This document shows positions 1 to 64,000 of a stretch of 64,000 nt of DNA, piece after piece. The number at the start of each line of letters is the position of its first letter. The stretch's first letter is position 1. Made by a program: the position numbers and the translations under genes. The notes beneath the pieces are model-generated. The model saw nothing but the letters and a program-made list of their open reading frames with translations, was not told where the DNA came from and ran no database searches. Origin of the DNA: Pandoraea apista (GTDB taxonomy: Bacteria; Pseudomonadota; Gammaproteobacteria; Burkholderiales; Burkholderiaceae); NCBI RefSeq assembly GCF_001465595.2, contig NZ_CP013481.2, forward strand, positions 4,340,001 through 4,404,000, written 5' to 3'.

Positions 1-473
1 GCCGAGTAGCCGACCAGACTCACAAACGTGATCGTGAGGCCGGCCACGATACCGGGCAACGCTTCGGGCAGCAGAACCTTCATGACGATCTGACCGGTCG
101 TGGCGCCCATCGACTGGGCCGCTTCGATCAGGCCACGGTCGACTTCGCGCAGCGCGGTCTCTACGAGACGCGCCACGAACGGCGCAGCGGCGATGGTGAG
201 CGGCACCACGGCGGCCATCGTACCGATGGACGAGCCGACGATGAGTCGCGTGAACGGAATCACGGCAACGAGCAGGATGATGAACGGCGTAGAGCGTACC
301 GCGTTGACGATGATTCCGACGACGCGATTGGTCGGCAGGTTCTGCAACACGCCGTTGCGATCGGTCAAATAGAGCAGCACGCCGAGCGGCACACCGACGA
401 CGGCGCCGATCAGGCCGGAAATCCCGACCATGATGAGCGTCTCCCAGAACGAGGAGACGAACAAATCGAACAT
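1..473 (-). CDS. metI: Methionine ABC transporter permease MetI (partial)
   Basis: Inner-membrane permease of the MetNIQ D/L-methionine importer. About 157 residues from the start are visible and the C-terminus runs off the left edge. The N-terminus reads MFDLFVSSFWETL, followed by hydrophobic segments, and the EAA loop (ALREVDRGLIEAAQSMGA) that docks on the ATPase is present. The ATG lies one base beyond the metN stop, so the two genes are translationally coupled. The binding protein metQ would be expected next, outside the window. Confidence 0.93.
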   Translation of the reverse strand, partial: MFDLFVSSFWETLIMVGISGLIGAVVGVPLGVLLYLTDRNGVLQNLPTNRVVGIIVNAVRSTPFIILLVAVIPFTRLIVGSSIGTMAAVVPLTIAAAPFVARLVETALREVDRGLIEAAQSMGATTGQIVMKVLLPEALPGIVAGLTITFVSLVGYS

Positions 474-474
474 T

Positions 475-1509
475 TCACTCCACATGGCTCAGCTCCTCAA
501 CGACAACGCCCTGACTGGCGAGGAACGCCATGGCTTCGGCCACACGGGCCGGGGTGCCGCCTGCCATGACGGCAAGCGATCCGAATGCCTGCCCCTGGAT
601 CTCGTCGATCTGGCCATGCAGGATATTGAAATCGAGTTCGTAACGGCGAATCGCCTCGGAAAGCAGCGGCTGATCCACGCCCGCGCCGGAAAACGCCAGA
701 CGATACAGATGGTCGTGGCCATTACCGATGCGCGATGCGACACGCTCGCGAACGCCGGCGGGCAACTCTTGCGCAATCACGTCGCCGATGAGGGCACGCG
801 TAACTTCGTGGCGCGGGCGCAGGAATACGTCGATCACGCGCCCCTGCTCAACCACGCGGCCGGCGTCGAGCACGGCGACACGGTCGCACACCTGCTTGAT
901 GACTTCCATCTGGTGAGTAATCAGCACGACGGTCAGTCCCAGCTCTCGATTGATACGCTTGAGCAGTTCGAGAATCGAGCGCGTGGTCTCGGGATCGAGG
1001 GCCGACGTGGCTTCGTCCGAGAGCAACACCTGCGGCTCGCTCGCCAACGCGCGGGCAATACCCACGCGCTGCTTCTGGCCGCCGGAGATCTGCGCCGGAT
1101 AGCGGTCCTTCTGCGCCGTCAGGCCCACCAGTTCGAGCAGCGGCAGCACCTTCGCACGAATCTCGGTGGCCGACATGCCCGCCAGTTCGAGCGGCAGCGC
1201 GACGTTGTCGTAAACGGTGCGCGAGCTGAGCAGGTTGAAGTGCTGGAAGATCATGCCGATGCGACGGCGCGCCTGACGCAGTTCGTCCGACGACAATGAC
1301 GTCAGATCCTGGCCGTCCACGCGCACGGTCCCGTCGCTCGGGCGATTGAGCAGGTTGATCACACGCACGAGCGTGCTCTTACCGGCGCCGCTTCGGCCGA
1401 TGATGCCGAAAACTTCGCCGCGCTCGATCGACAGGCTGATATTGGAAAGCGCGTCGATCGGCCCCTTGGGTCCAGCAAATCGCTGGGTAATGTTCTGGAG
1501 TTCGATCAT
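475..1509 (-). CDS. metN: Methionine ABC transporter ATP-binding protein MetN
   Basis: Cytoplasmic ATPase of the methionine importer, 344 residues, the usual MetN length. Walker A GRSGAGKS is at 38-45, the ISGGQ signature at 141-145 and Walker B VLLSDEA at 161-167. The C-terminal 80 residues fit the NIL/ACT-like methionine-sensing domain that inhibits transport when methionine is abundant. The start MIELQNIT is the family start. The frame stays open 31 codons upstream, but that extension is not MetN-like. First gene of a metN-metI operon. Confidence 0.95.
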
Positions 1510-1869
1510 GCAAAAAAATGGCAGCCCCACTGCCTGAAGTGCCCGCAGTGCCGCCGCCTTGACCCGGTATTTAGCGCAAAGGCGACATTCTAGCCCATGC
1601 ACCTAAATAGTTGAAAATAATAAAATTTGATCTCTTTATATCGAATTTCAACCGAAGTTCTTAGCGCCTCGCGAAGCTCGAACGAGGGGGAACCCTGCCG
1701 TGCCGCAATGCAACACGAATCGGGCTCGCGACAGAATGCCTGCCCTCTCAATCGAGAAAATGTGAGGTGATTTCGCTAATCGGGAATCGCATTCCCGCCA
1801 GACAGGAATGGAGCGTGAGTGGGATCAAGAGCCCCGGATCGAACCGGCACTCCCGAAATTAGGGAGATT
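1510..1869. other. Intergenic region upstream of metN
   Basis: About 360 bases between metN and the convergently ended response regulator gene. The stretch 1605-1660 is AT-rich compared with its surroundings and is the likely metN promoter area. A T-arm-like string occurs near 1832-1848 but does not belong to a complete tRNA. I see no gene and no clear riboswitch. Confidence 0.5.
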
Positions 1870-2292
1870 TCAGGCCTGCCGGCTGGAGGCAAAGTCGTCG
1901 AGCACTTCGATTACGCGATCGAATTCCAGCGATTTGTCGAAGAAGTACTGCACACCCAGCTGGAGGCACCGCTTGCGATACGTCGCCAGTGCGTAGTTCG
2001 TCAGCACAACGGCCATGAGCTGCGGCAACAGGCCAGCGTCGTGCAGATATGAGAGCACGTCCATGCCCGAGCCACGTCGCAACTGAATGTCGACGATCAC
2101 GGCGTCGAACTGGTCTTCCTTTAGCGTGCGAACCGCGTCGTCGGCAGTCTCCGCCACGCCCGCCACCTGGAGCATCCCGGTCGAACCGAGCGCTTCGGAC
2201 AGGCTCTCGCGAATTACCGCCGAGTCTTCGATCAACAGCACCTTGAGGGGCAAACGGGACCCCGTATGCGTTGCCGCGTTCCCGGTTGACAT
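1870..2292 (-). CDS. Single-domain response regulator
   Basis: A CheY-like receiver without an output domain, 140 residues. It has the acidic pair ED near residue 22, phospho-acceptor Asp68 (VIVDI), a conserved Thr (VLTN) and a Lys in FFDKS. It is preceded by about 17 extra N-terminal residues. ATG at 2292 is chosen because AGAGAGG lies about six bases upstream; an adjacent GTG at 2295 is possible. It follows the NarL-type regulator gene by about 20 bases, so the two are probably co-transcribed. It may act as a phosphate sink or a partner of the CHASE3 kinase at 4526-6118. Confidence 0.88.
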   Translation of the reverse strand: MSTGNAATHTGSRLPLKVLLIEDSAVIRESLSEALGSTGMLQVAGVAETADDAVRTLKEDQFDAVIVDIQLRRGSGMDVLSYLHDAGLLPQLMAVVLTNYALATYRKRCLQLGVQYFFDKSLEFDRVIEVLDDFASSRQA

Positions 2293-2311
2293 CACAAGCC
2301 TCTCTTTTCCA

Positions 2312-2953
2312 TCAACTGATCAGACCGTTCTTGAGCGCATAAAGCGTCAGGTCGGCATTGGTTTTCAAATGCATTTTTTCCAGCACGCGCGCGCGGTACG
2401 TGCTGACAGTCTTCACCGACAGATGCAACTCGTCGGCGATTTCCGTAGGGGTACGCCCCTGCGCGAGCTTGCAGAACACCTGAAACTCGCGCTCCGAGAG
2501 CTGTTCGTGCATCGGCTCGTCGATCGGATTATCCAGCTTCTGCGCCAGCAGATCGGCCGTTCCCTCACTGACATACCGGTGGCCGCGCGCCACCGTGCGG
2601 ATCGCCCGAATGATCTCTTCGGGCGGCGCATCTTTCATCAGATATCCGTTCGCCCCGGCACGCAGCAAATTCACCGCGTACTGCGCTTCCGGATACGTCG
2701 ACAGGAACAGCACACCCTGCTCGGGACGCAATTGCTTGATCACTCGCAGGGTGTCGATGCCGTTCTTGTCAGGCATGGCGATATCCAACAGCACGACATC
2801 GAACGCCGTATCGCGAACGGCGCGAATCACCTCGTCGCCGCTCGCGGCCTCGCCCAGCACTTGCATGTCCGATTCGTCGGCAATGAACTGCTTGAAGCCC
2901 GTGCGAACGATTGCGTGATCGTCGGCAATCAGGATTTTTATTGTCAGTGACAT
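2312..2953 (-). CDS. NarL/FixJ-family response regulator
   Basis: DNA-binding response regulator, 213 residues. Receiver domain at 1-125 with DD at 11-12, phospho-acceptor Asp57 (VLLDIAMPD) and Lys107. A LuxR-type helix-turn-helix follows at about 148-205, with LSEREFQVF and the recognition region PTEIADELHLSVKTVSTYRA. The SD GGAG is six bases before the ATG. The likely cognate kinase is the HisKA_3-type histidine kinase at 4526, transcribed away from it across a small stress cluster. The architecture resembles UvrY/DegU regulators; the regulon is unknown. Confidence 0.93.
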   Translation of the reverse strand: MSLTIKILIADDHAIVRTGFKQFIADESDMQVLGEAASGDEVIRAVRDTAFDVVLLDIAMPDKNGIDTLRVIKQLRPEQGVLFLSTYPEAQYAVNLLRAGANGYLMKDAPPEEIIRAIRTVARGHRYVSEGTADLLAQKLDNPIDEPMHEQLSEREFQVFCKLAQGRTPTEIADELHLSVKTVSTYRARVLEKMHLKTNADLTLYALKNGLIS

Positions 2954-3035
2954 CTAAGCTCCAGAAACGGTCCCCATCGGCCCGATGGCGTCGCCCACAT
3001 GTTTTGGATGGACAGACCATGGCCGTCACCGCTGG

Positions 3036-3647
3036 TTATTCTCGCTCGAGCAGGTCGTGCATATCGTCGGCATGCTCTTCCTCGACCGCCAGAATTTCTT
3101 CGAGCATGCGCCGCGTCGTCGTGTCCCGGTCGCCTAAATAATGAATCATCTCGCGGTAACTCTCAATCGCAATACGCTCTGCAACGAGATTCTCGCGAAT
3201 CATGTCCCGCAGGTTGTTCCCCGTGACGTATTCCGCATGACTGCGTGCCGACAGCCCGTCGGGTGAGAAATCGGGTTCACCGCCCAGTTGCACGATACGC
3301 GCCGCAATGCGATCCGCGTGATCCTGCTCCTGCAAGGCGTGTTCGGCAAACTCGGCCGCGACCGGTTCGGCATGAATCCCGGTGGCCATGAAGTGGTGGC
3401 GCTTGTAGCGCAGCACGCACACCAGCTCGGTGGCCAGTGCGTCGTTGAGCATGTGCACGACCGCGTCGCGGTCTGCACGGTAGTCTTCCGTGACGGCGCC
3501 GTCGTCGAGATGCTCACGGGCACGCTCACGCAGGGCGCGAACATCGATCTCGAAGTCTTCGCCCGCGTGCTTGCTGTGACCGTTGCCTTTCGTCGCGGGC
3601 TGGCCATGCGTCTTGGCAGGGGCCTTGGCTTGCTTGGCGGTATGCAT
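3036..3647 (-). CDS. Ferritin-like/bacterioferritin-family protein
   Basis: 203-residue four-helix ferritin-like protein. After a Lys/Ala/His-rich leader of about 45 residues come helices carrying putative di-iron ligands: LNDALATELVCVLRYKRHHF, EHALQEQDHADRI, ENLVAERIAIESY and ILAVEEEHADDM. These Glu and ExxH positions match bacterioferritin- and Dps-like proteins. Role inferred as iron storage or detoxification under stress. The start MHTAKQ is preceded by AAGGAGA; an in-frame extension upstream to 3746 lacks this signal. It sits between the response regulators and two small stress membrane proteins. Confidence 0.88.
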   Translation of the reverse strand: MHTAKQAKAPAKTHGQPATKGNGHSKHAGEDFEIDVRALRERAREHLDDGAVTEDYRADRDAVVHMLNDALATELVCVLRYKRHHFMATGIHAEPVAAEFAEHALQEQDHADRIAARIVQLGGEPDFSPDGLSARSHAEYVTGNNLRDMIRENLVAERIAIESYREMIHYLGDRDTTTRRMLEEILAVEEEHADDMHDLLERE

Positions 3648-3818
3648 TAGCGAATCTCCTTGGTAGTGTTTGCGAGTGTTTGCGGGGGATGGACGGGATG
3701 GAAAGAAGGCGTGCTTCGCGGCCGTCGGTGAGCGATCACCGGTCATCGCGCCGGGCGAACTGCCGGGCGGATCGAACCGCCCCGCCCGCCCGGGGGATGC
3801 CGCGCAAGGCGAGCACGT

Positions 3819-3980
3819 CTATCGTCGGACCACCCCGAACAGCAGCGTGACCAGAAAGATCACCAGGAAGATGAAGAACAGAATCTTGGCAATCTCGGCT
3901 GCACCGGCAGCAATTCCCGTGAAGCCGAAAACAGCGGCGATCAACGCGATCACGAAAAAAACGACAGCATAGTGAAGCAT
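3819..3980 (-). CDS. DUF1328 small membrane protein (YtjA-like)
   Basis: A 53-residue inner-membrane peptide beginning [13 protein letters not shown], with two hydrophobic helices and a central [18 protein letters not shown] motif typical of DUF1328. Length equals the E. coli YtjA type. It has a strong SD, AAGGAGGAGG, just before the ATG. Exact function is unknown; relatives are linked to general or envelope stress. A paralogue lies 100 bases upstream on the same strand. Confidence 0.9.
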
Positions 3981-4081
3981 CGCAACCTCCTCCTTGAATG
4001 GGAACGGACCGTGAGCGGCATGACTGACGCTTCACGGAATCGCCACAGCGCAAGATCACGCGTTGCGCCGCGGCGCACCGT

Positions 4082-4258
4082 CTAATCGACGATCTTCTTG
4101 GCGACGGTCAGTCCAAGCAGCAGGAAGATCACGAACAGCACCAGGAACAGCACGAACAGAATCTTCGCGATCCCGGCGGCACCGGCAGCGATCCCAGTGA
4201 AGCCCAGCAAGCCGGCCACGATGGAGATCAGTGCAAACAGCAAAGCCCACTTCAACAT
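4082..4258 (-). CDS. DUF1328 small membrane protein, second copy
   Basis: A 58-residue paralogue of the peptide at 3819-3980. It starts [19 protein letters not shown], keeps the [17 protein letters not shown] core and ends in a charged KKIVD tail. An AAGGAGAG SD precedes the ATG. The core nucleotides are also similar, so this looks like a tandem duplication. Function unknown beyond the DUF1328 family assignment. Confidence 0.88.
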
Positions 4259-4525
4259 AGCGCTCTCCTTGTTATTGCATCGTTTCCCGGAGACATTCCT
4301 GGCATCCGACGGGGTGACATCGTGTTACACACGGCGACGCAAACTATCGGACGCTGACTGTATGGTAGGGAATGCCCGCCGACGAGACTGCCCGGCCGGC
4401 GCTGGTTTTTGCGTAGGAATTCGCTGACAATTTCCGAAATGACGCGATTTTCGACTTATGATCAAAGCGCGTCTCGCCCGTCGAACTCCCTGCTGGACCA
4501 CTTCCCAACCACCTGACAACCCCTC

Positions 4526-6118
<1,593 letters not shown>

Positions 6119-6311
6119 CAGCGCAACCCGACTCCGCCTACACCGCGACGCTCACGCGGCTGACAGCGCAAACGTTTCGCACTCCCTACCATGGAATCAC
6201 TTGCCGCCCTCACGGCGCGGCAATGACGCGGTAATGACGCGGGTATCAAACGCGCGATGCTGTGCGTGCTGTGGCACGAACTATCCCTGAACCCAACATT
6301 AAGGAGTTGCT

Positions 6312-6518
6312 ATGAACTCGGATCTGATCAAGGGCAAGTGGAATCAGCTTAAGGGCGAAGCCAAGAAGCAGTGGGGCAATCTGACTGACGACGATCTGCT
6401 CAAGATTGAAGGCAACCGCGACAAGTTCGTGGGCGTGATTCAGGAACGCTACGGCAAGGCCAAGGCCGATGCCGAACGCGAAGTCGATACCTGGAACAAC
6501 CAGCACAAGCTCTGGTAA
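6312..6518 (+). CDS. CsbD-family stress protein
   Basis: A 68-residue hydrophilic protein beginning MNSDLIKGKWNQLKGEAKKQWG, the CsbD (YjbJ) signature, with a C-terminal KADAEREVDTW segment. These abundant small proteins are induced by general stress; their molecular role is unresolved. The SD AAGGAG is five bases upstream. First of three small stress-type genes downstream of the sensor kinase and probably under a separate promoter in 6119-6300. Confidence 0.95.
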   Translation: MNSDLIKGKWNQLKGEAKKQWGNLTDDDLLKIEGNRDKFVGVIQERYGKAKADAEREVDTWNNQHKLW

Positions 6519-6634
6519 GCCCAGGTCGCCGTGCCCGCCGGGAGGCGGGCCGCAACTGCGTTCTAGCGCCTCGCGCCTCACGCCTTGCGCTTTCCAGCGC
6601 CTCGGACGACATTCACTCTCAAGGAGAAATCAAA

Positions 6635-6772
6635 ATGAAACGATTGATCGCCATCGCACTGCTCTCCGGCTTCGCACTGGGTCTTGCCGGTTGCAACACC
6701 ATTCAGGGCGCGGGCAAGGACGTTGAAAAGGGTGGCGAGGCCATTCAAGGCGCCGCAGAGCGTAATAAGTAA
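6635..6772 (+). CDS. Entericidin-type small lipoprotein
   Basis: A 45-residue precursor starting MKRLIAIALLSGFALG with lipobox LAGC (Cys20). The mature peptide NTIQGAGKDVEKGGEAIQGA has the entericidin EcnA/B pattern. Processed by signal peptidase II and anchored in a membrane. Relatives are stationary-phase or stress-induced bacteriolytic or antidote lipopeptides, but no toxin/antidote pair is visible here. AAGGAG precedes the ATG. Confidence 0.9.
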   Translation: MKRLIAIALLSGFALGLAGCNTIQGAGKDVEKGGEAIQGAAERNK

Positions 6773-6885
6773 CGCCGACTGACCGCCGGAACCCCGGCGC
6801 ATGCCCCGTCTGACACGCGATGCATCGGCATCGCGTCTCATACTCGTTCGCTCGTTCTAATACCAGCCCAAAGGAGGACTTTGAG

Positions 6886-7476
6886 ATGTCACATCGAATC
6901 GCCATGAACTTCCTCACCTGCGCCTGTCTCGCGGCAGGCGCTGCGGGAATGATGGGCACAACGGTAGCCAACGCGGCCGACGCCGCCACCAAGGATCGGT
7001 ACGACGCCGCGCAGAAATCTGCCGAGGCCGACTACAAGGCATCGGTGGCGCGCTGCGAGGATCTCAAGGACAACGCGAAGAAAGTTTGCGTAGAGAACGC
7101 CAAGGGTAACGAGAAGGTTGCCAAGGCGAACGCCGAAGCCGACTACAAGCAAACGCCCAAGGCCCGTTACGACGCCGCCATCGCGAAGGCCGACGCCGAT
7201 TACAGCGTGGCCAAGCTGCGCTGCGACGACAAGAAGGGTAACGAGAAGGACGTCTGCGTCAAGGATGCCGACGCCGCCAAGACCAAGGCCTATGGCGACG
7301 CCAAGGTCATGCGCACGAGCCGCGAATCGTCGAAGGACACCATGGCCGCACGCGAGGACGCCAACGCCGATGCGAACAAGGCCCAATACAAGGCCGCGCT
7401 CGAGCGTTGCGACAGCCTGAGCGGCAACAGCAAGGACGCCTGTGTGGCCGACGCCAAGGCGCGCTTTCACCAGTAA
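6886..7476 (+). CDS. Secreted protein with three Cys-pair repeats
   Basis: 196 residues with a signal peptide ending near ANAADA, so probably periplasmic. The mature part is Ala/Lys/Asp-rich and helical. It contains three copies of a unit of the form RC-(5 to 6 residues)-N-xxK-x-VCV/ACV followed by a Lys/Asp-rich helix (RCEDLKDNAKKVCVENAK and two relatives), each with two cysteines ten residues apart. Each Cys pair could form an intra-repeat disulfide hairpin. SD AAGGAGG. I do not recognise a named family. Its position beside CsbD and entericidin suggests a stress-induced envelope protein. Confidence 0.8.
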   Translation: MSHRIAMNFLTCACLAAGAAGMMGTTVANAADAATKDRYDAAQKSAEADYKASVARCEDLKDNAKKVCVENAKGNEKVAKANAEADYKQTPKARYDAAIAKADADYSVAKLRCDDKKGNEKDVCVKDADAAKTKAYGDAKVMRTSRESSKDTMAAREDANADANKAQYKAALERCDSLSGNSKDACVADAKARFHQ

Positions 7477-8033
7477 CCGGGCCACATCTGGCACACATCC
7501 GGCAAATTTCCGGCAATAGGCGGCCCCGCCCCATAACCCGGGCGATTCCCCAAAAACAAGCATCGCGGCGGGGGCCGATTCGGTTTAGCAGGGAGGAGGA
7601 GGTGTCTCGTCGACACGAGAGACACTGGCAGCGGGCGGATGCCGTGAGAGCGGCTTCCGCCCGCTGTTTTTGCGCCACACGCACACGGCGTCATGTAAAT
7701 GAATGTAACAAGTGTCGCTCGAAACCGCGTGCCGACGCGCGGACGCCACCCTCTGGCGCGTCAACCAAAACGAGCGCAAACCGTTGATTCTGAATAGAAT
7801 AGGGGCCTGATTCACACGTTTGGCGGCCGCCTTTCTACGCCCGAACGTTCCCTATGCCGTGTCAATGCGCATACTTTGCAACAATTGCGCCACGCCTGCG
7901 TTTCGGAACTTCAGTAAAGTTAAGTCAAGAAATCTGACGAACCAAGGTGCCGGTGGGCACCTGGCGCGTCGAACGGCATGGTGCCGTTCGGGTGCCGTCA
8001 TCAGTACGCTGCCAAGTCCGCAGGAGAAATGTC
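7477..8033. other. Intergenic region, 557 bases
   Basis: Holds a good rho-independent terminator at 7629-7671. The remaining 360 bases include an AT-richer stretch at 7770-7945, probably the promoter region of the gene at 8034. No supported gene; open frames crossing here have atypical composition. Confidence 0.6.
7629..7671 (+). terminator. Rho-independent terminator
   Basis: An 11-bp perfect stem, CAGCGGGCGGA with TCCGCCCGCTG, followed by TTTTT. About 150 bases downstream of the Cys-repeat protein gene. Confidence 0.8.
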
Positions 8034-8336
8034 ATGAAAACCAAGTTTGCCGCCCTTGCCATCGCCGGCATCGCGCTCGCCGCGGGTGCGATCGGGACGG
8101 CGCAGGCGCACGTCTCGGTCGGTATCGGTATTGGGGTGCCGCTGGTCGTCCCCGGCCCGGTGTATGGGCCGGCCCCGGTGTACGTGGCGCCGCCTCCGCC
8201 GGTCTATGTCGCACCGCCGCCCGTCTATGTCGCCCCCGCGCCCGTCTACTATGGCCCACCGCCGCCGGCTTATTACGGTCGTCCGTACTACTACGGCCAC
8301 GGTTACTGGCGTCACGGCCGCTGGTACCGGTATTGA
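8034..8336 (+). CDS. Pro/Tyr-rich exported protein
   Basis: A 100-residue precursor with signal peptide MKTKFAALAIAGIALAAGA, cleaved near AQA/H. It continues with a Gly-rich HVSVGIGIGVPLVV segment, then imperfect YVAPPPPVYVAPPP repeats and a Tyr/Gly/His/Arg-rich tail ending HGRWYRY. Such proline-tyrosine exported proteins are widespread in Burkholderiales and usually annotated only as hypothetical. The start is supported by AGGAG nine bases upstream. Followed by a strong terminator. Confidence 0.85.
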   Translation: MKTKFAALAIAGIALAAGAIGTAQAHVSVGIGIGVPLVVPGPVYGPAPVYVAPPPPVYVAPPPVYVAPAPVYYGPPPPAYYGRPYYYGHGYWRHGRWYRY

Positions 8337-8364
8337 TTGAGGGCTGGCAAGCCCGGCCACTGAA

Positions 8365-8408
8365 AGCACAACGCGCCACCGACTGCGAAGTCCGTGGCGC
8401 GTTGCTTT
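8365..8408. terminator. Bidirectional terminator
   Basis: Perfect 11-bp stem CAACGCGCCAC (8369-8379) with GTGGCGCGTTG (8394-8404), flanked by AAAGC on the left and CTTTT on the right. It separates the convergent exported-protein and chemoreceptor genes. Confidence 0.75.
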
Positions 8409-8433
8409 TCAGGGGGACAAGACGAGCGCGTGC

Positions 8434-9846
8434 TCAGCGCGCCACCCGGTAGGCAATGCGAAAACCGCCCCAATGACGCCCGTTCACATAGATCGGTGCC
8501 GACGCGTCTTTCATCACCACGAACTCGCCCCCACCCATGTCACGCCGGTAAGTCTGGAGCAGCAGCGGTTTGGTATTGCGTCCGGCCGCAGCGCCCGTTC
8601 GGTCGTTGAAAAGACGCCGATTACGACAGTTCGCAGCGTTCCACACCGGATCGTTGGTCGGCGACTGTGAGAACTTTCGATTGTGCGTGGGCAGATAGCC
8701 GTTTTCGTCGACGGCGGCGCAGAACGTGATTCGCTCGTTGAGTCCGAGCAACGGCTCCTGAATGGCGGGCAGCGTCTCGTCGGTAAAGCGGGTGAAACTC
8801 GCCATCAACTGCTGCGGGTTCGACCCCGGAATCGGTTCGTAGCGACGGTCGAACAGCTCCTGCTCGCTGATCTTTCCCTTGGCCAGCGCCGCCTCGAAAC
8901 TCTCCCCCACTTGCTTGGCCGCGCGGCGTACGGCGCGAATGAAGGGCGTGTCTTCGGTTTCGACGTCGGCCTCGGCGATCAGGCCGATCAAATGCTCCGA
9001 GACAGACAACAGCCCGTTGATGCGCTCGCGCGCGCTTTCGACATGATCGGCCGAATGCGAGACACCGTCTGCCATTTCATCGACGTGGGCGGCGAGCGTC
9101 GTGCACTCGTTCTCGATCGCTTCACTGACCTCGGCAATCTGGCCGGCCTGACGATCGAACGTATCGAGTGCCGAGCCGGCGGTCTCGATCACGTTCGCAA
9201 TGGCGCGGGTGCCTTCGCGCGCATCGTTGGCGCGTGCAACGTTGGCATTGCTCTCGCGCATCAAACGCTCGGTGCGCTCCCCCAGCGCGGCGAGTGTGTG
9301 CTCGATCTGCTGGGTCGCCTCAGCCGTCTTGCTGGCAAGCAATTTGACTTCGGTGGCAACGACCGCGAAGCTTCGCCCGGCCGCGCCTGCACGAGCCGCT
9401 TCGATAGCGGCATTGAGCGCCAGCAGATTCGTCTGACGGGCGATCACCGAAATCCCCTCGGCGACTTTCCCCACATGATCGAGTGCGTCTCGCAGCCCGG
9501 CGATCTCGCCGGCCATGCCGGATACGCCCTCCACCAAGCCGTGAATGGAAGCCAGCGATGCGTCTGCCGTGTTGCGCGACGCGGAGATTTCCGCGCTCGC
9601 ACGATCGGCCACATCGCGTGCCTCGCGGGCAGCGCTCGCGATCCGCTGATTCCCTTCGCTGGTGTCGGCGGCGGCCCGGCGAAGCTCCTGAAACACTTCG
9701 GCCTGCCGCTTGATTCGAACGGCGATTTCGTCGACGTTACCGGCGATATCGCACAACTCCACGCCGAGGGTGCCCGCATTGGTGGCCACCTCGTTCATGA
9801 TAGCGACGGTCTTCGCTGCTCCCCTTGTGCGCGTGAATAGCCCCAT
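8434..9846 (-). CDS. Soluble methyl-accepting chemotaxis protein
   Basis: 470 residues with no transmembrane segment, so a cytoplasmic chemoreceptor. The kinase-control hairpin tip is at about 139-172 ([18 protein letters not shown], then [15 protein letters not shown]). A C-terminal sensory region of about 150 residues contains [38 protein letters not shown] and [12 protein letters not shown], a conserved module in proteobacterial soluble receptors. It is 13 kb from the flagellar locus and no che genes are in the window. It would signal to CheA/CheW encoded elsewhere. Confidence 0.92.
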
Positions 9847-10050
9847 CGTCAGTCTCCTCGCATTCTGATCTGCTTGTTATGACGAGGGCGCGACATCCGC
9901 CGGAACTGCCAAAAACGCCGGGAAGACGCTCGCGCCGCACGCTGATGTGTCGAAAAGTATAACGGGAGAAAAAACGGCCGACTTGAGGGTTTCTTCGCTT
10001 GTCGCACCCCTTGCCGCCGCCCGCACTTTCGACTTTATGGGGCCACCCTC

Positions 10051-11001
10051 TCACGCACGGCTTACGCGTGACTTACTGAGCGCTGAGCGGCCTGACGAGG
10101 CCGCCGCGCCTATCGCGGCGCGCATCGCTTCGCCCACCGCAACGACCAGCCCACTGGCATCGCGGCGATGCAGCAACGCGATTTCGCTGTCGGCGTTGGC
10201 GTCGTCGAGCGTCACGCGCCTTACCTCCGGCCCTGCCATGGCAGCAAGGCTCTCCGGCACGATAGCCACGCCGAATCCCGCTGCTACCAGGTTCACAAGC
10301 GTCGCCTTGCGCGACGTTGCCACGGCAGCCTTCGGAAAGAAGCCGTGCTGTTGGCATAACTGCGCAACGCGATAACTCAATCCGCCGCGTTCCCGATGCG
10401 GCAGCGAGACAAACGGCTCGGCCGCCAGCGCCGCCACGCTCACCGACGCCTCGCCCGCCAGCACGTGACCCGGCGGGACGAGCAACAGCAAGCGCTCCGT
10501 TGCGAGGGTGTCGCACACGAGCGACGCCGCGGGACGAAGCACTGGCAGGCGCACCAGCCCCAGATCGATGCGGCCGGCTTCGATTTCGTCTTGTTGCTGT
10601 TCGGAGGACAGCGTGGAGACATCAACACTCACGCCGGGGTGTGCCTGAAGATGGGCAAACAAGGCGGCGGGCAACGCCCCGGCAAACGGAACCGAACTCG
10701 AATGCGCCAGCCGTACCGTGCCCTGCTCGCCACGCGCCACACTGCGCGTGAGGGCCACCGAGCCTTCAAGTTCGGTGAGCACCCGCCGCGCCTCGTTGAC
10801 GAATGTGCGCCCCGCAGGCGTGAGCGTTACGCCCTTGGACGAGCGCTCGAGCAACACCGCCTGCAATTCGCGCTCAAGCTCCGATATCTGGCGGCTCAGC
10901 GCCGATTGCGCGACGAACAAACGTTCGGCCGCCGCGCTGAAACCACCGGCGTCGACCACTTCCAGGAAATACCGCAACTGCCGCAGCGACACCATAACCA
11001 T
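10051..11001 (-). CDS. LysR-family transcriptional regulator
   Basis: About 316 residues. The N-terminal winged helix-turn-helix reads LRQLRYFLEVVDAGGFSAAAERL then AQSALSRQISELE, and a substrate-binding effector domain follows. The start is MVMVSLRQL at 11001 or the second Met at 10995; the frame continues upstream without LysR features. Divergent from the TSUP transporter gene at 11138 with a 136-bp shared region holding a dyad at 11022-11041, so it probably controls that transporter. NarR/CynR-like effector domain; the ligand is unknown. Confidence 0.9.
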   Translation of the reverse strand: MVMVSLRQLRYFLEVVDAGGFSAAAERLFVAQSALSRQISELERELQAVLLERSSKGVTLTPAGRTFVNEARRVLTELEGSVALTRSVARGEQGTVRLAHSSSVPFAGALPAALFAHLQAHPGVSVDVSTLSSEQQQDEIEAGRIDLGLVRLPVLRPAASLVCDTLATERLLLLVPPGHVLAGEASVSVAALAAEPFVSLPHRERGGLSYRVAQLCQQHGFFPKAAVATSRKATLVNLVAAGFGVAIVPESLAAMAGPEVRRVTLDDANADSEIALLHRRDASGLVVAVGEAMRAAIGAAASSGRSALSKSRVSRA

Positions 11002-11021
11002 GCCGTTTCGAGATCGAATAT

Positions 11022-11041
11022 CGCCACATTCTATATTGGCG
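11022..11041. promoter_or_regulatory. Candidate LysR operator in divergent promoter
   Basis: Inverted repeat CGCCA-N10-TGGCG in an AT-rich centre, about 20 bases before the LysR start and 97 bases before the TSUP gene. Size and position suit a LysR-type binding site. Confidence 0.45.
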
Positions 11042-11137
11042 CGGCCCCGGCACACGGCCCTATGCTGGCGGAAAACCTGCAAACGCCATGTGCGTTCTTC
11101 TCGCCCGCTTCGCTCTCGTCCCACTACGCCTGCCATC

Positions 11138-11920
11138 ATGCTCTCGACGTTGTCTGCGCCGCTACTCGACACACTTGCCGCCGCACTCCCCACCCCCGGC
11201 CACTGGCTACTGATGAGTGCCGCCCTTGTCGTCGCCTATGTGATCTTCGGCGTCGCGGGCTTCGGCACGGCGCTCGTCGCCAGCCCTGTGCTTGCCTATG
11301 CGATGCCCGTCGCCCAGATCGTGCCGATGCTGGCCCTGCTCGACTTCAGCGCGGCCTCGGGCAATGTCGTGCGCAATGCCCGCGCCGCCGACATCGGCGA
11401 GTTGCGTCGTCTGGTGCCGTCGATCGTCGCCGGGAGTCTTGCGGGCACCGCGCTGTTGCTGACATTGCAGCCCGAGGTTCTATTGCGCGCGCTGGCGTGG
11501 TTCATCTGCGGATACGCCGTGTTCTCGCTGATCGGGCCGCGTGCGAAATCGCGTCTGTCACAGGCATGGGCGGTGCCGTTCGGGGCGCTGGGCGGCATGT
11601 TCGGCGCGATGTTCGGCAGCGGCGGCTTCATCTTTGCGATCTATCTGACGAGTCCCCTGGAGCGGGTCGAGGCGATGCGGGTCACGCAGGCCACGCTGAT
11701 CGGCTTCAGTACTCTGGCGCGCGCCATGCTGTTCCTGTTTGCCGGCGTCTACGCCAATCTGCCGATGCTGGTGACGGCGGCGTCATTGATCCCGGCGATG
11801 ATCGCCGGGATGTGGCTCGGCAAGCACATTACCTTGCGCCTCTCACGCCTGCAGTTTGTGAAAGCGGTCAATCTTGTCGTACTGGCGGCGGGGATCGCGC
11901 TGCTGATGCGCAGCCGATAG
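11138..11920 (+). CDS. TSUP (TauE/SafE) family membrane transporter
   Basis: 260-residue inner-membrane protein with about eight hydrophobic helices. It has the internal duplication typical of TauE/SafE: VIFGVAGFGTALVASPVLA in the first half and GGMFGAMFGSGGFIFAIYL in the second. The family moves sulfonate-type or other organic anions, mainly as exporters; the substrate here is unknown. The start MLSTLSAPLL is chosen at 11138, as the long in-frame extension upstream overlaps the LysR gene on the opposite strand. Probably regulated by that LysR protein. Confidence 0.88.
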   Translation: MLSTLSAPLLDTLAAALPTPGHWLLMSAALVVAYVIFGVAGFGTALVASPVLAYAMPVAQIVPMLALLDFSAASGNVVRNARAADIGELRRLVPSIVAGSLAGTALLLTLQPEVLLRALAWFICGYAVFSLIGPRAKSRLSQAWAVPFGALGGMFGAMFGSGGFIFAIYLTSPLERVEAMRVTQATLIGFSTLARAMLFLFAGVYANLPMLVTAASLIPAMIAGMWLGKHITLRLSRLQFVKAVNLVVLAAGIALLMRSR

Positions 11921-12053
11921 CGCCAAGCGCCGTTACGGCGGATATCGAGGTCATGTCGATTCCCCCCAACACAGCGCGCACCGGCAAGCGGGTATGCTGA
12001 CAGCCGTACGCAACTCTATACGGCTCTGTATGGCCCTGTATGGCCCTCCTCCC

Positions 12054-13007
12054 ATGTCGCTGCCCGCCCTGCTCGTCTTCGGCGAAGCCCTCACCGATCT
12101 GATTCGCCGACCCGGCGGCGATGGCCGCCAGTGGGTGACGCGCGCGGGGGGTGCGTGCTGGAATGTCGCGCGGGTGAGCGCCGCCATGGGCGTGGCAACA
12201 GGTTACGGCGGCGCGATCAGCACGCATGCGCCCTTCGGCACCGAATTGCTTGCCCTTTCCCGCGCGGCAGGTCTGGACGAACGATACCTGCAACCGGTCG
12301 ACGCCCCGCCGCTCGTGGCCGTCGTGCATCGTCACGATCCGCCCGCGTACTTCTTTCTCGGCACGGGCGCCGCCGATCTCGCCTTCGATCCCGATGCCCT
12401 ACCCTCCGGCTGGCAGAACGCCGCGCGTGTCGCGCACTTCGGCTGCATCAGTCTTGTGAGAGCGCCGCTGGCGGGCAGGTTGCTGTCGTTGGCCGCGCAG
12501 TTGCATGCGCGCGGCGTCGCCATCAGCTTCGATCCGAATCTGCGCAATCTGATGGGCCCCGACTATTTCGCCACCTTCACGCAAATGGCGAAGCTCGCGA
12601 CATGGCTCAAGCTCTCGGTGGAAGACCTGCGCGGGCTGTACCCTGCGCGGACCGATGACGATGCACTGGCAAACGTGCGTCGTATCGCGCCGCAAGCATC
12701 GGTATTACTCACGGACGGCGCAAACGGCATGCGATTACTGCTGCCCGACGGCACGGCGCTAACTCAACCGGCATACTCCGTCGACGTAGCCGATACGGTC
12801 GGCGCAGGCGACGCCGCCATCGGTGGCTGGCTGGCCAGTCTGTCGCGCGATCCCGAGGCTTCGCTTGCCAGTCACCTGCGCCGCGCGGCCGCCGCCGCAG
12901 CCCTCGCCTGCACGCGCACGGGTGCCTACGCACCCGACTGGCAGGCAGTGGAAGGCCTCGTCGCCACTCGCCTCGTGGATGGAACGTCAGGTCAATCATC
13001 CAAATAA
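12054..13007 (+). CDS. PfkB-family carbohydrate kinase (fructokinase-like)
   Basis: 317 residues. Ribokinase/PfkB fold with the N-terminal motif GGACWNVARVSAAMG near 32-46 and the C-terminal signature DTVGAGD at 247-253, where Asp253 is the catalytic base. The sequence resembles bacterial fructokinases; the exact sugar cannot be fixed from sequence. Start at ATG 12054 (MSLPALLVFGE). The leader contains a direct repeat of CTGTATGGCC. The downstream LysR gene is on the same strand 45 bases away. Confidence 0.9.
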   Translation: MSLPALLVFGEALTDLIRRPGGDGRQWVTRAGGACWNVARVSAAMGVATGYGGAISTHAPFGTELLALSRAAGLDERYLQPVDAPPLVAVVHRHDPPAYFFLGTGAADLAFDPDALPSGWQNAARVAHFGCISLVRAPLAGRLLSLAAQLHARGVAISFDPNLRNLMGPDYFATFTQMAKLATWLKLSVEDLRGLYPARTDDDALANVRRIAPQASVLLTDGANGMRLLLPDGTALTQPAYSVDVADTVGAGDAAIGGWLASLSRDPEASLASHLRRAAAAAALACTRTGAYAPDWQAVEGLVATRLVDGTSGQSSK

Positions 13008-13043
13008 TGGCTATGATGACAGTCAATCATCACCATAGCCGAT
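12991..13043 (+). promoter_or_regulatory. Dyad and direct repeats between pfkB-like and LysR genes
   Basis: Two copies of GTCAATCATC (12991-13000 and 13022-13031) and an imperfect dyad GGCTATGATGA ... TCATCACCATAGCC (13009-13039). It lies directly before the LysR start and could be an autoregulatory site or a hairpin at the pfkB 3' end. Confidence 0.4.
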
Positions 13044-13052
13044 AAATTCGAG

Positions 13053-13961
13053 ATGACGCCGGACCAATTGCTGACCTTCGCGACGGTCGCCGAACTGGGC
13101 AATATCAGCCACGCGGCACAGGCGCTGCATCTGTCGCAACCTGCGGTTTCCGGACAACTCCGTTTGTTGCAGGAATCGTTTGGCGAGCCGTTGTACCGGC
13201 GCGACGGACGCGGCATTCGCCTCACGGCCGTGGGCGAGCAGGTCGCGGTGTACGCGAACAAACTGCGGCAGGATTACCGTCAGGCACTCGCCCTGCGCGA
13301 CAGCCTGCGCGGCATGGAAACCGGCGCGCTGCGCATTGGCGCGAGCACAACGCCGGCCAGCTATCTCCTGCCCTACGTGATCGCGGAATTCCATCAGCGC
13401 TACCCCGCTGTCGCCTTGCATATCGTCGACGGCAACACCAGCGAAATCGTGGCGCAGCTCGACCGTCTGGACGTTGCCTTCATCGAGGGGGCCGTGCCGC
13501 CGGGCTTGTCGCCGGAGATCGCCGTGCGGCCGTGGCGCGACGACGAAGTCGTGGCGATTGCGCGTGTCGACCATCCGCTGACGAAAGCCCCGGAAGGGGC
13601 GTCGTTGCAGGCCATCGCCGACTACCCGTTGATCATGCGCGAACCGGGCTCGGGGGTACGAGCGCTGGTCGCCAGAGCGTTCTCGGTGGCGGGGCTCACG
13701 CCGCGCGTGGCGCTGGAACTGGCGGGGGTCGAGAGTATCAAGGAAGCCGTGCGTGCCGGCATGGGCGTGGGCTTCGTCTCGGCGATGTCAATGCGTCATG
13801 AAGACGCTGCGCTCGTTTCGGTGCGCATCGATCCGCCGCACGGTCTCAAGCGTTTGTTGACTGCGCTCGTCCCCCACGCCGACGCCCTCTCGCGCCCCAC
13901 AGAGCGCTTTCTCGCCCAGTGCTTTCCGGGAGACGCCGCCGATCCGGCTGCGGTGCGGTGA
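13053..13961 (+). CDS. LysR-family transcriptional regulator
   Basis: 302 residues. Winged HTH at 1-60 (FATVAELGNISHAAQAL, SQPAVSGQLRLLQESFG), then an effector domain beginning GALRIGASTTPASYLLPYVIAEFHQRYP, which resembles CysB/CbbR/CysL-like members. C-terminal core GVESIKEAVRAGMGVGFVS. Encoded downstream of the sugar-kinase gene and convergent with the SDR gene; the target is not clear. Confidence 0.92.
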   Translation: MTPDQLLTFATVAELGNISHAAQALHLSQPAVSGQLRLLQESFGEPLYRRDGRGIRLTAVGEQVAVYANKLRQDYRQALALRDSLRGMETGALRIGASTTPASYLLPYVIAEFHQRYPAVALHIVDGNTSEIVAQLDRLDVAFIEGAVPPGLSPEIAVRPWRDDEVVAIARVDHPLTKAPEGASLQAIADYPLIMREPGSGVRALVARAFSVAGLTPRVALELAGVESIKEAVRAGMGVGFVSAMSMRHEDAALVSVRIDPPHGLKRLLTALVPHADALSRPTERFLAQCFPGDAADPAAVR

Positions 13962-14046
13962 CACGCGACAGCGACCCCATCGTACGCTGCGCGGCACTCG
14001 TCGCATCGCCCACCGGACCGGCGCGTCAGGCCGATCTCCTACGGCC

Positions 14047-15153
14047 TCATTTGAAATCCCAAGCCATTTGCTCCGCCACCGACGTGGCTTCCGAAGACCG
14101 CACACACACCTCCAGATAGTCGGTAATGGGCGGCGGCGGCGGGGTGCCTTCGGCCATCAGACGATGGTTATCGAACACGTAGTCGAGCGCTGCGAATGCG
14201 CCATACCGGCGCAACGCCTTGGCCATCAAACGGCTGTTGCCATGTCCTAGCTGACGGGCCAGCGCCGGGGTCAGGCGATCGATCTCCGCTTCACCGATGT
14301 GCCGGAAGCGTTCGCCCAGCGGGGCTACGCCGCGCGCCTTCGCCAGCGCCGCCTCGATCTGGCGAATGGTTCGCGCGCTGCCCTCGCCTGCCGACACGTG
14401 ATACAAGTCGTGACGCAAGCGCGGCAGGAAGGCAAGATCGATCAGTGCATCGGCGCAAAAGTCGACAGGCACCACATCGATCCGGTCATCGAGACTGCAA
14501 GTGAATGCGCCGAGCAACTGCACCATGCGGAACATCCAGAAGATGCTGCCAGACGGCTCGCAACCCAGGCGCGTATGCCCCACGACAATGGAAGGCCTCG
14601 CAATCACCAGCGGCAGGCCCGGCCACTCGCGGCGCAGGCGTCGCTCCGCCTCAGCCTTCGACGCGGTGTAGGGCACGACCTGATGATCTGCGAGCGCCAG
14701 TTCGTGCGACTCGCGCACCAGCCCCGAGAGCGCATCGCCACAGGCCATGGCCGTGCCGACATGTACGAAGCGCTCAAGCACCGGCGACGCCGCGACCGCA
14801 CGGGCGAGCGCCAGTGTGCCGGTCACGTTGACGGTGTCGAGTTGCGGATGCGCAGAGAAGGTCGCAATTGCCCCGGCGTGAATGACATGCGTGACACTGC
14901 GCATGCGCGGGTCGTCTTCGAACGAGACCGGCTGCGCAAGGTCGCCGCACACGATGTTCGCTTCGCTGAGTGCGAGCCGATGCACCGGCGCGACGCGAAA
15001 ACGGTCCATCGCGGCCCGCACACGGGCCAGACCGTCACTGCTGGTTCGCGAGCGCACGAGCAGCAACAACGACGGACCGAATCCATCCTTGAGAAGCTGG
15101 GCGACAACCGCGCCCCCCACAAAACCGGTACTGCCGGTGACGAGAATTCGCAT
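14047..15153 (-). CDS. NAD(P)-dependent extended SDR / thioester-reductase-like protein
   Basis: 368 residues. N-terminal Rossmann motif GSTGFVGG (7-14) and active-site YTASK (Tyr162, Lys166), with a long C-terminal region as in extended SDRs and the thioester reductase (Lys2-like) branch, such as GDLAQP near 70 and HVGTAMACGD near 131. Acts on a nucleotide-sugar-like or thioester substrate that I cannot name. The start MRILVTGSTG is the natural Rossmann start. It is followed upstream by the mipA-like gene on the same strand, 40 bases away, so the two may be co-transcribed. Confidence 0.85.
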   Translation of the reverse strand: MRILVTGSTGFVGGAVVAQLLKDGFGPSLLLLVRSRTSSDGLARVRAAMDRFRVAPVHRLALSEANIVCGDLAQPVSFEDDPRMRSVTHVIHAGAIATFSAHPQLDTVNVTGTLALARAVAASPVLERFVHVGTAMACGDALSGLVRESHELALADHQVVPYTASKAEAERRLRREWPGLPLVIARPSIVVGHTRLGCEPSGSIFWMFRMVQLLGAFTCSLDDRIDVVPVDFCADALIDLAFLPRLRHDLYHVSAGEGSARTIRQIEAALAKARGVAPLGERFRHIGEAEIDRLTPALARQLGHGNSRLMAKALRRYGAFAALDYVFDNHRLMAEGTPPPPPITDYLEVCVRSSEATSVAEQMAWDFK

Positions 15154-15193
15154 GGCATTAGCCTCGCAGAAAAACGGAACCGCGACGCGTTCG

Positions 15194-16069
15194 TCAGAAC
15201 GTGTAGTCGAGCGTTGCGGCGACCTGATAGTTGGTCTTGTTGAATACGATGGGGCTCTTCGACGCATTGCCCGTGTAGCGCATGACGCCGCCAGCCACCG
15301 TGGTGCTCCAGTGCTTGGTGAATTTGTGAGTCCAGTTCGCGGTCAGGCTCACCCCGTACAAGCCGCCACCTGCCGCGTATTGGCGATAGCCCGAATTCAG
15401 ACTCTGATCGGCGGTCACACCGAAATAGGTCTGTGCATACTTACCGCTGGCAAAGTGCGCTGTGGCGCCCACGCCGACCGAGTCCGCGGCCGACTTGAAA
15501 AGCACGCTGTCCACGGCGAAGCGGTATACGTTGCCGCGATCGCGATTGGACAGCGGCACATCCGTCGCCACACTCACCACGGCCAGATCGCCAATGGCGT
15601 AACCGGCTTGCAGCGTGGTGAAGACCGAGCCCTTGATGTCGCCCATGCCGCGCAACTTGTCCGAGCCGGAGTCAAGCCCCTTGGCCCGGTCTTTACGTCC
15701 GCCGTCGTACGAGAGCGCCGCCGATACGAAGAAGCCCGCAGGCAATTGAAGTCGATAGCCGATGCCGCCCAGACCGACAAACACGCCATAGGGCGTTTGC
15801 AGTGCGAGGTTCAGGGCCGGCGTGGCGCGATATTCGTCACTGCCCATGTAGCGCGGCGAGTAGCCGACACCACCGCCGATCGTGAATTCATAGCCGCTTT
15901 CCGGTGCGTTCGTCGGCAGACTCTGGTCAGGCTGAATGCCACTGTAGCGGGCGGGCTCGACGGCAAATGCGTGCGAGGCGGCACCGGCCAGCAGCAAGCC
16001 TGCGGCACTGGCCGCGAGGCGGGGAAAATGACGAATGCGGTGGGGATAGCGTGAGTCGCGGCTTTTCAT
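15194..16069 (-). CDS. MipA/OmpV-family outer-membrane protein
   Basis: 291-residue precursor. Arg-rich signal peptide ending near HAFA/VEPA, then an alternating beta-strand pattern and a C-terminal aromatic residue (LDYTF) typical of outer-membrane barrels. FTIGGGVGYSPRYMGSDEYR and the terminal region match MipA/OmpV. Relatives scaffold murein synthesis or act as channels and are often induced by neighbouring two-component systems. Here an RstAB-like pair lies divergently across a palindrome at 16194-16215. GGAG precedes the ATG. Confidence 0.9.
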   Translation of the reverse strand: MKSRDSRYPHRIRHFPRLAASAAGLLLAGAASHAFAVEPARYSGIQPDQSLPTNAPESGYEFTIGGGVGYSPRYMGSDEYRATPALNLALQTPYGVFVGLGGIGYRLQLPAGFFVSAALSYDGGRKDRAKGLDSGSDKLRGMGDIKGSVFTTLQAGYAIGDLAVVSVATDVPLSNRDRGNVYRFAVDSVLFKSAADSVGVGATAHFASGKYAQTYFGVTADQSLNSGYRQYAAGGGLYGVSLTANWTHKFTKHWSTTVAGGVMRYTGNASKSPIVFNKTNYQVAATLDYTF

Positions 16070-16193
16070 GGCACTCCTACAAGTACGAGGCGTTTCTATT
16101 GTTGGGGAATTGCGACCTGCGGATGGATCGCAAGGTGAACGCATGGTAGGCGGGAAGCGAGCGCGTAGCTGTTACCTGATTTAGGAGAGTTGT

Positions 16194-16215
16194 GAACAAA
16201 TGTTTTCATTTGTTC
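16194..16215. promoter_or_regulatory. Perfect 9-bp inverted repeat, candidate operator
   Basis: GAACAAATG-TTTT-CATTTGTTC in the 253-bp region shared by the mipA-like gene (minus) and the OmpR-family regulator gene (plus). The dyad is perfect and AT-rich against a GC-rich background. It could be the regulator's own site; a transcript hairpin is less likely because no gene ends here. Confidence 0.55.
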
Positions 16216-16322
16216 GCAGGTTTAAAACGCCCGCCCGGCGTGGGCTTCGGGGCATTAGAATGCGCATCACGGGAGTGCCGCCCACCGTGTGCGGCACGGC
16301 ACAACAGGAAAGGAATACGGCC

Positions 16323-17027
16323 ATGTACCGTGTCTTGCTTGTCGAAGACGATGCGCGGCTGGCTGCGCTTGTCACGGAATACCTGCACGCCTATCGCTTT
16401 GAAGTGATGGTCGTTGCGAATGGCGCACGCGCGCTGGATCGCTTTCGCGCGTTTTCGCCCGATATCGTGGTGCTCGATCTGATGCTGCCCGGCATGGACG
16501 GCATGGAAATCTGCCGCCAGTTGCGCGCAGTGAGCGCCACGCCGATTCTCATTCTCACGGCGCGCGAAGACACTTACGATCAGGTCGCCGGTCTGGAGGT
16601 CGGCGCTGACGATTACGTCGTGAAGCCGGTCGAGCCGCGCCTGTTGCTCGCGCGGCTGCGGGCGCTGTTACGGCGTGCCATACCGAGCGCCGACGCGGAA
16701 GTCGCGGGCGACGACGGGCTGGCGTTCGGCCTGTTGCGCATTGTGCCGCGCGATCGCATGGTGTTCTGGCGCGGCGCGCCCGTTGAATTGAAGTCCAACG
16801 AGTTCAGCCTGCTGCTGATTCTGGCGCGCGGCGCCGGGCGCGTGGTCACGCGCGACGAAATCCTGCAACAGTTGCGCGGCATCGAGTTCGACGGTATCGA
16901 CCGTACGGTCGATGTGGGCATTTACCGCCTGCGCAAACGCTTCGAGGACACCGACGGTGAACCGCAACGTATCAAAACCGTCTGGGGACGCGGCTATCTG
17001 TTCAGCCCGTCGGCCTGGGAGAGCTGA
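16323..17027 (+). CDS. OmpR/RstA-family response regulator
   Basis: 234 residues. Receiver with acidic DD at 9-10, phospho-acceptor Asp52 (VVLDLMLPG) and Lys101, then a C-terminal winged helix (LKSNEFSLLLILARGAGRV, then IYRLRKRFED and IKTVWGRGYLF). Most like RstA/CpxR. The start MYRVLLVEDD is clear; the frame continues 41 codons upstream through the palindrome and is rejected there. Forms an operon with the kinase gene that begins three bases after its stop. Confidence 0.93.
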   Translation: MYRVLLVEDDARLAALVTEYLHAYRFEVMVVANGARALDRFRAFSPDIVVLDLMLPGMDGMEICRQLRAVSATPILILTAREDTYDQVAGLEVGADDYVVKPVEPRLLLARLRALLRRAIPSADAEVAGDDGLAFGLLRIVPRDRMVFWRGAPVELKSNEFSLLLILARGAGRVVTRDEILQQLRGIEFDGIDRTVDVGIYRLRKRFEDTDGEPQRIKTVWGRGYLFSPSAWES

Positions 17028-17030
17028 GCC

Positions 17031-18332
17031 ATGTTTCGCGTTCTTTTGAAGTTGTACCTGCTGGTCGGCATCTCGCTGGTGGCCGCCATTCTTCTGATTC
17101 AGCACACCTTCGGCTATCTGTTCTACGACCTCATGAACCGCTCCACGCAAACGCAGTTGGGCGCGTACGTGTGGCTCATCAACGAATCCCTCGGAAAAAT
17201 CCCCGAGTCGAAGTGGCCCGCGTTCATCGCAGAATTCCAGAGCAAGGGCAAAGACAAGATGGAGATCGTGCCGCTCAAGGGCTTCAAGCTCGAACGCGAA
17301 TATACGCGGCCGCAACTGGAAGCCGGGCTGCCGATCGTGAACGATACTCAGGGCGAGCACATCGCCGTTCGATTGCGCGATTCCGACTGGGTGCTCGCCT
17401 ACGAGAGCGCCACCGACCTGAATGTGAAGCAGATCAACTACCTCGCCTACGCGCTGCTGGCACTGCTCATGCTGATTGGCGTGCTGACCTGGGTTCGATG
17501 GTATTGGACCGATTTGCAGTCGCTCAATCGCGCCGCGATTCGCTTTGGCGAGGGCGACTTCAACTCGCGGGCGAAGGTCTCTCGCTTCTCGAATCTCGGC
17601 TCGCTGGTGCACGTTTTCAATACGATGGCCGAACGTATCGATCGCTCCATCAAGGCACAGAAAGACATGATCAACGCGGTGTCGCATGAATTGCGAACAC
17701 CGATCGCACGCCTCGATTTCGGACTGGAAATTCTTCAGCAGCGCCGCCATGAAAGCGACGCCTTTGAGCGCATCAATGCGCTCAAAGGCGACATACGCGA
17801 ACTCGACGAACTGGTCACCGAACTACTGTCGCTCGCGCGTCTGGACCAGATCAGCGTGCCGCCTGCGCGTCACGCCGTCTCGCTGCGCCTGATGTTCGAT
17901 AGCCTTGCGGCGAATTGCACCGAGGCGCTCGCCGCGCGTTCGATTGCGCTCGACATTGCCGCTGAACCCGGTGCAGATTGCGTCGAAGTCGAACCCAAGC
18001 TGCTCGCGCGCGCCGTGCAGAACCTGCTCAACAACGCGATGCGGCATACAGCGCGACGCATTGTCTGCGGGGCGAAAACGTGTGAGGGTGGCGGCGTCAT
18101 GATCTACGTGGACGACGACGGCGAGGGTGTACCCGTGCCTGAGCGGGTCCGCATCTTCGAGCCCTTCCACCGGCTCGATAGCAGTCGCAACCGCGCGACC
18201 GGCGGCTTCGGTCTCGGGCTTGCCATCGTGCGGCGTATTGCGCTGCTGCATGGCGGGCACGTCGGCGTCGACACGTCGCCGCTGGGCGGCGCGCGCTTCA
18301 CCATCACGCTCCCGGGCACCGCCACGGGCTGA
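17031..18332 (+). CDS. RstB-like membrane histidine kinase
   Basis: 433 residues. TM1 at about 7-28, a periplasmic loop of roughly 110 residues, TM2 at about 138-160, HAMP, then HisKA with His219 in AVSHELRTPIARLDFG. The ATPase has N box NLLNNAMRHTA and G boxes DDGEGVP and GGFGLGLAI. Paired with the regulator at 16323. The pair likely senses an envelope cue and may govern the divergent mipA-like gene and the downstream porin-transporter operon. Confidence 0.93.
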   Translation: MFRVLLKLYLLVGISLVAAILLIQHTFGYLFYDLMNRSTQTQLGAYVWLINESLGKIPESKWPAFIAEFQSKGKDKMEIVPLKGFKLEREYTRPQLEAGLPIVNDTQGEHIAVRLRDSDWVLAYESATDLNVKQINYLAYALLALLMLIGVLTWVRWYWTDLQSLNRAAIRFGEGDFNSRAKVSRFSNLGSLVHVFNTMAERIDRSIKAQKDMINAVSHELRTPIARLDFGLEILQQRRHESDAFERINALKGDIRELDELVTELLSLARLDQISVPPARHAVSLRLMFDSLAANCTEALAARSIALDIAAEPGADCVEVEPKLLARAVQNLLNNAMRHTARRIVCGAKTCEGGGVMIYVDDDGEGVPVPERVRIFEPFHRLDSSRNRATGGFGLGLAIVRRIALLHGGHVGVDTSPLGGARFTITLPGTATG

Positions 18333-18375
18333 CACCGGGCGCCCCTCAGGCACACCACGACCGACTCCCCCCTTG

Positions 18376-18403
18376 CGGCCGGCGAACGATTCGCCGGCCG
18401 TTT
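18376..18403 (+). terminator. Rho-independent terminator after the kinase gene
   Basis: 11-bp perfect stem CGGCCGGCGAA with TTCGCCGGCCG around a CGA triloop, followed by TTT. It separates the two-component operon from the porin-ABC operon. Confidence 0.75.
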
Positions 18404-18445
18404 GCATTGCAGTGTCTCTTTTCGGATAGCGCCGGATGCCTTCGG

Positions 18446-18463
18446 ATGACGATGCATTGTCAT
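18446..18463. promoter_or_regulatory. Near-palindrome upstream of porin gene
   Basis: ATGACgATGCATtGTCAT, an 18-bp dyad with one mismatched pair, 62 bases before the porin ATG. Candidate operator; the binding protein is unknown. Confidence 0.35.
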
Positions 18464-18524
18464 GCGCACGACATGTTGGCCGCTTACATTGGCAGCTCAA
18501 TTTAATCCCAAAGAGGACCTTGTA

Positions 18525-19655
18525 ATGAAACCCAGTTTCCGCATTGCGGCGGCGGGGTGCTGCCTGGCGTTCGCCAGCAGCCTGCCCATGCCCGCTCTGG
18601 CCCAGTCTAACGTTCAGCTCTACGGGCTGATCGACTCGGGCGTCGAATTCCTCACCAATGCCGACAAGAATGCCGCCGGCAACACCGTCAACCTGACACG
18701 CTTCACCTCGGGCAACCTCGCCGGTTCGCGCTGGGGCATCAAGGGCACCGAAGACCTCGGTGGTGGCAACAAGGCCCTGTTCCTGCTCGAAAACGGCTTC
18801 AACCTCGGCAACGGTCAGTCGCTTCAGGGCGGCCGCGAGTTCGGGCGTCTGGCCTACGTCGGCCTGTCGAACAGCTCGTTCGGCACCTTCACAATCGGCC
18901 GTCAGGGCGGTGTGTTCCTTGACTGGGTGAGCAAGTTCAACCCGCTCAACAATGCCGTGTACGCCATCAAGATGCAGGACACGGCGTTCTCCGACCGTCT
19001 CGACAACAGCCTGCGCTATACCGGCAAGCTCGGCGCGTTCGAAGGCATGGTCCAGTACTCGAAGGGGTACGACGACGTGAGCTTCGGCAGCGCCACGCCG
19101 GGCGACAATCGCCGTGCCCAGGTTATCGACGCCGGCGTGCGTTACGCCAACGGCCCGCTGTCGTTCGTGATCGCCTACGACCAGAAGAACGGCGGCTCGA
19201 CGCTGCCCAATGCGGCCATGACCTCGAAGGTCGGCGGCTATGAAGGCAACATCGATCGCCGTATCGCCGCCGCTGTGCAGTACTCGCTGCAAAGTGTGGA
19301 TCTGTACGTGGGTTATCGCTACCTGAATGCCAAGGCGATCCACCTCTCGGCCCTGAACAAGAGCCCGGTGGAAGCGTCGAGCTACTACTGGCTGGGTACG
19401 ACGTGGCATGCCACGCCGGCACTCGACCTGTCGGCAACGGCGATGTACCAGGACTTCTACGGCACGAACCGCGACCCGCTGTCGTTCCAGGTCAGCGCCG
19501 ACTACAACTTCTCGAAGCGTACCGATGTCTACGTCAACCTCGGCTATGTCGTGAACCGCAACGGGTCCGACCTCGGGCTGAACGGTTTCGGCACCAACGT
19601 GGTTGCCGGCAAGAACCAGTTCGGTACGATGGCCGGCATCAAGCACACGTTCTGA
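18525..19655 (+). CDS. Gram-negative trimeric porin
   Basis: 376-residue precursor. Signal peptide ends at PALA/QSNVQLYGLIDSG, the classic Burkholderiales porin start. It has SRWGIKGTEDLGGGNKALFLLENGF near the front, repeated beta-strands and a terminal KHTF with C-terminal Phe needed for barrel assembly. 16-stranded outer-membrane diffusion channel. SD AAGAGGA about ten bases upstream. The stop overlaps the ATG of the ABC ATPase gene by one base (TGATG), so the porin is likely co-expressed with that importer as its outer-membrane entry route. Confidence 0.95.
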   Translation: MKPSFRIAAAGCCLAFASSLPMPALAQSNVQLYGLIDSGVEFLTNADKNAAGNTVNLTRFTSGNLAGSRWGIKGTEDLGGGNKALFLLENGFNLGNGQSLQGGREFGRLAYVGLSNSSFGTFTIGRQGGVFLDWVSKFNPLNNAVYAIKMQDTAFSDRLDNSLRYTGKLGAFEGMVQYSKGYDDVSFGSATPGDNRRAQVIDAGVRYANGPLSFVIAYDQKNGGSTLPNAAMTSKVGGYEGNIDRRIAAAVQYSLQSVDLYVGYRYLNAKAIHLSALNKSPVEASSYYWLGTTWHATPALDLSATAMYQDFYGTNRDPLSFQVSADYNFSKRTDVYVNLGYVVNRNGSDLGLNGFGTNVVAGKNQFGTMAGIKHTF

Positions 19656-20365
19656 TGACGAGCGACACTCGCGCTTCGCAGGGCGGTGTGTCGTCGGGCG
19701 TGTCGCTGTCGCTGCGCGCGTTACACCAGACATTCGGTGCAACGCGCGTACTCGACGGTATCGACCTCGATGTTCCGGCCGGTACCACGACCGCCCTGCT
19801 CGGCCCCTCGGGCTGCGGCAAGAGCACCCTGCTCAAATTGCTCGCCGGCCTGCTCGCCCCCACCGGGGGCGAAATCCGTTTCGACGACACGGTCGTTGCC
19901 AGCGACAGCGTTTGCCATGCCCCCGAGCGACGCTCGCTCGGCATGGTGTTCCAGGACTACGCGCTGTGGCCGCACATGAGTGTGGCTGCGAACGTGGCGT
20001 TTCCGCTCGAGATGCGAGGTATCAAACGCGCAGAACGTGGCGAACGTGTCGAAGAGGCGCTCTCGTTGGTCGGTCTGGCCGGGCTCGGCGCACGCCGTCC
20101 GCAGGCGCTCTCGGGCGGCCAGCAGCAACGCGTTGCCCTCGCACGCGCGATCGTCTCGGCCCCGCGTCTGTTGCTGTTCGACGAACCGCTCTCCAACCTC
20201 GACCGCGATCTTCGCACGCGCTTGTGCGCCGATATCGGCGCACTGCTCTCGCGTCTCGGCACCACCGCCGTCTATGTCACCCACGACCGTGACGAAGCCG
20301 AGGCGCTGGCCGATCAGATCGTGATCCTCGCCCACGGGCGCGTTGACAAACGTATTACGAGGTAG
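19655..20365 (+). CDS. ABC transporter ATPase (Fe3+/polyamine type, short)
   Basis: 236 residues. Walker A GPSGCGKST at 50-58, ABC signature LSGGQ at 152-156, Walker B LLLFDEP at 172-178 and the H-loop THDRDEAEALAD. It ends soon after, so the C-terminal TOBE/regulatory domain of most FbpC/PotA proteins is missing. It starts in a TGATG overlap with the porin gene. Energises the two-domain permease at 21346-23004. Confidence 0.92.
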   Translation: MTSDTRASQGGVSSGVSLSLRALHQTFGATRVLDGIDLDVPAGTTTALLGPSGCGKSTLLKLLAGLLAPTGGEIRFDDTVVASDSVCHAPERRSLGMVFQDYALWPHMSVAANVAFPLEMRGIKRAERGERVEEALSLVGLAGLGARRPQALSGGQQQRVALARAIVSAPRLLLFDEPLSNLDRDLRTRLCADIGALLSRLGTTAVYVTHDRDEAEALADQIVILAHGRVDKRITR

Positions 20366-20371
20366 CTCATA

Positions 20372-21343
20372 ATGTTCCACCGCAAAATTATCGCGACACT
20401 CACCATGGCCTTTGCTGCAAGCGCCGGCGTGCAACACGCGCATGCGCTGACCGTCTATACCGCCGGCCCCGGCAACCTGAGCAAAAAACTTGCTGCGGGT
20501 TTCGAGAAGAAGACCGGTATCAAAGTCGATGTATTTCAAGCCACGACCGGCAAGGTGATGGCGCGCATCGAGGCTGAACAGGCCAACCCGCGCGCCGACG
20601 TCCTCATCTCGGCTTCGTGGGACACTGCGCAGGATCTCGAAAAGCGCGGCTGGCTCGCTCCCGTTCAAAGCGCCAATGCCGCACGCGTGCCCGCGCCGTT
20701 CAAGACGCCGCATTACGTGGCGCAAGGTCTCTCGGCGCTCGGCATCGTGTGGAACGCCAAGTCGGGCACGCCCGAACCCCATGACTGGCGCGACCTGACC
20801 AAGCCGGCCTATCGCAATCTCGTGACGATGCCGGATCCGGCGCTCTCGGGCGCCTCGGCGGATCTGTTGCTGGGTCTGCAAGCGCGTCTGGGCGGTGAAG
20901 CGTGGAAACTCTTCGACGACCTCAGGCACAACGGCATGGTGGTCTCGGGCCCGAACGCGCAGGCGCTCAATCCGGTGCTGCAAGGCGCAAAGGCTGCCGT
21001 GTTCGGCGCGGTCGATTACGTTGCCTACGCGGCGGCGGCAAACGGCGAAGCGGTAAAGGTCATCTTCCCGACGAGCGGCACGGTCATCGCACCGCGTCCG
21101 ATGATGATTCTGAACACGTCGAAGCAGCAAAACGAAGCGCGCCAGTTCATCGACTACGTGCTCTCGGAAGAAGGTCAGCAGATGGTGGCCGAGGCGTGGC
21201 TGATCCCCGCGAGAGAGGACATCGCGATCAAGCGCGCCTCGTTCAAGGATCTGCGTCTGTTGCCGCAGGGCGACGCACAATCGTCGAGCGCTTCGCGCGC
21301 CGAAGTCCTGGCACGTTTCGCCAAACTCAACGGCCAGCACTAA
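20372..21343 (+). CDS. ABC transporter periplasmic binding protein (FbpA/AfuA-like)
   Basis: 323-residue precursor with a signal peptide ending near AHA/LTVYTAGPGNLSKKL. It is a family-1/Fe-type binding protein with motifs FEKKTGIKVDVFQATTGKV and ADVLISASW. Members bind Fe3+, sugar phosphates or phosphonates. The adjacent tyrosine pair of iron-binding FbpA is not obvious (DYVAYAAAA occurs instead), so I do not assign a ligand. Six bases after the ATPase stop. Confidence 0.88.
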   Translation: MFHRKIIATLTMAFAASAGVQHAHALTVYTAGPGNLSKKLAAGFEKKTGIKVDVFQATTGKVMARIEAEQANPRADVLISASWDTAQDLEKRGWLAPVQSANAARVPAPFKTPHYVAQGLSALGIVWNAKSGTPEPHDWRDLTKPAYRNLVTMPDPALSGASADLLLGLQARLGGEAWKLFDDLRHNGMVVSGPNAQALNPVLQGAKAAVFGAVDYVAYAAAANGEAVKVIFPTSGTVIAPRPMMILNTSKQQNEARQFIDYVLSEEGQQMVAEAWLIPAREDIAIKRASFKDLRLLPQGDAQSSSASRAEVLARFAKLNGQH

Positions 21344-21345
21344 CG

Positions 21346-23004
21346 GTGAAATCGTTCCGACTACTCCCCGCGGCGACGGTTGCAGCCCTCGCCGTCGTGG
21401 TGGCGTTGCCGGTCGCGTTCGTGCTGTTGCAGGCGGTCTTTCCGCACCTCGCGCAGGGCTCGTTCGCCGAGCCCTTCTCCGCTGTCTGGCCCACGCTGTC
21501 GCATGACAGCACGTTGCCGCTGGTGACCAACACGTTGCGGTTGGGACTCTCGGTGGCGCTGGGTACGGCAATCGTCGGCGGTGCGCTTGGCGCGGTACGC
21601 GGTCTGTTTCATGTACCGGGCGCCCGGCTCTGGGATCTGTGCTTCCTGTTGCCGTTTCTCGTGCCGCCGTATCTCGCGGCACTCGGCTGGATGCTGTTGC
21701 TGCAAACGGGCGGTTACGCCCAGCAGCTGGCCGGGCTCGATGCCGGACAGTTCCTGTTCTCGCTACCGGGCCTCGTCTTCGTGATGACGCTCAATATCTT
21801 CCCCGTCGTGTATTTCGCCGTCTCTCGCGCGCTGGCCACCACGGGCTCGCGTCTGGCCGATGTCGCGCGCGTGCATGGGGCCTCGGCATGGCGTGCGTTC
21901 GTGCGCGTGACCTTGCCGCTGGCACTGCCTGCATTCGCCGCCAGTCTGCTGCTGGCGTTCACGATGGCCATCGAGGAATTCGGTGCGCCCGCCGCACTCG
22001 GCGCGCGAGCCGGTTTCTCCGTGCTGGTGACGTCCATCGAAGGCCGCTTTGCCGACTGGCCGATCGATCTGCCGGGCGCGTCGATCCTGTCGGTCATGCT
22101 GGCGGTGATCGCGTTGTTCGCCTTCGTGTTGCAGCACCGGTTGGCGGCAGGCAAGGACTTCGAGACACAGACGGGCAAGCCGGTGGCCTCGCCGCCGCGT
22201 GCGCTGGGTCGGTGGCAAGTGCCAGTGCTGTGTGGCTTCGGCCTCGTTGCCCTGTTGGCTACGGCCGCACCGCTGTTCTCGATTCTGGCCACGGCGTTCT
22301 CGGGCACCCTCTCGGGCGGCCTGTCTTTCGCCAATCTGACGACGGCGCACTTCGCGGCGCTGCTCGGTCAGGGCGCAGAGGGGATCGAGGCGCTGGCGAC
22401 AAGCTTGTCGCTGGCGTTGGGTACATCGCTCGTGACCGGGGTACTGGGGTTTTTGTGTGCGTGGTGTGTCGTGAAGTCGACGATGCGCGGACGTGTTCTG
22501 ATCGACGGCTTGTCGTTGCTACCGCACGCGTTGCCGGGCATCGTTGTCGGCGTGGGCCTGATCCTCGCGTGGAACCTGCCGTTCTGGCCGGCGACACCGT
22601 ACAACACATGGGGCATTCTGCTGCTGTCGTATAGCTGCCTGCTGCTGCCCTACCCGGTGCGATACACGAGCGCCGCCTTACGTCAGACAGCCGCCTCGCT
22701 CGAAGCCGCCGCACGCGTACACGGTGCACCCGCCAGTGTGGCGCTGCGCCGCATCACGCTGCCGCTTGTGATGCCGGCCCTTGGCGCGTCGCTGATGATC
22801 GTGTTCGCCATCGCCTCGCGCGAATTGGTCACCTCGTTGCTGCTGGCCCCCAGCGGCGTGCAGACGGTCTCGATCTTCGTGTGGCGTCAGTTCGAGCAAG
22901 GCTCCATCGGGCAAGGCATGGCGATGGGAGTCGTGTCGATGACGGTAAGCGGCATCCTGCTCGCGCTGGCGTCGAAGCTCAACGGCAAACCGGCGAACGG
23001 CTAA
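21346..23004 (+). CDS. ABC transporter permease, two fused FbpB-type domains
   Basis: 552 residues, about twelve hydrophobic helices in two homologous halves, each with an EAA loop (DVARVHGASAWRAFVRVTLP in the first, EAAARVHGAPASVALRRITL in the second). One protein forms the whole permease channel, as in FbpB/AfuB. Start chosen at GTG 21346, two bases after the binding-protein stop and consistent with coupling; there is no ATG nearby. Last gene of the porin-ABC operon. Confidence 0.88.
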   Translation: MKSFRLLPAATVAALAVVVALPVAFVLLQAVFPHLAQGSFAEPFSAVWPTLSHDSTLPLVTNTLRLGLSVALGTAIVGGALGAVRGLFHVPGARLWDLCFLLPFLVPPYLAALGWMLLLQTGGYAQQLAGLDAGQFLFSLPGLVFVMTLNIFPVVYFAVSRALATTGSRLADVARVHGASAWRAFVRVTLPLALPAFAASLLLAFTMAIEEFGAPAALGARAGFSVLVTSIEGRFADWPIDLPGASILSVMLAVIALFAFVLQHRLAAGKDFETQTGKPVASPPRALGRWQVPVLCGFGLVALLATAAPLFSILATAFSGTLSGGLSFANLTTAHFAALLGQGAEGIEALATSLSLALGTSLVTGVLGFLCAWCVVKSTMRGRVLIDGLSLLPHALPGIVVGVGLILAWNLPFWPATPYNTWGILLLSYSCLLLPYPVRYTSAALRQTAASLEAAARVHGAPASVALRRITLPLVMPALGASLMIVFAIASRELVTSLLLAPSGVQTVSIFVWRQFEQGSIGQGMAMGVVSMTVSGILLALASKLNGKPANG

Positions 23005-23014
23005 CGCCATCCGT

Positions 23015-23053
23015 TCGCGCCCGGCTCAACCTGTTGCCAGGGTCCGGGCGCGA
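23015..23053 (+). terminator. Possible terminator hairpin
   Basis: 10-bp stem TCGCGCCCGG with CCGGGCGCGA, 19-base loop, only a weak T tract after it. Between the permease gene and the convergent fliE gene. Confidence 0.45.
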
Positions 23054-23088
23054 CGTTCTCTCCCACATCGCCACCACGCGCATGCCGC

Positions 23089-23421
23089 TCAGAACGGCAT
23101 GCGCACCAACTCTTCCACCGCGCCTACCACCTTGTCGCGCGTGCGCATCAGCATGGAAAACGACAGGTCGGCCTGCGCGCTTGCCAGCATCGCACCGGTC
23201 AGATCGTTGCTCTTGCCCAGATCGACGGCCTTCATACGGTCGCCCGCGTCGCGCTGAGCGGCATCGACCCCGCGCAGCATCGCGCTGAAATCGGGCTTGC
23301 CCGAGGGGCCTGCCAGTGCAGGCTCGGCCTCGCGCACACCAGCGGCCATATTCAGTTCGCGTTGCGTCGCTTGCATGCGACGCATTTCAGTCATCAGCGA
23401 CTGTTCCATCGAGACAGGCAT
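23089..23421 (-). CDS. fliE: Flagellar hook-basal body protein FliE
   Basis: 110 residues. FliE joins the MS ring to the rod. The C-terminal part fits the family: DLTGAMLASAQADLSFSMLM then RTRDKVVGAVEELVRMPF. CGGAG precedes the ATG. It stands alone on the minus strand, divergent from fliM, whereas fliE normally begins the fliEFGHIJ operon; here fliF lies 30 kb away. Confidence 0.93.
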   Translation of the reverse strand: MPVSMEQSLMTEMRRMQATQRELNMAAGVREAEPALAGPSGKPDFSAMLRGVDAAQRDAGDRMKAVDLGKSNDLTGAMLASAQADLSFSMLMRTRDKVVGAVEELVRMPF

Positions 23422-23633
23422 TCGGATCTCCGTAACGTGTTTGAACGTGTGCCTGCCTAGCCCGCAGCGGCACCGGTATGACTCCGCACTTTACGCACAC
23501 CCGCCCCCCTCGTGATTGGGCAATCCCCCAAAGGGTACGGAGTTGAGTGATTCCCCATCAACAAGGGCGATCGACGCCTTTAGGATGCGAACTTCCCTCC
23601 GCGCAGAAGCGCTGCGAACCGTCTACTTATCAC
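23422..23633. promoter_or_regulatory. Divergent fliE / fliM promoter region
   Basis: 212 bases separating divergent fliE and fliM. It contains a short dyad TTGGG-caatcc-CCCAA (23517-23532) and the string CCCAAAG (23527-23533), also seen before flgB and fliF. No sigma54 -24/-12 element or sigma28 box is evident. Confidence 0.4.
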
Positions 23634-24488
23634 ATGAACACTATGCACGCGCCTATGCCCGGCGCGATCCGGGCACTCGATCCGTGCCGGCTCGGACAGC
23701 CGACGCAGCTCCTCGATCCTCTGACCGAGCGGCTGCGCTCGCGTCTCGATGTCCAATTGCCGCAGCACGTCCGTCATCGCCATGCTATGGCGTGGCGTGT
23801 CGCCGCCATGTCGGTGAGCGCCAACGCTCCGGACACGGCTGATGTCGTCGTGCAGCGTTTTCGGGTCGATGGTCATTGCATTGATGTGGCGCTGGACGCC
23901 GGCCTGCTGCGCGACGCCTTCCGTCTGCGCTACGACGCGGACGACTTCGTCGGGCCGCCCGCCAGACACGCGGCGCCGCCTGCGGCGACGTACGAACGCT
24001 TTGTCACCCGCTTTGCGAGGCAAATGCTCGACGCCCTGCGCCATGCCGTGTCGTCCGAGATGGCCCCGGCTCCGGCCGATGTCGAGACGATCGACCTCGA
24101 TCCGCGACTGACGCCGGCGTCGCTGTGGATCGGCGCGCGCATTGCGGATCGCGCCGGTAACACTCCGCTGGGCACCGTCACGTTCCGGCTCGCCGCAGAA
24201 GACGCACGCCGCTGGCTCACGATGCTGGGCCCCAACACGAGCGAACGCGCCGCACAACACACCCGGCCCGCGTGCGATATCGCCACGATTCCGGTACGTC
24301 TGAGCGCGCATTGGCTCGATATCGACCTGTCGCTCGGCGCCCTGCTCGACGCGCAACCGGGCGACGTACTGCCCGTGCGTTTCGTGCAACGCGCCCTCGT
24401 CTGCGTAGATAACGCCCCGCTGATGAGCGCCGACATCATCGAGCGCGACGCGCACTTGTGCCTCACGCACTTCCAAACCCTTGAGTAA
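23634..24488 (+). CDS. fliM: Flagellar motor switch protein FliM (lateral type)
   Basis: About 284 residues, shorter than primary FliM (about 330). C-ring protein between FliG and FliN. A C-terminal SpoA/FliMN_C-like segment is seen at PVRLSAHWLDIDLSLGALL to LPVRF. Identity rests on this and on the order fliM-N-P-Q-R. The N-terminus shows no LSQxEIDALL-type CheY-binding motif. ATG 23634 is chosen because codon composition becomes gene-like there; a GTG at 23547 with a good SD would add 29 atypical residues, so the start is uncertain. Confidence 0.8.
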   Translation: MNTMHAPMPGAIRALDPCRLGQPTQLLDPLTERLRSRLDVQLPQHVRHRHAMAWRVAAMSVSANAPDTADVVVQRFRVDGHCIDVALDAGLLRDAFRLRYDADDFVGPPARHAAPPAATYERFVTRFARQMLDALRHAVSSEMAPAPADVETIDLDPRLTPASLWIGARIADRAGNTPLGTVTFRLAAEDARRWLTMLGPNTSERAAQHTRPACDIATIPVRLSAHWLDIDLSLGALLDAQPGDVLPVRFVQRALVCVDNAPLMSADIIERDAHLCLTHFQTLE

Positions 24489-24489
24489 G

Positions 24490-24957
24490 ATGCCCATGAC
24501 CACGCAACTCCCCCACGATCCCGCCGGCCAGACGCCGGGCACGGCCGACACGCCCGACCTGCGCCCGGACGCGCACTTCGACGATCTGCCTGCGCTGGAC
24601 GATCTCTCGCAAGATCTCTCCGGCGACTGGCTCGGCAAGGTCGGCGACCCCACCACGGCGTCGGCCCCTGCGTCGCAAGCCGGCACGGCGCCAGTACCGC
24701 TGGCCATGCGTGAGACATTGCGCCGCGTGCCGGTGAAACTCACGCTCGAGGTCGGTGCGACGCGCCTCACGCTCGGTGAACTTGCCGCCCTGCGCGCCGA
24801 CGACGTGCTAAGCCTCGATCGCGCCGCAGGTGCCCCGCTCGCCGTGCTGGTCAACGGCGTGCCGGTGGGTCTCGCCGAGGTGGTGGCCTCCGGCACGCAA
24901 TACGGACTGAAGATCCTCACGCTCGATGCGCTCGAGCTGGATCGTCTGGCGCAATGA
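24490..24957 (+). CDS. fliN: Flagellar motor switch protein FliN
   Basis: 155 residues. The C-terminal 75 residues are a SpoA domain (RVPVKLTLEVGATRLTLGEL, then LAVLVNGVPVGLAEVVASG) as in FliN. The N-terminal half is acidic and flexible, including a DLSQDL segment. FliN forms the lower C-ring and binds FliH. A TTG at 24481 overlapping the fliM stop is an alternative start. The 3' end overlaps fliP by ATGA. Confidence 0.93.
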   Translation: MPMTTQLPHDPAGQTPGTADTPDLRPDAHFDDLPALDDLSQDLSGDWLGKVGDPTTASAPASQAGTAPVPLAMRETLRRVPVKLTLEVGATRLTLGELAALRADDVLSLDRAAGAPLAVLVNGVPVGLAEVVASGTQYGLKILTLDALELDRLAQ

Positions 24958-25775
24958 AAGCTGCGCTACAGTTCTTGCGCCAGCGGCTGGTGCGCACGCT
25001 CGGGTCGCACAGCTTTCCGTTGTGCGCCTCGGAGACCTTCGTTCTCATGATTCTGGCGATCGGCCTCGCCCTGTTCGCCACGGGCGCGCGCGCCGACGAG
25101 GCCAGCGACCTGATGCGCCTGCGCTCACAGGGCGGCACCACCGATTTCACCGTCAAGACCCAGTTGCTCATTCTGATGACGCTGCTGGGCCTGCTGCCCA
25201 TGATGCTGATGGTGATGACGACGTTCGTGCGTTTCGCCATCATTCTTGCGCTGCTGCGCCAGGCGCTCGGTCTTCAACAGGGGCTGCCCGCGCGTGTGCT
25301 GACCGGCATGGCGCTGTTACTCAGCCTGCTCGTCATGCGTCCGGTGGGCGAGGCGATCTGGACACAGGCAGTGGTGCCTTACGACGAAAACCGGATCACG
25401 CTGACTGAAGCGATCCGTGCCGGCGAAGCACCGCTCTCGCGCTTCATGCTCGCGCAGACCCGTCAGTCGTCGCTCGACCTGATGGCTCGCCTGACCGGCG
25501 AGACCGACGTTGCCGAGCCGCAAGCGCACAGTTTTCTGGTGAAAGCGTCGGCCTTCCTGCTGAGCGAACTCAAAACGGCGTTTCAAGTCGGCGCCATGCT
25601 CTTCGTGCCGTTTCTCGTGATCGATCTGGTCGTGGCCTCGGTGCTCATGGCGATGGGCATGATGATGCTCTCGCCTCTGGTCGTCTCCCTGCCGCTCAAG
25701 CTCTTGCTGTTCGTCCTGATCGACGGCTGGACGCTCACCGTCAGCACGTTGGTTTCCAGCGTGCAGGCCGTCTGA
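24954..25775 (+). CDS. fliP: Flagellar export gate protein FliP
   Basis: 273-residue core component of the flagellar type III export gate. Leader ending GARADEA, followed by TVKTQLLILMTLLGLLPMML, MTTFVRFAIILALLRQALG, SFLVKASAFLLSELKTAF and DLVVASVLMAMGMMMLSP, all hallmarks of FliP. It follows fliN with a 4-base overlap and no fliO between them. Confidence 0.97.
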   Translation: MKAALQFLRQRLVRTLGSHSFPLCASETFVLMILAIGLALFATGARADEASDLMRLRSQGGTTDFTVKTQLLILMTLLGLLPMMLMVMTTFVRFAIILALLRQALGLQQGLPARVLTGMALLLSLLVMRPVGEAIWTQAVVPYDENRITLTEAIRAGEAPLSRFMLAQTRQSSLDLMARLTGETDVAEPQAHSFLVKASAFLLSELKTAFQVGAMLFVPFLVIDLVVASVLMAMGMMMLSPLVVSLPLKLLLFVLIDGWTLTVSTLVSSVQAV

Positions 25776-25785
25776 GGAGAACGCC

Positions 25786-26058
25786 ATGCTGACCAGCGAT
25801 ATTGCCATCGACATCGGACTCGACGCCCTTCGGCTCGTCATCGTCATCGTGCTCGTGCTGATCGTGCCGAGCCTCGTGATGGGGCTGGTCGTGGCGCTGT
25901 TTCAGGCAGCCACACAGATCAACGAACAGACGCTGTCGTTCCTGCCGCGCCTGATCGTCACACTGATTACGCTCGGGCTCGCCGCCCCGTGGCTCGCGGG
26001 CATGCTCACCGATTTCGCCGCCGAGACCTTCGCCCGCGCGGCCACCCTCGCCGGTTAG
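25786..26058 (+). CDS. fliQ: Flagellar export gate protein FliQ
   Basis: 90 residues with two membrane helices. Contains LVPSLVMGLVVALFQAATQINEQTLSFLPRL in two pieces of the family signature. Works with FliP and FliR in the export channel. Begins ten bases after fliP. Confidence 0.97.
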   Translation: MLTSDIAIDIGLDALRLVIVIVLVLIVPSLVMGLVVALFQAATQINEQTLSFLPRLIVTLITLGLAAPWLAGMLTDFAAETFARAATLAG

Positions 26059-26095
26059 CGCCGCGCGCCACGACGCCGCCGCCTGACAAACGATC

Positions 26096-26911
26096 ATGCC
26101 GTTTCCTCTCCCCTTTGCCGCGTGGCCCGGCCTCGAAGGCTGGCTCGCCCAGTGGCCCGCCCAGCTCGTGATGCTGTGGTGGCCGTTCTGCCGTTTCATC
26201 GCGGCACTGAGCATGCTGCCGCTCGTTGGCGAAGGCGTGGTGCCCATGCGCTGGCGTGTGCTGATGTCGCTGGTGCTCAGCCTTGCGCTCTGGCCGGTGT
26301 TCGCGCAAAGCGGCGTGCCGTCGACCGATCCGTTCTCGCTCGCCGGCGTTGCACTCGCCGCAGAACAGGCGATCATCGGTGCGTGCCTTGGTCTGGCGTT
26401 CTTTATCGTGCGCAGCCTGCTCACGCTCGTGGGGTATTTGTGCGCGTCGCAAATGGGACTGGCCATGGCCGCCATGAACGACCCGATGAACGGTGAGGCC
26501 AGCGAGCCGGTGTCATTGCTCATGGTCTGTCTCGGCACGTTGCTCTTCTTCGTCGCCGATGCCCATCTGATCGCGGTGTCGATCGTGGCCCGCAGCTTCG
26601 AGGTCTGGCCCATCGGCGGCGGGTTGCCGCTCACCGATCTGGCCGGCCTGCTGCGTGCGCTTGGCTGGACACTGGCCGCCGCGATCACGCTGGCGTTGCC
26701 GGTCGTGCTCACGACCTTCATCGTGCAATTCGGTCTCGGGTTGCTCAATCGCGCCGCACCGGCCCTGAATCTGTTTTCGCTGGGCTTTGCCGTGACGACG
26801 CTCGTCGGGCTGGTCGTGCTCTCGGCAGTCGTCCCGGCGCTGCCGGCCCATTACCTGACGCTGACCGAACGAGTCCTCGACTCGCTCGGCCCCGTCGCAC
26901 GACCGAAATGA
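26096..26911 (+). CDS. fliR: Flagellar export gate protein FliR
   Basis: 271-residue multi-spanning export gate protein. Diagnostic parts include WWPFCRFIAALSMLPLVGEG near the N-terminus and VLTTFIVQFGLGLLNRAAP, NLFSLGF in the C-terminal half. Forms the 5:4:1 FliP-Q-R channel. Four bases separate it from flhB. Confidence 0.96.
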   Translation: MPFPLPFAAWPGLEGWLAQWPAQLVMLWWPFCRFIAALSMLPLVGEGVVPMRWRVLMSLVLSLALWPVFAQSGVPSTDPFSLAGVALAAEQAIIGACLGLAFFIVRSLLTLVGYLCASQMGLAMAAMNDPMNGEASEPVSLLMVCLGTLLFFVADAHLIAVSIVARSFEVWPIGGGLPLTDLAGLLRALGWTLAAAITLALPVVLTTFIVQFGLGLLNRAAPALNLFSLGFAVTTLVGLVVLSAVVPALPAHYLTLTERVLDSLGPVARPK

Positions 26912-26915
26912 GCGC

Positions 26916-28064
26916 ATGACAACCCAGGACACCGGCGACAAGTCAGAAGCCGCCTCCCATCAGAAGCTGCGCCGCGCCCGTGAGCAGGGGCAGGTGGCGC
27001 GCTCGCGCGACACCGCCACCGCGGTGGGCATCATGGCCAGTGTGGCCGTGCTCGCGATCTCGGCACCCGTGCAGCTCGACGAGTTTCGCTCGCTCTACGC
27101 AGCGGCATTCGCCGATCTCGCCGGGATCGGCTTCGACGACGCGTGGACGGCCCTGCTGCCCGCAGCGATGTGGCTGCTCGTCAAACTTGTCGCCCCCCTG
27201 GCGGCCATTCCGCTGTGCATCAGCGTGGCCGCCATGCTGCCCGGCGGTTACGTCTTCAGCACGACGCTGCTCAAACCGAAATGGCAACGTCTGTCGCCCA
27301 AGTCGAACCTTGGGCGGCTGGTTTCGATGAAGCACTATGCACAGGTCGGAACCGCCATTCTCAAGGTCGCACTGGTGGTGACGGTGCTGGTCCTTGCGCT
27401 GCGCACACGCTGGGACGACCTGCTCGCGTTGCAGGCGAGCGCGCCTGGCGAGGCGATCACCGTAGGGTTATGGCTATTGCGCGACGCCGTGCTCATGTTG
27501 GGCGGCGCGTTCGTTGCGTTCGCGCTGCTCGATCTTCCGTTGCAACGCTTCCTCTTCATGCGCGAGCAGCGCATGACCAAACAGGAAGTGAAGAACGAAC
27601 ACAAGCAGACCGAGGGGCGCCCCGAAGTGAAGCAACGCATTCGCCAGATCCAGCGTCGCATGGCCGAGCGCAGCTTGCGCCGCACGGTGCCCACGGCCGA
27701 CGTGGTGATCGTCAACCCGGCGCACTACGCCATTGCGCTCAAGTACGACACCGGACGTGCGCAAGCGCCGTATGTCGTGGCGCGCGGCCTCGACGAAATG
27801 GCCGGCGTGATGCGCCAGATCGCCCGCGAACACAAGATCGACGTGGTGAGCTCTCCACCGCTCGCACGTGCGCTGTACCACACAAGTCAGGTCAACCAGC
27901 AGATTCCCGGTGTCCTTTACGACGCGGTCGCGGTGATTCTGGCCTACGTCCTGCAACTGCGCGCCTGGCGTACCGGCGAGCGCGCGACCCAACCCGAGCG
28001 TCCGGATACCCCCGCCGTACCGGCAACGCTCTCCGATCCCCCTTCCACGCGACCGACTCCCTGA
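26916..28064 (+). CDS. flhB: Flagellar export switch protein FlhB, NPAH variant
   Basis: 382 residues. N-terminal membrane domain with four helices begins with the FlhB signature DKSEAASHQKLRRAREQGQV. The cytoplasmic domain has MTKQEVKNEHKQTEGRP before the autocleavage site. That site reads Asn267-Pro268-Ala269-His270 instead of the near-universal NPTH. FlhB controls the switch from hook to filament export through cleavage after this Asn. A Pro-rich tail follows. Confidence 0.96.
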   Translation: MTTQDTGDKSEAASHQKLRRAREQGQVARSRDTATAVGIMASVAVLAISAPVQLDEFRSLYAAAFADLAGIGFDDAWTALLPAAMWLLVKLVAPLAAIPLCISVAAMLPGGYVFSTTLLKPKWQRLSPKSNLGRLVSMKHYAQVGTAILKVALVVTVLVLALRTRWDDLLALQASAPGEAITVGLWLLRDAVLMLGGAFVAFALLDLPLQRFLFMREQRMTKQEVKNEHKQTEGRPEVKQRIRQIQRRMAERSLRRTVPTADVVIVNPAHYAIALKYDTGRAQAPYVVARGLDEMAGVMRQIAREHKIDVVSSPPLARALYHTSQVNQQIPGVLYDAVAVILAYVLQLRAWRTGERATQPERPDTPAVPATLSDPPSTRPTP

Positions 28065-28068
28065 ACTT

Positions 28069-30147
28069 ATGAGCCGACTACTGACCGATCTTCGGCGTCA
28101 CAAATTTCTGACGCCGCTCCTCGTCTTCGCCATCCTCGCGATGGTGATGCTGCCGTTGCCGCCGCTGCTGCTCGACACGCTCTTCACGTTCAACATCGTG
28201 CTCTCGATGGTCGTGATTCTGGTGAGCCTGTCGGTAAGGCGACCGCTCGACTTCTCCGTCTTCCCGACCGTCATTCTCGCCACGACGCTCATGCGTCTGA
28301 CGTTGAATGTTGCCTCGACACGCGTGGTGCTGCTCAACGGCAACGAAGGCACCCACGCCGCAGGGAGCGTGATCGAATCGTTCGGCAACGTGGTCATCGG
28401 CGGCAACTTCGTCGTGGGCCTCGTGGTGTTCGTGATCCTGATGATCATCAACTTCGTGGTGGTCACCAAGGGGGCGGAACGTATCTCCGAGGTCTCGGCA
28501 CGATTCACGCTCGACGCCCTGCCCGGCAAGCAGATGGCCATCGATGCCGATCTCAATGCCGGCCTCATCAATCAGGAAGCCGCACAGACTCGTCGGCGCG
28601 AGGTCGGCTCGGAAGCCGACTTCTACGGCGCGATGGACGGGGCTTCAAAATTCGTGCGTGGCGACGCCATTGCCAGCATCCTGATCCTGCTCATCAACCT
28701 GATTGGCGGCGCAGCCATCGGCGTGACGATGCACGACATGAGCGCGGGCGACGCGTTCCGCCAGTATTCGCTGCTGACCATCGGCGACGGGCTGGTCGCA
28801 CAGATTCCGGCACTGCTGCTCTCATCGGCCGCGGCCATCATCGTGACGCGCGTATCCGACGCAGGCGACTTCGAGAAGCAGGTCGGCAGCCAGTTGCTGG
28901 CTTCGCCATCGGTACTGTGGAGCGTGGCGGTGTTGATGTTCGTCCTCGCGGTGATTCCGGGCATGCCGACGCTGCCGTTTCTGGCGTTCGCGGCCGTCAT
29001 GGCATTCGTGGCATGGCGCGTGAGCCAGCGGCGTGCACCCGACGAAGCGGACAACACCGACGCCCTCGAAGCGGCACTGACGGCACACGAACCGCCCGCG
29101 CTCACATGGCACCAACTGCCATTCGTCTCGCCAGTGACAGTCAGTCTCGGCTACCAGATCGTGGGCCTCGTAGACAAACGCGAAGGGGCGCCACTCGTGC
29201 AACGGCTCTACGGCATGCGGCAAACGCTTTCGCAGGCGATGGGCTTCGTCGTGCCTGCGGTCAGGCTCGATACGGGCCTCGGACTCGGGGCGAGCGAATA
29301 TGCCATCGACATAGGCGGCGTGCGTGTCGCGAGCGCCACCTTGCCGCACGACCGGCTCATGGCGATTTCCGCGCCCGATTGCTACGGCGAACTCGACGGC
29401 ATGCCGGCCATCGATCCGTCATTCGGCATGCCCGTCGTGTGGATCGAGCCCGAGCGGCGCGCCCATGCGCTGGGGCTGGGTTATCAGATCGTCGACCCGG
29501 CGGGCGTGATCGCCACGCATGTTCAGGAAGCGATGAAAGCCCATCTGGCGGACTTGTTCACCTATCAGGATGTCACGTCGCTTGGCGAACGGCTGCGAGA
29601 ACTCTCGCCATCGCTTGCCGATGCGTTGGACAAGGCGCTCACGCATCAACAGCAACTGACAGTCATTCGTCTGCTGCTCGCGGAAGCTGTGTCGTTGCAG
29701 GATATCGACGTGCTGGCCACGGCGCTGGTCAACGCATCTACCGTGAGCAAAGAGCCGCTGATGCTGGCCGCCGAGGCCCGCAGCGCGCTCAAGCGACGGC
29801 TGGTTCATGGGCTGATCGGCGACGAGCCGACGCTGCATGTCTACCAGCTCACGACGGACCTGGAGAATTTGTTGCTGGGTGCCTATACGGCCGCGCAACA
29901 GGCGGGCAAGTCGACCGCCGATGCCTTCCCGCTCGACCCACAATTGCTCGAGCAGTTGCAATCGCACATGCCTCAGGCCCGCGAGAATATGAAGCAAACG
30001 GGCCGCGCGCCGATCCTGCTTGTCATGCCGCAGTTGCGTCCCCTACTCTCGCGCTACGCCCGGATGTTCGCGAGCGGTCTGCACGTACTCTCGTATAACG
30101 AGGTGCCGCAGACGAAAGAGATCGAAGTGGCGGGAACGTTGGGATAG
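28069..30147 (+). CDS. flhA: Flagellar export gate protein FlhA
   Basis: 692 residues, normal length. Eight N-terminal membrane helices with the FHIPEP region (LNVASTRVVLLNG, VVVTKGAERISEVSARFTLD, LPGKQMAIDADLNAG, GSEADFYGAMDGASKFVRGD) and a cytoplasmic domain that binds chaperone-substrate complexes. Last gene of fliMNPQR-flhBA, followed by a terminator. Confidence 0.98.
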   Translation: MSRLLTDLRRHKFLTPLLVFAILAMVMLPLPPLLLDTLFTFNIVLSMVVILVSLSVRRPLDFSVFPTVILATTLMRLTLNVASTRVVLLNGNEGTHAAGSVIESFGNVVIGGNFVVGLVVFVILMIINFVVVTKGAERISEVSARFTLDALPGKQMAIDADLNAGLINQEAAQTRRREVGSEADFYGAMDGASKFVRGDAIASILILLINLIGGAAIGVTMHDMSAGDAFRQYSLLTIGDGLVAQIPALLLSSAAAIIVTRVSDAGDFEKQVGSQLLASPSVLWSVAVLMFVLAVIPGMPTLPFLAFAAVMAFVAWRVSQRRAPDEADNTDALEAALTAHEPPALTWHQLPFVSPVTVSLGYQIVGLVDKREGAPLVQRLYGMRQTLSQAMGFVVPAVRLDTGLGLGASEYAIDIGGVRVASATLPHDRLMAISAPDCYGELDGMPAIDPSFGMPVVWIEPERRAHALGLGYQIVDPAGVIATHVQEAMKAHLADLFTYQDVTSLGERLRELSPSLADALDKALTHQQQLTVIRLLLAEAVSLQDIDVLATALVNASTVSKEPLMLAAEARSALKRRLVHGLIGDEPTLHVYQLTTDLENLLLGAYTAAQQAGKSTADAFPLDPQLLEQLQSHMPQARENMKQTGRAPILLVMPQLRPLLSRYARMFASGLHVLSYNEVPQTKEIEVAGTLG

Positions 30148-30216
30148 CGAGGGCGATGAGCAATTCGGTAGACCCGACGGCCTGCTTCACGGTGTCGGGG
30201 ATCGGGCGCCCCTAAG

Positions 30217-30254
30217 AAAAAAAGAGCCAACGGCATGACACCGTTGGCTCTTTT
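30217..30254. terminator. Bidirectional terminator between flhA and flagellin
   Basis: 13-bp stem AAAGAGCCAACGG with CCGTTGGCTCTTT around a seven-base loop, A-rich on the left and T-rich on the right. Ends both convergent flagellar transcripts. Confidence 0.9.
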
Positions 30255-30297
30255 CAGACTTCTCGGCCGAGAGAATTTACCGGCCGGCGCGGCGCAA

Positions 30298-31533
30298 TTA
30301 ACGCAGCAGCATCTGGATCATGCCCGGCATTTCGCCGGCCTTTTGCAGCATTTGCAGATTCACGTTCATCTGCGTTTGCAGCTTGGTCAGCTCCGACACG
30401 GACTCAGCGAAGTCCACTTCGTTCATGCGCGCATTCGCTTCACGCGTGTTTTGCAGCAGCGTCGATTGAACTTCCTCACGGCCGTCCAGATCCATCATGG
30501 CAGCGCCGATGCTGGCTTGCACGGTGGCCAGTTGCGTGATGGCGGCTTCGAGATTGGACATGGCGCTAGCTGCATTAGTCGCGGTATCCAATTGGCGAGA
30601 CGCCGGTTGGGCCTTCGATACGATCAGTTCATCGACCGCCGCGAGAAGGTCACGCTCCTCACTGCCGACAAGCTGGTTACCACCCACCGTTGCCGCTGTA
30701 CGGAACGCACCGGCGAGAGCCGTCTGCATTGCGCCCACGTCGCCATAGGCGTTCACCCCGGCGATTGCGGTCAAGGCGGTCGTCAGCGCGTCGCCCCAGT
30801 TCACGCCACCGGTCTGCTCTTTGGCGAGCAGGGCGGTCATACCCGGCTTTGCATGTAGTTCACCAATCAACGAGATCGCAGCGTCGGCGTTCGGATTCGC
30901 GCCAGTGACGAAACCCATCTTCGCTGCCAGAGTGTCGCCGGCGGCAAACGGTGCCGTCGATTGGGTTCCGAATTGCCCCGTGGCGTCGCCAATGCTCGAG
31001 AAAAGGCTGCCAAGCGCCGCACTGATGTCCAGCGCCTTCGTTTCAGACGCGCCAGCGCCGACTTGCAGGTCGATCTTGCCTTCGGCGAGAATCCCCGTCG
31101 CAGCACCACCCAGCTCCATCTTCAGCAGGTTCTTACCGGCAAACGTCGTGTTGTCGAAGATTGCCTTCAGCGCTTGTGCGTTGTTGGTGTATTGCTGTTG
31201 CAGCGCCGACTTTTCAGCGCCACCCTTCAGGCCATCCTTCGCCTGCGTGGCCAGATCCTTCATGGTCACGAGCAGTTCATTGGCCTTGTCCAGCGCGCCT
31301 TGCGCCACGCGGGTGCTCGACTGAGCGTACTTCATGTTGCCGATCGCCGACTGGGTGCCGCTGGCATGCATGTTAAGCATGGCCGAAATACGGGCTGCGG
31401 CCGGGTCGTTCTTGTACAGGTCGTTCTTCTTGCCGGTCGAAAGATCGCGCATGAGGGCGTTCAGCTTGCCGCTGGTGCTGCGTTGCGAATTCAGCGACGA
31501 CATTTGCGCCACGTTGGTATGCAGATTCAACAT
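30298..31533 (-). CDS. fliC: Divergent lateral-type flagellin
   Basis: 411-residue filament subunit. Conserved coiled-coil ends are recognisable but unusual: MLNLHTNVAQMSSLNSQRST replaces the usual MxxINTN start, LSTGKKNDLYKNDPAAARIS replaces LSSGxRINSAKDDAAG, and the C-terminus is MNEVDFAESVSELTKLQTQM ending MLLR. The middle is Ala/Gly/Thr-rich. AAGGAG precedes the ATG, with a sigma28-like -10 box just upstream. It is the last gene of the minus-strand block, facing flhA. Confidence 0.93.
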   Translation of the reverse strand: MLNLHTNVAQMSSLNSQRSTSGKLNALMRDLSTGKKNDLYKNDPAAARISAMLNMHASGTQSAIGNMKYAQSSTRVAQGALDKANELLVTMKDLATQAKDGLKGGAEKSALQQQYTNNAQALKAIFDNTTFAGKNLLKMELGGAATGILAEGKIDLQVGAGASETKALDISAALGSLFSSIGDATGQFGTQSTAPFAAGDTLAAKMGFVTGANPNADAAISLIGELHAKPGMTALLAKEQTGGVNWGDALTTALTAIAGVNAYGDVGAMQTALAGAFRTAATVGGNQLVGSEERDLLAAVDELIVSKAQPASRQLDTATNAASAMSNLEAAITQLATVQASIGAAMMDLDGREEVQSTLLQNTREANARMNEVDFAESVSELTKLQTQMNVNLQMLQKAGEMPGMIQMLLR

Positions 31534-31559
31534 TGCTAGAGCTCCTTGTTCTGGTGAGC

Positions 31560-31567
31560 TAATCGGC
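31560..31567 (-). promoter_or_regulatory. Sigma28-like -10 element of flagellin gene
   Basis: On the minus strand GCCGATTA, seven of eight to the FliA -10 consensus GCCGATAA. Transcription from here would start about 20 bases before the flagellin ATG, leaving room for the AAGGAG site. The -35 partner (TGAG) is weak. Confidence 0.5.
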
Positions 31568-31694
31568 AGACCGGATTGCCTGCCTCACCGTGCTAAGGCG
31601 TCTCTTCGCGAGATTTGTTAATGCATTCCCGTGGAGATTTTTCCCATCTGCAAGCGCCCCCCGGCAGATCGCTCGTCGAACCCGCAACGCTCGC

Positions 31695-32855
31695 TTACAC
31701 GTCGCCAAGCAACGCACGCACATTCGCTCGCGAGACAGGAACCCCCTTCGGCATCGCGAGCGTGAGTGCCACGAACGGCGGCTGTTTTCCCAGTCGCGAC
31801 GTCCATGCCTTCGCCGATGCCAGCGCAATTTCGAATGCCACGCCATCGGCGGCGCGCTCGCCAGCGAGCTGCGATTTCCCAACGACTTGCGCCGACGCCC
31901 GCGCCGTATGCTTCGCCAACGCATGAGATGCCCTGATAGCCCCCACCATCGACGCCAATGCACGGCGCGCCTGTACGACGGTGTCCGGGCTATCGAGGCG
32001 CCACGTCCGGGGTGCAATGGCATCAGGGGCGTCGCGAAGCGTTGCGCGTTGCGGGTGCGCGTCGACACCTTCGTTCGATTGTGCGATGGCAAAGCGCGAC
32101 GCCAGCGACGGCCATGCCGCGCCAGGCGCGCTCAACACCCAGCCGCTATCCGGAGGGCGCTGGGACGGGGACGGGGACGGTTCCAGCGTGATGCCGTAAG
32201 CCGCCAGTGCGCGGGTCGTGCGGCGACGCAATCCCGCCTCCGACACCGCGTTCGCCAGATCGATCTCCACCCCCGGCTTGTAGGGCCCTGCGGGAAAGAG
32301 CGAGACCTGCTGCGCCTTCGACGCACGCCACTGCGCAGGCGCAACGCCGTCGACGGTAAAACGTCGCGGCGCGTTTCTTTGCACGTCGAAATGCAAACGG
32401 TCGTCGACAGTGCCCAAACTGCCCCGCTCCCGGTCCTGCCATAACGCACCAAGGGCGTCGAGCGACCGGCGTGCCTGCGCTTGCGAGACAGGGTCGTCGT
32501 CCCGCCACCGCGAGAGCGACGTCAATGCCACGCTTGCCGACGCATGCAGTGTCGACAACCACTGCGCACCGGCACTCGCGCGGCTAGCCGAGGCGTGCTG
32601 CGAAATCAGTTCGGTAACTTGTGCAACGCGTCGCTTGTCGAACGGCTCCGCGCCTCGCGACGCAGGCCCGCCCGATACGCCAATGTGCGCGCGCTCGCCC
32701 ACACCCGATGTCGCGTTCGTCAACGCAGTGCTGCCGGGCGCACGCGCCGACGCATCTGCCTGAGAAGCGTCGCCTCTGCGGGCATTCAGACGAGCCGAAG
32801 TCAGTGCGTCGTCGAGTGCGGCACTGCCGGGAATCTCGCGAACGATATCAACCAT
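31695..32855 (-). CDS. Unknown flagellar-locus protein, LafW position
   Basis: 386 residues, Ala/Arg/Ser-rich, without signal peptide or membrane helix. I recognise no domain. It lies between flgL (47 bases away) and the flagellin gene on the same strand. That is where Flag-2 loci carry lafW, a putative hook-associated protein, so a related role is inferred from position only. Codon use is gene-like; the antisense open frame is Arg-rich and looks like a shadow. An ordered core at about 75-250 includes VAQVTELISQHASASRASAG and KPGVEIDLANAVSEAGL, and the C-terminus reads PFVALTLAMPKGVPVSRANV. Confidence 0.75.
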   Translation of the reverse strand: MVDIVREIPGSAALDDALTSARLNARRGDASQADASARAPGSTALTNATSGVGERAHIGVSGGPASRGAEPFDKRRVAQVTELISQHASASRASAGAQWLSTLHASASVALTSLSRWRDDDPVSQAQARRSLDALGALWQDRERGSLGTVDDRLHFDVQRNAPRRFTVDGVAPAQWRASKAQQVSLFPAGPYKPGVEIDLANAVSEAGLRRRTTRALAAYGITLEPSPSPSQRPPDSGWVLSAPGAAWPSLASRFAIAQSNEGVDAHPQRATLRDAPDAIAPRTWRLDSPDTVVQARRALASMVGAIRASHALAKHTARASAQVVGKSQLAGERAADGVAFEIALASAKAWTSRLGKQPPFVALTLAMPKGVPVSRANVRALLGDV

Positions 32856-32902
32856 GAGCGAGATCCTGTTGAGTCAGACGGTGCAAATCCACGGCGAATG
32901 GC

Positions 32903-33811
32903 TTAGATAACGTCGAAGAACGACAACTTGCCCACTTCGGCGTGCGCAGAGCGTGCTGCGGAAATGGCGCGATACATGGCAAGCAGGTCCGGCAAGGCTT
33001 CGGTGGCGCTCGTGCCCTCGATGGCCACGCGGGCCTTCACCAGCACCTCGCCCTGCAATTCATGATCCTTGCGCACGGCGTCGAGGCGCTTCGCGCTCTG
33101 ATCGTTCACAAACTCGGCGTCTGCGATCTGCGCGGCAACCTTGTCGACGGGTTCGGCAAGCGCGCGAAGCACAGAAAGCGATGTCGTACCCGGCGTCGCG
33201 CGTCCCGCATTCGTCAACGTTGTCGCTGCCGCGCCGAGGCGATTGAGCAGGTCCGGCATACCCTGCCAGGCTTGCGACGCGTGGGTATGGAGCATCCCGT
33301 CGCCGATATCCACGGCCGTGGGGGCTTGCGTGGTGGCGCTCAAAATAAAGTTCACCGCCGCAGCGCCCGGGCTGGCCGTGTCGACGATCGGCGCACCGCT
33401 GCTGGCAAAGAGATAGCTGCCGTCTGCACGGCGCGTGTTGATCGCACCGACCAGCCCGGTCATCAACTCGCGAATCTTGTCCGCAGAGGCTTTCGCTTCA
33501 CCGATCTGCAAGGCGTCGGCCTTCAGCGATACCTCATTTTTGAAAGCGCTGAGCCGGTCGTATGCATTCTTGAGACTCACGTTCGCCTGCTTCAGATCGG
33601 CCTCGAGGCTGGCGATCACCTTCGTGCGATGCCCAATGGTCTGCTGTTCGCGGTCGATGCGGGCAATGCGCTCGAAATCGACGGGATCGTCAGTGGCGCG
33701 CAGCACACGTTTTTCTTCGCGCGCGTGATCGGTCATGCGCGCCAGACGTTCGTTCATCTCCCGCAGTACGTGCTCGCGCTCGAAACGGCTGAAGTGGTGA
33801 TTGATTTGCAT
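32903..33811 (-). CDS. flgL: Flagellar hook-filament junction protein FlgL
   Basis: 302 residues. Flagellin-like N- and C-terminal helices (HVLREMNERLARMTDHAREE near the start; ALPDLLAMYRAISAARSAHA near the end) and the position after flgK identify FlgL. Joins FlgK to the filament. AAGGAAA precedes the ATG. Confidence 0.88.
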   Translation of the reverse strand: MQINHHFSRFEREHVLREMNERLARMTDHAREEKRVLRATDDPVDFERIARIDREQQTIGHRTKVIASLEADLKQANVSLKNAYDRLSAFKNEVSLKADALQIGEAKASADKIRELMTGLVGAINTRRADGSYLFASSGAPIVDTASPGAAAVNFILSATTQAPTAVDIGDGMLHTHASQAWQGMPDLLNRLGAAATTLTNAGRATPGTTSLSVLRALAEPVDKVAAQIADAEFVNDQSAKRLDAVRKDHELQGEVLVKARVAIEGTSATEALPDLLAMYRAISAARSAHAEVGKLSFFDVI

Positions 33812-33840
33812 TGTGGTTTCCTTTGGCGACGTTGGGCGGA

Positions 33841-35175
33841 TCAGCGCACCATCGCCAGCGTGGCGTCGAACAACTCGTTGGCGACGGCCGCCACGCGCGC
33901 GTTGGCTCGGTAGAGCTTCATGTAGGACATGAGCGCCCCCCCCGATTCGGTCTCGTCCACGCCTGCCTGCTTTTGAAATTGCGTGCGTGCAGATATCAGC
34001 ACGGCGCCGGCAGACGTTCGGCCGGCGTCGATCTCACTGGCGCGGCGGCCCGTGTCGGCCGCCAGCGCGCTCATGGCTTCGACAAGCGTTCCGATCGTGC
34101 GGCCCGGCAGCGATACCGGCGCGACAATCGCACCTTTCAGGCGCTGCAACGTCTTGCCGTTGCCGTTGACGCTGTCGGCATTGAGATTGAGACCTTGCGC
34201 CGTGGCAAGCGTGCGCGCCAATCTTGGCGCACCGTTCGGGCCGATCGTCAGCGACAGCAGCGGCGTGCCGCTGAAGGATGACGACAGGTCGTCGGCGTGC
34301 GCACGGTTGAGTTGCTCGACGAGCGTGCGGGCGACTTCCGCCACGTCTGCGATGCGTTGATCCAATTCGCGTGTAAGGAACCTGTCGTGCCCCCCCAACC
34401 GGCCGCCAAGCCCGTCTGCCGGCACATTGACCCGCGACGCGCCGGCCACCAGCGCATATCCCCCCGTCGGCAGCGCTTCGAGCTGTGCCGCGCGATTGCC
34501 CAGAACGAGGGGGTGCCCGGCGCGAGTCAGCACGTGATATGCGCCGCTGCTGTCTTCGCGCACATCCACGTCGATAAACGCCGCCAATTCGCCCAGCGCC
34601 TGATCGCGTTGATCTTCGATGGCAAGACGACCGGCTTCATCGGGCGCCAGCCGATGCAGTCGATTGAGGTCGGCCAGCGTGGTCGCCAGGCGATTGACCT
34701 TCTCCACGTCCCCGGTTCGCACCCTGTTGAGGGTCTCGCGCATGCGTTCCAACGCGGAGAACATCGAGTTCGTGCGTTCTGCGACACGCCCCAGCGACGC
34801 GAAAACTTCGTCGGCATGAACATTGCCGCCGACCGTTTGCGCTTCGTGATCGAGCGCCTTGACGAAATCGCGCAATCCGAGCGGATCGCTCGCCACATCG
34901 GTGCCGCCCAGTTGCGTGAGCAAGGCGTCCGCGTGCGGTTTCTGGGCATCGAGTTCGTTCGCGCCGGACACCGCACGCCACAACTGACGCCGCTGCTCCA
35001 GCCCGGCCGCGCGTACGAGTTCCTGCGCCTGCACCGTGCCGTCGGCGCGCGATGTCACTCGCACGTTACGGCGGGTATACGCCGAATTGCCCATCTGCGA
35101 GATGTTGAGCGACTCGTTGTCGAGCAGCGACTGCGCAGTTTTCACGCCTTGCGTGGCGATATTCAGCATGTTCAT
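33841..35175 (-). CDS. flgK: Flagellar hook-associated protein FlgK
   Basis: 444 residues, shorter than typical FlgK (about 550). Begins MNMLNIATQGVKTAQSLLDN and ends in the conserved MSYMKLYRANARVAAVANEL region with FDATLAMVR. Forms the first hook-filament junction layer. Also has LATTLADLNRLHRLAPDEAG, typical of FlgK domain D0-D1. Confidence 0.92.
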   Translation of the reverse strand: MNMLNIATQGVKTAQSLLDNESLNISQMGNSAYTRRNVRVTSRADGTVQAQELVRAAGLEQRRQLWRAVSGANELDAQKPHADALLTQLGGTDVASDPLGLRDFVKALDHEAQTVGGNVHADEVFASLGRVAERTNSMFSALERMRETLNRVRTGDVEKVNRLATTLADLNRLHRLAPDEAGRLAIEDQRDQALGELAAFIDVDVREDSSGAYHVLTRAGHPLVLGNRAAQLEALPTGGYALVAGASRVNVPADGLGGRLGGHDRFLTRELDQRIADVAEVARTLVEQLNRAHADDLSSSFSGTPLLSLTIGPNGAPRLARTLATAQGLNLNADSVNGNGKTLQRLKGAIVAPVSLPGRTIGTLVEAMSALAADTGRRASEIDAGRTSAGAVLISARTQFQKQAGVDETESGGALMSYMKLYRANARVAAVANELFDATLAMVR

Positions 35176-35239
35176 GGTTGGGTGCCTGTCGTGTCGGGTT
35201 TAGCTCGGCATGGGTGCGACGTGGGTGGCTGCCGCGTGT

Positions 35240-35569
35240 TCAGCGGCCCGCCATTTGCCGGACGATCGTGTCGGCAATGCCAAAGGCTCGGCGCGACGCG
35301 AGCGCTTGCGCGACCTGTGTATCGGCCCAGTCGTGCAGGCCGTCGGTCGAGCGGTCGCGCTTGCCCAGCCCGCCGGTACCGTCGCCGTCGTCGCGCAACG
35401 CCTGGGTGGCGCGGCGCATTTCGCCGAGTAGTCGCGCGATGAAGATCGCTTCGAACTGTTCGGCGGCCGCCTCGAGATTCGCGGCCGGAGCGTTCGGTGC
35501 CGCGCCCGCATTCTGCATAGGCGACCCGGGAGCGGAAATTAGCAAATGGTTGTGCGCTATCGGCGTCAT
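35240..35569 (-). CDS. flgJ: Flagellar rod-capping protein FlgJ, short form
   Basis: 109 residues. Carries only the FlgJ N-terminal domain (AAAEQFEAIFIARLLGEMRR near the middle) and lacks the C-terminal glucosaminidase that lets full-length FlgJ cut murein. The single-domain form is known in lateral and alphaproteobacterial systems. Some other lytic enzyme would be needed for rod passage. Eight bases after flgI. Confidence 0.9.
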   Translation of the reverse strand: MTPIAHNHLLISAPGSPMQNAGAAPNAPAANLEAAAEQFEAIFIARLLGEMRRATQALRDDGDGTGGLGKRDRSTDGLHDWADTQVAQALASRRAFGIADTIVRQMAGR

Positions 35570-35577
35570 CGGATATC

Positions 35578-36738
35578 TCAGATCACATGCAGCTCGCCGT
35601 TAAGCGCGCCGGCTTCGTCCAGGGCTTGCAGGATCGCAATCACGTCGTCGGGGGTCGCCCCCGAGCGGCGCAGACTGTCGACGATGGTTTGCAGATCGAC
35701 GCCATCCGGCCAGACCTGAATGTCCATGCCGTCTTCCTGCACGTCGATATTCGAGCGTTGCACCTCGGCCGTACGGCCGCGCGAGAACGGCGCAGGTTGC
35801 GCGATGACGGGCGACTCGGTCACCGTCACGCGCAACGAGCCGTGCGACACGGCCACCGGCCGCACCGTCACGCCTTGCGAGATCACCACGGTGCCCGAGC
35901 GTGCGTTGATCACCGCACGCGGCACCCGGCTCACACCCGGCACGGGCAACGAATGCACGTCGGCCAGAAAGCGCACGCGCGCGTCGGCGTCTTCCGGGGC
36001 ACTCACCTCGACCGTGCTGCCGTTCATGGCCTGGGCCACGCGCTCGCCGAAACGCGTGTTGATGGCGTCTGCGATGTTGGCCGCCAACTGGAAGTCGGGT
36101 CGCTTGAGGCTCAGCCGCATGGCGCCGCCCTCGCCGACCGGCACGGGAATCTCCTGCTCGATCGTCGCCCCATTGGGCACACGTCCGGCAGTCGGTGTGT
36201 TCTTCTGCACGCGCGAGCCGCTGCGCCCCTCGGCCTGCATGGCACTCACCACAAGGTTGCCCTGCGCAAGCGCGTAGGTCTGGCCATCGACCGCGCGAAG
36301 CTGGGTCAGCAGCAACGTGCCACCGCGCAGACTGCGCGCATCGCCCATCGACGACACGGTAACGTCAATGGTCTGCCCGCGCAGGAATCCCGACGGGTAG
36401 GTTCCGCTGACCATGACCGCAGCGACGTTGCGCGAGCGCAATTGCACGTTATCGGGCATGCTCACGCCAAACTGCTTGAGCAGATTGGCGAGCGACTGGC
36501 TGGAGTGGCGCGAGCGCGGGCCGTCGCCAGTCCCCGGGAGTCCCACCACCAGACCGTAGCCGACGAGCTGGTTATCGCGCACGCCTTCCACGTTCACGTA
36601 GTTGCGCACGGTTTGTGCATGGGCCACAGGGGCGGTGACCAATGCCGCGATCGCCGCCGTGACGGCGATCATTGCCGAAAACGACAATGCGGTGAAACGG
36701 TGGGACATGCGCACGAGCGCGTCAGGTATTCCGAACAT
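35578..36738 (-). CDS. flgI: Flagellar P-ring protein FlgI
   Basis: 386-residue precursor with a signal peptide ending near VAHAQ, then RNYVNVEGVRDNQLVGYGLV and GTGDGPRS, the FlgI hallmarks. Makes the periplasmic bushing around the rod. Start at 36738 is supported by GAGGGGAGA seven bases upstream; ATG 36708 is a second option. P-ring assembly normally needs the chaperone FlgA, which is not encoded here. Confidence 0.96.
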   Translation of the reverse strand: MFGIPDALVRMSHRFTALSFSAMIAVTAAIAALVTAPVAHAQTVRNYVNVEGVRDNQLVGYGLVVGLPGTGDGPRSRHSSQSLANLLKQFGVSMPDNVQLRSRNVAAVMVSGTYPSGFLRGQTIDVTVSSMGDARSLRGGTLLLTQLRAVDGQTYALAQGNLVVSAMQAEGRSGSRVQKNTPTAGRVPNGATIEQEIPVPVGEGGAMRLSLKRPDFQLAANIADAINTRFGERVAQAMNGSTVEVSAPEDADARVRFLADVHSLPVPGVSRVPRAVINARSGTVVISQGVTVRPVAVSHGSLRVTVTESPVIAQPAPFSRGRTAEVQRSNIDVQEDGMDIQVWPDGVDLQTIVDSLRRSGATPDDVIAILQALDEAGALNGELHVI

Positions 36739-36750
36739 TCGAATCTCCCC

Positions 36751-37473
36751 TCAGAGCGGCGCGAACTGGCTGTTGAAGAAGCGTGTCAGCCAGCCGGGAT
36801 TGTTGCTGTCGGCAAGCGCTCCGGTACCGAAATACTGAATGCGGGCATTCGCGACACGCAGCGACGACACGCGATTGGTCGTGTCGATATCGCCGGCACG
36901 CACGTAACCGGCAACGCGCACGGTTTCTTCGCCCTGATTCAGGAACAGACGTTTCTCGCCGCGCACATGCAACAACCCACTGGGCAGCACCCGATGCACG
37001 ACAACCGTGATCGCACCGCGTAAGGTGTTCTGCGCCGTACTCGAGCTATCGCCGCGAAAGCCGCGTCGCGCGCCAATTGCCGAGTCGCCCAGGGTGGACT
37101 TACCCATCAGCGTGACCTCGTCGATCGACATGTCGCTGCGTTTGTCCAGTCGCGTACCGGCACGTTTGCTCGCCTGTGTTTGCTCTTGCAGCACGATGGT
37201 CAGCACGTCGCCCGAGCGGAATGCGCGCTGGTCCGACGTCAACGACAGCGCGTTGCCTGCCGAGAAAAGCCCGCCCGCCTGCCCCTGCGACGACATCTCG
37301 GCCACGCTCGGCAGGTCGTCGCTCTCTTCGAGCTGCGGCGGCAGGTAACCCGCACAGCCCGTGAGCGCGGCGGCGAGCGCCATCGCGACCGCCGCACGCA
37401 TGGCACGTCCCGCGCGCACGCCGCGATGGGTCATGCGGGCATCGCGCGGCAGAGGGCGGGTCGCGTCCGTCAT
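36751..37473 (-). CDS. flgH: Flagellar L-ring lipoprotein FlgH
   Basis: 240-residue lipoprotein precursor, lipobox LTGC, mature start CAGYLPP. Family motifs include RSGDVLTIVLQEQTQASKRA and VVVHRVLPSGLLHVRGEKRL, ending PGWLTRFFNSQFAPL. Outer-membrane ring of the basal body. ATG 37473 has ACGGAG at the right distance; the ATG six bases earlier is too close. Confidence 0.96.
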   Translation of the reverse strand: MTDATRPLPRDARMTHRGVRAGRAMRAAVAMALAAALTGCAGYLPPQLEESDDLPSVAEMSSQGQAGGLFSAGNALSLTSDQRAFRSGDVLTIVLQEQTQASKRAGTRLDKRSDMSIDEVTLMGKSTLGDSAIGARRGFRGDSSSTAQNTLRGAITVVVHRVLPSGLLHVRGEKRLFLNQGEETVRVAGYVRAGDIDTTNRVSSLRVANARIQYFGTGALADSNNPGWLTRFFNSQFAPL

Positions 37474-37488
37474 CGTCATCTCCGTCCG

Positions 37489-38277
37489 TTACCGCGCGAC
37501 CTGCGCGAGGCTCTGCATCATGTTGTCGGCCGCCGACAACACTTTGGTGCTCATTTCATAGGCGCGCTGGGCTTGAATCATGTTCACCATCTCCTCGACG
37601 GCAACGACGTTCGAGCCTTCGAGCGCCTTTTGTCGCAGCAGCCCCAGGTTCTCTTCCCCCGGATTGCCCTCGATGGGCGGGCCGCTCGCAGCCGTCTCCG
37701 CAAACAGGTTGCTGCCCATCGGGCGCAGACCGGAAGGGTTCACGAAGTCGGCCAGTTGCAGACGGCCAAGCGACGTCGGCATGGTGTCGCTGTCCTCGAG
37801 GGCGCTGATATCGCCATCGGGGCTGATCCTCAGATCGCGCGCGCCCGGCGGCACGACGATGTCGCCCACCAACGGATGCCCTGCCTGCGTCACCAGACGC
37901 CCGTCGGCGTCGAGCCTGAGATTGCCGGCGCGGGTGTAAGCCGTCTCGCCGTCGGGCATTTCGACTTGCAGAAAGCCGCGCCCGGTGATGGCGACGTCGA
38001 GTTCGTTCTGGGTCTCCTGCTCGGCACCGTTGACGAACTGCTTCTGCGTGCCGGCAAGCCGCACGCCGGTACCGAAATACATGCCGCCGGGCAGCGTGGC
38101 ATCGCCCTGCGTGCGCGCCCCCGCCGGACGAACAGCGCGATAGAACGTGTCTTCGAACGCGAGACGGTCGCGCTTGAAGCCGGTGGTGTTCACGTTGGCC
38201 AGGTTGTTGGCAATGGACTGCAATTGCGCATCTTGCGCATGCACCGCCGTGCGGGCGATGAGAAGTGCGGGATTCAT
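37489..38277 (-). CDS. flgG: Flagellar distal rod protein FlgG
   Basis: 262 residues, exact family length. Begins MNPALLIARTAVHAQDAQLQ with SIANNLANVNTTGFKRDR, and ends EMVNMIQAQRAYEMSTKVLS. Distal rod subunit. Confidence 0.97.
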   Translation of the reverse strand: MNPALLIARTAVHAQDAQLQSIANNLANVNTTGFKRDRLAFEDTFYRAVRPAGARTQGDATLPGGMYFGTGVRLAGTQKQFVNGAEQETQNELDVAITGRGFLQVEMPDGETAYTRAGNLRLDADGRLVTQAGHPLVGDIVVPPGARDLRISPDGDISALEDSDTMPTSLGRLQLADFVNPSGLRPMGSNLFAETAASGPPIEGNPGEENLGLLRQKALEGSNVVAVEEMVNMIQAQRAYEMSTKVLSAADNMMQSLAQVAR

Positions 38278-38315
38278 GACATCTCGTTGGGAATTGGGGG
38301 GTGAATTAACTCGAC

Positions 38316-39047
38316 TTAGCCGCGCACGAGGCGATTGCCGCCTTCTGCCATGTCGTCGGCGATTTTGAGCACGCGCATCTGCATTTCGAAGTCACGGCTC
38401 GCGTTCATGCTCTGCACCATCGCGCCGACAGCCGAAACGTTGCTCGCTTCGAGATGGGCGCCGCGCAGCATGACGTCGTCGCCGGGCAGCGTGCCGGCGT
38501 CGCTCACGAACAGGCCGCCGCCGGCACTGCGCATGTCGCCCGGCATGGCGAGCACGCGTTGCAGTGTGCCTACCGGCAGCAGATCCGCTGCCCCTTCGAG
38601 CCGTACGGACACCGTGCCGTCAGCGCCGATATCGAGCTCATGATGAGGCGGCACCACGATGGGACCGCCCTCGCCCAACACCGCACGACCGTGCAGCAAC
38701 AAGGTACCGTCGCCATCGAGCATCAGCGAACCACCGCGCGAGTAGACAGCGTCCGCGCCGTCTTCCGGCAGCGCCGCGAGCGCCAGATAGCCGTCGCCGT
38801 CGATGGCGACGTCCAGCGCGCGCCCTGTTGTTTCGAGCACGCCGGGCGTGGTATCGAGACCGGCCGGCGCCTGCACCGCGTAGTGACGCGAGGCCAGACC
38901 GGGGCCCGGCAATGCATTGGCCTGCGCCACGGCCATCGACGCGCGAAAGCCGGTCGTCGTGGTGTTGGCGAGGTTGTGAGCGACCGTGTGCTGAGCGTCC
39001 TGCGCACGCTGCGCGCCCGACATGGCGGTATAGATCAGGGCGTCCAT
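38316..39047 (-). CDS. flgF: Flagellar proximal rod protein FlgF
   Basis: 243 residues, starts MDALIYTAMSGAQRAQDAQ with VAHNLANTTTTGFRAS, ends MVQSMNASRDFEMQMRVLK. Proximal rod subunit, four bases after flgE. Confidence 0.96.
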   Translation of the reverse strand: MDALIYTAMSGAQRAQDAQHTVAHNLANTTTTGFRASMAVAQANALPGPGLASRHYAVQAPAGLDTTPGVLETTGRALDVAIDGDGYLALAALPEDGADAVYSRGGSLMLDGDGTLLLHGRAVLGEGGPIVVPPHHELDIGADGTVSVRLEGAADLLPVGTLQRVLAMPGDMRSAGGGLFVSDAGTLPGDDVMLRGAHLEASNVSAVGAMVQSMNASRDFEMQMRVLKIADDMAEGGNRLVRG

Positions 39048-39051
39048 CGCG

Positions 39052-40149
39052 TCAGATCGACTGCATCAGGTTGCGCATCATCTCGTTTTGCGTGGAGATG
39101 ACTTTGGTGTTGGCCTGATAGTTGCGCTGAGCGGACATCAGGTTCACCAGTTCGTCCGTCACGTTGACGTTCGATCCTTCGAGCGAACCGCTCACGAGTA
39201 CCCCCGCCGCGCCTTCGCCGGGGCGACGCAGTTGCACGGCGCCCGAATCACCGGTTTCGCGCCAGACGGTACCGTCCACGGGAACCAGACCGCCCACGTT
39301 GGCAAATTCGCCGAGGGAGAGTTGATATTGCGCGCTGCTCGTACCGTTGCTGTACTCCGCAACCACCGAGCCATCCTTGTCGATGCGCGCACGCACGAAT
39401 TCGCCCGCTTCTCGACCACCGACTTCGGCGGCAGTGGCGGTGAACTGACCGGCTTGATGCGCCATCCCGGAAAAGTCCAGTGACGGAAGCGTGCCCTGAG
39501 CGGTCGCATTAAAGGCCCGGTTCGTGGGATCAAGCGTGCCCAGCGGGGTCACAGTTTGTCCATTGACTTCCGACACTTGCAACGCCGGGCCAGCGATCAT
39601 TTCGAACCGCAACCCTCTGACGGCGAGTTCGCCGTTGGCGTCGCGAAACGTGACTGAGATCTCACCGACCGCCCCCGGTGCTGCGGGCAAAGGATTGGGC
39701 AAACGCCCAGAGATATTGATGGTCGTGCTTGGCAACGCCCCCACCGGGCTCTTGTCGATCGTCACATCCGATACGTTCGCCTGACCTTGAGCGAAACCCT
39801 GCACGCTGCGACCGCTTCCGTCGACCAGTTTGTTGTCTTTGTCGACCTGGAAATCGCCCACGCGCGAATAGACACGCTGCCCGTTCGTTTCCTTGAGGAT
39901 GAAGAAGCCGCCACCCTGAATCGCCTGATGCAAACGGTCGCCGGAACTGCGCAGGCTGCCGTTGGACGCGACCGAATACCGTGTACCGCTGGCTCTCACA
40001 CCCGCAGACTGGGCTTCGGCCATGGCCGACTCGAAATGGGTACGCCCCGACTTGTATCCGTTCGTCTCCACGTTGGAGATATTCTGCGAAATGGTCTCAA
40101 GTGACTTATTGATGGCGTTGATGCCCGACAGGGCAATATCGAAACTCAT
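39052..40149 (-). CDS. flgE: Flagellar hook protein FlgE
   Basis: 365 residues, short for FlgE. Begins MSFDIALSGINAINKSLETI with ISNVETNGYKSGR; ends ELVNLMSAQRNYQANTKVIS. Polymerises into the hook under the FlgD cap. Overlaps flgD by four bases. Confidence 0.97.
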   Translation of the reverse strand: MSFDIALSGINAINKSLETISQNISNVETNGYKSGRTHFESAMAEAQSAGVRASGTRYSVASNGSLRSSGDRLHQAIQGGGFFILKETNGQRVYSRVGDFQVDKDNKLVDGSGRSVQGFAQGQANVSDVTIDKSPVGALPSTTINISGRLPNPLPAAPGAVGEISVTFRDANGELAVRGLRFEMIAGPALQVSEVNGQTVTPLGTLDPTNRAFNATAQGTLPSLDFSGMAHQAGQFTATAAEVGGREAGEFVRARIDKDGSVVAEYSNGTSSAQYQLSLGEFANVGGLVPVDGTVWRETGDSGAVQLRRPGEGAAGVLVSGSLEGSNVNVTDELVNLMSAQRNYQANTKVISTQNEMMRNLMQSI

Positions 40150-40850
40150 GCCGCACTCCCATGCTTGGCCGCGCGCAAAGGCGCGTTGGCCGACAGTTCT
40201 TTGATGTTGAACGCGTCGATGCGGGTCCCCACGCCGGACACGTCGATCTGCGCGCCGGCACCGTCAAGATGCACACGCTCGACACGCCCCGAGACGCGCA
40301 CCGGCAGCTTGGCCGTGCCTGCCTGAACGTGGATATCGAACTTGCCCGCGCCCAGGTTGTTGCCGGCAAACCACGCATCGTCGATGCTGAATTCCGTGCG
40401 TCCGGCGGACCCCGGCAGCGGCTTGCGAATCGTCTTGCCGTCGTGGCTCGTAAGCACCAGCTCGGCCCCTTCGGTCCCGACCGGAAGTTCGACAGTGCCG
40501 CGAATCCCTTGTCCGCTCGCGCGCTCGACGCTCGGCGTCTCGACACTCACCTCACGGCCGACATGGCTGCCCAGTGTGTAGCCCTGCAAACCGGAGAGCA
40601 CCTGGGTCTGGGCGAGCATGCGCTGGCTGACCTGCTGCAGCGTTTCGGTCTGGCTGAGCTGCGTGAGCTGCGCGACGAACTGCGCCGGATCGGTGGGATT
40701 GAGCGGGTCCTGATTGCGAATTTGTGCGACCAGCAGTTTCGTGAACATCATCCGCATGTCCTCACCGGGATCGCCGGCAGACGCCAGTGCGCCAGCGGCA
40801 TTTGCCGGGGCGTTCAGTGCGCCGGGTAGGTTTCCAATGGGCAGCGTCAT
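40146..40850 (-). CDS. flgD: Hook-capping protein FlgD
   Basis: 234 residues. N-terminal LVAQIRNQDPLNPTDPAQF then VAQLTQLSQTETLQQVSQRM are diagnostic. C-terminal Ig/tudor-like hook-cap domain. Overlaps flgC and flgE by four bases each. Confidence 0.97.
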   Translation of the reverse strand: MTLPIGNLPGALNAPANAAGALASAGDPGEDMRMMFTKLLVAQIRNQDPLNPTDPAQFVAQLTQLSQTETLQQVSQRMLAQTQVLSGLQGYTLGSHVGREVSVETPSVERASGQGIRGTVELPVGTEGAELVLTSHDGKTIRKPLPGSAGRTEFSIDDAWFAGNNLGAGKFDIHVQAGTAKLPVRVSGRVERVHLDGAGAQIDVSGVGTRIDAFNIKELSANAPLRAAKHGSAA

Positions 40851-41263
40851 CCGCGTTCTCCGAGTCGTAACAGTTCCTGCTGCGCCGTGCGAACACGGGC
40901 CAGCACTTCCAGATTGGTTTGAAACGCGCGCGACGCATCGAGCATGTCCGTCATTTCCTCGATCGCGTTCACGTTCGCATAGAAGACATTGCCGTCGGCG
41001 TCGGCGACCGGATTACCGGGTTCGTACGCAACGCGCGGCAAATCCTCGCTCTCGTAGATATCGATGACCTGCACATGGTGCGCGCCCTGCGCCTCCCCGA
41101 GCACCGTGGCAAATACCGGTTTGCGGGCTCGATAGGCCGTCTCGGCGTCGCCCGACACGGCGCTGGCGTTCGCCAGATTGCTCGCCACGGTATTCAATCG
41201 AATCGTTTGCGCGGCCATCGCCGAGCCCGCGATTCCCGCAATTTCTCTGAAGCTCATCGTCAA
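40847..41263 (-). CDS. flgC: Flagellar rod protein FlgC
   Basis: 138 residues. Begins MTMSFREIAGIAGSAMAAQ with RLNTVASNLANAS; ends ALDASRAFQTN-like core (MTDMLDASRAFQTNLEVLAR). Proximal rod subunit. Overlaps flgB by four bases. Confidence 0.96.
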   Translation of the reverse strand: MTMSFREIAGIAGSAMAAQTIRLNTVASNLANASAVSGDAETAYRARKPVFATVLGEAQGAHHVQVIDIYESEDLPRVAYEPGNPVADADGNVFYANVNAIEEMTDMLDASRAFQTNLEVLARVRTAQQELLRLGERG

Positions 41264-41646
41264 CGGCCTCCGTCGATGACCTTCTGCAATCCGGCAAGAC
41301 GCCGGTTCAGAAAGGTAAGGCTGGCCTGCCAGTCGGACAGGTTCTGCGCAAAGAGCGCCTGTTCGATACCGAGTTCCACGGTGTTGCCGTCGGCGCGCGC
41401 CTGCGTCGGCACGCGATAGCGCAAGGCGTCGAACGACTCGCTCGCATGCAACGTGTCGACACCGCCGAGCGGCGTCATGCCGGCATTCAGATGCTGTTGC
41501 ACACGCTCGCCGAAGTCGAGGTCACGCGCCTGATAGCCGGGCGTTGCCTCATTTGCGAGATTGGCGGCAAGCACACGCGTGCGGTCCTCTCTCGCGCGCA
41601 ACGCCGCAGCGTGTACGCCAAGCGCCTGCGAAAAAAATGTCTGCAA
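41260..41646 (-). CDS. flgB: Flagellar rod protein FlgB, TTG start
   Basis: 128 residues from TTG at 41646 (QTFFSQALGVHAAALRARED then LAANLANEATPGYQARDLDF), the usual FlgB size and start. GGAGG lies six bases before this TTG. Longer in-frame versions starting at ATG 41694 or 41868 add non-FlgB sequence without a good SD. First gene of flgBCDEFGHIJKL; the promoter must lie in the 250 bases before it. Confidence 0.9.
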   Translation of the reverse strand: MQTFFSQALGVHAAALRAREDRTRVLAANLANEATPGYQARDLDFGERVQQHLNAGMTPLGGVDTLHASESFDALRYRVPTQARADGNTVELGIEQALFAQNLSDWQASLTFLNRRLAGLQKVIDGGR

Positions 41647-41736
41647 ACTCCGCCTCCATGGGTGACTGATATCGACTGCCCCCATTCTCGGCATAACTAT
41701 CGAAAAGAGGCTCGAATGCGCCGGAAATTGCCGCGT

Positions 41737-41765
41737 TTCCCAAAGCACTTGCCCCGCTTTGGGAA
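41737..41765. promoter_or_regulatory. Perfect 10-bp dyad upstream of flgB
   Basis: TTCCCAAAGC-acttgcccc-GCTTTGGGAA, about 90 bases before the flgB start, in the only sizeable gap within the minus-strand flagellar block. No T run follows on the minus strand, so an operator is more likely than a terminator. Confidence 0.5.
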
Positions 41766-41895
41766 GATGACGTTGCCTGCGTAGGTGTCTTGTGAGTGAC
41801 TTCGTTGTTGCGCTACGCAAGTTGCAGGGCATGCCTACCGGCCTGATGACCTCATGACTTGATGACACCGGGACGGATTGAGGCGAATCGGAGAG

Positions 41896-42351
41896 TTATC
41901 GCGAGGGTCTCTGCGGCGAGTAAGTCGCCGGGACAGGTGACAGCACGACATCGAGCGCGTGGAGGCGCGTACCGATGTCTTGCAGATTGCGGGCATTGCT
42001 CGCCTTGCAGCGCGCCGCGCATGCCTGGAGCGTTTCCCAGCGGGCAGAGAATGTCTGACGTGCGGGAGTATCCAGCCATTGCAGGACGGGCGCCATGGTA
42101 TGGGTGGATGCCTCACCGAACGCCTGCGCCAGACACTGCACGCGACGCCGTGCGCGAACCTGCAACCGGCTCACCAGTTGCGCAGCCCGGTCATGCGCAC
42201 GCCCGAGTGTGTCGAGTTGTTCGTCCACGAGCGCACGATGCAGCACGTCGAGCGTATCGATCAGCCGCCCATAGTCGCCGAGATCGGCGTCGACATCCGC
42301 CACAATGCGTGCCACACACTCGCTACGCAGACGCTGAAGCTCGGTACTCAA
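41896..42351 (-). CDS. flgN: Flagellar export chaperone FlgN
   Basis: 151 residues, predominantly helical, matching FlgN by size and position after flgM. Chaperone for FlgK and FlgL. C-terminal Pro-rich tail. Overlaps flgM by four bases. Sequence identity to FlgN is modest, so the call leans on context. Confidence 0.8.
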   Translation of the reverse strand: MSTELQRLRSECVARIVADVDADLGDYGRLIDTLDVLHRALVDEQLDTLGRAHDRAAQLVSRLQVRARRRVQCLAQAFGEASTHTMAPVLQWLDTPARQTFSARWETLQACAARCKASNARNLQDIGTRLHALDVVLSPVPATYSPQRPSR

Positions 42352-42647
42352 CGCAACATCCCGTGATGCGCGAGTATCCCGTTCGCCACGCGCTCGCTGT
42401 CGAAGGCCAACTCACCGCTCGCCAGCATCGCCTTGATTCGGGCGACCTTGGCGGCGTCCACGCGCGGCACGGACTCGACGGCGGCACGCGCGCTGGCAAG
42501 CCATTCGCCGGCGTTCGCCGGCACCGCACGTGGAGTGCTACCCATAGCAGCCGTCGGCTTCGCCGGCGGCTGGGTCTGCCCCGCCGTCAGGCGCAGGCGC
42601 GCGGCGTCGATGGGCGCGACGTTGGCAATCGAGTCGATCTTGGGCAT
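42348..42647 (-). CDS. flgM: Anti-sigma28 factor FlgM
   Basis: 99 residues. Disordered N-terminus with MPKIDSIANV and a C-terminal sigma-binding half (AKVARIKAMLASGELAFDSE then RVANGILAH) typical of FlgM. It holds the sigma28 factor encoded at 44425-45330 inactive until hook completion, when it is exported. AAGGA precedes the ATG. Co-transcribed with the sigma gene and motAB. Confidence 0.93.
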   Translation of the reverse strand: MPKIDSIANVAPIDAARLRLTAGQTQPPAKPTAAMGSTPRAVPANAGEWLASARAAVESVPRVDAAKVARIKAMLASGELAFDSERVANGILAHHGMLR

Positions 42648-42665
42648 GAGAGGTGTCCTTGGAAA

Positions 42666-43559
42666 TTACGGTTCACTCGAATCAGGCGACGGTTCGCCAT
42701 CATTTGTTAAACGCTCCGGCAGCGTGGCGATCGCCGCCGCATCCGACGCCGTGTTCTCCCCGGAAAGCACCATCTCGCCGACCTGCGGTGCACCGAACAT
42801 CTGGGACAGTTGCGTCGCCCGCGTCTTCGTAAGCACCACGAATTCGATACGCCGGTTGGCCGCCGCAACCGGGTCGTGCACCAGCAACGGCGCATGGTCC
42901 GCCATGCCGACCGCCATCAACACCCGATCGAGTGCCAACCCTCCGGCGACAAGGGCGGTGCGCGCCGCGAGTGCGCGCTCCGACGACAGGTGCCAGTTCG
43001 TATAGCCGTCGGCCGCCGTCGTGCGATATCGCACTGCGTCGGTATGGCCCACGATCATCAGCGAGTTTTCGACACCTGCCAGCAGCCCGCCGATACGCGT
43101 CAGGAGCACGCGAGCGCCCGGCGAAGGCGTTGCACTGCCTCGTTCGAACATGCCGCGCTCATCGGAGTCGGCCAGCCGCACGCGCAAGCCGTCCGGCGTG
43201 ATGGTCGTACTCACGTGATCGGAGAGCTTCGCCAGTTCGCCAAGTTGCTGCACGGCGGCAGCCAGACGAGCCAGATCCGCCGGCGACTCGAACTGCCCGT
43301 GCGGGAGCCCGTCCGACGATGAGCTCTGCGCATGCCGGGCGTCAGATGGCGAGGCACTGGCAGACGACGGCGACGTCCACGAGGGCTGCGGCGTGCTGGC
43401 CGACTGTGAATCCGATACCGCCGCCGTTTCAAAGACGCGCCGCTCAAGCATCCACATCACGACGAACAGGCACATGAGCACCAGGCACAGATCGGCAAAG
43501 GCCACCTTCCAGGCGCCGCTTTGCTCCTCGTGTGCGGCCCGTGCGCGACGCGTGCTCAT
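42666..43559 (-). CDS. motB: Flagellar stator protein MotB (LafU-like)
   Basis: 297 residues. A short cytoplasmic start, one membrane helix (WKVAFADLCLVLMCLFVVMW) with the proton-binding Asp23, a linker of about 90 residues rich in Ser, and a C-terminal OmpA-like peptidoglycan-binding domain (SLMIVGHTDAVRY, HLSSERALAARTALV, ANRRIEFVVL). Stator partner of the MotA encoded upstream with a 4-base overlap. Asp implies proton- or sodium-driven; which ion is not evident. Confidence 0.95.
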   Translation of the reverse strand: MSTRRARAAHEEQSGAWKVAFADLCLVLMCLFVVMWMLERRVFETAAVSDSQSASTPQPSWTSPSSASASPSDARHAQSSSSDGLPHGQFESPADLARLAAAVQQLGELAKLSDHVSTTITPDGLRVRLADSDERGMFERGSATPSPGARVLLTRIGGLLAGVENSLMIVGHTDAVRYRTTAADGYTNWHLSSERALAARTALVAGGLALDRVLMAVGMADHAPLLVHDPVAAANRRIEFVVLTKTRATQLSQMFGAPQVGEMVLSGENTASDAAAIATLPERLTNDGEPSPDSSEP

Positions 43560-44428
43560 CGCACGTCCTCAACGTTGCGCACCCAGCCTTCGAGCGCGCT
43601 GAAGCTGGGCAGCGCACCGTATTGCAGCATGCGACGGCCGGCGTCGGCCGAGAGTAGCGGTGTCTTGCCGCTCAGGAACGCGATCAGTGCAGCGTGCACG
43701 CACTCGTACCCGGTCATCTCCACCGCGACGGATTGCGACAGGCGGTTGGCCAGCGGCCCAATCACTGCGTAGCAGGCGAAAACACCAAAGAACGTGCCGA
43801 CCATCGCCACGGCCACCTGACGCGTAATCGTGGCCGTCGCCGCACCCGCGCCAATGTCGTACATCGCGAGCACCAGACCGAGGACCGCCGCGATAATGCC
43901 GAAGCCCGGCATCGATTCCCCCAGCTTGTGCAGTGCCTGCACCGGCTGCATCATGCGGCGCTCACGGCTCTCGATTTCCATCGCCAGCAGGCCGTCGAGT
44001 TCACTGCGCGACCCCTTGCTCAGTGCCGCGACACGCAGGGCATCGACTGTAAAATCGACCAGCTTCGCATTGGCCAGCACGTGGCGGCTACGCTGAAAAA
44101 TGGCGCTGCGCGACGGGTCGTCCAGATGCGCGTCGAGCGCACGAACGCCCTCGCGAGACGACGTTTGCAGCAGCGAAAAGGTGAGCGTGAGCAACTCCTG
44201 CTCAAACGCATCTCCATGACGGCGGCGGCGCATTGCCGCCGCCACAACGGCACGCAAATCGCCCAGCACGCGCGCCGTGTTGCCCACCAGAAACGCCCCC
44301 AGAGCGGTACCGACCACCAACACGAGTTCGTTCAAATGAAAGACGGTCTCGAACTGGCCGCCATTGAGCCAGAACATACCGAACACGCTGCCGGCGATCA
44401 CGGCAGCCCCAAGCATCAACAGTTTCAT
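43556..44428 (-). CDS. motA: Flagellar stator protein MotA (LafT-like)
   Basis: 290 residues with four membrane helices. The conserved GESMPGFGIIAAVLGLVLAM contains the Pro of the torque helix, and VGTFFGVFACYAVIGPLANR follows. The cytoplasmic loop carries charged residues that contact FliG. Translational coupling with sigma28 upstream (ATGA) and motB downstream. A dedicated motor pair is a mark of lateral systems. Confidence 0.95.
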   Translation of the reverse strand: MKLLMLGAAVIAGSVFGMFWLNGGQFETVFHLNELVLVVGTALGAFLVGNTARVLGDLRAVVAAAMRRRRHGDAFEQELLTLTFSLLQTSSREGVRALDAHLDDPSRSAIFQRSRHVLANAKLVDFTVDALRVAALSKGSRSELDGLLAMEIESRERRMMQPVQALHKLGESMPGFGIIAAVLGLVLAMYDIGAGAATATITRQVAVAMVGTFFGVFACYAVIGPLANRLSQSVAVEMTGYECVHAALIAFLSGKTPLLSADAGRRMLQYGALPSFSALEGWVRNVEDVR

Positions 44429-45330
44429 TTCCTTTGCCTCGTCTCACATTTCGATAGTGGTGCACTTGCAGCGCGTGCGCTGCCTCGCCCTGCGTCCTGC
44501 AAGGCGAGCTTCATCTTTCCGAGCGCCGCCTGATGGATCTGGCAGATGCGGGCGCGGGTCAGCCCCAGCACTTCGCCGATCTCTTCGAGATTCATGTCGA
44601 ACTCGTAATAAAGCTGCACGACGCGTTGCTCTCGTTCGTCGAGCGCATCGAGCGCGCGTGTCAGGCGCTGCCGCATGGAGACCAGATACTCGGGGCTTCG
44701 CCGTTCGACAAGCGCCTCGTTGGCCGCCAATCCTCCGTCGGCCAGCAACTGGTCGAAGCTCGCGATACTCTCCGCGTAGCCGGCCATCTCGGCCGCGTCG
44801 AGCGTGGCGCCGTCCATGCCGGCGTGTGCACTCAGTTCCTCGCGGGTCGGTGCGCGACCGAGGGTGCGCGTCAGTTCCCGTTCGGCATCGCGCCGACGGT
44901 GCGACGACTGACGTAATGTGCGCGGCCGCCAGTCGAGCCGCCGAAGTTCATCCAGCACGGCCCCGCGAATGCGGGTTGCCGCATAAGCGGTAAAACGTTC
45001 GTCGGGCGGCCCGTAGCGCCGAATGGCGTCGAGCGCGGCAATCAGCGCGATCTGCGTCATGTCTTCCTGCGCAATCGCAACGCTGATCTGCGGGTTGAGC
45101 GAACGCACGATGCGCGAAATCACCGGCATCAGACGCAAGACATGCGCCTGCTCCTCCGCCACGGGCATCGCCTGCCATCCGTGCGACGACGGCCCCTTCG
45201 GCTGTCCGGGGGAAGGCGTACCGGGAGACGACGTCAAGGCGTCCGGTTCCTGCCCGGGCGTCGCCACGCGCGCGCTACCGCGCTTTTCGCCCCGTCGTTG
45301 CACGACAGGGCCGTACAGGAGTGTGTTCAT
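44425..45330 (-). CDS. fliA: Flagellar sigma factor sigma28 (FliA/LafS)
   Basis: 301 residues. A 60-residue non-conserved leader, then sigma regions 2-4: EDMTQIALIAALDAIRRYGP, FTAYAATRIRGAVLDELRRL with DW, and the region 4 helix EEIGEVLGLTRARICQIHQA. Directs late flagellar genes such as flagellin. Placed between fliK and motA, as lafS is in lateral loci. Start overlaps the fliK stop by ATGA; the true N-terminus could be later. Confidence 0.93.
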   Translation of the reverse strand: MNTLLYGPVVQRRGEKRGSARVATPGQEPDALTSSPGTPSPGQPKGPSSHGWQAMPVAEEQAHVLRLMPVISRIVRSLNPQISVAIAQEDMTQIALIAALDAIRRYGPPDERFTAYAATRIRGAVLDELRRLDWRPRTLRQSSHRRRDAERELTRTLGRAPTREELSAHAGMDGATLDAAEMAGYAESIASFDQLLADGGLAANEALVERRSPEYLVSMRQRLTRALDALDEREQRVVQLYYEFDMNLEEIGEVLGLTRARICQIHQAALGKMKLALQDAGRGSARAASAPLSKCETRQRK

Positions 45331-46586
45331 AATCGGAACGCCTTACGCTCGCGTGCCGCTTCGCCCAGCGCGAGCCCCGGGCCTTCGTCACCGGACTGTT
45401 CGTCACCCGAATGCCGCTCGCGCGCGTGGCCCGCCCCCCCGTCGCCGCCATCTGACGGCATGCCTGCAACGCTCACCTGCACCTCTCCCGCGTGACGTTG
45501 CGAGAGCATGTCGCGCAGCAACGCCGCAGTGCCTTGCACAAGGCTCAACGCCTCGGGGCGCGCCACCTGCAAGCTCACGCTGAGTTGCATGGGCGACTTG
45601 CGAACCACGATGGCGATGTCCCCCAACTCGGCCGGCGTCAGGCGCAGGCGCGCTTCGTGGACACCCTTTTCCGTCATGGCATGAACCCGTTCGGACAGCG
45701 TGCGGGCCACAGTCGTCGCATCGCCAGCCGCTACATTGGCGCTCAGATAGCCGCCCGATGTCGCAGCGGCAGACAGCTCGCCCGTAACGGCGTTGCCGAA
45801 GGTCGCAGGGGGAAACGCTCCACGGAGCGCTTGTGCACTACCGCTGTCGATAGGGGCTGCGGCCAGCATTGCCGGGTCGGTAGCCGTTGTCAGCACCGCC
45901 ATCGACGGGCCTGCCGGACCGAGAGGCAACGAGACGGCAGCGGCACGCACCACCGCGACACCTCCAGCAGACGCCAACGCACCGGTGGTGCCTTCGTTCG
46001 ACGGATTCGGCCCGGCTGGCGTATGCCTTCCGAGCGCGCCACGCATCCGATGCTCATGTGCCGCCAGCAACGTCTCGATATGGGGCGTTACCGCATCGCG
46101 CAGCGATTCGTTGGTCGACGCAGGTGTGCCGGGTGCGACACGCGCCGAATTGTCGGCGACGGAGGTATCGGCCGCCCGCGTGACGGGAATGTCGCGTGGC
46201 ATCGACACGGTGTCGCCCGTCACCAGCGAGTCCGCGCCGTCCGGCATGGCAGGCGCGCCCGGCACAATGGCTAGCACTGGCATGCCGGCAGGTGAGCCCA
46301 CGTCGGGTCGTGCCAACGTCTCCGTCCCCGGCGTATGCACAAGCGCGCCTTGCAACGCCTCGGCGTCACTCTCTTTCCAAAGCAGATCGAGCGCCTGCGC
46401 CGTCGAGCGATCGAGTGTCGCGGCGAAATCACCCGGCGCTGCTTCCATGCCGCGAGCGACGGGAGTCCCTGGAACCCCAACGGACAGCAGCGTCTGCGCC
46501 AGCGTGTCGGTCGGCATTCCTTCTGCCACCGGTGCGAATGCGTCAGCGTTGCCGGGTTTCATGAGACGTGTGAAATCAACGATCAT
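45327..46586 (-). CDS. fliK: Hook-length control protein FliK (LafE-like)
   Basis: 419 residues. Low-complexity Ala/Thr/Pro-rich first 290 residues serving as molecular ruler, followed by the conserved C-terminal Flg_hook domain (EARLRLTPAELGDIAIVVRK, then LSVSLQVARPEALSLVQGTA). Interacts with FlhB to switch export specificity, which matters given the variant FlhB site here. Gly-rich charged tail. Confidence 0.92.
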   Translation of the reverse strand: MIVDFTRLMKPGNADAFAPVAEGMPTDTLAQTLLSVGVPGTPVARGMEAAPGDFAATLDRSTAQALDLLWKESDAEALQGALVHTPGTETLARPDVGSPAGMPVLAIVPGAPAMPDGADSLVTGDTVSMPRDIPVTRAADTSVADNSARVAPGTPASTNESLRDAVTPHIETLLAAHEHRMRGALGRHTPAGPNPSNEGTTGALASAGGVAVVRAAAVSLPLGPAGPSMAVLTTATDPAMLAAAPIDSGSAQALRGAFPPATFGNAVTGELSAAATSGGYLSANVAAGDATTVARTLSERVHAMTEKGVHEARLRLTPAELGDIAIVVRKSPMQLSVSLQVARPEALSLVQGTAALLRDMLSQRHAGEVQVSVAGMPSDGGDGGAGHARERHSGDEQSGDEGPGLALGEAARERKAFRL

Positions 46587-46875
46587 CGTGCATCCTCAGA
46601 TAGCCGAGCGCGCCGTCGCGCCAATGCCCCAGTCCGGCCAGATGTCTGCGCGCCTCCGACGTGGCTCGCTGGCTGAGGGCATAGGCCTGCTCGTGCGCGA
46701 TACGCGCATCCGCCATAGCCTGTGCGAGCAAAGCCTCGCGGGCGTCGGGGGCAGGCGCATAGCGCCACGCCCGGCGAAACAGGGCGTCGGTCGCTTGCAG
46801 CAAGTCCCACTCGCGGGCGGCGGAATGCCGTCGCAAATCTCGCGCCAGCGCCCGGAAGGTCGCCACGTCAGCCAC
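46576..46875 (-). CDS. Small FliT/LafD-like protein
   Basis: 99 residues from GTG 46875, overlapping fliS by eight bases and fliK by eleven. All-helical, charged (VADVATFRALARDLRRHSAA, EALLAQAMADARIAHEQAYA). Position between fliS and fliK equals fliT or lafD, the FliD chaperone; sequence similarity is not obvious. The frame continues upstream antisense-like inside fliS and is rejected there. Confidence 0.65.
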   Translation of the reverse strand: MADVATFRALARDLRRHSAAREWDLLQATDALFRRAWRYAPAPDAREALLAQAMADARIAHEQAYALSQRATSEARRHLAGLGHWRDGALGYLRMHDDR

Positions 46876-47245
46876 GCCGCGTCTCCAGCGCCCGCCAACC
46901 CTGCGTGAGTTGTGCGACGACCGCCACGACCTCGTCGAGCTTGGCGAGGTCGAGTTCCACGCTGGCCTGTGCAATGCCACGCATGCAGAAGTCATACACC
47001 GCAGTGAGGGGCTGCGTGACCCCGGGCCCATCGGCCACATCGATATGCGATGCCAGCCCGTTGACCAGGTTCAGGCATTTGGTCACGCTGCGCAGGCGCG
47101 CATCGTGGCGTGAGTGTTCGATATGTCCACGCACGCGGGCCAACTCGTCGAGCAGCCCTTCCAGAAGGATCAGCATAAGTTGCAAGGGCGTTGCCCCTGC
47201 GATGCGCGCATCGAGGTCGGAGGTACGGTATTGCTGGTAAGTCAT
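46868..47245 (-). CDS. fliS: Flagellin export chaperone FliS
   Basis: 125 residues, starting MTYQQYRTSDLDARIAGATP then LQLMLILLEGLLDELARVR, standard FliS. Binds the C-terminal helix of flagellin in the cytoplasm. 35 bases after fliD. Confidence 0.96.
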   Translation of the reverse strand: MTYQQYRTSDLDARIAGATPLQLMLILLEGLLDELARVRGHIEHSRHDARLRSVTKCLNLVNGLASHIDVADGPGVTQPLTAVYDFCMRGIAQASVELDLAKLDEVVAVVAQLTQGWRALETRRG

Positions 47246-47280
47246 GATCGGGTGGACTCCCTAAAGGATGGCGTCGCGCG

Positions 47281-48705
47281 TCAATCGCCCGACTTGCGCG
47301 ATCCACGAAAGAGCGCGTCGACAAAACCGCGTGTCTCTTTCATTTGTTGCTGAACCTGCTCGGCGCGAGCCAGTTCATTGGTATAGCGCGCCACGAGCGC
47401 CAGAAAACGGGCTTTGAGCTTGTCTTCTTTGGCAGCGAGCCGCTGCGTGGTGACTTCGTCGGTGTCCGTGCGGTGCTTGAGTACGCCGGTGATCTCGTCG
47501 GTCCACTCGCGAATCCGCACGGCAAGACGCATGCCGGCCGGTTGTTTGTCCAGATCGATGCGGGTGTCGCGCTTCATCACATCCGCGCTCTCGCCGAACC
47601 ACTGGGTCAGCAGCGCCTTGTCGCCGGCATACGCGGCTTCAAAGCGCTTTTGATCGAACGTGACCGAACCGTCGGCATTTCGCTTCACGCCGAACTGGGT
47701 CGGGTCGAACGTCTTGCCGTCGATCGTCACGGGCCGCTCGAAATTGCGTTCGAGATCGCGCAACAGCGCGCGCACGCCGGCGTCGGCATAGAACGCTCCG
47801 GCCGGTTTGACGTCGCCCTTGTCGTCGCCGTCGGGCGACATCGATGCGCCCGGCGTGCCGGGGTCCATCAGGTCGCGCAGTTGCTTGCGCACCGCGTCGT
47901 ACGCTTGCACGAGGGCACGCATGTTGGTGGCCGTGCCGTCCATGTCGGGTGTGACCGACACGCGCGTAGTCTCGCCTGCGGCATTGGCCTTCTTCAGCGA
48001 GAGCGTTACGCCAGTGAAGAGCGTGACTTCATTGCTTGGGTAAAACTCGGGGGTTCCCTGGTTGCCGATCCGCACGATGGCGTTCTGCCCTTGTGCAAGC
48101 ACCGTCGCGTCGCTCCCCGCGAGAGCGTTGCCTGTCGACGCCTGCAAATCGAACTTCGCACCGGCACCGGATTTCGTCGCGCTCAGCAGCAAATATGGTG
48201 TCGGCTGCCCGGGCACATGCCGCAGGTCGGCGCGAACCACGTCCTTCAAATCCGGATTGGCGTTGATTCGTCTGGCAAGCTCGCGAACCCCCTCGGCCGT
48301 CGTCAAATCAAGGCCTGAGGTGTTCAACGCGATTGAGTCTGCGCGCCCGTTGATCTTCACCTTGCCGTCGGCGAGCGCCTCCACGTTCATGATCTGCACC
48401 TGATGAACGGCCGCGAGTTGCTCAACGTGCACGTCGAAATCGAGTTGTTGCGAGCCCTTGTCGAGCTTGACGGAGAACGCCGAATCGCTCGACTGCGTTG
48501 CCTTGTGCTGATGCAGGTCTGCGCTGTCGCCGATACGCCGGAGTTGCTTCTCGAAATTGCCGAGAACGTCCTTGAGCGTCTCCACACCCTTCTGACGAGC
48601 TTCAGCACCGGCCTTGTCCTTACCCAGACGACCGAACTCCGCTCCCATCTTTCTCTGGGCGATTTCGGCGGCCATATCGTCGATACGGTTTTTCACTTGC
48701 AGCAT
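47281..48705 (-). CDS. fliD: Filament cap protein FliD (LafB-like)
   Basis: 474 residues. FliD N-terminal helices (MLQVKNRIDDMAAEIAQRKM) with FEKQLRRIGD, a central DFDVHVEQLAAVHQVQIMNV hook-associated segment, FTGVTLSLKKANAAGETTRV and C-terminal VARYTNELARAEQVQQQMKE. Caps the filament and folds flagellin. It overlaps fliJ by 13 bases. Direct fusion of fliJ to fliD is a lateral-locus trait. Confidence 0.95.
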   Translation of the reverse strand: MLQVKNRIDDMAAEIAQRKMGAEFGRLGKDKAGAEARQKGVETLKDVLGNFEKQLRRIGDSADLHQHKATQSSDSAFSVKLDKGSQQLDFDVHVEQLAAVHQVQIMNVEALADGKVKINGRADSIALNTSGLDLTTAEGVRELARRINANPDLKDVVRADLRHVPGQPTPYLLLSATKSGAGAKFDLQASTGNALAGSDATVLAQGQNAIVRIGNQGTPEFYPSNEVTLFTGVTLSLKKANAAGETTRVSVTPDMDGTATNMRALVQAYDAVRKQLRDLMDPGTPGASMSPDGDDKGDVKPAGAFYADAGVRALLRDLERNFERPVTIDGKTFDPTQFGVKRNADGSVTFDQKRFEAAYAGDKALLTQWFGESADVMKRDTRIDLDKQPAGMRLAVRIREWTDEITGVLKHRTDTDEVTTQRLAAKEDKLKARFLALVARYTNELARAEQVQQQMKETRGFVDALFRGSRKSGD

Positions 48706-49283
48706 GGCGAAGCTCCTGGTTCGGGTGATGTACGGGACGCGAAATGCGTTTTCCCAACCCAAGCGACCGCGGGGCGCACTTTGTCAACGCGCGCGCCCGG
48801 GGCGATTTCCTCAATGTCGTGCGTATCTGCACGCTGCTCGCTTGCCGGTGCGCTTCTTTGCCAGACGGCTAACGCCTGAGCGACTTGTTCCTGCCCTTCC
48901 TGCCGGAGTCGGACCTGCTTCGCTGCCGCCTCGTGACGGGCAGCCAGCGTTGCCACGCCCTCGCGCCGGCGCTGCGCGTCGCGCACGGCCTGTGCCGAGA
49001 CCGCCTGCCAGCGTGCCAACTGCGCCATCGGCGCCTGCTGCGTCTCGATCATCTGCACGAGCGTGCATTTGTAGTCGGCGCGATTCTGAAAACTGTAGGC
49101 ATTCGCGCGTGCGCCACCGATCGCCACTGCGCGATACAGCCGGGTAAGCTGCTCGACGTTTCGCGCGAGCCGCCCATGCTGTTCGGCCAAGCGCCGGCCG
49201 TCGTGTTGCGCGGCCTCGAGTTCACGATCCCGGATCGAGAGCAACGCCTGAAGCGCGCGCGGTGTTCGCGGGGTCATCGGCAT
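48693..49283 (-). CDS. fliJ: Flagellar export protein FliJ, C-terminally extended
   Basis: 196 residues versus about 147 in E. coli. Coiled-coil body (ALQALLSIRDRELEAAQHDG, LFRAYA-like LTRLYRAVAIGGARANAYSF, QAVRDAQRRREGVATLAARH). The last 45 residues (from about SAPASEQRADTHDIEEIAPG) are an unusual Pro/Val-rich tail. Couples the FliI ATPase to FlhA. Start MPMTPRTP overlaps fliI by ten bases. Confidence 0.88.
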   Translation of the reverse strand: MPMTPRTPRALQALLSIRDRELEAAQHDGRRLAEQHGRLARNVEQLTRLYRAVAIGGARANAYSFQNRADYKCTLVQMIETQQAPMAQLARWQAVSAQAVRDAQRRREGVATLAARHEAAAKQVRLRQEGQEQVAQALAVWQRSAPASEQRADTHDIEEIAPGARVDKVRPAVAWVGKTHFASRTSPEPGASPCCK

Positions 49284-50554
49284 AACGCCTCCAGCCGTTC
49301 GCACAGGCGATGCGGTGTGTTCGCCTCGCCATCGCGCTGACGCAGAAAGTCGAGCATGAGCGGATGCCGGGAGACGGCACGGTCGGTCTCGGCGTGAGCG
49401 CCCGGCACATAGGCACCGAGCGGCATCAACTCGCGAATCTGTTGATAGGCATGCCACTGCGCTTTGAACGCGCGCGCGGCATTGGCGTGCCGTGCGCCCA
49501 CCGCCTGCGTCATGCACCGGCTCACCGATGCCCCGACGTCGATGGCGGGATAGTGTCCGGCGTCGGCCAGTTCGCGCGACAGCACGATGTGACCATCAAG
49601 GACGGCGCGGGCGGTGTCCACCACCGGGTCTTGCAGGTCGTCGCCTTCGGCCAGCACGGTGTAGATCGCGCTGAGGCTGCCCGTTCCCGCGCCATTCCCC
49701 GCGCACTCGACTAAACGGGGCAACCGGGCGAACACCGACACCGGATAACCGCGTGCGGCAGGCGCTTCACCAAGCGAGAGCGCCACCTCGCGGCATGCCA
49801 TGGCATAGCGCGTCAGCGAATCGACGAGCAACAGCACGTCGTGCCCTGCGTCGCGAAAATGGGCGGCAACGGCGTGACACAACTCCGTGGCCTTTATCCG
49901 TTGCGCGGGCGGCGCATCGGCCGGTGCGGCCACCACAACGGCCTTCGCAAGCCCGGCCTGACCCAGCGTTGCGTTAATAAATTCACCGACCTCGCGGCCG
50001 CGTTCACCGATCATGCCGACCACCACAATCTGGGCATCGGTATGCCGGGTCATCATGCCCAGCAACACACTCTTGCCCACGCCGCTACCGGCGAACAACC
50101 CCACGCGTTGCCCCTTGCCCAGACTGAGCAACCCGTCGATGGCACGCACGCCCACGGGCAGTGGCTCGGCGATCGCACGACGCGCCAGCGGTGCTGGCGG
50201 CGAACATCGGGTATCGAGCAGCGCATCGCCACGCAACGCCCCTTTCCCGTCGAGCGGCTGACCGAAGGCGTCGATCACGCGGCCGAGCCACGACAGCCCG
50301 ATACGCAGCGCAGGTGTCGCGGTGCCGGGCAGCACCCGGGCGCCGGGCACGATATCCGCCACCGACGCGTAAGTCAGTAGCTGCAACGCGCCATTGGAGA
50401 ACCCGACCACCTCGGCCTCCGTCCACCGGCCTGCGGCGGTCTCGACACGGCAGGCTTGCCCGAGCGAAAAACGTTGCCCACGCGCCTCGAGCACGGCGCC
50501 CGTGGCCCGCGTGACGAACGCCATCGGCGTTGCGAGTGCGATCTCGTCGTTCAT
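49274..50554 (-). CDS. fliI: Flagellum-specific ATPase FliI
   Basis: 426 residues. Walker A AGSGVGKS (155-162), GERGREVGEF, Walker B LLLVDSLTRYA with Asp245, and EVALSLGEAPAARGYP. Hexameric F1-like ATPase unfolding export substrates. Start MNDEIALATP overlaps the fliH stop by one base; a further 37 upstream codons are inside fliH and rejected. Confidence 0.97.
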   Translation of the reverse strand: MNDEIALATPMAFVTRATGAVLEARGQRFSLGQACRVETAAGRWTEAEVVGFSNGALQLLTYASVADIVPGARVLPGTATPALRIGLSWLGRVIDAFGQPLDGKGALRGDALLDTRCSPPAPLARRAIAEPLPVGVRAIDGLLSLGKGQRVGLFAGSGVGKSVLLGMMTRHTDAQIVVVGMIGERGREVGEFINATLGQAGLAKAVVVAAPADAPPAQRIKATELCHAVAAHFRDAGHDVLLLVDSLTRYAMACREVALSLGEAPAARGYPVSVFARLPRLVECAGNGAGTGSLSAIYTVLAEGDDLQDPVVDTARAVLDGHIVLSRELADAGHYPAIDVGASVSRCMTQAVGARHANAARAFKAQWHAYQQIRELMPLGAYVPGAHAETDRAVSRHPLMLDFLRQRDGEANTPHRLCERLEALCR

Positions 50555-51279
50555 CACAATGTCTCCGAGGTCGCGGCCGGCGCGCAGGCGGCGCGCGTTG
50601 CTTCCCCCCATTCGCTCAGATGCCGACGTGCGATCGCTTGTGCTGCCGCTTCGCGGCCTTCGCACCCCGCGTCGTACCAGAGGCCGTCGACGTCAACGCG
50701 GCAATCTCCGCGAACCAACGACGGATCGGCTTCGATGCGCCATCCCGGGCGCGGGCCATCCGCGTGGGCCGATGCGCTGCCGACACGCGCGCACAGCGCG
50801 CGGGCATCGGCGGGGCTGACATAGACGGTCACGGCATCGTCGCGCCCTCCCAACTGCGCGAGCAGCCGCGCAACAATGCTCTCGATGTCGGCAGGTGCCG
50901 TGTGCAACTCGCGCTGCACGATGGCGCGCACCGCGCGCGACGCCACGTCGCTCAACACGTCGACGGCCGCGGCCGCGAGCCGGGAATGCACTTGTTCTCG
51001 GGCCGCATGCAGTGCCTCGAGCGGCAGCTTCAGCGCCTCGAGTTCGTCGCGCAAGTGCTCGGCATGAGATGTCTGCAAGCGTGCTTCGGCCGCTTGCTCG
51101 CCGTGCACACGTCCGGCATCGAAGGCTTCCTGCCAGACAACCTCGCGTGTGTTCGCTGCGCCATCTGCCATGCCTTGCGCATAGGCCTGTGCACGCAAGG
51201 TGTCGAGATCCGGATGAACCGGCAGCCAGCCGCGCTGGGCCGCAATGTCGGACTTCGTGCCAAACCGGTGCGGCTTCAT
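50554..51279 (-). CDS. fliH: Flagellar export ATPase regulator FliH
   Basis: 241 residues. Long helical middle (VVWQEAFDAGRVHGEQAAEA) and C-terminal VAIRV-type domain (SDVASRAVRAIVQRELHTAP, then DDAVTVYVSPADARAL). Inhibits FliI and docks it to FliN. GAGG before the ATG. Confidence 0.92.
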   Translation of the reverse strand: MKPHRFGTKSDIAAQRGWLPVHPDLDTLRAQAYAQGMADGAANTREVVWQEAFDAGRVHGEQAAEARLQTSHAEHLRDELEALKLPLEALHAAREQVHSRLAAAAVDVLSDVASRAVRAIVQRELHTAPADIESIVARLLAQLGGRDDAVTVYVSPADARALCARVGSASAHADGPRPGWRIEADPSLVRGDCRVDVDGLWYDAGCEGREAAAQAIARRHLSEWGEATRAACAPAATSETL

Positions 51280-52295
51280 TCGAGTACCTCACCGTCGGCG
51301 AGACGCAGAACCAGATCGGCCTCGCGCGCTCGCGTGCGCAGCATGACCATGATTTCGTCGCGCGCGGCGGCAACACGCGCCGCCGACATGGCGCCCAGAC
51401 GCTGCATCGCCTGCGCGAGGGCATCTTCCTGAAGACGCGACATGCGTTCGCGCACAACTTGCCGCATACGCGTGTCGGTTCCCTTGAGCGCGACCGCCCA
51501 CAATTCGGTCGGCACCTCGGCGACCGCCAGATCGATGACTTCCGGCGCCTGATAGGCCAGGATGTCGAAGCCGTACATACTTGCCTCGACGGACTCCGCC
51601 AGCGACGCGTCGTGCGCGCGCAGTACGTCCATGAGTCGTTTCTGATCGTCAGGCACATGACCCATGATCTGCGCCGCAAGTCGTGTGCCGGGCACATCGG
51701 TGCTCTCGGCGGACAAGCCCGCAAGACAACGATCGGCAATCACTTCGAGGTCAGCCAGCAGCTCGCGGTCCACGCGTTTGAGTTGCGCGGTCTCCAGTAG
51801 CAGCGCTTCCTGCTGCGACTCTGGCAGTGCGCGAAGCAATTGGCCGCCGAGATCGGCGGGCAGATAGGCCAGCAGCAACGCCTGCATACGGTGATGTTCG
51901 CGCGAAAGCACGTCGGCGAGTCTCGTCACGCTGACCCATTGGAGACGCGCCAGCTTGGGACGAATCCGATCGCCATAAATGCCGTCGAGCACATTGCTGG
52001 CAATGCCTTCTCCGAGCGCCGCAGCCAGTGAGCGCTCCAGATACGCACGCGGGGCGGCATTCGCGCCGCCATGCTGCACGCTGGCTTCGAGGAATTGATC
52101 GACGATGGCATGCACGTCGTGCTTCTTCACGCCGCCGGCACGCGACATGGCGTGCGCCACGCGCAGAAGCTCGTTGGGCGCGAGCTGCGCCATGACCCCG
52201 GCGGCAGCCTTCTCGCCCATGCAAAGCAACAGGACGGCGGCGCGGTCAACGCCGTTGATCTCGGTCAGGGTGGAACTATCAGCGGGCAGAGGCAT
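51276..52295 (-). CDS. fliG: Flagellar motor switch protein FliG, EHHR variant
   Basis: 339 residues, normal length. N-terminal FliF-binding domain (GVDRAAVLLLCMGEKAAAGV), middle and C-terminal domains with charged torque helix (DDQKRLMDVLRAHDASLAES, AVALKGTDTRMRQVVRERMS). At 133-136 it has EHHR where the middle-domain motif is EHPQ. That surface binds FliM in primary motors. Overlaps fliF by 17 bases. Confidence 0.95.
   Translation of the reverse strand: MPLPADSSTLTEINGVDRAAVLLLCMGEKAAAGVMAQLAPNELLRVAHAMSRAGGVKKHDVHAIVDQFLEASVQHGGANAAPRAYLERSLAAALGEGIASNVLDGIYGDRIRPKLARLQWVSVTRLADVLSREHHRMQALLLAYLPADLGGQLLRALPESQQEALLLETAQLKRVDRELLADLEVIADRCLAGLSAESTDVPGTRLAAQIMGHVPDDQKRLMDVLRAHDASLAESVEASMYGFDILAYQAPEVIDLAVAEVPTELWAVALKGTDTRMRQVVRERMSRLQEDALAQAMQRLGAMSAARVAAARDEIMVMLRTRAREADLVLRLADGEVLE
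51888..51899 (-). other. Variant FliG middle-domain motif (EHHR)
   Basis: Codons 133-136 of fliG. In context REHHRMQALLLAYLPADLG aligns column by column with EHPQTIALILAYL of typical FliG, so the Pro-Gln pair is replaced by His-Arg. Confidence 0.75.
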
Positions 52296-53937
52296 GCGAA
52301 CCGATCCATTGTTTGATGATCTGGGCGACGCGCTCGGGTTCGCCGTCGGCCAGTGTTGTCAGGCGTCCGAGCTTCGTGTCGAGCGAGGCGTCCGAGGCGG
52401 GCGGCATGTCGTTGGCAAACGCCGGCAGCGCCGCTTGCTGCGCCGCACGCTCGGCGTCGCGGCGGCTGCGCTCGATCGCGTCGGTCTCGGCAACGCGTGC
52501 CGCGTCCTTTCGCCGGCGCGCACGCCGGGCCAGTGCCCCCCAGGTGATCAACGCAATCAACAGCGCCGCAGCGACAGCCATGGCGACATATCGCCGTTGT
52601 GCGCCGGTGAGCCCGAAGCCCGCAGCAGCGGTGGCCGGCGAGTCGAAGGTCATTGCACCATCGGTCGCCACGAACGGCATCGCACTCACGACCAGCGTGT
52701 CGCCACGGTCGACTTGAATACCCGCGCTCGCGCGCAAGGCACGCTCCAACTCGGCGATCGTGTCGGCGGTCCAGCCATTGCCACCGGGCGCAGCCTGAGA
52801 ATCGACCATGACGGCCACGTGCATCTGACGCACGCGTGGGCGGTGACGCTTGGTCTGTGTGATCGAGCGGTCGTAAGCGAACTGTCGCGTGGACGAAGTG
52901 GTGCGCATCGCACCGCCCTCGCCGCCGAGTACCGGCGCCGCGTCGACCGGCCGGTTCGCCATTGCCCCCGGGACCCCGCCCACAACCGCGTCGTCGTCGC
53001 GCGCCTGCCGCACGGCTTCCTGCATGACACGGGGATCGGCGCCGAGCGCCTCGGTAGTGTTCGACACCAGATCTTCGTCCAGATCGATGCTTACGCTCGC
53101 ACGGTAGCGATCGGCGCCGAGAATGCCGTCGAGCAGCCCCCGCACGTTGCGAAGCGCTTCGTCACGCGAACGGATGCGCGCTTCGGCGTTACCGTATGTG
53201 GCGTCGTCCAGATCGAGATTCGCGCTCAGCGGTGTGCCGTGCTGATCGAGCACGGAAACGTTCTCCGCCGCCAGCCCGTTCACACTGCCGGCCACGAGCT
53301 TGACGATGGCGCTCACCTGCTGCGGCGCGAGCTTTTGCCCCGGTCGCACCGAGATCAGCACCGACGCGCTGGCCGACGCCCGGGTATGGGTGACGAATGA
53401 CGACTGCGGCGCAAGCGCAATGTGCACACGTACGGCATCTACCGCATCGATCGACATGATCGTGCGCGCCAGCTCTCCCTCCAGACCACGGCGAAAACGC
53501 ACGTCCTGCACGAACTGGCGCACGCCCAGACGCTCATCGCGATCGACCAGTTCCAGTCCCGGCGGCAACTCCGGCGTCACGCCCTTCGCGGCCAGCGCGA
53601 GACGTGCACGGCCAAGCCGGTCGTGCGGCACGAGGATCGCGCCGGTGTCCGGATGCATGCGAAACGGGATCTGCTCCGCTTCGAGTACGCCGGTGGCCTG
53701 TGCGATCGGAATGCGCTGGTTCTGGCCGAAAAGCGGCGCGTAGCCCGTGTCGTGCGAGTACCAGGCCAGCGTGGCGGCGGTAATCGCGCCGGCCGCGACC
53801 AAAAGCGGCAACGCGCTGCGCAGTTGCCCGGCAAAACCCGAAGGCTGCACACGCCACTTCAGCCATTGCTCACGCAATCGCGTGCCAGCGCTGCCAAGCG
53901 CCCGAAAGATATTGTCGATTCCCATATGTCGATTCAC
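52279..53937 (-). CDS. fliF: Flagellar MS-ring protein FliF
   Basis: 552 residues. TM1 at about 40-58 (LPLLVAAGAITAATLAWYSH), the YscJ/FliF ring-building domains (GQNQRIPIAQATGVLEAEQI, LARTIMSIDAVDAVRVHIAL), TM2 near 450-470 and a C-terminal FliG-binding tail (PERVAQIIKQWIGSHA). First gene of a 12-kb operon. Start is GTG 53937 or ATG 53925; neither has an ideal SD. Confidence 0.95.
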   Translation of the reverse strand: MNRHMGIDNIFRALGSAGTRLREQWLKWRVQPSGFAGQLRSALPLLVAAGAITAATLAWYSHDTGYAPLFGQNQRIPIAQATGVLEAEQIPFRMHPDTGAILVPHDRLGRARLALAAKGVTPELPPGLELVDRDERLGVRQFVQDVRFRRGLEGELARTIMSIDAVDAVRVHIALAPQSSFVTHTRASASASVLISVRPGQKLAPQQVSAIVKLVAGSVNGLAAENVSVLDQHGTPLSANLDLDDATYGNAEARIRSRDEALRNVRGLLDGILGADRYRASVSIDLDEDLVSNTTEALGADPRVMQEAVRQARDDDAVVGGVPGAMANRPVDAAPVLGGEGGAMRTTSSTRQFAYDRSITQTKRHRPRVRQMHVAVMVDSQAAPGGNGWTADTIAELERALRASAGIQVDRGDTLVVSAMPFVATDGAMTFDSPATAAAGFGLTGAQRRYVAMAVAAALLIALITWGALARRARRRKDAARVAETDAIERSRRDAERAAQQAALPAFANDMPPASDASLDTKLGRLTTLADGEPERVAQIIKQWIGSHASAR

Positions 53938-53997
53938 ATGCCTTGTTGCTGAGCGTCCCGAATACAGTCCGATACGGGGAGCTCGTCTAAGGCGTGA

Positions 53998-54025
53998 CGC
54001 ATAAGACTCACGCGTCGGGTGTCAA
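53998..54025 (-). promoter_or_regulatory. Candidate sigma70 promoter for fliF operon
   Basis: Minus strand: perfect TTGACA at 54025-54020, 16-base spacer, TATGCG at 54003-53998. It would start transcription about 55 bases before fliF. Confidence 0.4.
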
Positions 54026-54147
54026 TTTGAAGGAGCACATGGTGACAACGAATCGGTCGATTAACGAATATCTGCGTAGTCTTTGGGCATCGGCTGTACT
54101 TAGGCGGGAAATTTGATGCGTTTTCCCATTAACCCGAATCGAAACAA

Positions 54148-54187
54148 TGAAAAAAGAAAAGCCCTCACGCGCGTCAGGCGTGAGGGC
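54148..54187 (-). terminator. Rho-independent terminator of ahpF
   Basis: 10-bp perfect stem GCCCTCACGC with GCGTGAGGGC, followed on the minus strand by TTTTCTTTTTT. Separates ahpF from the flagellar operon. Confidence 0.9.
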
Positions 54188-54230
54188 TTGGCTACGAGGC
54201 AAGTGCGGCCAGGGGCCGCGTGCGCGAAGA

Positions 54231-55829
54231 TCAAGCGGCGATCTTCTCCGGCGTTGCCGCCTCGTCTTCCACCGAGCTGAGCATCAGGTGTTCGAACGCG
54301 CCCAGCGACGCCTTCGCACCTTCGCCCACGGCAATGACGATCTGCTTGAACGGCACCGTCGTAACATCGCCGGCGGCGAACACGCCCGGCACCGACGTCT
54401 TGCCCTTGGCATCGACTTCGATCTCGCCGTGACGCGAGAGCGCCACCGTGTCCTTGAGCCATTCGGTGTTGGGCACCAGACCGATCTGCACGAACACCCC
54501 TTCGAGGGCAATCGTGGCCGTCTCGCCAGACACACGGTCGCGGTAGGCAAGGCCGTTGACCTTCTGGGCATCGCCATGAATCTCGGTCGTTTGCGCGTTC
54601 GTCAACACACGCACGTTCGGCAGGCTGCGCAGCTTGCGCTGGAGCACTTCGTCTGCACGCAGTTGCGCGCCGTATTCGATCAATGTGACTTCCTTGACGA
54701 TGCCGGCAAGATCGATGGCGGCTTCCACGCCCGAATTGCCACCGCCAACGACCGCGACGCGCTTGCCCCTGAACAGCGGGCCGTCGCAGTGCGGGCAGTA
54801 CGCCACGCCGCGGTTGCGATATTCGCGCTCGCCCGGCACCCCGATTTCGCGCCAGCGCGCACCGGTGGCCAGCACCACCGCACGCGCCTTGAGCACAGCG
54901 CCGCTGGCCAGATGCACTTCGTGGATCTTGCCCGGCACCAGGGCTTCGGCGCGTTGCGTGTCGATCACGTCGACGTCATAGGTCTTGACGTGCTGTTCGA
55001 GCGCCGTGGCGAACTTCGGCCCTTCGGTATGTGTCACCGACACGAAATTCTCGATGGCCATCGTGTCGAGTACCTGACCGCCGAAACGCTCGGCGACCAC
55101 GCCCGTCACAATGCCCTTGCGTGCTGCATAGATGGCAGCCGCAGCACCCGCCGGGCCACCGCCCACGATCAGCATGTCGTAGACGGGCTTGTTCTCGAGC
55201 GCCTTCGCAGCCCGTGCGCTGGCTCCCGTGTCGAGCTTCGCGAGCAACTCCTTCACGCTGGTCCGGCCTTGCGTAAACGACTCGCCGTTGAGAAATACCG
55301 TCGGCACCGCCATGACCTGACGCGCCTCGACTTCACTCTGGAACAGTGCGCCGTCGATGGTGACTTGTTGAATGCGCGGATTGATGAGCGCCATGACGTT
55401 CAGCGCCTGCACGACTTCCGGGCAGTTCTGGCACGACAGCGAAATGTAGGTTTCGAAGCGGAAATCCCCGTCGAGCGCGCGAATCTGCGCGATGGTGTCG
55501 TCGTCGAGCTTGACCGGATGTCCGCCGACTTGCAGCAACGCGAGCACCAGCGAGGTGAACTCATGGCCCATGGGCAGTCCGGCGAAACGAATGCGCGGCG
55601 CCTCGCCCGGCGTGCCGATGGCAAACGACGGACGGCGCTCGCCGGCGTCCTGATCGGGGTCGTTTCGCACCACCACAGCGATCTGCGGCGAGAGCGGCGC
55701 GATCTCGTCCACCAGCGCCTTCATTTCGGCCGCCTTGGGACTGTCATCGAGCCACACGGCGATCTCGATCGGGCGCGTGACTTTCTGGAGGTACGTTTGC
55801 AACTGGGCTTTGAGGTTCGCGTCCAACAT
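54231..55829 (-). CDS. ahpF: Alkyl hydroperoxide reductase subunit F
   Basis: 532-residue NADH-dependent flavoprotein that reduces AhpC. N-terminal tandem thioredoxin-like domain with redox CQNC (Cys133, Cys136); FAD site [10 protein letters not shown] near 223; active-site CPHC (Cys345, Cys348); C-terminal [16 protein letters not shown]. The start [10 protein letters not shown] is the family start. It follows ahpC by 189 bases. Confidence 0.97.
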
Positions 55830-56018
55830 GGCGTTTATCCGTCTCGATAGGGGGGTGATAGGGCGAGCACAGGCCACCGCGTCGGCCTGAGGCGGGCGCA
55901 GGTAAGCGTCGGGAATTCGGGATTGGGTGCCGGCGCGGCGGGTTTAGGGGGCCGCCGCGCCGGCGGGACGCCGCTCTGTGACGGGAGCGGCGCTTGCTGC
56001 AGTGATCGCGCTTGACGC

Positions 56019-56582
56019 TTAGATCTTGCCGATCAGGTCGAGCGACGGGCTCAGCGTTTCGGCGCCCGGCGTCCACTTGGCGGGGCAGACTTCGCCCGGG
56101 TGAGCGGCAATGTACTGCGCTGCCTGCACCTTGCGCAGCAGTTCCTTGGCGTCGCGGCCGATGCCGTTGTCATGGATTTCGCACAGCTTGATCTCGCCTT
56201 CCGGGTTGATCACGAACGTGCCGCGCAATGCCAGACCTTCCTCTTCGATCAGCACGTCGAAGTTGCGCGAGATCGCGAGCGTCGGGTCGGCAACCATCGG
56301 GTACTGGATCTTGCGGATCGTGTCCGACGTGTCGTGCCAGGCCTTGTGCGTGAAGTGGGTATCCGTCGAGACACTGTAGATTTCGACGCCCAGCTTCTTG
56401 AATTCTTCGTAATGGTCGGCCAGATCGCCAAGCTCGGTCGGGCACACGAACGTGAAGTCGGCCGGGTAGAACACCACCACCGACCACTTGCCCTTCAGGG
56501 TTTCGTCGGTCACGGTGATGAAGTCGCCGTTCTGATAAGCGTTGGCTTTGAACGGCTTGATCTGGGTGTTGATGATCGGCAT
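56019..56582 (-). CDS. ahpC: Alkyl hydroperoxide reductase subunit C
   Basis: 187-residue typical 2-Cys peroxiredoxin, same length as E. coli AhpC. Peroxidatic Cys47 in FVCPTE and resolving Cys166 in EVCPAKW; ends SLDLIGKI. Detoxifies H2O2 and organic peroxides with AhpF. Upstream is an AT-rich candidate OxyR site. Confidence 0.98.
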
Positions 56583-56630
56583 GTCGTTGTCTCTCTGACT
56601 GGGTGGAAAGTGTTGCCAGTATGCCGAACG

Positions 56631-56667
56631 CTATCGATTAATAGAAATTGATTATTAAAATCTATTC
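56631..56667 (-). promoter_or_regulatory. AT-rich region before ahpC, candidate OxyR site
   Basis: A 37-base stretch of A/T-rich sequence about 50-85 bases upstream of ahpC, with CTATCGATTAATAG and a related ATTGATTATT 14 bases on. It partly fits the OxyR pattern of spaced ATAG/CTAT half-sites. ahpC is a classic OxyR target. Confidence 0.4.
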
Positions 56668-56671
56668 AATT

Positions 56672-56703
56672 GAAGCAGGCTATCGACGCCGATAGCCTGC
56701 TTC
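56672..56703 (-). terminator. Strong hairpin at the end of the propeller gene
   Basis: 14-bp perfect stem GAAGCAGGCTATCG with CGATAGCCTGCTTC around a four-base loop, about 47 bases after the minus-strand gene ending at 56750. The following tract is AT-rich rather than pure T. Confidence 0.65.
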
Positions 56704-56749
56704 CTACCTTATGGCGATGACCTCGCCAGCGGCCACCTCGGTGAGAGAG

Positions 56750-57418
56750 TCAGTCCTTCGGGTAGCGCACGGCTCGCACCTTGCCGCTTGCGCCGCCACC
56801 GCAGTAGAAGAGGCCGTGGCCGTCGTACTCCAGACCGCTCACGCCAATACCGTCGGGCATCTGCACGCGCTGGAGCACTTCGCCGCGCGCCGGATCGACC
56901 TGACGCAACTCGCTCTCGTCGTTCTCCCAGGTGCCGTGCCAAAGCTCGTCGCCCACCCACGTGACACCCGTGACGAACCGGTCGGATTCGATGCTGCGCA
57001 GCACCTTCCCCGTCGCCGGGTCGACTTGAAAGATGCGACGGTCGCGATATTGTCCGACCCAAAGACTGCCTTCGGCCCATGTCAGTCCCGAATTGCTGCC
57101 GCTGTCCGGTGCGGGAATCGAATGCACGACGCGACCGGTCGACGGCTCGATCTTGTCGATGCGGTCTTCACCGATCTGATAGAGATACGTGCCGTCGAAG
57201 GTGGTGCCGGCGTCGCTTGGCGCGTCGATGGCGCGGCGGACATCGCCGCTGACCGGGTCGATGGCCAGCAGCTTTTCTCCCGTGGCCGCCCAGACTTGCC
57301 GGCCGTCGAAGGTCACGCCGTGGATGCTCGGGGTTCCGGGGAAAGGACCATATTCGCAGGCGATGTCGGCCGCGCTCACGGCGGCGGTGCGAAGGCTTCG
57401 TTGCGGTTTGCTCGTCAT
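56750..57418 (-). CDS. Beta-propeller / glutamine-cyclotransferase-like protein
   Basis: 222 residues. Repeated strands of the type GVTFDGRQVWAATGEKLLAI, IFQVDPATGKVLRSIE, LRQVDPARGEVLQRV suggest a small propeller, similar to YncE/Vgb or bacterial glutaminyl-peptide cyclotransferase proteins. No signal peptide is evident, so cytoplasmic. Catalytic residues cannot be assigned. Located 44 bases after a regulator gene on the same strand. Confidence 0.7.
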   Translation of the reverse strand: MTSKPQRSLRTAAVSAADIACEYGPFPGTPSIHGVTFDGRQVWAATGEKLLAIDPVSGDVRRAIDAPSDAGTTFDGTYLYQIGEDRIDKIEPSTGRVVHSIPAPDSGSNSGLTWAEGSLWVGQYRDRRIFQVDPATGKVLRSIESDRFVTGVTWVGDELWHGTWENDESELRQVDPARGEVLQRVQMPDGIGVSGLEYDGHGLFYCGGGASGKVRAVRYPKD

Positions 57419-57462
57419 GTCAGTCTCCTGTAGTTACGCCTTGGCAGGCGCGCAAGACCACT

Positions 57463-58683
57463 CTAGCCAAACGACCATCCCGCAGGGAGTAACAAAATCG
57501 TCGTGAATTCGGTGAGCGGCGGCGCCATCCAGCGTTGCGCCCGTGCGCGGCCGATCGACCGTACCCGGCCCTGCGATTCGAGTTCGACCAGGGCACGTTG
57601 CACAGTGCGCTGACTGGCGTCGAGGGCCATGGCCAACGCAGACGTCGACCACGCCGCGCCATCGGCCAATAGGGCGATCAACGAGGCACGTTCGCCGTCG
57701 ATGGGCGGCAACAACACGGTAACGGCGGTCGCGGTAGTGGTGCGCAAGGCGAAGCCGCGCGGGGTCGCGTCGATCTCGGCAATGCCTTTGAGCAACACGC
57801 GCAGACGTCCGATTTCGACACGCAGCCGCGCGCGATGTGTCTCATCCGGATGGCGCAGCCGGAACGCCTCCGCGATCAATGCTTCCCTGTCGACATCGTC
57901 CGGCCACGCGCGGGCCAGTTGCAAGGCCAGCGCAAACAGCACCGGGCGCTTCGCCAGCGGGCGCCATGTGTTGCCGATGCTCACGCCCCGACGGCAGGCG
58001 TCGATCACCAACGCATTGGAATGAAGCAGTGCGACCGCGTCGGCGAGGGTTAGCGCACGCTCGCCGCCCGCGTGCCATTGGCGTGCGGCCGGACGTTCGA
58101 GCGAATCGTTCAGGTTTTCGATTTCGGCACTGAGCGCGGGAACCCCTGCGGCGGTGGCCGCGTCGGATGCGCGTGCGAGCGCGCGGCGAGCGTCGGCAAT
58201 CCGCAGCGTGCGCAGCGCCAGCTCCGCGGCGATCAGGGCGTGAACGGCAACGTGACGTGCGGGCACATGGGGCAACGGCGCCTCGTGCAGCGCTTGCGCG
58301 GCGGCGTCGAGTTTGCCAACGAGCAGCAAGCGGCGTGCAACAAGCAGCCGGGCGAGCATGGCGTTGGGGAAGTCGTCGTGCGCGGCGAGCAGGGCCGCAG
58401 CGTCTTGCAGCGAGCGTGAGGTCCCGCCGAGATCGCGCATGGCGAGGGCGACTTCCGCATCGGCGACAACGCATCGTGCGCGGGCAAGCGCCTCATGACG
58501 TCCGAAGCCTCGTGCGGCACGCTTGAGCAGTTCGCGCGAGCGCGGATAATCGCCAAGCTGCGCCATCGCGATCCCGCGCAACGCGAGCGCGGGCGGATCG
58601 TCGCGAAGCGCAACACGGTGCAGCGCACCCAGCGGGTCGCCCGCAGCCAACGCGCGGGCCGAAGCGGCGATGAGGGAGTCCAT
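57463..58683 (-). CDS. Helix-turn-helix regulator with helical repeat N-terminus
   Basis: 406 residues. The first 200 residues are helical repeats (ALRGIAMAQLGDYPRSRELL and relatives, TPR-like). The C-terminal 70 residues form a winged HTH (LIALLADGAAWSTSALAMAL, DASQRTVQRALVELESQGRV). A DNA-binding regulator, probably of itself and the propeller gene downstream. Family name unknown to me. Confidence 0.7.
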   Translation of the reverse strand: MDSLIAASARALAAGDPLGALHRVALRDDPPALALRGIAMAQLGDYPRSRELLKRAARGFGRHEALARARCVVADAEVALAMRDLGGTSRSLQDAAALLAAHDDFPNAMLARLLVARRLLLVGKLDAAAQALHEAPLPHVPARHVAVHALIAAELALRTLRIADARRALARASDAATAAGVPALSAEIENLNDSLERPAARQWHAGGERALTLADAVALLHSNALVIDACRRGVSIGNTWRPLAKRPVLFALALQLARAWPDDVDREALIAEAFRLRHPDETHRARLRVEIGRLRVLLKGIAEIDATPRGFALRTTTATAVTVLLPPIDGERASLIALLADGAAWSTSALAMALDASQRTVQRALVELESQGRVRSIGRARAQRWMAPPLTEFTTILLLPAGWSFG

Positions 58684-58741
58684 CGCGCGATATTACCGCG
58701 TAGCGTGCCCCGCCCCCGCCGCGAAAGTGTCGCCCGGTCGA

Positions 58742-60241
58742 TCAGTACCCGCTAAGCACGGCGAACGCCAGCGCGCCGCCGGACAACACGAGCAATACAA
58801 GGAACAGGGGAAGAATGAACTTCAGCCACTGACCGAAGCCCACCCGCGCCGTGGCGAGATATGCCAGCAACATGCCGGACGTCGGCGTGATCATGTTCGT
58901 CAGCCCGCCGCCCAGCAGAAACGCCAGCACCGACGTCTGCGGACTCACGCCCGAGAGCTGCGCAATCGGTCCGATGATCGGCATGCTCACCGCCGCCTTG
59001 CCCGAGACCGACGGAATGAACACGTCCAGCGCCATTTGCACGCCCATCAGACCGTTGGCGACAGCCACCGCCGATTGCCCGCGCACCTTGAGCGTGAAAT
59101 CGTTGATGAGCGTGTCGAGCACGTAGCTGCCGTGCAGAATGATCTCCACCGACGCCGCCAGCCCGATCAGCAATCCGGCGAGCATCATGCCCTTGAGTCC
59201 CTCCACGAACGCGTCGGCCGCCGTGCGCGAATCGAGGCGACCGACCACGGCCGTCACCAGACTGGTTAACACGTAGAACGCCGACAGTTCCAGATTGCCC
59301 CACTTCAGTTCGCGCGTGCCGTAGACCAGCATGACCGCCGCCAGCGCCAGTACGAGCAGCGTGGCTTTGTGGCGGCGCGACAGCCGCGCATGCAAATGCG
59401 CCACCGTCGCCATCTGCGCGCGCGCCTCGGCCAAACGATAGTCGCTGCGGTACACGTGCCACAGAAAATAGGCGATGCCCAGCGCAAGAAACACCACGAA
59501 CACTGCGATACGAAGACCGATACCGGAGAACAGCGGCAAGCCGACCAGCGGTTGCGCCACGGCCAACGCCAGCGGATTGGTCACCGAAGCGATATAGCCG
59601 ATCTTCGCCGCAATCGCCACCAGCGCCACCGCGAACAGATTCGACAATCCCAATCGGCGCGTCAGCACCATGACCATGGGAATGACAACGAGGTACTCGG
59701 AAATGAAGCCGAGCAATGTGCTGCCCAGCGCAATCAGCACCATGAGCAGCGGTGCGAGCACGTACATGTTGCCGGATGTGAGTTGCAGCAGCCGGTCAAT
59801 GCCCGCATCGATGGCCCCCGTCTTGCGCATCACGCCGAACATGCCACCTACGAACATCACCATGAAGATGAGCGGCGCGTTCTTCACCAGCCCTTGGGGT
59901 ACCGCAAGAAATGCCGACACTACGTTGGCCGGCTGAGCCTGTTCGGGTGTGCTGTGCGCGGCCTTCGGCGCAACGAGAGAGCCGATGTCGTGCGTCTTCG
60001 GCACCACCTGATAGGTGCCCGGCACCACGAGTTTGCCGTCGCGCTCGAAGCGCCCGGCGTCGACCCACCAGGTCATGGCCACGGCCATGATCAACACCCA
60101 GAGCATCATCACGACCGGGTGCAACATCTTGCCGTGCGGTTTCTCGGCCTTGCCCTGCTCGCCATCGCCATGCCCGGCAGAGGCGTTCGTAAGATCGGAA
60201 TGGGAATGCCCGTCGACGGGCGTCGGCGCAAGCGCTGTCAT
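58742..60241 (-). CDS. YfcC-family (DcuC-like) membrane transporter
   Basis: 499 residues, about 12 membrane helices. Motifs FVGGMFGVMRKTGAIDAGID, PLALAVAQPLVGLPLFSGIG and the C-terminal GGGLTNMITPTSGMLLAYLA match YfcC/C4-dicarboxylate-type carriers. Substrate unknown; as it follows the IclR and N-formylglutamate amidohydrolase genes, an N-acyl amino acid or dicarboxylate is a reasonable guess. A His/Gly-rich cytoplasmic start precedes TM1. Confidence 0.85.
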   Translation of the reverse strand: MTALAPTPVDGHSHSDLTNASAGHGDGEQGKAEKPHGKMLHPVVMMLWVLIMAVAMTWWVDAGRFERDGKLVVPGTYQVVPKTHDIGSLVAPKAAHSTPEQAQPANVVSAFLAVPQGLVKNAPLIFMVMFVGGMFGVMRKTGAIDAGIDRLLQLTSGNMYVLAPLLMVLIALGSTLLGFISEYLVVIPMVMVLTRRLGLSNLFAVALVAIAAKIGYIASVTNPLALAVAQPLVGLPLFSGIGLRIAVFVVFLALGIAYFLWHVYRSDYRLAEARAQMATVAHLHARLSRRHKATLLVLALAAVMLVYGTRELKWGNLELSAFYVLTSLVTAVVGRLDSRTAADAFVEGLKGMMLAGLLIGLAASVEIILHGSYVLDTLINDFTLKVRGQSAVAVANGLMGVQMALDVFIPSVSGKAAVSMPIIGPIAQLSGVSPQTSVLAFLLGGGLTNMITPTSGMLLAYLATARVGFGQWLKFILPLFLVLLVLSGGALAFAVLSGY

Positions 60242-60365
60242 GTCAGTCCTGCCTGTTGTCTCTTTTGTGTTTGTGAAATGACGTTGCGCTGCGCCCTGCC
60301 CCGGGTCGGCCGATGCGATGCGCGGATACGCCCATACGCTCGCCGGCCCGGAGACCATCGCCGGA

Positions 60366-61160
60366 CTACGCCACCTTGTTGGCTTGCGCCTCGTTCGGGG
60401 CGCGTTCGCCAGCCGCACCCGCATACCCCAGTTCGGCCGAAATCTGCCGGCTGCAGGCTTGCAGCCGTTCCAGATAATCGGGAATCTCAATGCGACTGAT
60501 GCGCGCTTCAGGCCCCGAGATGGAGAGCGCCGCCACAACGTCGCCGGACACATCGCGCACCGGCACCGCGATAGCCACGGCACCGCTCGTGACTTCGCCC
60601 GCGCTCATTGCATAGCCCTTGCGCGCCACCGCCGCCAGTTCGTCGGCAAACGCCATTGGCTCTGCGGCCACCGGCAGATGCTTCATGCGCGCGAAAAACT
60701 CGTTGCGAATGGCGTCTTGAGAGAACGCAAGCAACAACTTGCCCGACGCCCCCGAACTGATCGGCCGGCGATTCCCCACCGAACCCACCGAGCGCACCTG
60801 ATGCGTGGTTTCGCAGCGCGCCACGCACACCGTCTCGAGCCCTTCGCGTACACGCAGCACGATCGTCTCGTTGATCGCCTGATTGAGCGCGAGCATGTAC
60901 TTCTGCGCGGCCCGCACGAGAATGTTCTGCTGCGACGCCGCCACGCCGATCACAAACGCCTGCGGCCCCAGCGAATAGGTCGTGGTGCGCTCGTCCTGCA
61001 ATACGAAGCGGTTGTGCTCCAGCGTGCACAACATGCGATAGGTGCGCGACTTGTTGATGCCCAGGCGATTGGACAGCTCCGTCACACCGAGTCCCGGATG
61101 CTCCGCGACTAGCGAGAGCAGTTTCAGGGCGCTGTCGACCGAATCGACGATGTAGTTCAT
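60366..61160 (-). CDS. IclR-family transcriptional regulator
   Basis: 264 residues. N-terminal winged HTH (SALKLLSLVAEHPGLGVTEL, SNRLGINKSRTYRMLCTLEH), C-terminal effector domain (RRPISSGASGKLLLAFS, GYAMSAGEVTSGAVAIAVPV). Overlaps the amidohydrolase gene by four bases (ATGA), so it autoregulates as part of that operon. Best candidate to bind the duplicated element upstream of 62080 and 62459. Confidence 0.93.
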   Translation of the reverse strand: MNYIVDSVDSALKLLSLVAEHPGLGVTELSNRLGINKSRTYRMLCTLEHNRFVLQDERTTTYSLGPQAFVIGVAASQQNILVRAAQKYMLALNQAINETIVLRVREGLETVCVARCETTHQVRSVGSVGNRRPISSGASGKLLLAFSQDAIRNEFFARMKHLPVAAEPMAFADELAAVARKGYAMSAGEVTSGAVAIAVPVRDVSGDVVAALSISGPEARISRIEIPDYLERLQACSRQISAELGYAGAAGERAPNEAQANKVA

Positions 61161-62080
61161 GGGATTTCCTTCGGGCTTGACTGCATGCGCACCCAACGGG
61201 CGAGCGCAGCCGTGAACGTTTCCAGGTTGCGCCCGAGCGTATCAAATCCCGCGTGCTTCACAAAGCGCGTCTCGTCCATATACAGCGCGCGATTGATTTC
61301 GATCTGCAAACTGGAGCGCCGCCGGCCCGGATCGCTCACCGCCGTGAGCAAATCGCCGCCCTGATAGGGCGCATTGACCTGAACGCGATATCCCTGCTCG
61401 CGCAGCGCCTCGGCAACCCACTGCGTGAAGGCCGGGTCGGACGTGGTCCCGAGCCGGTCGCTCACAACCATGTCGGGACGCGGCTCGCCGTCATCCACAT
61501 TCATCGCATTCCCGCGCGATTTCATCGAATGGCAATCGACGTGCCACAGCGCTCCGTGCCGTGCGTAGGCGGCTTCGGCCGCTACGCCAAGCGCCTGACG
61601 ATACGGAGAATAGTAGGCGTCGATACGATGGCGCACTTCGGCCACCGTCAGCTTGCGGTCGTACATCGGCATGCCTGGCAACGCGTAGCGGCGCAGCAGG
61701 CCCATGCCGCGCGCCGAGTACTTCTCGGGGGCAATGGGCCCCGGCCACGGTGCGTCGAGCATCTCGGCGTCGATGTCCGTCACGGCGCGATTGGCGTCGA
61801 TATAGGCGCGTGGAAAGTTCGCGGCGATCAGCGTACCGCCGTGACGCGGCACGCATGCCCAGAGTTCGTCCACGAAGGCGTCCCACCCCGTGAGCAGCGC
61901 TTCACGTGGCGCAACCGTGCCGAAGTCGTGCGGCATGTCGAAGCCGCTGTGTGGCGAGTCGAACACGATCGGGAGCGACGGCACGCTCGGCGGCACGACC
62001 ACGCAAACGTCGCGTTGCGTCATGTCATCAGTCATGAATCTGCCGGGCAAGGCCGTCGTGTTGTTTTCTTGCGTCACCAT
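61157..62080 (-). CDS. hutG: N-formylglutamate amidohydrolase
   Basis: 307 residues. N-formylglutamate deformylase family (PF05013): PIVFDSPHSGFDMPHD, DANRAVTDID, ALWHVDCHSMKS with metal ligands, LQIEINRALYMDE. Hydrolyses N-formyl-L-glutamate, the last step of one histidine pathway, or related N-acyl amino acids. There are no other hut genes nearby, so the true substrate is open. Start MVTQENN is preferred; a longer version from 62173 overlaps the upstream element and MTDDMTQ at about 62032 is an alternative. Confidence 0.88.
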   Translation of the reverse strand: MVTQENNTTALPGRFMTDDMTQRDVCVVVPPSVPSLPIVFDSPHSGFDMPHDFGTVAPREALLTGWDAFVDELWACVPRHGGTLIAANFPRAYIDANRAVTDIDAEMLDAPWPGPIAPEKYSARGMGLLRRYALPGMPMYDRKLTVAEVRHRIDAYYSPYRQALGVAAEAAYARHGALWHVDCHSMKSRGNAMNVDDGEPRPDMVVSDRLGTTSDPAFTQWVAEALREQGYRVQVNAPYQGGDLLTAVSDPGRRRSSLQIEINRALYMDETRFVKHAGFDTLGRNLETFTAALARWVRMQSSPKEIP

Positions 62081-62152
62081 CAAAAATTTTTCCCACGTAC
62101 CGGCGGCCCCTGACGGGCCAAAGTCGCGGTCTCTACCTTCACCGAACCGCAA

Positions 62153-62187
62153 ATGTCTTATTGAATAAAACAACGTATTAAAAATTA
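62153..62187. promoter_or_regulatory. Duplicated 35-bp element, copy at hutG promoter
   Basis: On the minus strand reads toward hutG with core ACGTTGTTTTA and end CAATAAGACAT. Identical at 32 of 35 positions to the inverted copy at 62386-62420. Lies 73 bases before the hutG start. Confidence 0.75.
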
Positions 62188-62385
62188 AGCCTCAAAAATT
62201 TGAGCCGGTCAAGCGCAGAATCTGTCGTCGACACAGGCACCTTCATCTCGCACCGCGAAAGTCCTTAGAAAAATAGCGGATTTTCCAGTGTTTCAATCAT
62301 CGAAATATCCCTCCCTCCTCATCTTCGTCGCATTCACTTCTGTATTTTTTTCTCGCCGGTTGACGTACTTGCTTTCTGGAATCGA

Positions 62386-62420
62386 TAATTTTCAAAACGT
62401 TGTTTTAATCAATAAGACAT
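62386..62420. promoter_or_regulatory. Duplicated 35-bp element, copy at porin promoter
   Basis: Plus strand, same orientation to the porin as the first copy is to hutG. Core ACGTTGTTTTAATCAATAA. Begins an inverted pair with arms 198 bases apart. The AAAACGTTGTTTT centre is a near-palindrome. Lies 38 bases before the porin ATG. AT-rich in a GC-rich genome. Candidate IclR-family operator. Confidence 0.75.
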
Positions 62421-62458
62421 ACGCAAAAAGTCATTCAACACACACCCGGAGGGGGGAT

Positions 62459-63691
62459 ATGAAGCAGAAGGTTTGGCCAATCGCTCGCGTGGCCGCAATG
62501 GGGATGGGGGTCGCAGCGCTGTCGGTGCTCAGCACGTCAGCCCGCGCACAATCGAACGTCACGCTGTACGGGCTGATCGACAGCGGCGTCACTTACGTCA
62601 GCAAGGTGGCGGGCCCGACCGGCACGACCACGGGCAACCGCTTCAGCGTGGACAGCGGAGACCTTCAGCAATCGCGCTGGGGCATGAAGGGAACGGAGGA
62701 TCTTGGCGGCGGGATGAAAGCACTGTTCATCCTCGAAGGCGGCTTCTCGGTCGCCAATGGCACGGCGGGGCAAGGCGGGCTGCCGCTGGGCCGCACGTCG
62801 GTGGTCGGGCTCTCAAGCCCTTACGGTACGGTGCAGATCGGCCGCCGCAAGGACTACATCGACGAAATTGCGACCTGGTATTCGAGCGTCTACAACTTCG
62901 GTGTATTCATCAATGGTGTGCACGACAATAACCTCGACCGTGTCGGCGGCAACCGTTCCAACAACTCGGTCCGCTACGACACGCCCGACTATCGCGGCCT
63001 GACGGCCAACGTCACGTATGGGTTCGGCGGCACGGCCGGCTCGATGGCGACCGGTCAGTCGCTCGGCTTTGGTGCGAACTACAAATACGGCGGCTTTGGT
63101 GTGGGCTTTGGCTACTGGCAGTCGCGACTGGGCACCGGTACCGCTGCCGCGAACACGTCGAGCGACGTGGGAGCGAGTTCCGGTGCGGGCTGCGATCCGG
63201 CGTTCGGTCAGGCAGGCGACGTGTGTATTCGCACGTGGATGGTCGGCACGAGCTACAAGTGGGACAAGGCGCGCATCTACGCATCGTGGTCACGCACGCT
63301 CCAACCGCTCGCCCGCTTCGGCGGCACAACCGCACCACTTGCCACAACCTTCACCAGCGCGGCGAGCAGCGGGGCATTCGCTGCCGCAGGGTCGAACAAC
63401 AATGCAACGAACGTGTTCGATGTCGGCGTGAACTACTGGGTGCTGCCCAATCTCGAGCTGATCGGCGCCGTGCTGCACTCGCGCTACTCGTTCGTCGGCG
63501 CACCGGCAACCGGCCGTCTGCTTCAGTTCAACGTCGGTCTGGATTACTTCCTGTCGAAGCGCACCGACATCTACTCGTACGTTGCGAACCTGCGCGCATG
63601 GAATATGTATAGCCCCGGCATCACCGGGGGGGCGCCGGGTCGCGACGCCACCCAGAGCGCCATGACCATCGGTCTGCGTCACGTGTTCTAA
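62459..63691 (+). CDS. Gram-negative trimeric porin
   Basis: 410-residue precursor. Signal peptide ends ARA/QSNVTLYGLIDSG; the body contains SRWGMKGTEDLGGGMKALF, a strand pattern and final LRHVF with C-terminal Phe. It has an inserted CDPAFGQAGDVCI loop with two cysteines, likely a disulfide in an external loop. SD GGAGGGGGG. Divergent from hutG and sharing its 35-bp element, so likely the outer-membrane channel for the same substrate. Confidence 0.95.
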   Translation: MKQKVWPIARVAAMGMGVAALSVLSTSARAQSNVTLYGLIDSGVTYVSKVAGPTGTTTGNRFSVDSGDLQQSRWGMKGTEDLGGGMKALFILEGGFSVANGTAGQGGLPLGRTSVVGLSSPYGTVQIGRRKDYIDEIATWYSSVYNFGVFINGVHDNNLDRVGGNRSNNSVRYDTPDYRGLTANVTYGFGGTAGSMATGQSLGFGANYKYGGFGVGFGYWQSRLGTGTAAANTSSDVGASSGAGCDPAFGQAGDVCIRTWMVGTSYKWDKARIYASWSRTLQPLARFGGTTAPLATTFTSAASSGAFAAAGSNNNATNVFDVGVNYWVLPNLELIGAVLHSRYSFVGAPATGRLLQFNVGLDYFLSKRTDIYSYVANLRAWNMYSPGITGGAPGRDATQSAMTIGLRHVF

Positions 63692-63699
63692 GCGGGAAG

Positions 63700-63724
63700 G
63701 CCGCACCCTGCAACGGGGTGCGGC
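63700..63724 (+). terminator. Hairpin after porin gene
   Basis: 9-bp stem GCCGCACCC with GGGTGCGGC, eight bases after the stop, no T run. Confidence 0.5.
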
Positions 63725-63736
63725 TGCAATACGGTG

Positions 63737-63979
63737 TCAGTGCGCCTGCGAGGTTGACTCGTCGCGGCAATCGCCACCCGGGCAAGACGATGGCGAACCG
63801 CGCGCATGCGCAACCGGCGCGGACGACGTGCCCTGCCGTCCGAACCCGATCTGCTCAAAAACACCGCCACCCAGCTCAAAGCCGGTGGCGTAGTGATAGG
63901 CGGCAACCGTGGAGCCGAGTGCCACCGATAGCAACAACAACGTACCCGTACGCCAGCGGCGTCGGACCGTGGAAGCCAT
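63737..63979 (-). CDS. Small membrane-anchored protein of unknown function
   Basis: 80 residues. N-terminal Arg-rich segment and one hydrophobic helix (TGTLLLLSVALGSTVAAYHY), followed by a Gly-rich part and a Ser/Cys/His tail (SCPGGDC). Strong SD GGGAGGAGA before the ATG supports reality. No family recognised. Faces the porin; its promoter lies outside the window. Confidence 0.65.
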   Translation of the reverse strand: MASTVRRRWRTGTLLLLSVALGSTVAAYHYATGFELGGGVFEQIGFGRQGTSSAPVAHARGSPSSCPGGDCRDESTSQAH

Positions 63980-64000
63980 GTCTCCTCCCTGTCAGAGGTC

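Follow-up and report, generated by a model that had tools for sequence, protein, structure and literature searches.

A probable lateral-type flagellar system, second to the primary flagellum, in Pandoraea apista

Gene content of the locus

The window is the whole stretch of Pandoraea apista DNA that was analysed, 64,000 nucleotides long, and 35 flagellar genes, fliE to fliF, occupy its positions 23089–53937. Genes were called with HMM profiles (TIGR/NCBIfam, Pfam) and by BLAST against the genome's own primary flagellar proteins. Profiles matched FliD, FliE, FliF, FliG, FliH, FliI, FliJ, FliK, FliM, FliN, FliP, FliQ, FliR, FliS, FlhA, FlhB, FlgB, FlgD, FlgE, FlgH, FlgK, FlgL, FlgM, FlgN, the rod-binding domain of FlgJ, flagellin, and the locus's own sigma-28, MotA and MotB (lafS, lafT, lafU), whereas FlgC, FlgF, FlgG and FlgI were named through BLAST to the primary proteins. 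The FliT-like ORF had no family match in the HMM searches and is named by position. Many lateral proteins score below the NCBI equivalog cut-offs (FlhA 755 against 772, FliP 215.8 against 217.5, FlgL 38.7 against 127), as expected because the lateral members are divergent; the FliJ match is weak (E 0.0004). The features are as follows.

23089–23421, minus: lateral fliE, alone, divergent from fliM; TIGR00205 56.4 bits, cut-off 30
23422–23633, unstranded: fliE/fliM divergent upstream region; RATGGGRAA element at 23559 (minus)
23634–24488, plus: lateral fliM; only FliMN_C recognised, no CheY-binding peptide; start revised from 23547
24481–24957, plus: lateral fliN; TIGR02480 64 bits, below cut-off
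24954–25775, plus: lateral fliP; TIGR01103 215.8 bits, slightly below cut-off
25786–26058, plus: lateral fliQ; TIGR01402, slightly below cut-off
26096–26911, plus: lateral fliR; TIGR01400, below cut-off
26916–28064, plus: lateral flhB; TIGR00328 327 bits, below cut-off
28069–30147, plus: lateral flhA; TIGR01398 755 bits, slightly below cut-off; used for a tree
30298–31533, minus: lateral flagellin (lafA); Flagellin_N and Flagellin_C above Pfam cut-offs, top NCBIfam LafA, below its cut-off
31534–31694, minus: lafA upstream region; element GATGGGAAAAATC at 31636–31648
31695–32855, minus: X, most likely a divergent lafW (putative hook-associated protein); hhalign 98.5%, 87% with an independent LafW set
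32903–33811, minus: lateral flgL; TIGR02550, below cut-off
33841–35175, minus: lateral flgK; TIGR02492 144.6 bits, below cut-off
35240–35569, minus: flgJ, rod-binding domain only; PF10135
35578–36738, minus: flgI (P ring); 43% to own primary FlgI
36751–37479, minus: flgH (L ring); HMM
37489–38277, minus: flgG; 47% to own primary FlgG
38316–39047, minus: flgF; 39% to own primary FlgF
39052–40149, minus: flgE (hook); HMM
40146–40850, minus: flgD; PF03963
40847–41263, minus: flgC; 39% to own primary FlgC
41260–41685, minus: flgB; TIGR01396; start revised
41896–42351, minus: flgN; PF05130
42348–42647, minus: flgM (anti-sigma-28); TIGR03824, above cut-off
42666–43559, minus: motB/lafU; HMM; stator Asp conserved with own primary
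43556–44428, minus: motA/lafT; TIGR03818 273 bits, below cut-off
44425–45330, minus: sigma-28 (fliA/lafS); TIGR02479, above cut-off
45327–46586, minus: fliK/lafE; PF02120
46576–46884, minus: fliT/lafD-like, by position, no family match; start assumed
46868–47245, minus: fliS/lafC; TIGR00208, above cut-off
47281–48705, minus: fliD/lafB; HMM, below cut-offs
48693–49283, minus: fliJ; TIGR02473, weak
49274–50554, minus: fliI; HMM; used for a tree
50554–51279, minus: fliH; PF02108
51276–52295, minus: fliG; three FliG domains
52279–53925, minus: fliF; TIGR00206, above cut-off; start probably 53925
53926–54230, minus: fliF upstream region; element TTAATGGGAAAACG at about 54132; terminator-like hairpin adjoining ahpF

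One run of genes on the same strand spans 23.6 kb, and the fliFGHIJ block sits at its far end. The genes named in an initial annotation of this DNA are all present in the order it gave, although it passed over fliE, which lies within the span that it described.

Missing helper genes and a candidate upstream element

The genes fliN and fliP, and likewise fliA and fliK, overlap by 4 bp, so that there is no room for fliO or fliL at these junctions. A whole-genome domain search found one FlgA and one FliL, both primary. The initial annotation had already noted the absence of fliO, fliL and flgA from the locus. The function then listed as missing, rod chaperoning, should read P-ring chaperoning, FlgA being the P-ring chaperone. 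If the lateral flagellum needs FlgA and FliL, they would come from outside the locus; alternatively, either may be dispensable for it.

The gene lafK, used as a marker of Flag-2 in PMC6993521, had been reported as lacking, and this also held: no sigma-54-activator motif was found in window ORFs of at least 60 aa. This LafK-type motif was absent as well from eight other Pandoraea loci and from nine other betaproteobacterial lateral loci fetched, most of them as partial stretches. It was present in 12 of 12 gammaproteobacterial loci inside the lateral clade and in one of two Endozoicomonas loci just outside it. The genome yielded no FleQ domain, and when the E. coli gene occupying the lafZ position was compared by BLAST, the one method used for it, no match reached E 1e-3. 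An activator replacing LafK would come from outside the locus.

Within the window, the sequence RATGGGRAA is confined to the regions upstream of fliE/fliM, lafA and fliF. It was first spotted by eye in alignments and tested afterwards; at each place, 7 or 8 of 9 carriers (Pandoraea genomes with the locus) preserve it strictly. We regard it as a candidate, as yet unproven, for a lateral-specific switch site. Its extension to the flgN-flgB gap failed in a held-out matrix scan of the window sequence (p 0.7, 300 shuffles); CCCAAAG and TTTTCGATAG are conserved in that gap, and similar words occur upstream of fliF. A search of the genome allowing one mismatch returned 20 matches against 0 for a backwards control, a comparison made uninformative by the control words CTA and TAG, which are expected to be rare.

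The lateral promoters could be driven by the primary master regulator FlhDC and not by a separate regulator. The genome has flhDC, a LafK-type gene is absent from the locus and a FleQ domain from the genome, and the FlhDC half-site resembles AATGG..AAA. The authors of a Burkholderia dolosa study also suggest that polar regulators may serve both systems (PMC5773237). However, the scores of words that the lateral promoters share with the conserved primary promoters of flhB and flgA/flgB, 28.8–31.9, fall within or close to the range of shuffles in the lateral triple test, and RATGGGRAA is part of such a word for lafA only; the RATGGGRAA matrix does no better than shuffles on these primary promoters (p 0.33 and 0.35). 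RATGGGRAA as a primary FlhDC site is not supported by these comparisons, and FlhDC control is a possibility that we lean against.

Switch complex and selection

Lateral FliM lacks the CheY-binding peptide, and a domain search recognised no FliM core domain in it, the one such domain of the genome being primary. For these reasons the lateral motor is probably non-chemotactic, as lateral motors are stated to be in PMC8042155. Chemotaxis had been expected to be supplied from elsewhere; it is probably not imported at all. CheY input would have been lost from the switch complex, and the motor would most likely turn without chemotactic switching.

The switch regions of both FliM and FliG are altered, which would also suit a locus that now serves mainly in secretion or adhesion and not in propulsion. 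Non-motility roles have been proposed for Flag-2 (PMC6993521), and no lateral flagella were observed in a B. dolosa polar flagellin mutant (PMC5773237), so that such loci may not make visible filaments. We consider this rather improbable here, since dN/dS against four carriers, at most 0.56 in every lateral gene, is low in motA (0.03–0.07), motB and fliG (0.04–0.08), and flagellin, cap and chaperone genes are present. The stator Asp and both Pro also align with those of the genome's own primary motor. Purifying selection maintains the hardware of the locus.

Distribution in Pandoraea

Lateral FlhA was found in 11 of 32 Pandoraea genomes, with X in the same 11, and the locus adjoins ahpF in nine carriers, all those where the neighbourhood could be seen. 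The two border genes lie 77 bp apart in one non-carrier (a near-empty site), and the non-carrier G029 has a short, likely deletion scar. On a 31-genome tree, presence and absence require 3 label changes against a shuffled mean of 9.3, and none of 500 shuffles was as low. The simplest history would be a single gain next to ahpF in one Pandoraea lineage, followed by loss in some branches.

Absence from 21 of 32 genomes and the likely scar in G029 could indicate a silent relic heading for loss, as could carrier G016, where fliF reads in two overlapping frames and two of the three elements (those at lafA and fliF) are missing, through either sequencing error or decay. Such a relic is very unlikely, given that all seven other carriers for which the whole locus was fetched keep 35 of 35 genes at no less than 60% length, that dN/dS is low in the four carriers compared, and that the upstream elements are so widely conserved.

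Relationship to other flagellar systems

A separate primary set, with flhDC, lies near 95–150 kb of the same chromosome (flhA at C1:112438, fliA at 116597, motAB at 95938–97815, fliC at about 149.7 kb). The genome also has a non-flagellar type III secretion locus (SctV-type gene at C1:4590484); the window itself is no such system, as rod, hook and flagellin genes are present.

The FlhA tree places the window in a 34-row lateral clade (SH-aLRT 100) that also contains E. coli Flag-2, Vibrio, Aeromonas, Pseudomonas and enterobacteria, and the genome's own primary FlhA groups with Burkholderiales primaries (support 91). In the FliI tree, where the genome's own is the sole betaproteobacterial primary row, the window falls in an 18-row lateral clade (100/99). 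The initial annotation had proposed these trees and a search for second copies of fliC, fliA, motA and flhA; neither protein fell among the betaproteobacterial primaries, and the search returned the primary set above. FlhA puts the Pandoraea locus inside a betaproteobacterial lateral subclade (100), whereas FliI puts it outside E. coli Flag-2 and the other betaproteobacteria (98/96), on a long stem, and its exact origin is therefore unsettled.

The most likely identity of gene X is a divergent LafW, a putative hook-associated protein without counterpart in primary loci: hhalign gave 98.5%, and 87% when the LafW set was one selected independently of X. This match rules out a protein without relatives beyond the genus. 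Duplication of the primary betaproteobacterial flagellum, though the genome has recognisable primary counterparts for most lateral proteins, is rejected with hardly any residual probability, because window FlhA is 43% identical to its own primary FlhA and up to 65% to lateral-clade FlhAs of other genera, the FlhA tree sets it apart from primary betaproteobacterial FlhAs with FliI in agreement, and a LafW homologue is present.

Discussion

The best full explanation, which we hold at a probability of about 0.9, is a second flagellum of Pandoraea, of the lateral (Laf/Flag-2) lineage. The separate primary set and the two trees uphold the initial view of a second motor system; 'self-contained' was too strong, as the FlgA and FliL genes sit in the primary locus only. 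The locus encodes an export gate, rod-ring-hook, filament, cap, sigma-28/FlgM pair and MotAB stator of its own, and the predicted flagellum may rotate and serve on surfaces (swarming-type use). It is filed as a beta-branch lateral system and not as narrow-sense enterobacterial Flag-2, because the LafK-type motif is absent from the window and from the other Pandoraea and betaproteobacterial lateral loci. More doubtful is the specific proposal of an obligate dependent of the primary flagellum, built with primary FlgA and FliL, without chemotactic input, and switched as a unit by a non-LafK regulator at RATGGGRAA upstream of fliE/fliM, fliF and lafA.

One might expect a lateral flagellum to be self-contained; the Pandoraea locus is a natural reduced version, and it points to parts (FlgA, FliL, LafK, CheY input) that may be lost or shared while purifying selection continues to act on the motor genes. 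Within one genus there are carriers, a near-empty site and a likely deletion scar, with which the purpose of the second flagellum could be tested cleanly. Members of Pandoraea act as opportunists in the lungs of people with cystic fibrosis, and a second flagellin gives the immune system a second possible target.

Comparison with known systems

Lateral systems are known in Burkholderia, with a lateral lafA locus in B. dolosa and a LafA relative in B. thailandensis (PMC5773237); our literature searches found no description of one in Pandoraea. The B. dolosa system, like that of Pandoraea, is a betaproteobacterial lateral system beside a polar one, with FliO and FliL reported absent, and the word lafK appears nowhere in the main text of that report (PMC5773237). 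By its description, B. dolosa lafA adjoins fliM, whereas in Pandoraea it lies after lafW, with its end convergent to flhA.

E. coli Flag-2 shares with Pandoraea the fliMNPQR-flhBA block, the fliE side divergent from fliM, the fliD-S-(T)-K ... sigma28-motA-motB order and the position of lafW after flgL. It differs in the placement of fliFGHIJ, which in Pandoraea lies at the far end of the same-strand run, and in some additional genes. The following E. coli genes were not found in the Pandoraea window: one at the lafK position, which is frameshifted in the strain fetched, a regulator gene at that of lafZ, flgA and a gene for FliL.

Betaproteobacterial lateral loci in the same FlhA clade occur in Chromobacterium, Massilia, Methyloversatilis, Ralstonia, Rugamonas, G021 (its second locus), G422, G087 and G384. 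They too lack the sigma-54-activator motif in the stretches fetched, mostly partial. Unlike Pandoraea, they have a FliL-like ORF in 4 of 4 loci with the sigma-28/fliK interval fetched and FlgA in all 3 for which the fetched stretch reached that gene.

Gene content and relationships

The source genome comprises 5.57 Mb in two contigs, with the window on contig 1 (bases 4,340,001-4,404,000). Window positions 23089-53937 hold 35 flagellar genes, laid out as follows.

fliE: minus strand, alone
fliM-N-P-Q-R-flhB-flhA: plus strand
fliF-G-H-I-J-D-S-(T)-K, sigma-28, motA, motB, flgM-N, flgB to flgL, lafW, lafA: minus strand, a run of 23.6 kb
fliE/fliM gap: 212 bp
flhA/lafA gap: 150 bp, convergent
lafA/lafW gap: 161 bp
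flgB/flgN gap: 210 bp (41686-41895)

These are the four gaps above 100 bp; the remaining neighbors are spaced by at most 64 bp or overlap, and fliF lies about 300 bp from ahpF. Many of the HMM scores fall short of the NCBI equivalog cut-offs; for the FliT-like ORF the name rests on position only. The flgN-flgB gap has a conserved inverted repeat, CCCAAAG...TTTGGGAAA, with TTTTCGATAG adjoining the start, and a similar word is seen upstream of fliF in some carriers (Pandoraea genomes with the lateral locus).

In the FlhA tree (79 rows, quick method with SH-aLRT, gammaproteobacterial primary rows thinned beforehand), the window protein joins E. coli Flag-2 in a 34-row clade (support 100), together with Vibrio, Aeromonas, Pseudomonas and enterobacterial rows that we take as lateral or Flag-2; within it, the protein belongs to a 21-row betaproteobacterial subclade (support 100). 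Burkholderiales primaries make up the 20-row group (support 91) that contains the genome's own primary FlhA. The FliI tree (25 rows, bootstrap and SH-aLRT), whose sole betaproteobacterial primary row is from this genome, recovers the same lateral clade (bootstrap 100, SH-aLRT 99), but it puts the long-stemmed Pandoraea branch outside E. coli Flag-2 and the other betaproteobacteria (98/96), in conflict with FlhA. The lateral kinship proposed in the initial annotation is thus borne out by both proteins.

Its proposal of a second motor system beside the primary one also holds, as the genome has a separate set at 95-150 kb. Counterparts there, among the genes checked, are flhB, flhA, fliA, flgB to flgK, flgM, fliC, fliS, fliF, G, H, I, fliP, Q, R, motA and motB. 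The set also includes a FliM, and ORFs lying between its motB and flhB look on inspection like che and mcp genes. Both flhD and flhC were found in the genome by Pfam (the FlhD query being its first 56 residues). At 4,590 kb the genome has a third FlhA-type gene, accompanied by genes of the FliP, Q, R, FlhB and FliI types; BLAST with the lateral proteins gave no further counterparts there, and the stretch (C1:4575001-4610000) carries the SctV, N, R, S, T and U-type genes of a non-flagellar type III secretion system.

Distribution and history

Lateral FlhA (at least 89% identity) occurs in 11 of 32 Pandoraea genomes, and gene X (31695..32855, minus strand), most likely a divergent lafW and listed above under that name, is present in the same 11. 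The nearest named relatives by FlhA and by X belong to Pandoraea. Across a sample of the order, lateral FlhA was found at E <=1e-200 in 7 of 399 genomes, this one included. On a 31-genome tree of five proteins encoded in the primary flagellar region, as a stand-in for the species tree, the carrier label requires three changes versus a shuffled mean of 9.3, with 0 of 500 shuffles as low.

In 9 of the 11 carriers fliF adjoins ahpF, on one stretch in the window, G012, G009, G013, G004, G007, G010 and G021 and on another contig in G016; G024 and G026, broken assemblies, were left out of this comparison. The other border has the window's transporter gene in seven of these nine and different genes in G007 and G010. 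In the non-carrier G015, 77 bp separate the transporter gene from ahpF. G029 clusters with two carriers and matches their left flank as far as roughly the last 13 bp of fliE, from where it runs directly into the ahpF-side region; from this short match we read the junction as a putative deletion scar. Three other non-carriers (G020, G031, G018) have about 12-14 kb of genes absent from the reference set between ahpF and the transporter, and in G011, G027 and G028 no transporter match was found within 17 kb. The ahpF/transporter interval may be an integration hot spot. The simplest history of the locus would be a single gain with losses afterwards.

Two side observations concern neighboring sequence. 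An ORF with a sigma-54-activator motif adjoins ahpF in G031, G011, G018 and G027. The carrier G010 has about 10 kb inside its lateral locus, between flhA and lafA; of six ORFs scanned there, one had no match and the others are TRAP transporter parts, transketolase halves and a short-chain dehydrogenase.

Selection and intactness

Nei-Gojobori dN/dS, computed between the window and four of the ten other carriers (G012, G009, G004, G007), is at most 0.56 across all lateral genes, the values for fliJ, fliT and flgB being rough because of overlapping frames.

dN/dS of selected lateral genes
motA: 0.03-0.07
fliG: 0.04-0.08
flhA: 0.03-0.07
fliM: 0.07-0.13
fliK: 0.34-0.53 (one of the two highest)
flgM: 0.26-0.56 (one of the two highest)

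All 35 genes reach at least 60% of the window ORF length in each of the seven other carriers fetched over the whole locus. G016 has 30 of the 35 on a first contig and the remainder on another, where fliF is split across two overlapping frames (C20, 2215-3899), either by assembly error or by decay.

Motor, missing helpers and activator

The primary FliM begins with LSQEEVDALL, which we take to be the CheY-binding peptide. A wide pattern for this peptide, run over whole ORFs, had no N-terminal match in 27 lateral-type FliMs (19 from betaproteobacteria, Pandoraea and E. coli and eight from gammaproteobacterial loci, FliM not being recovered from the other six of these) and one internal match, at residue 246 of locus L031. 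By alignment, lateral FliG retains ALKG; the acidic pair that the primary has in the following helix is not kept, and other lateral FliGs also diverge at this place. The stator Asp is retained in lateral MotB, and both prolines in MotA. The excerpt of PMC8042155 reports lateral motors as non-chemotactic, with FliG and FliM drifting.

The absence of fliL, flgA and lafK from the locus, noted initially, was confirmed. FlgA (C1:118492), FliL (134800) and the FliM-core domain (134100) each occur once in the genome, in every case in the primary set, and a FleQ domain is absent. In four of four other betaproteobacterial lateral loci (G422, G021 second locus, G087, G384), the interval from sigma-28 to fliK contains an ORF of 156-162 aa; the one scanned, from G422, is FliL by Pfam. 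FlgA is present in all three such loci with a stretch covering its place (30-32% to E. coli); the BLAST for it also gave one 27% match beside ahpF in G029, probably by chance. In this small set of loci, loss of FliL and FlgA thus looks specific to the Pandoraea type. The B. dolosa lateral system reportedly lacks FliL (PMC5773237, excerpt); since BLAST at 1e-3 overlooked FliL ORFs that position and Pfam reveal, that absence may reflect search sensitivity.

The sigma-54-activator motif was found in 12 of 12 gammaproteobacterial loci inside the lateral clade, in one of two Endozoicomonas loci just outside it, in none of nine other betaproteobacterial lateral loci, most of them partial stretches, and in none of nine Pandoraea loci of the window's type. 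From these counts, loss of LafK, the usual activator, looks common to the betaproteobacteria seen.

A candidate upstream element

In alignments of eight genomes, conserved blocks are seen in the fliF and lafA upstream regions and in the fliE/fliM interval, and the three copies of RATGGGRAA in the 64-kb window are exactly at these blocks. The count itself is unremarkable (about 1.1 expected; three or more copies in 3 of 60 Markov simulations), and the weight of the element rests on placement and conservation. It is also what a search for the best 10-mer common to the three upstream profiles recovers, scoring 35.07 against at most 30.2 in 60 column shuffles, at most 32.6 in 60 three-column block shuffles and 29.3-30.3 in three reversed controls.

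Strict matches among nine carriers, and copies in other lateral loci
fliE/fliM: 7 of 9
lafA: 8 of 9
fliF: 8 of 9
Chromobacterium: between fliE and fliM
G021 second locus: between flgA and flgN
G087: inside lafW
G384: beyond lafA

The fliE/fliM element carries one mismatch in G016 and in G021, and at lafA and fliF G016 lacks any copy within one mismatch. Six of the eight other carriers have one or two additional copies inside genes. The four single copies listed for other loci come from nine betaproteobacterial lateral loci. RATGGGRAA was not found in the flgN-flgB gap, and the 90-kb primary region also has none; four copies occur across 31 primary regions (318 kb), and at primary promoters the element matrix did no better than shuffles. 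We regard RATGGGRAA as a lead, a candidate site.

Comparison with known systems

Gene X has no Pfam or NCBIfam match. Its profile (window and 14 of 17 relatives) aligned by hhalign with four LafW-position proteins (E. coli Flag-2, G021 second locus, Ralstonia, G087) at probability 98.5, E 3.6e-15 over 260 columns, two of the four having been chosen via BLAST match to X; with only the two chosen by position or through E. coli LafW, the values were 87.0, 4e-6 and 138 columns. As X does in the window, lafW of E. coli Flag-2 follows flgL. LafW is a putative hook-associated protein according to the excerpt of PMC6993521.

G021 also has a second lateral locus (C1:1,026,906-1,112,000), with flgA, a FliL-like ORF, lafW and its own flagellin; its FlhA is 61% identical to the window's and groups with Methyloversatilis/Oxalobacteraceae (support 89). 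Judged by sequence, this cell would have three flagellar systems. The flhA-bearing Aeromonas caviae record NZ_AP026896.1 (4.94 Mb) is filed as a plasmid and is probably a chromosome.

No description of the Pandoraea lateral locus was found in the open-access literature searched, and the excerpt of PMC9355198 mentions polar flagella only. Lateral systems are already known in betaproteobacteria (PMC5773237, excerpt), and an earlier transfer to one is cited in PMC8042155 (excerpt). The window locus is a genuine lateral flagellar system, a reduced form of a known type.
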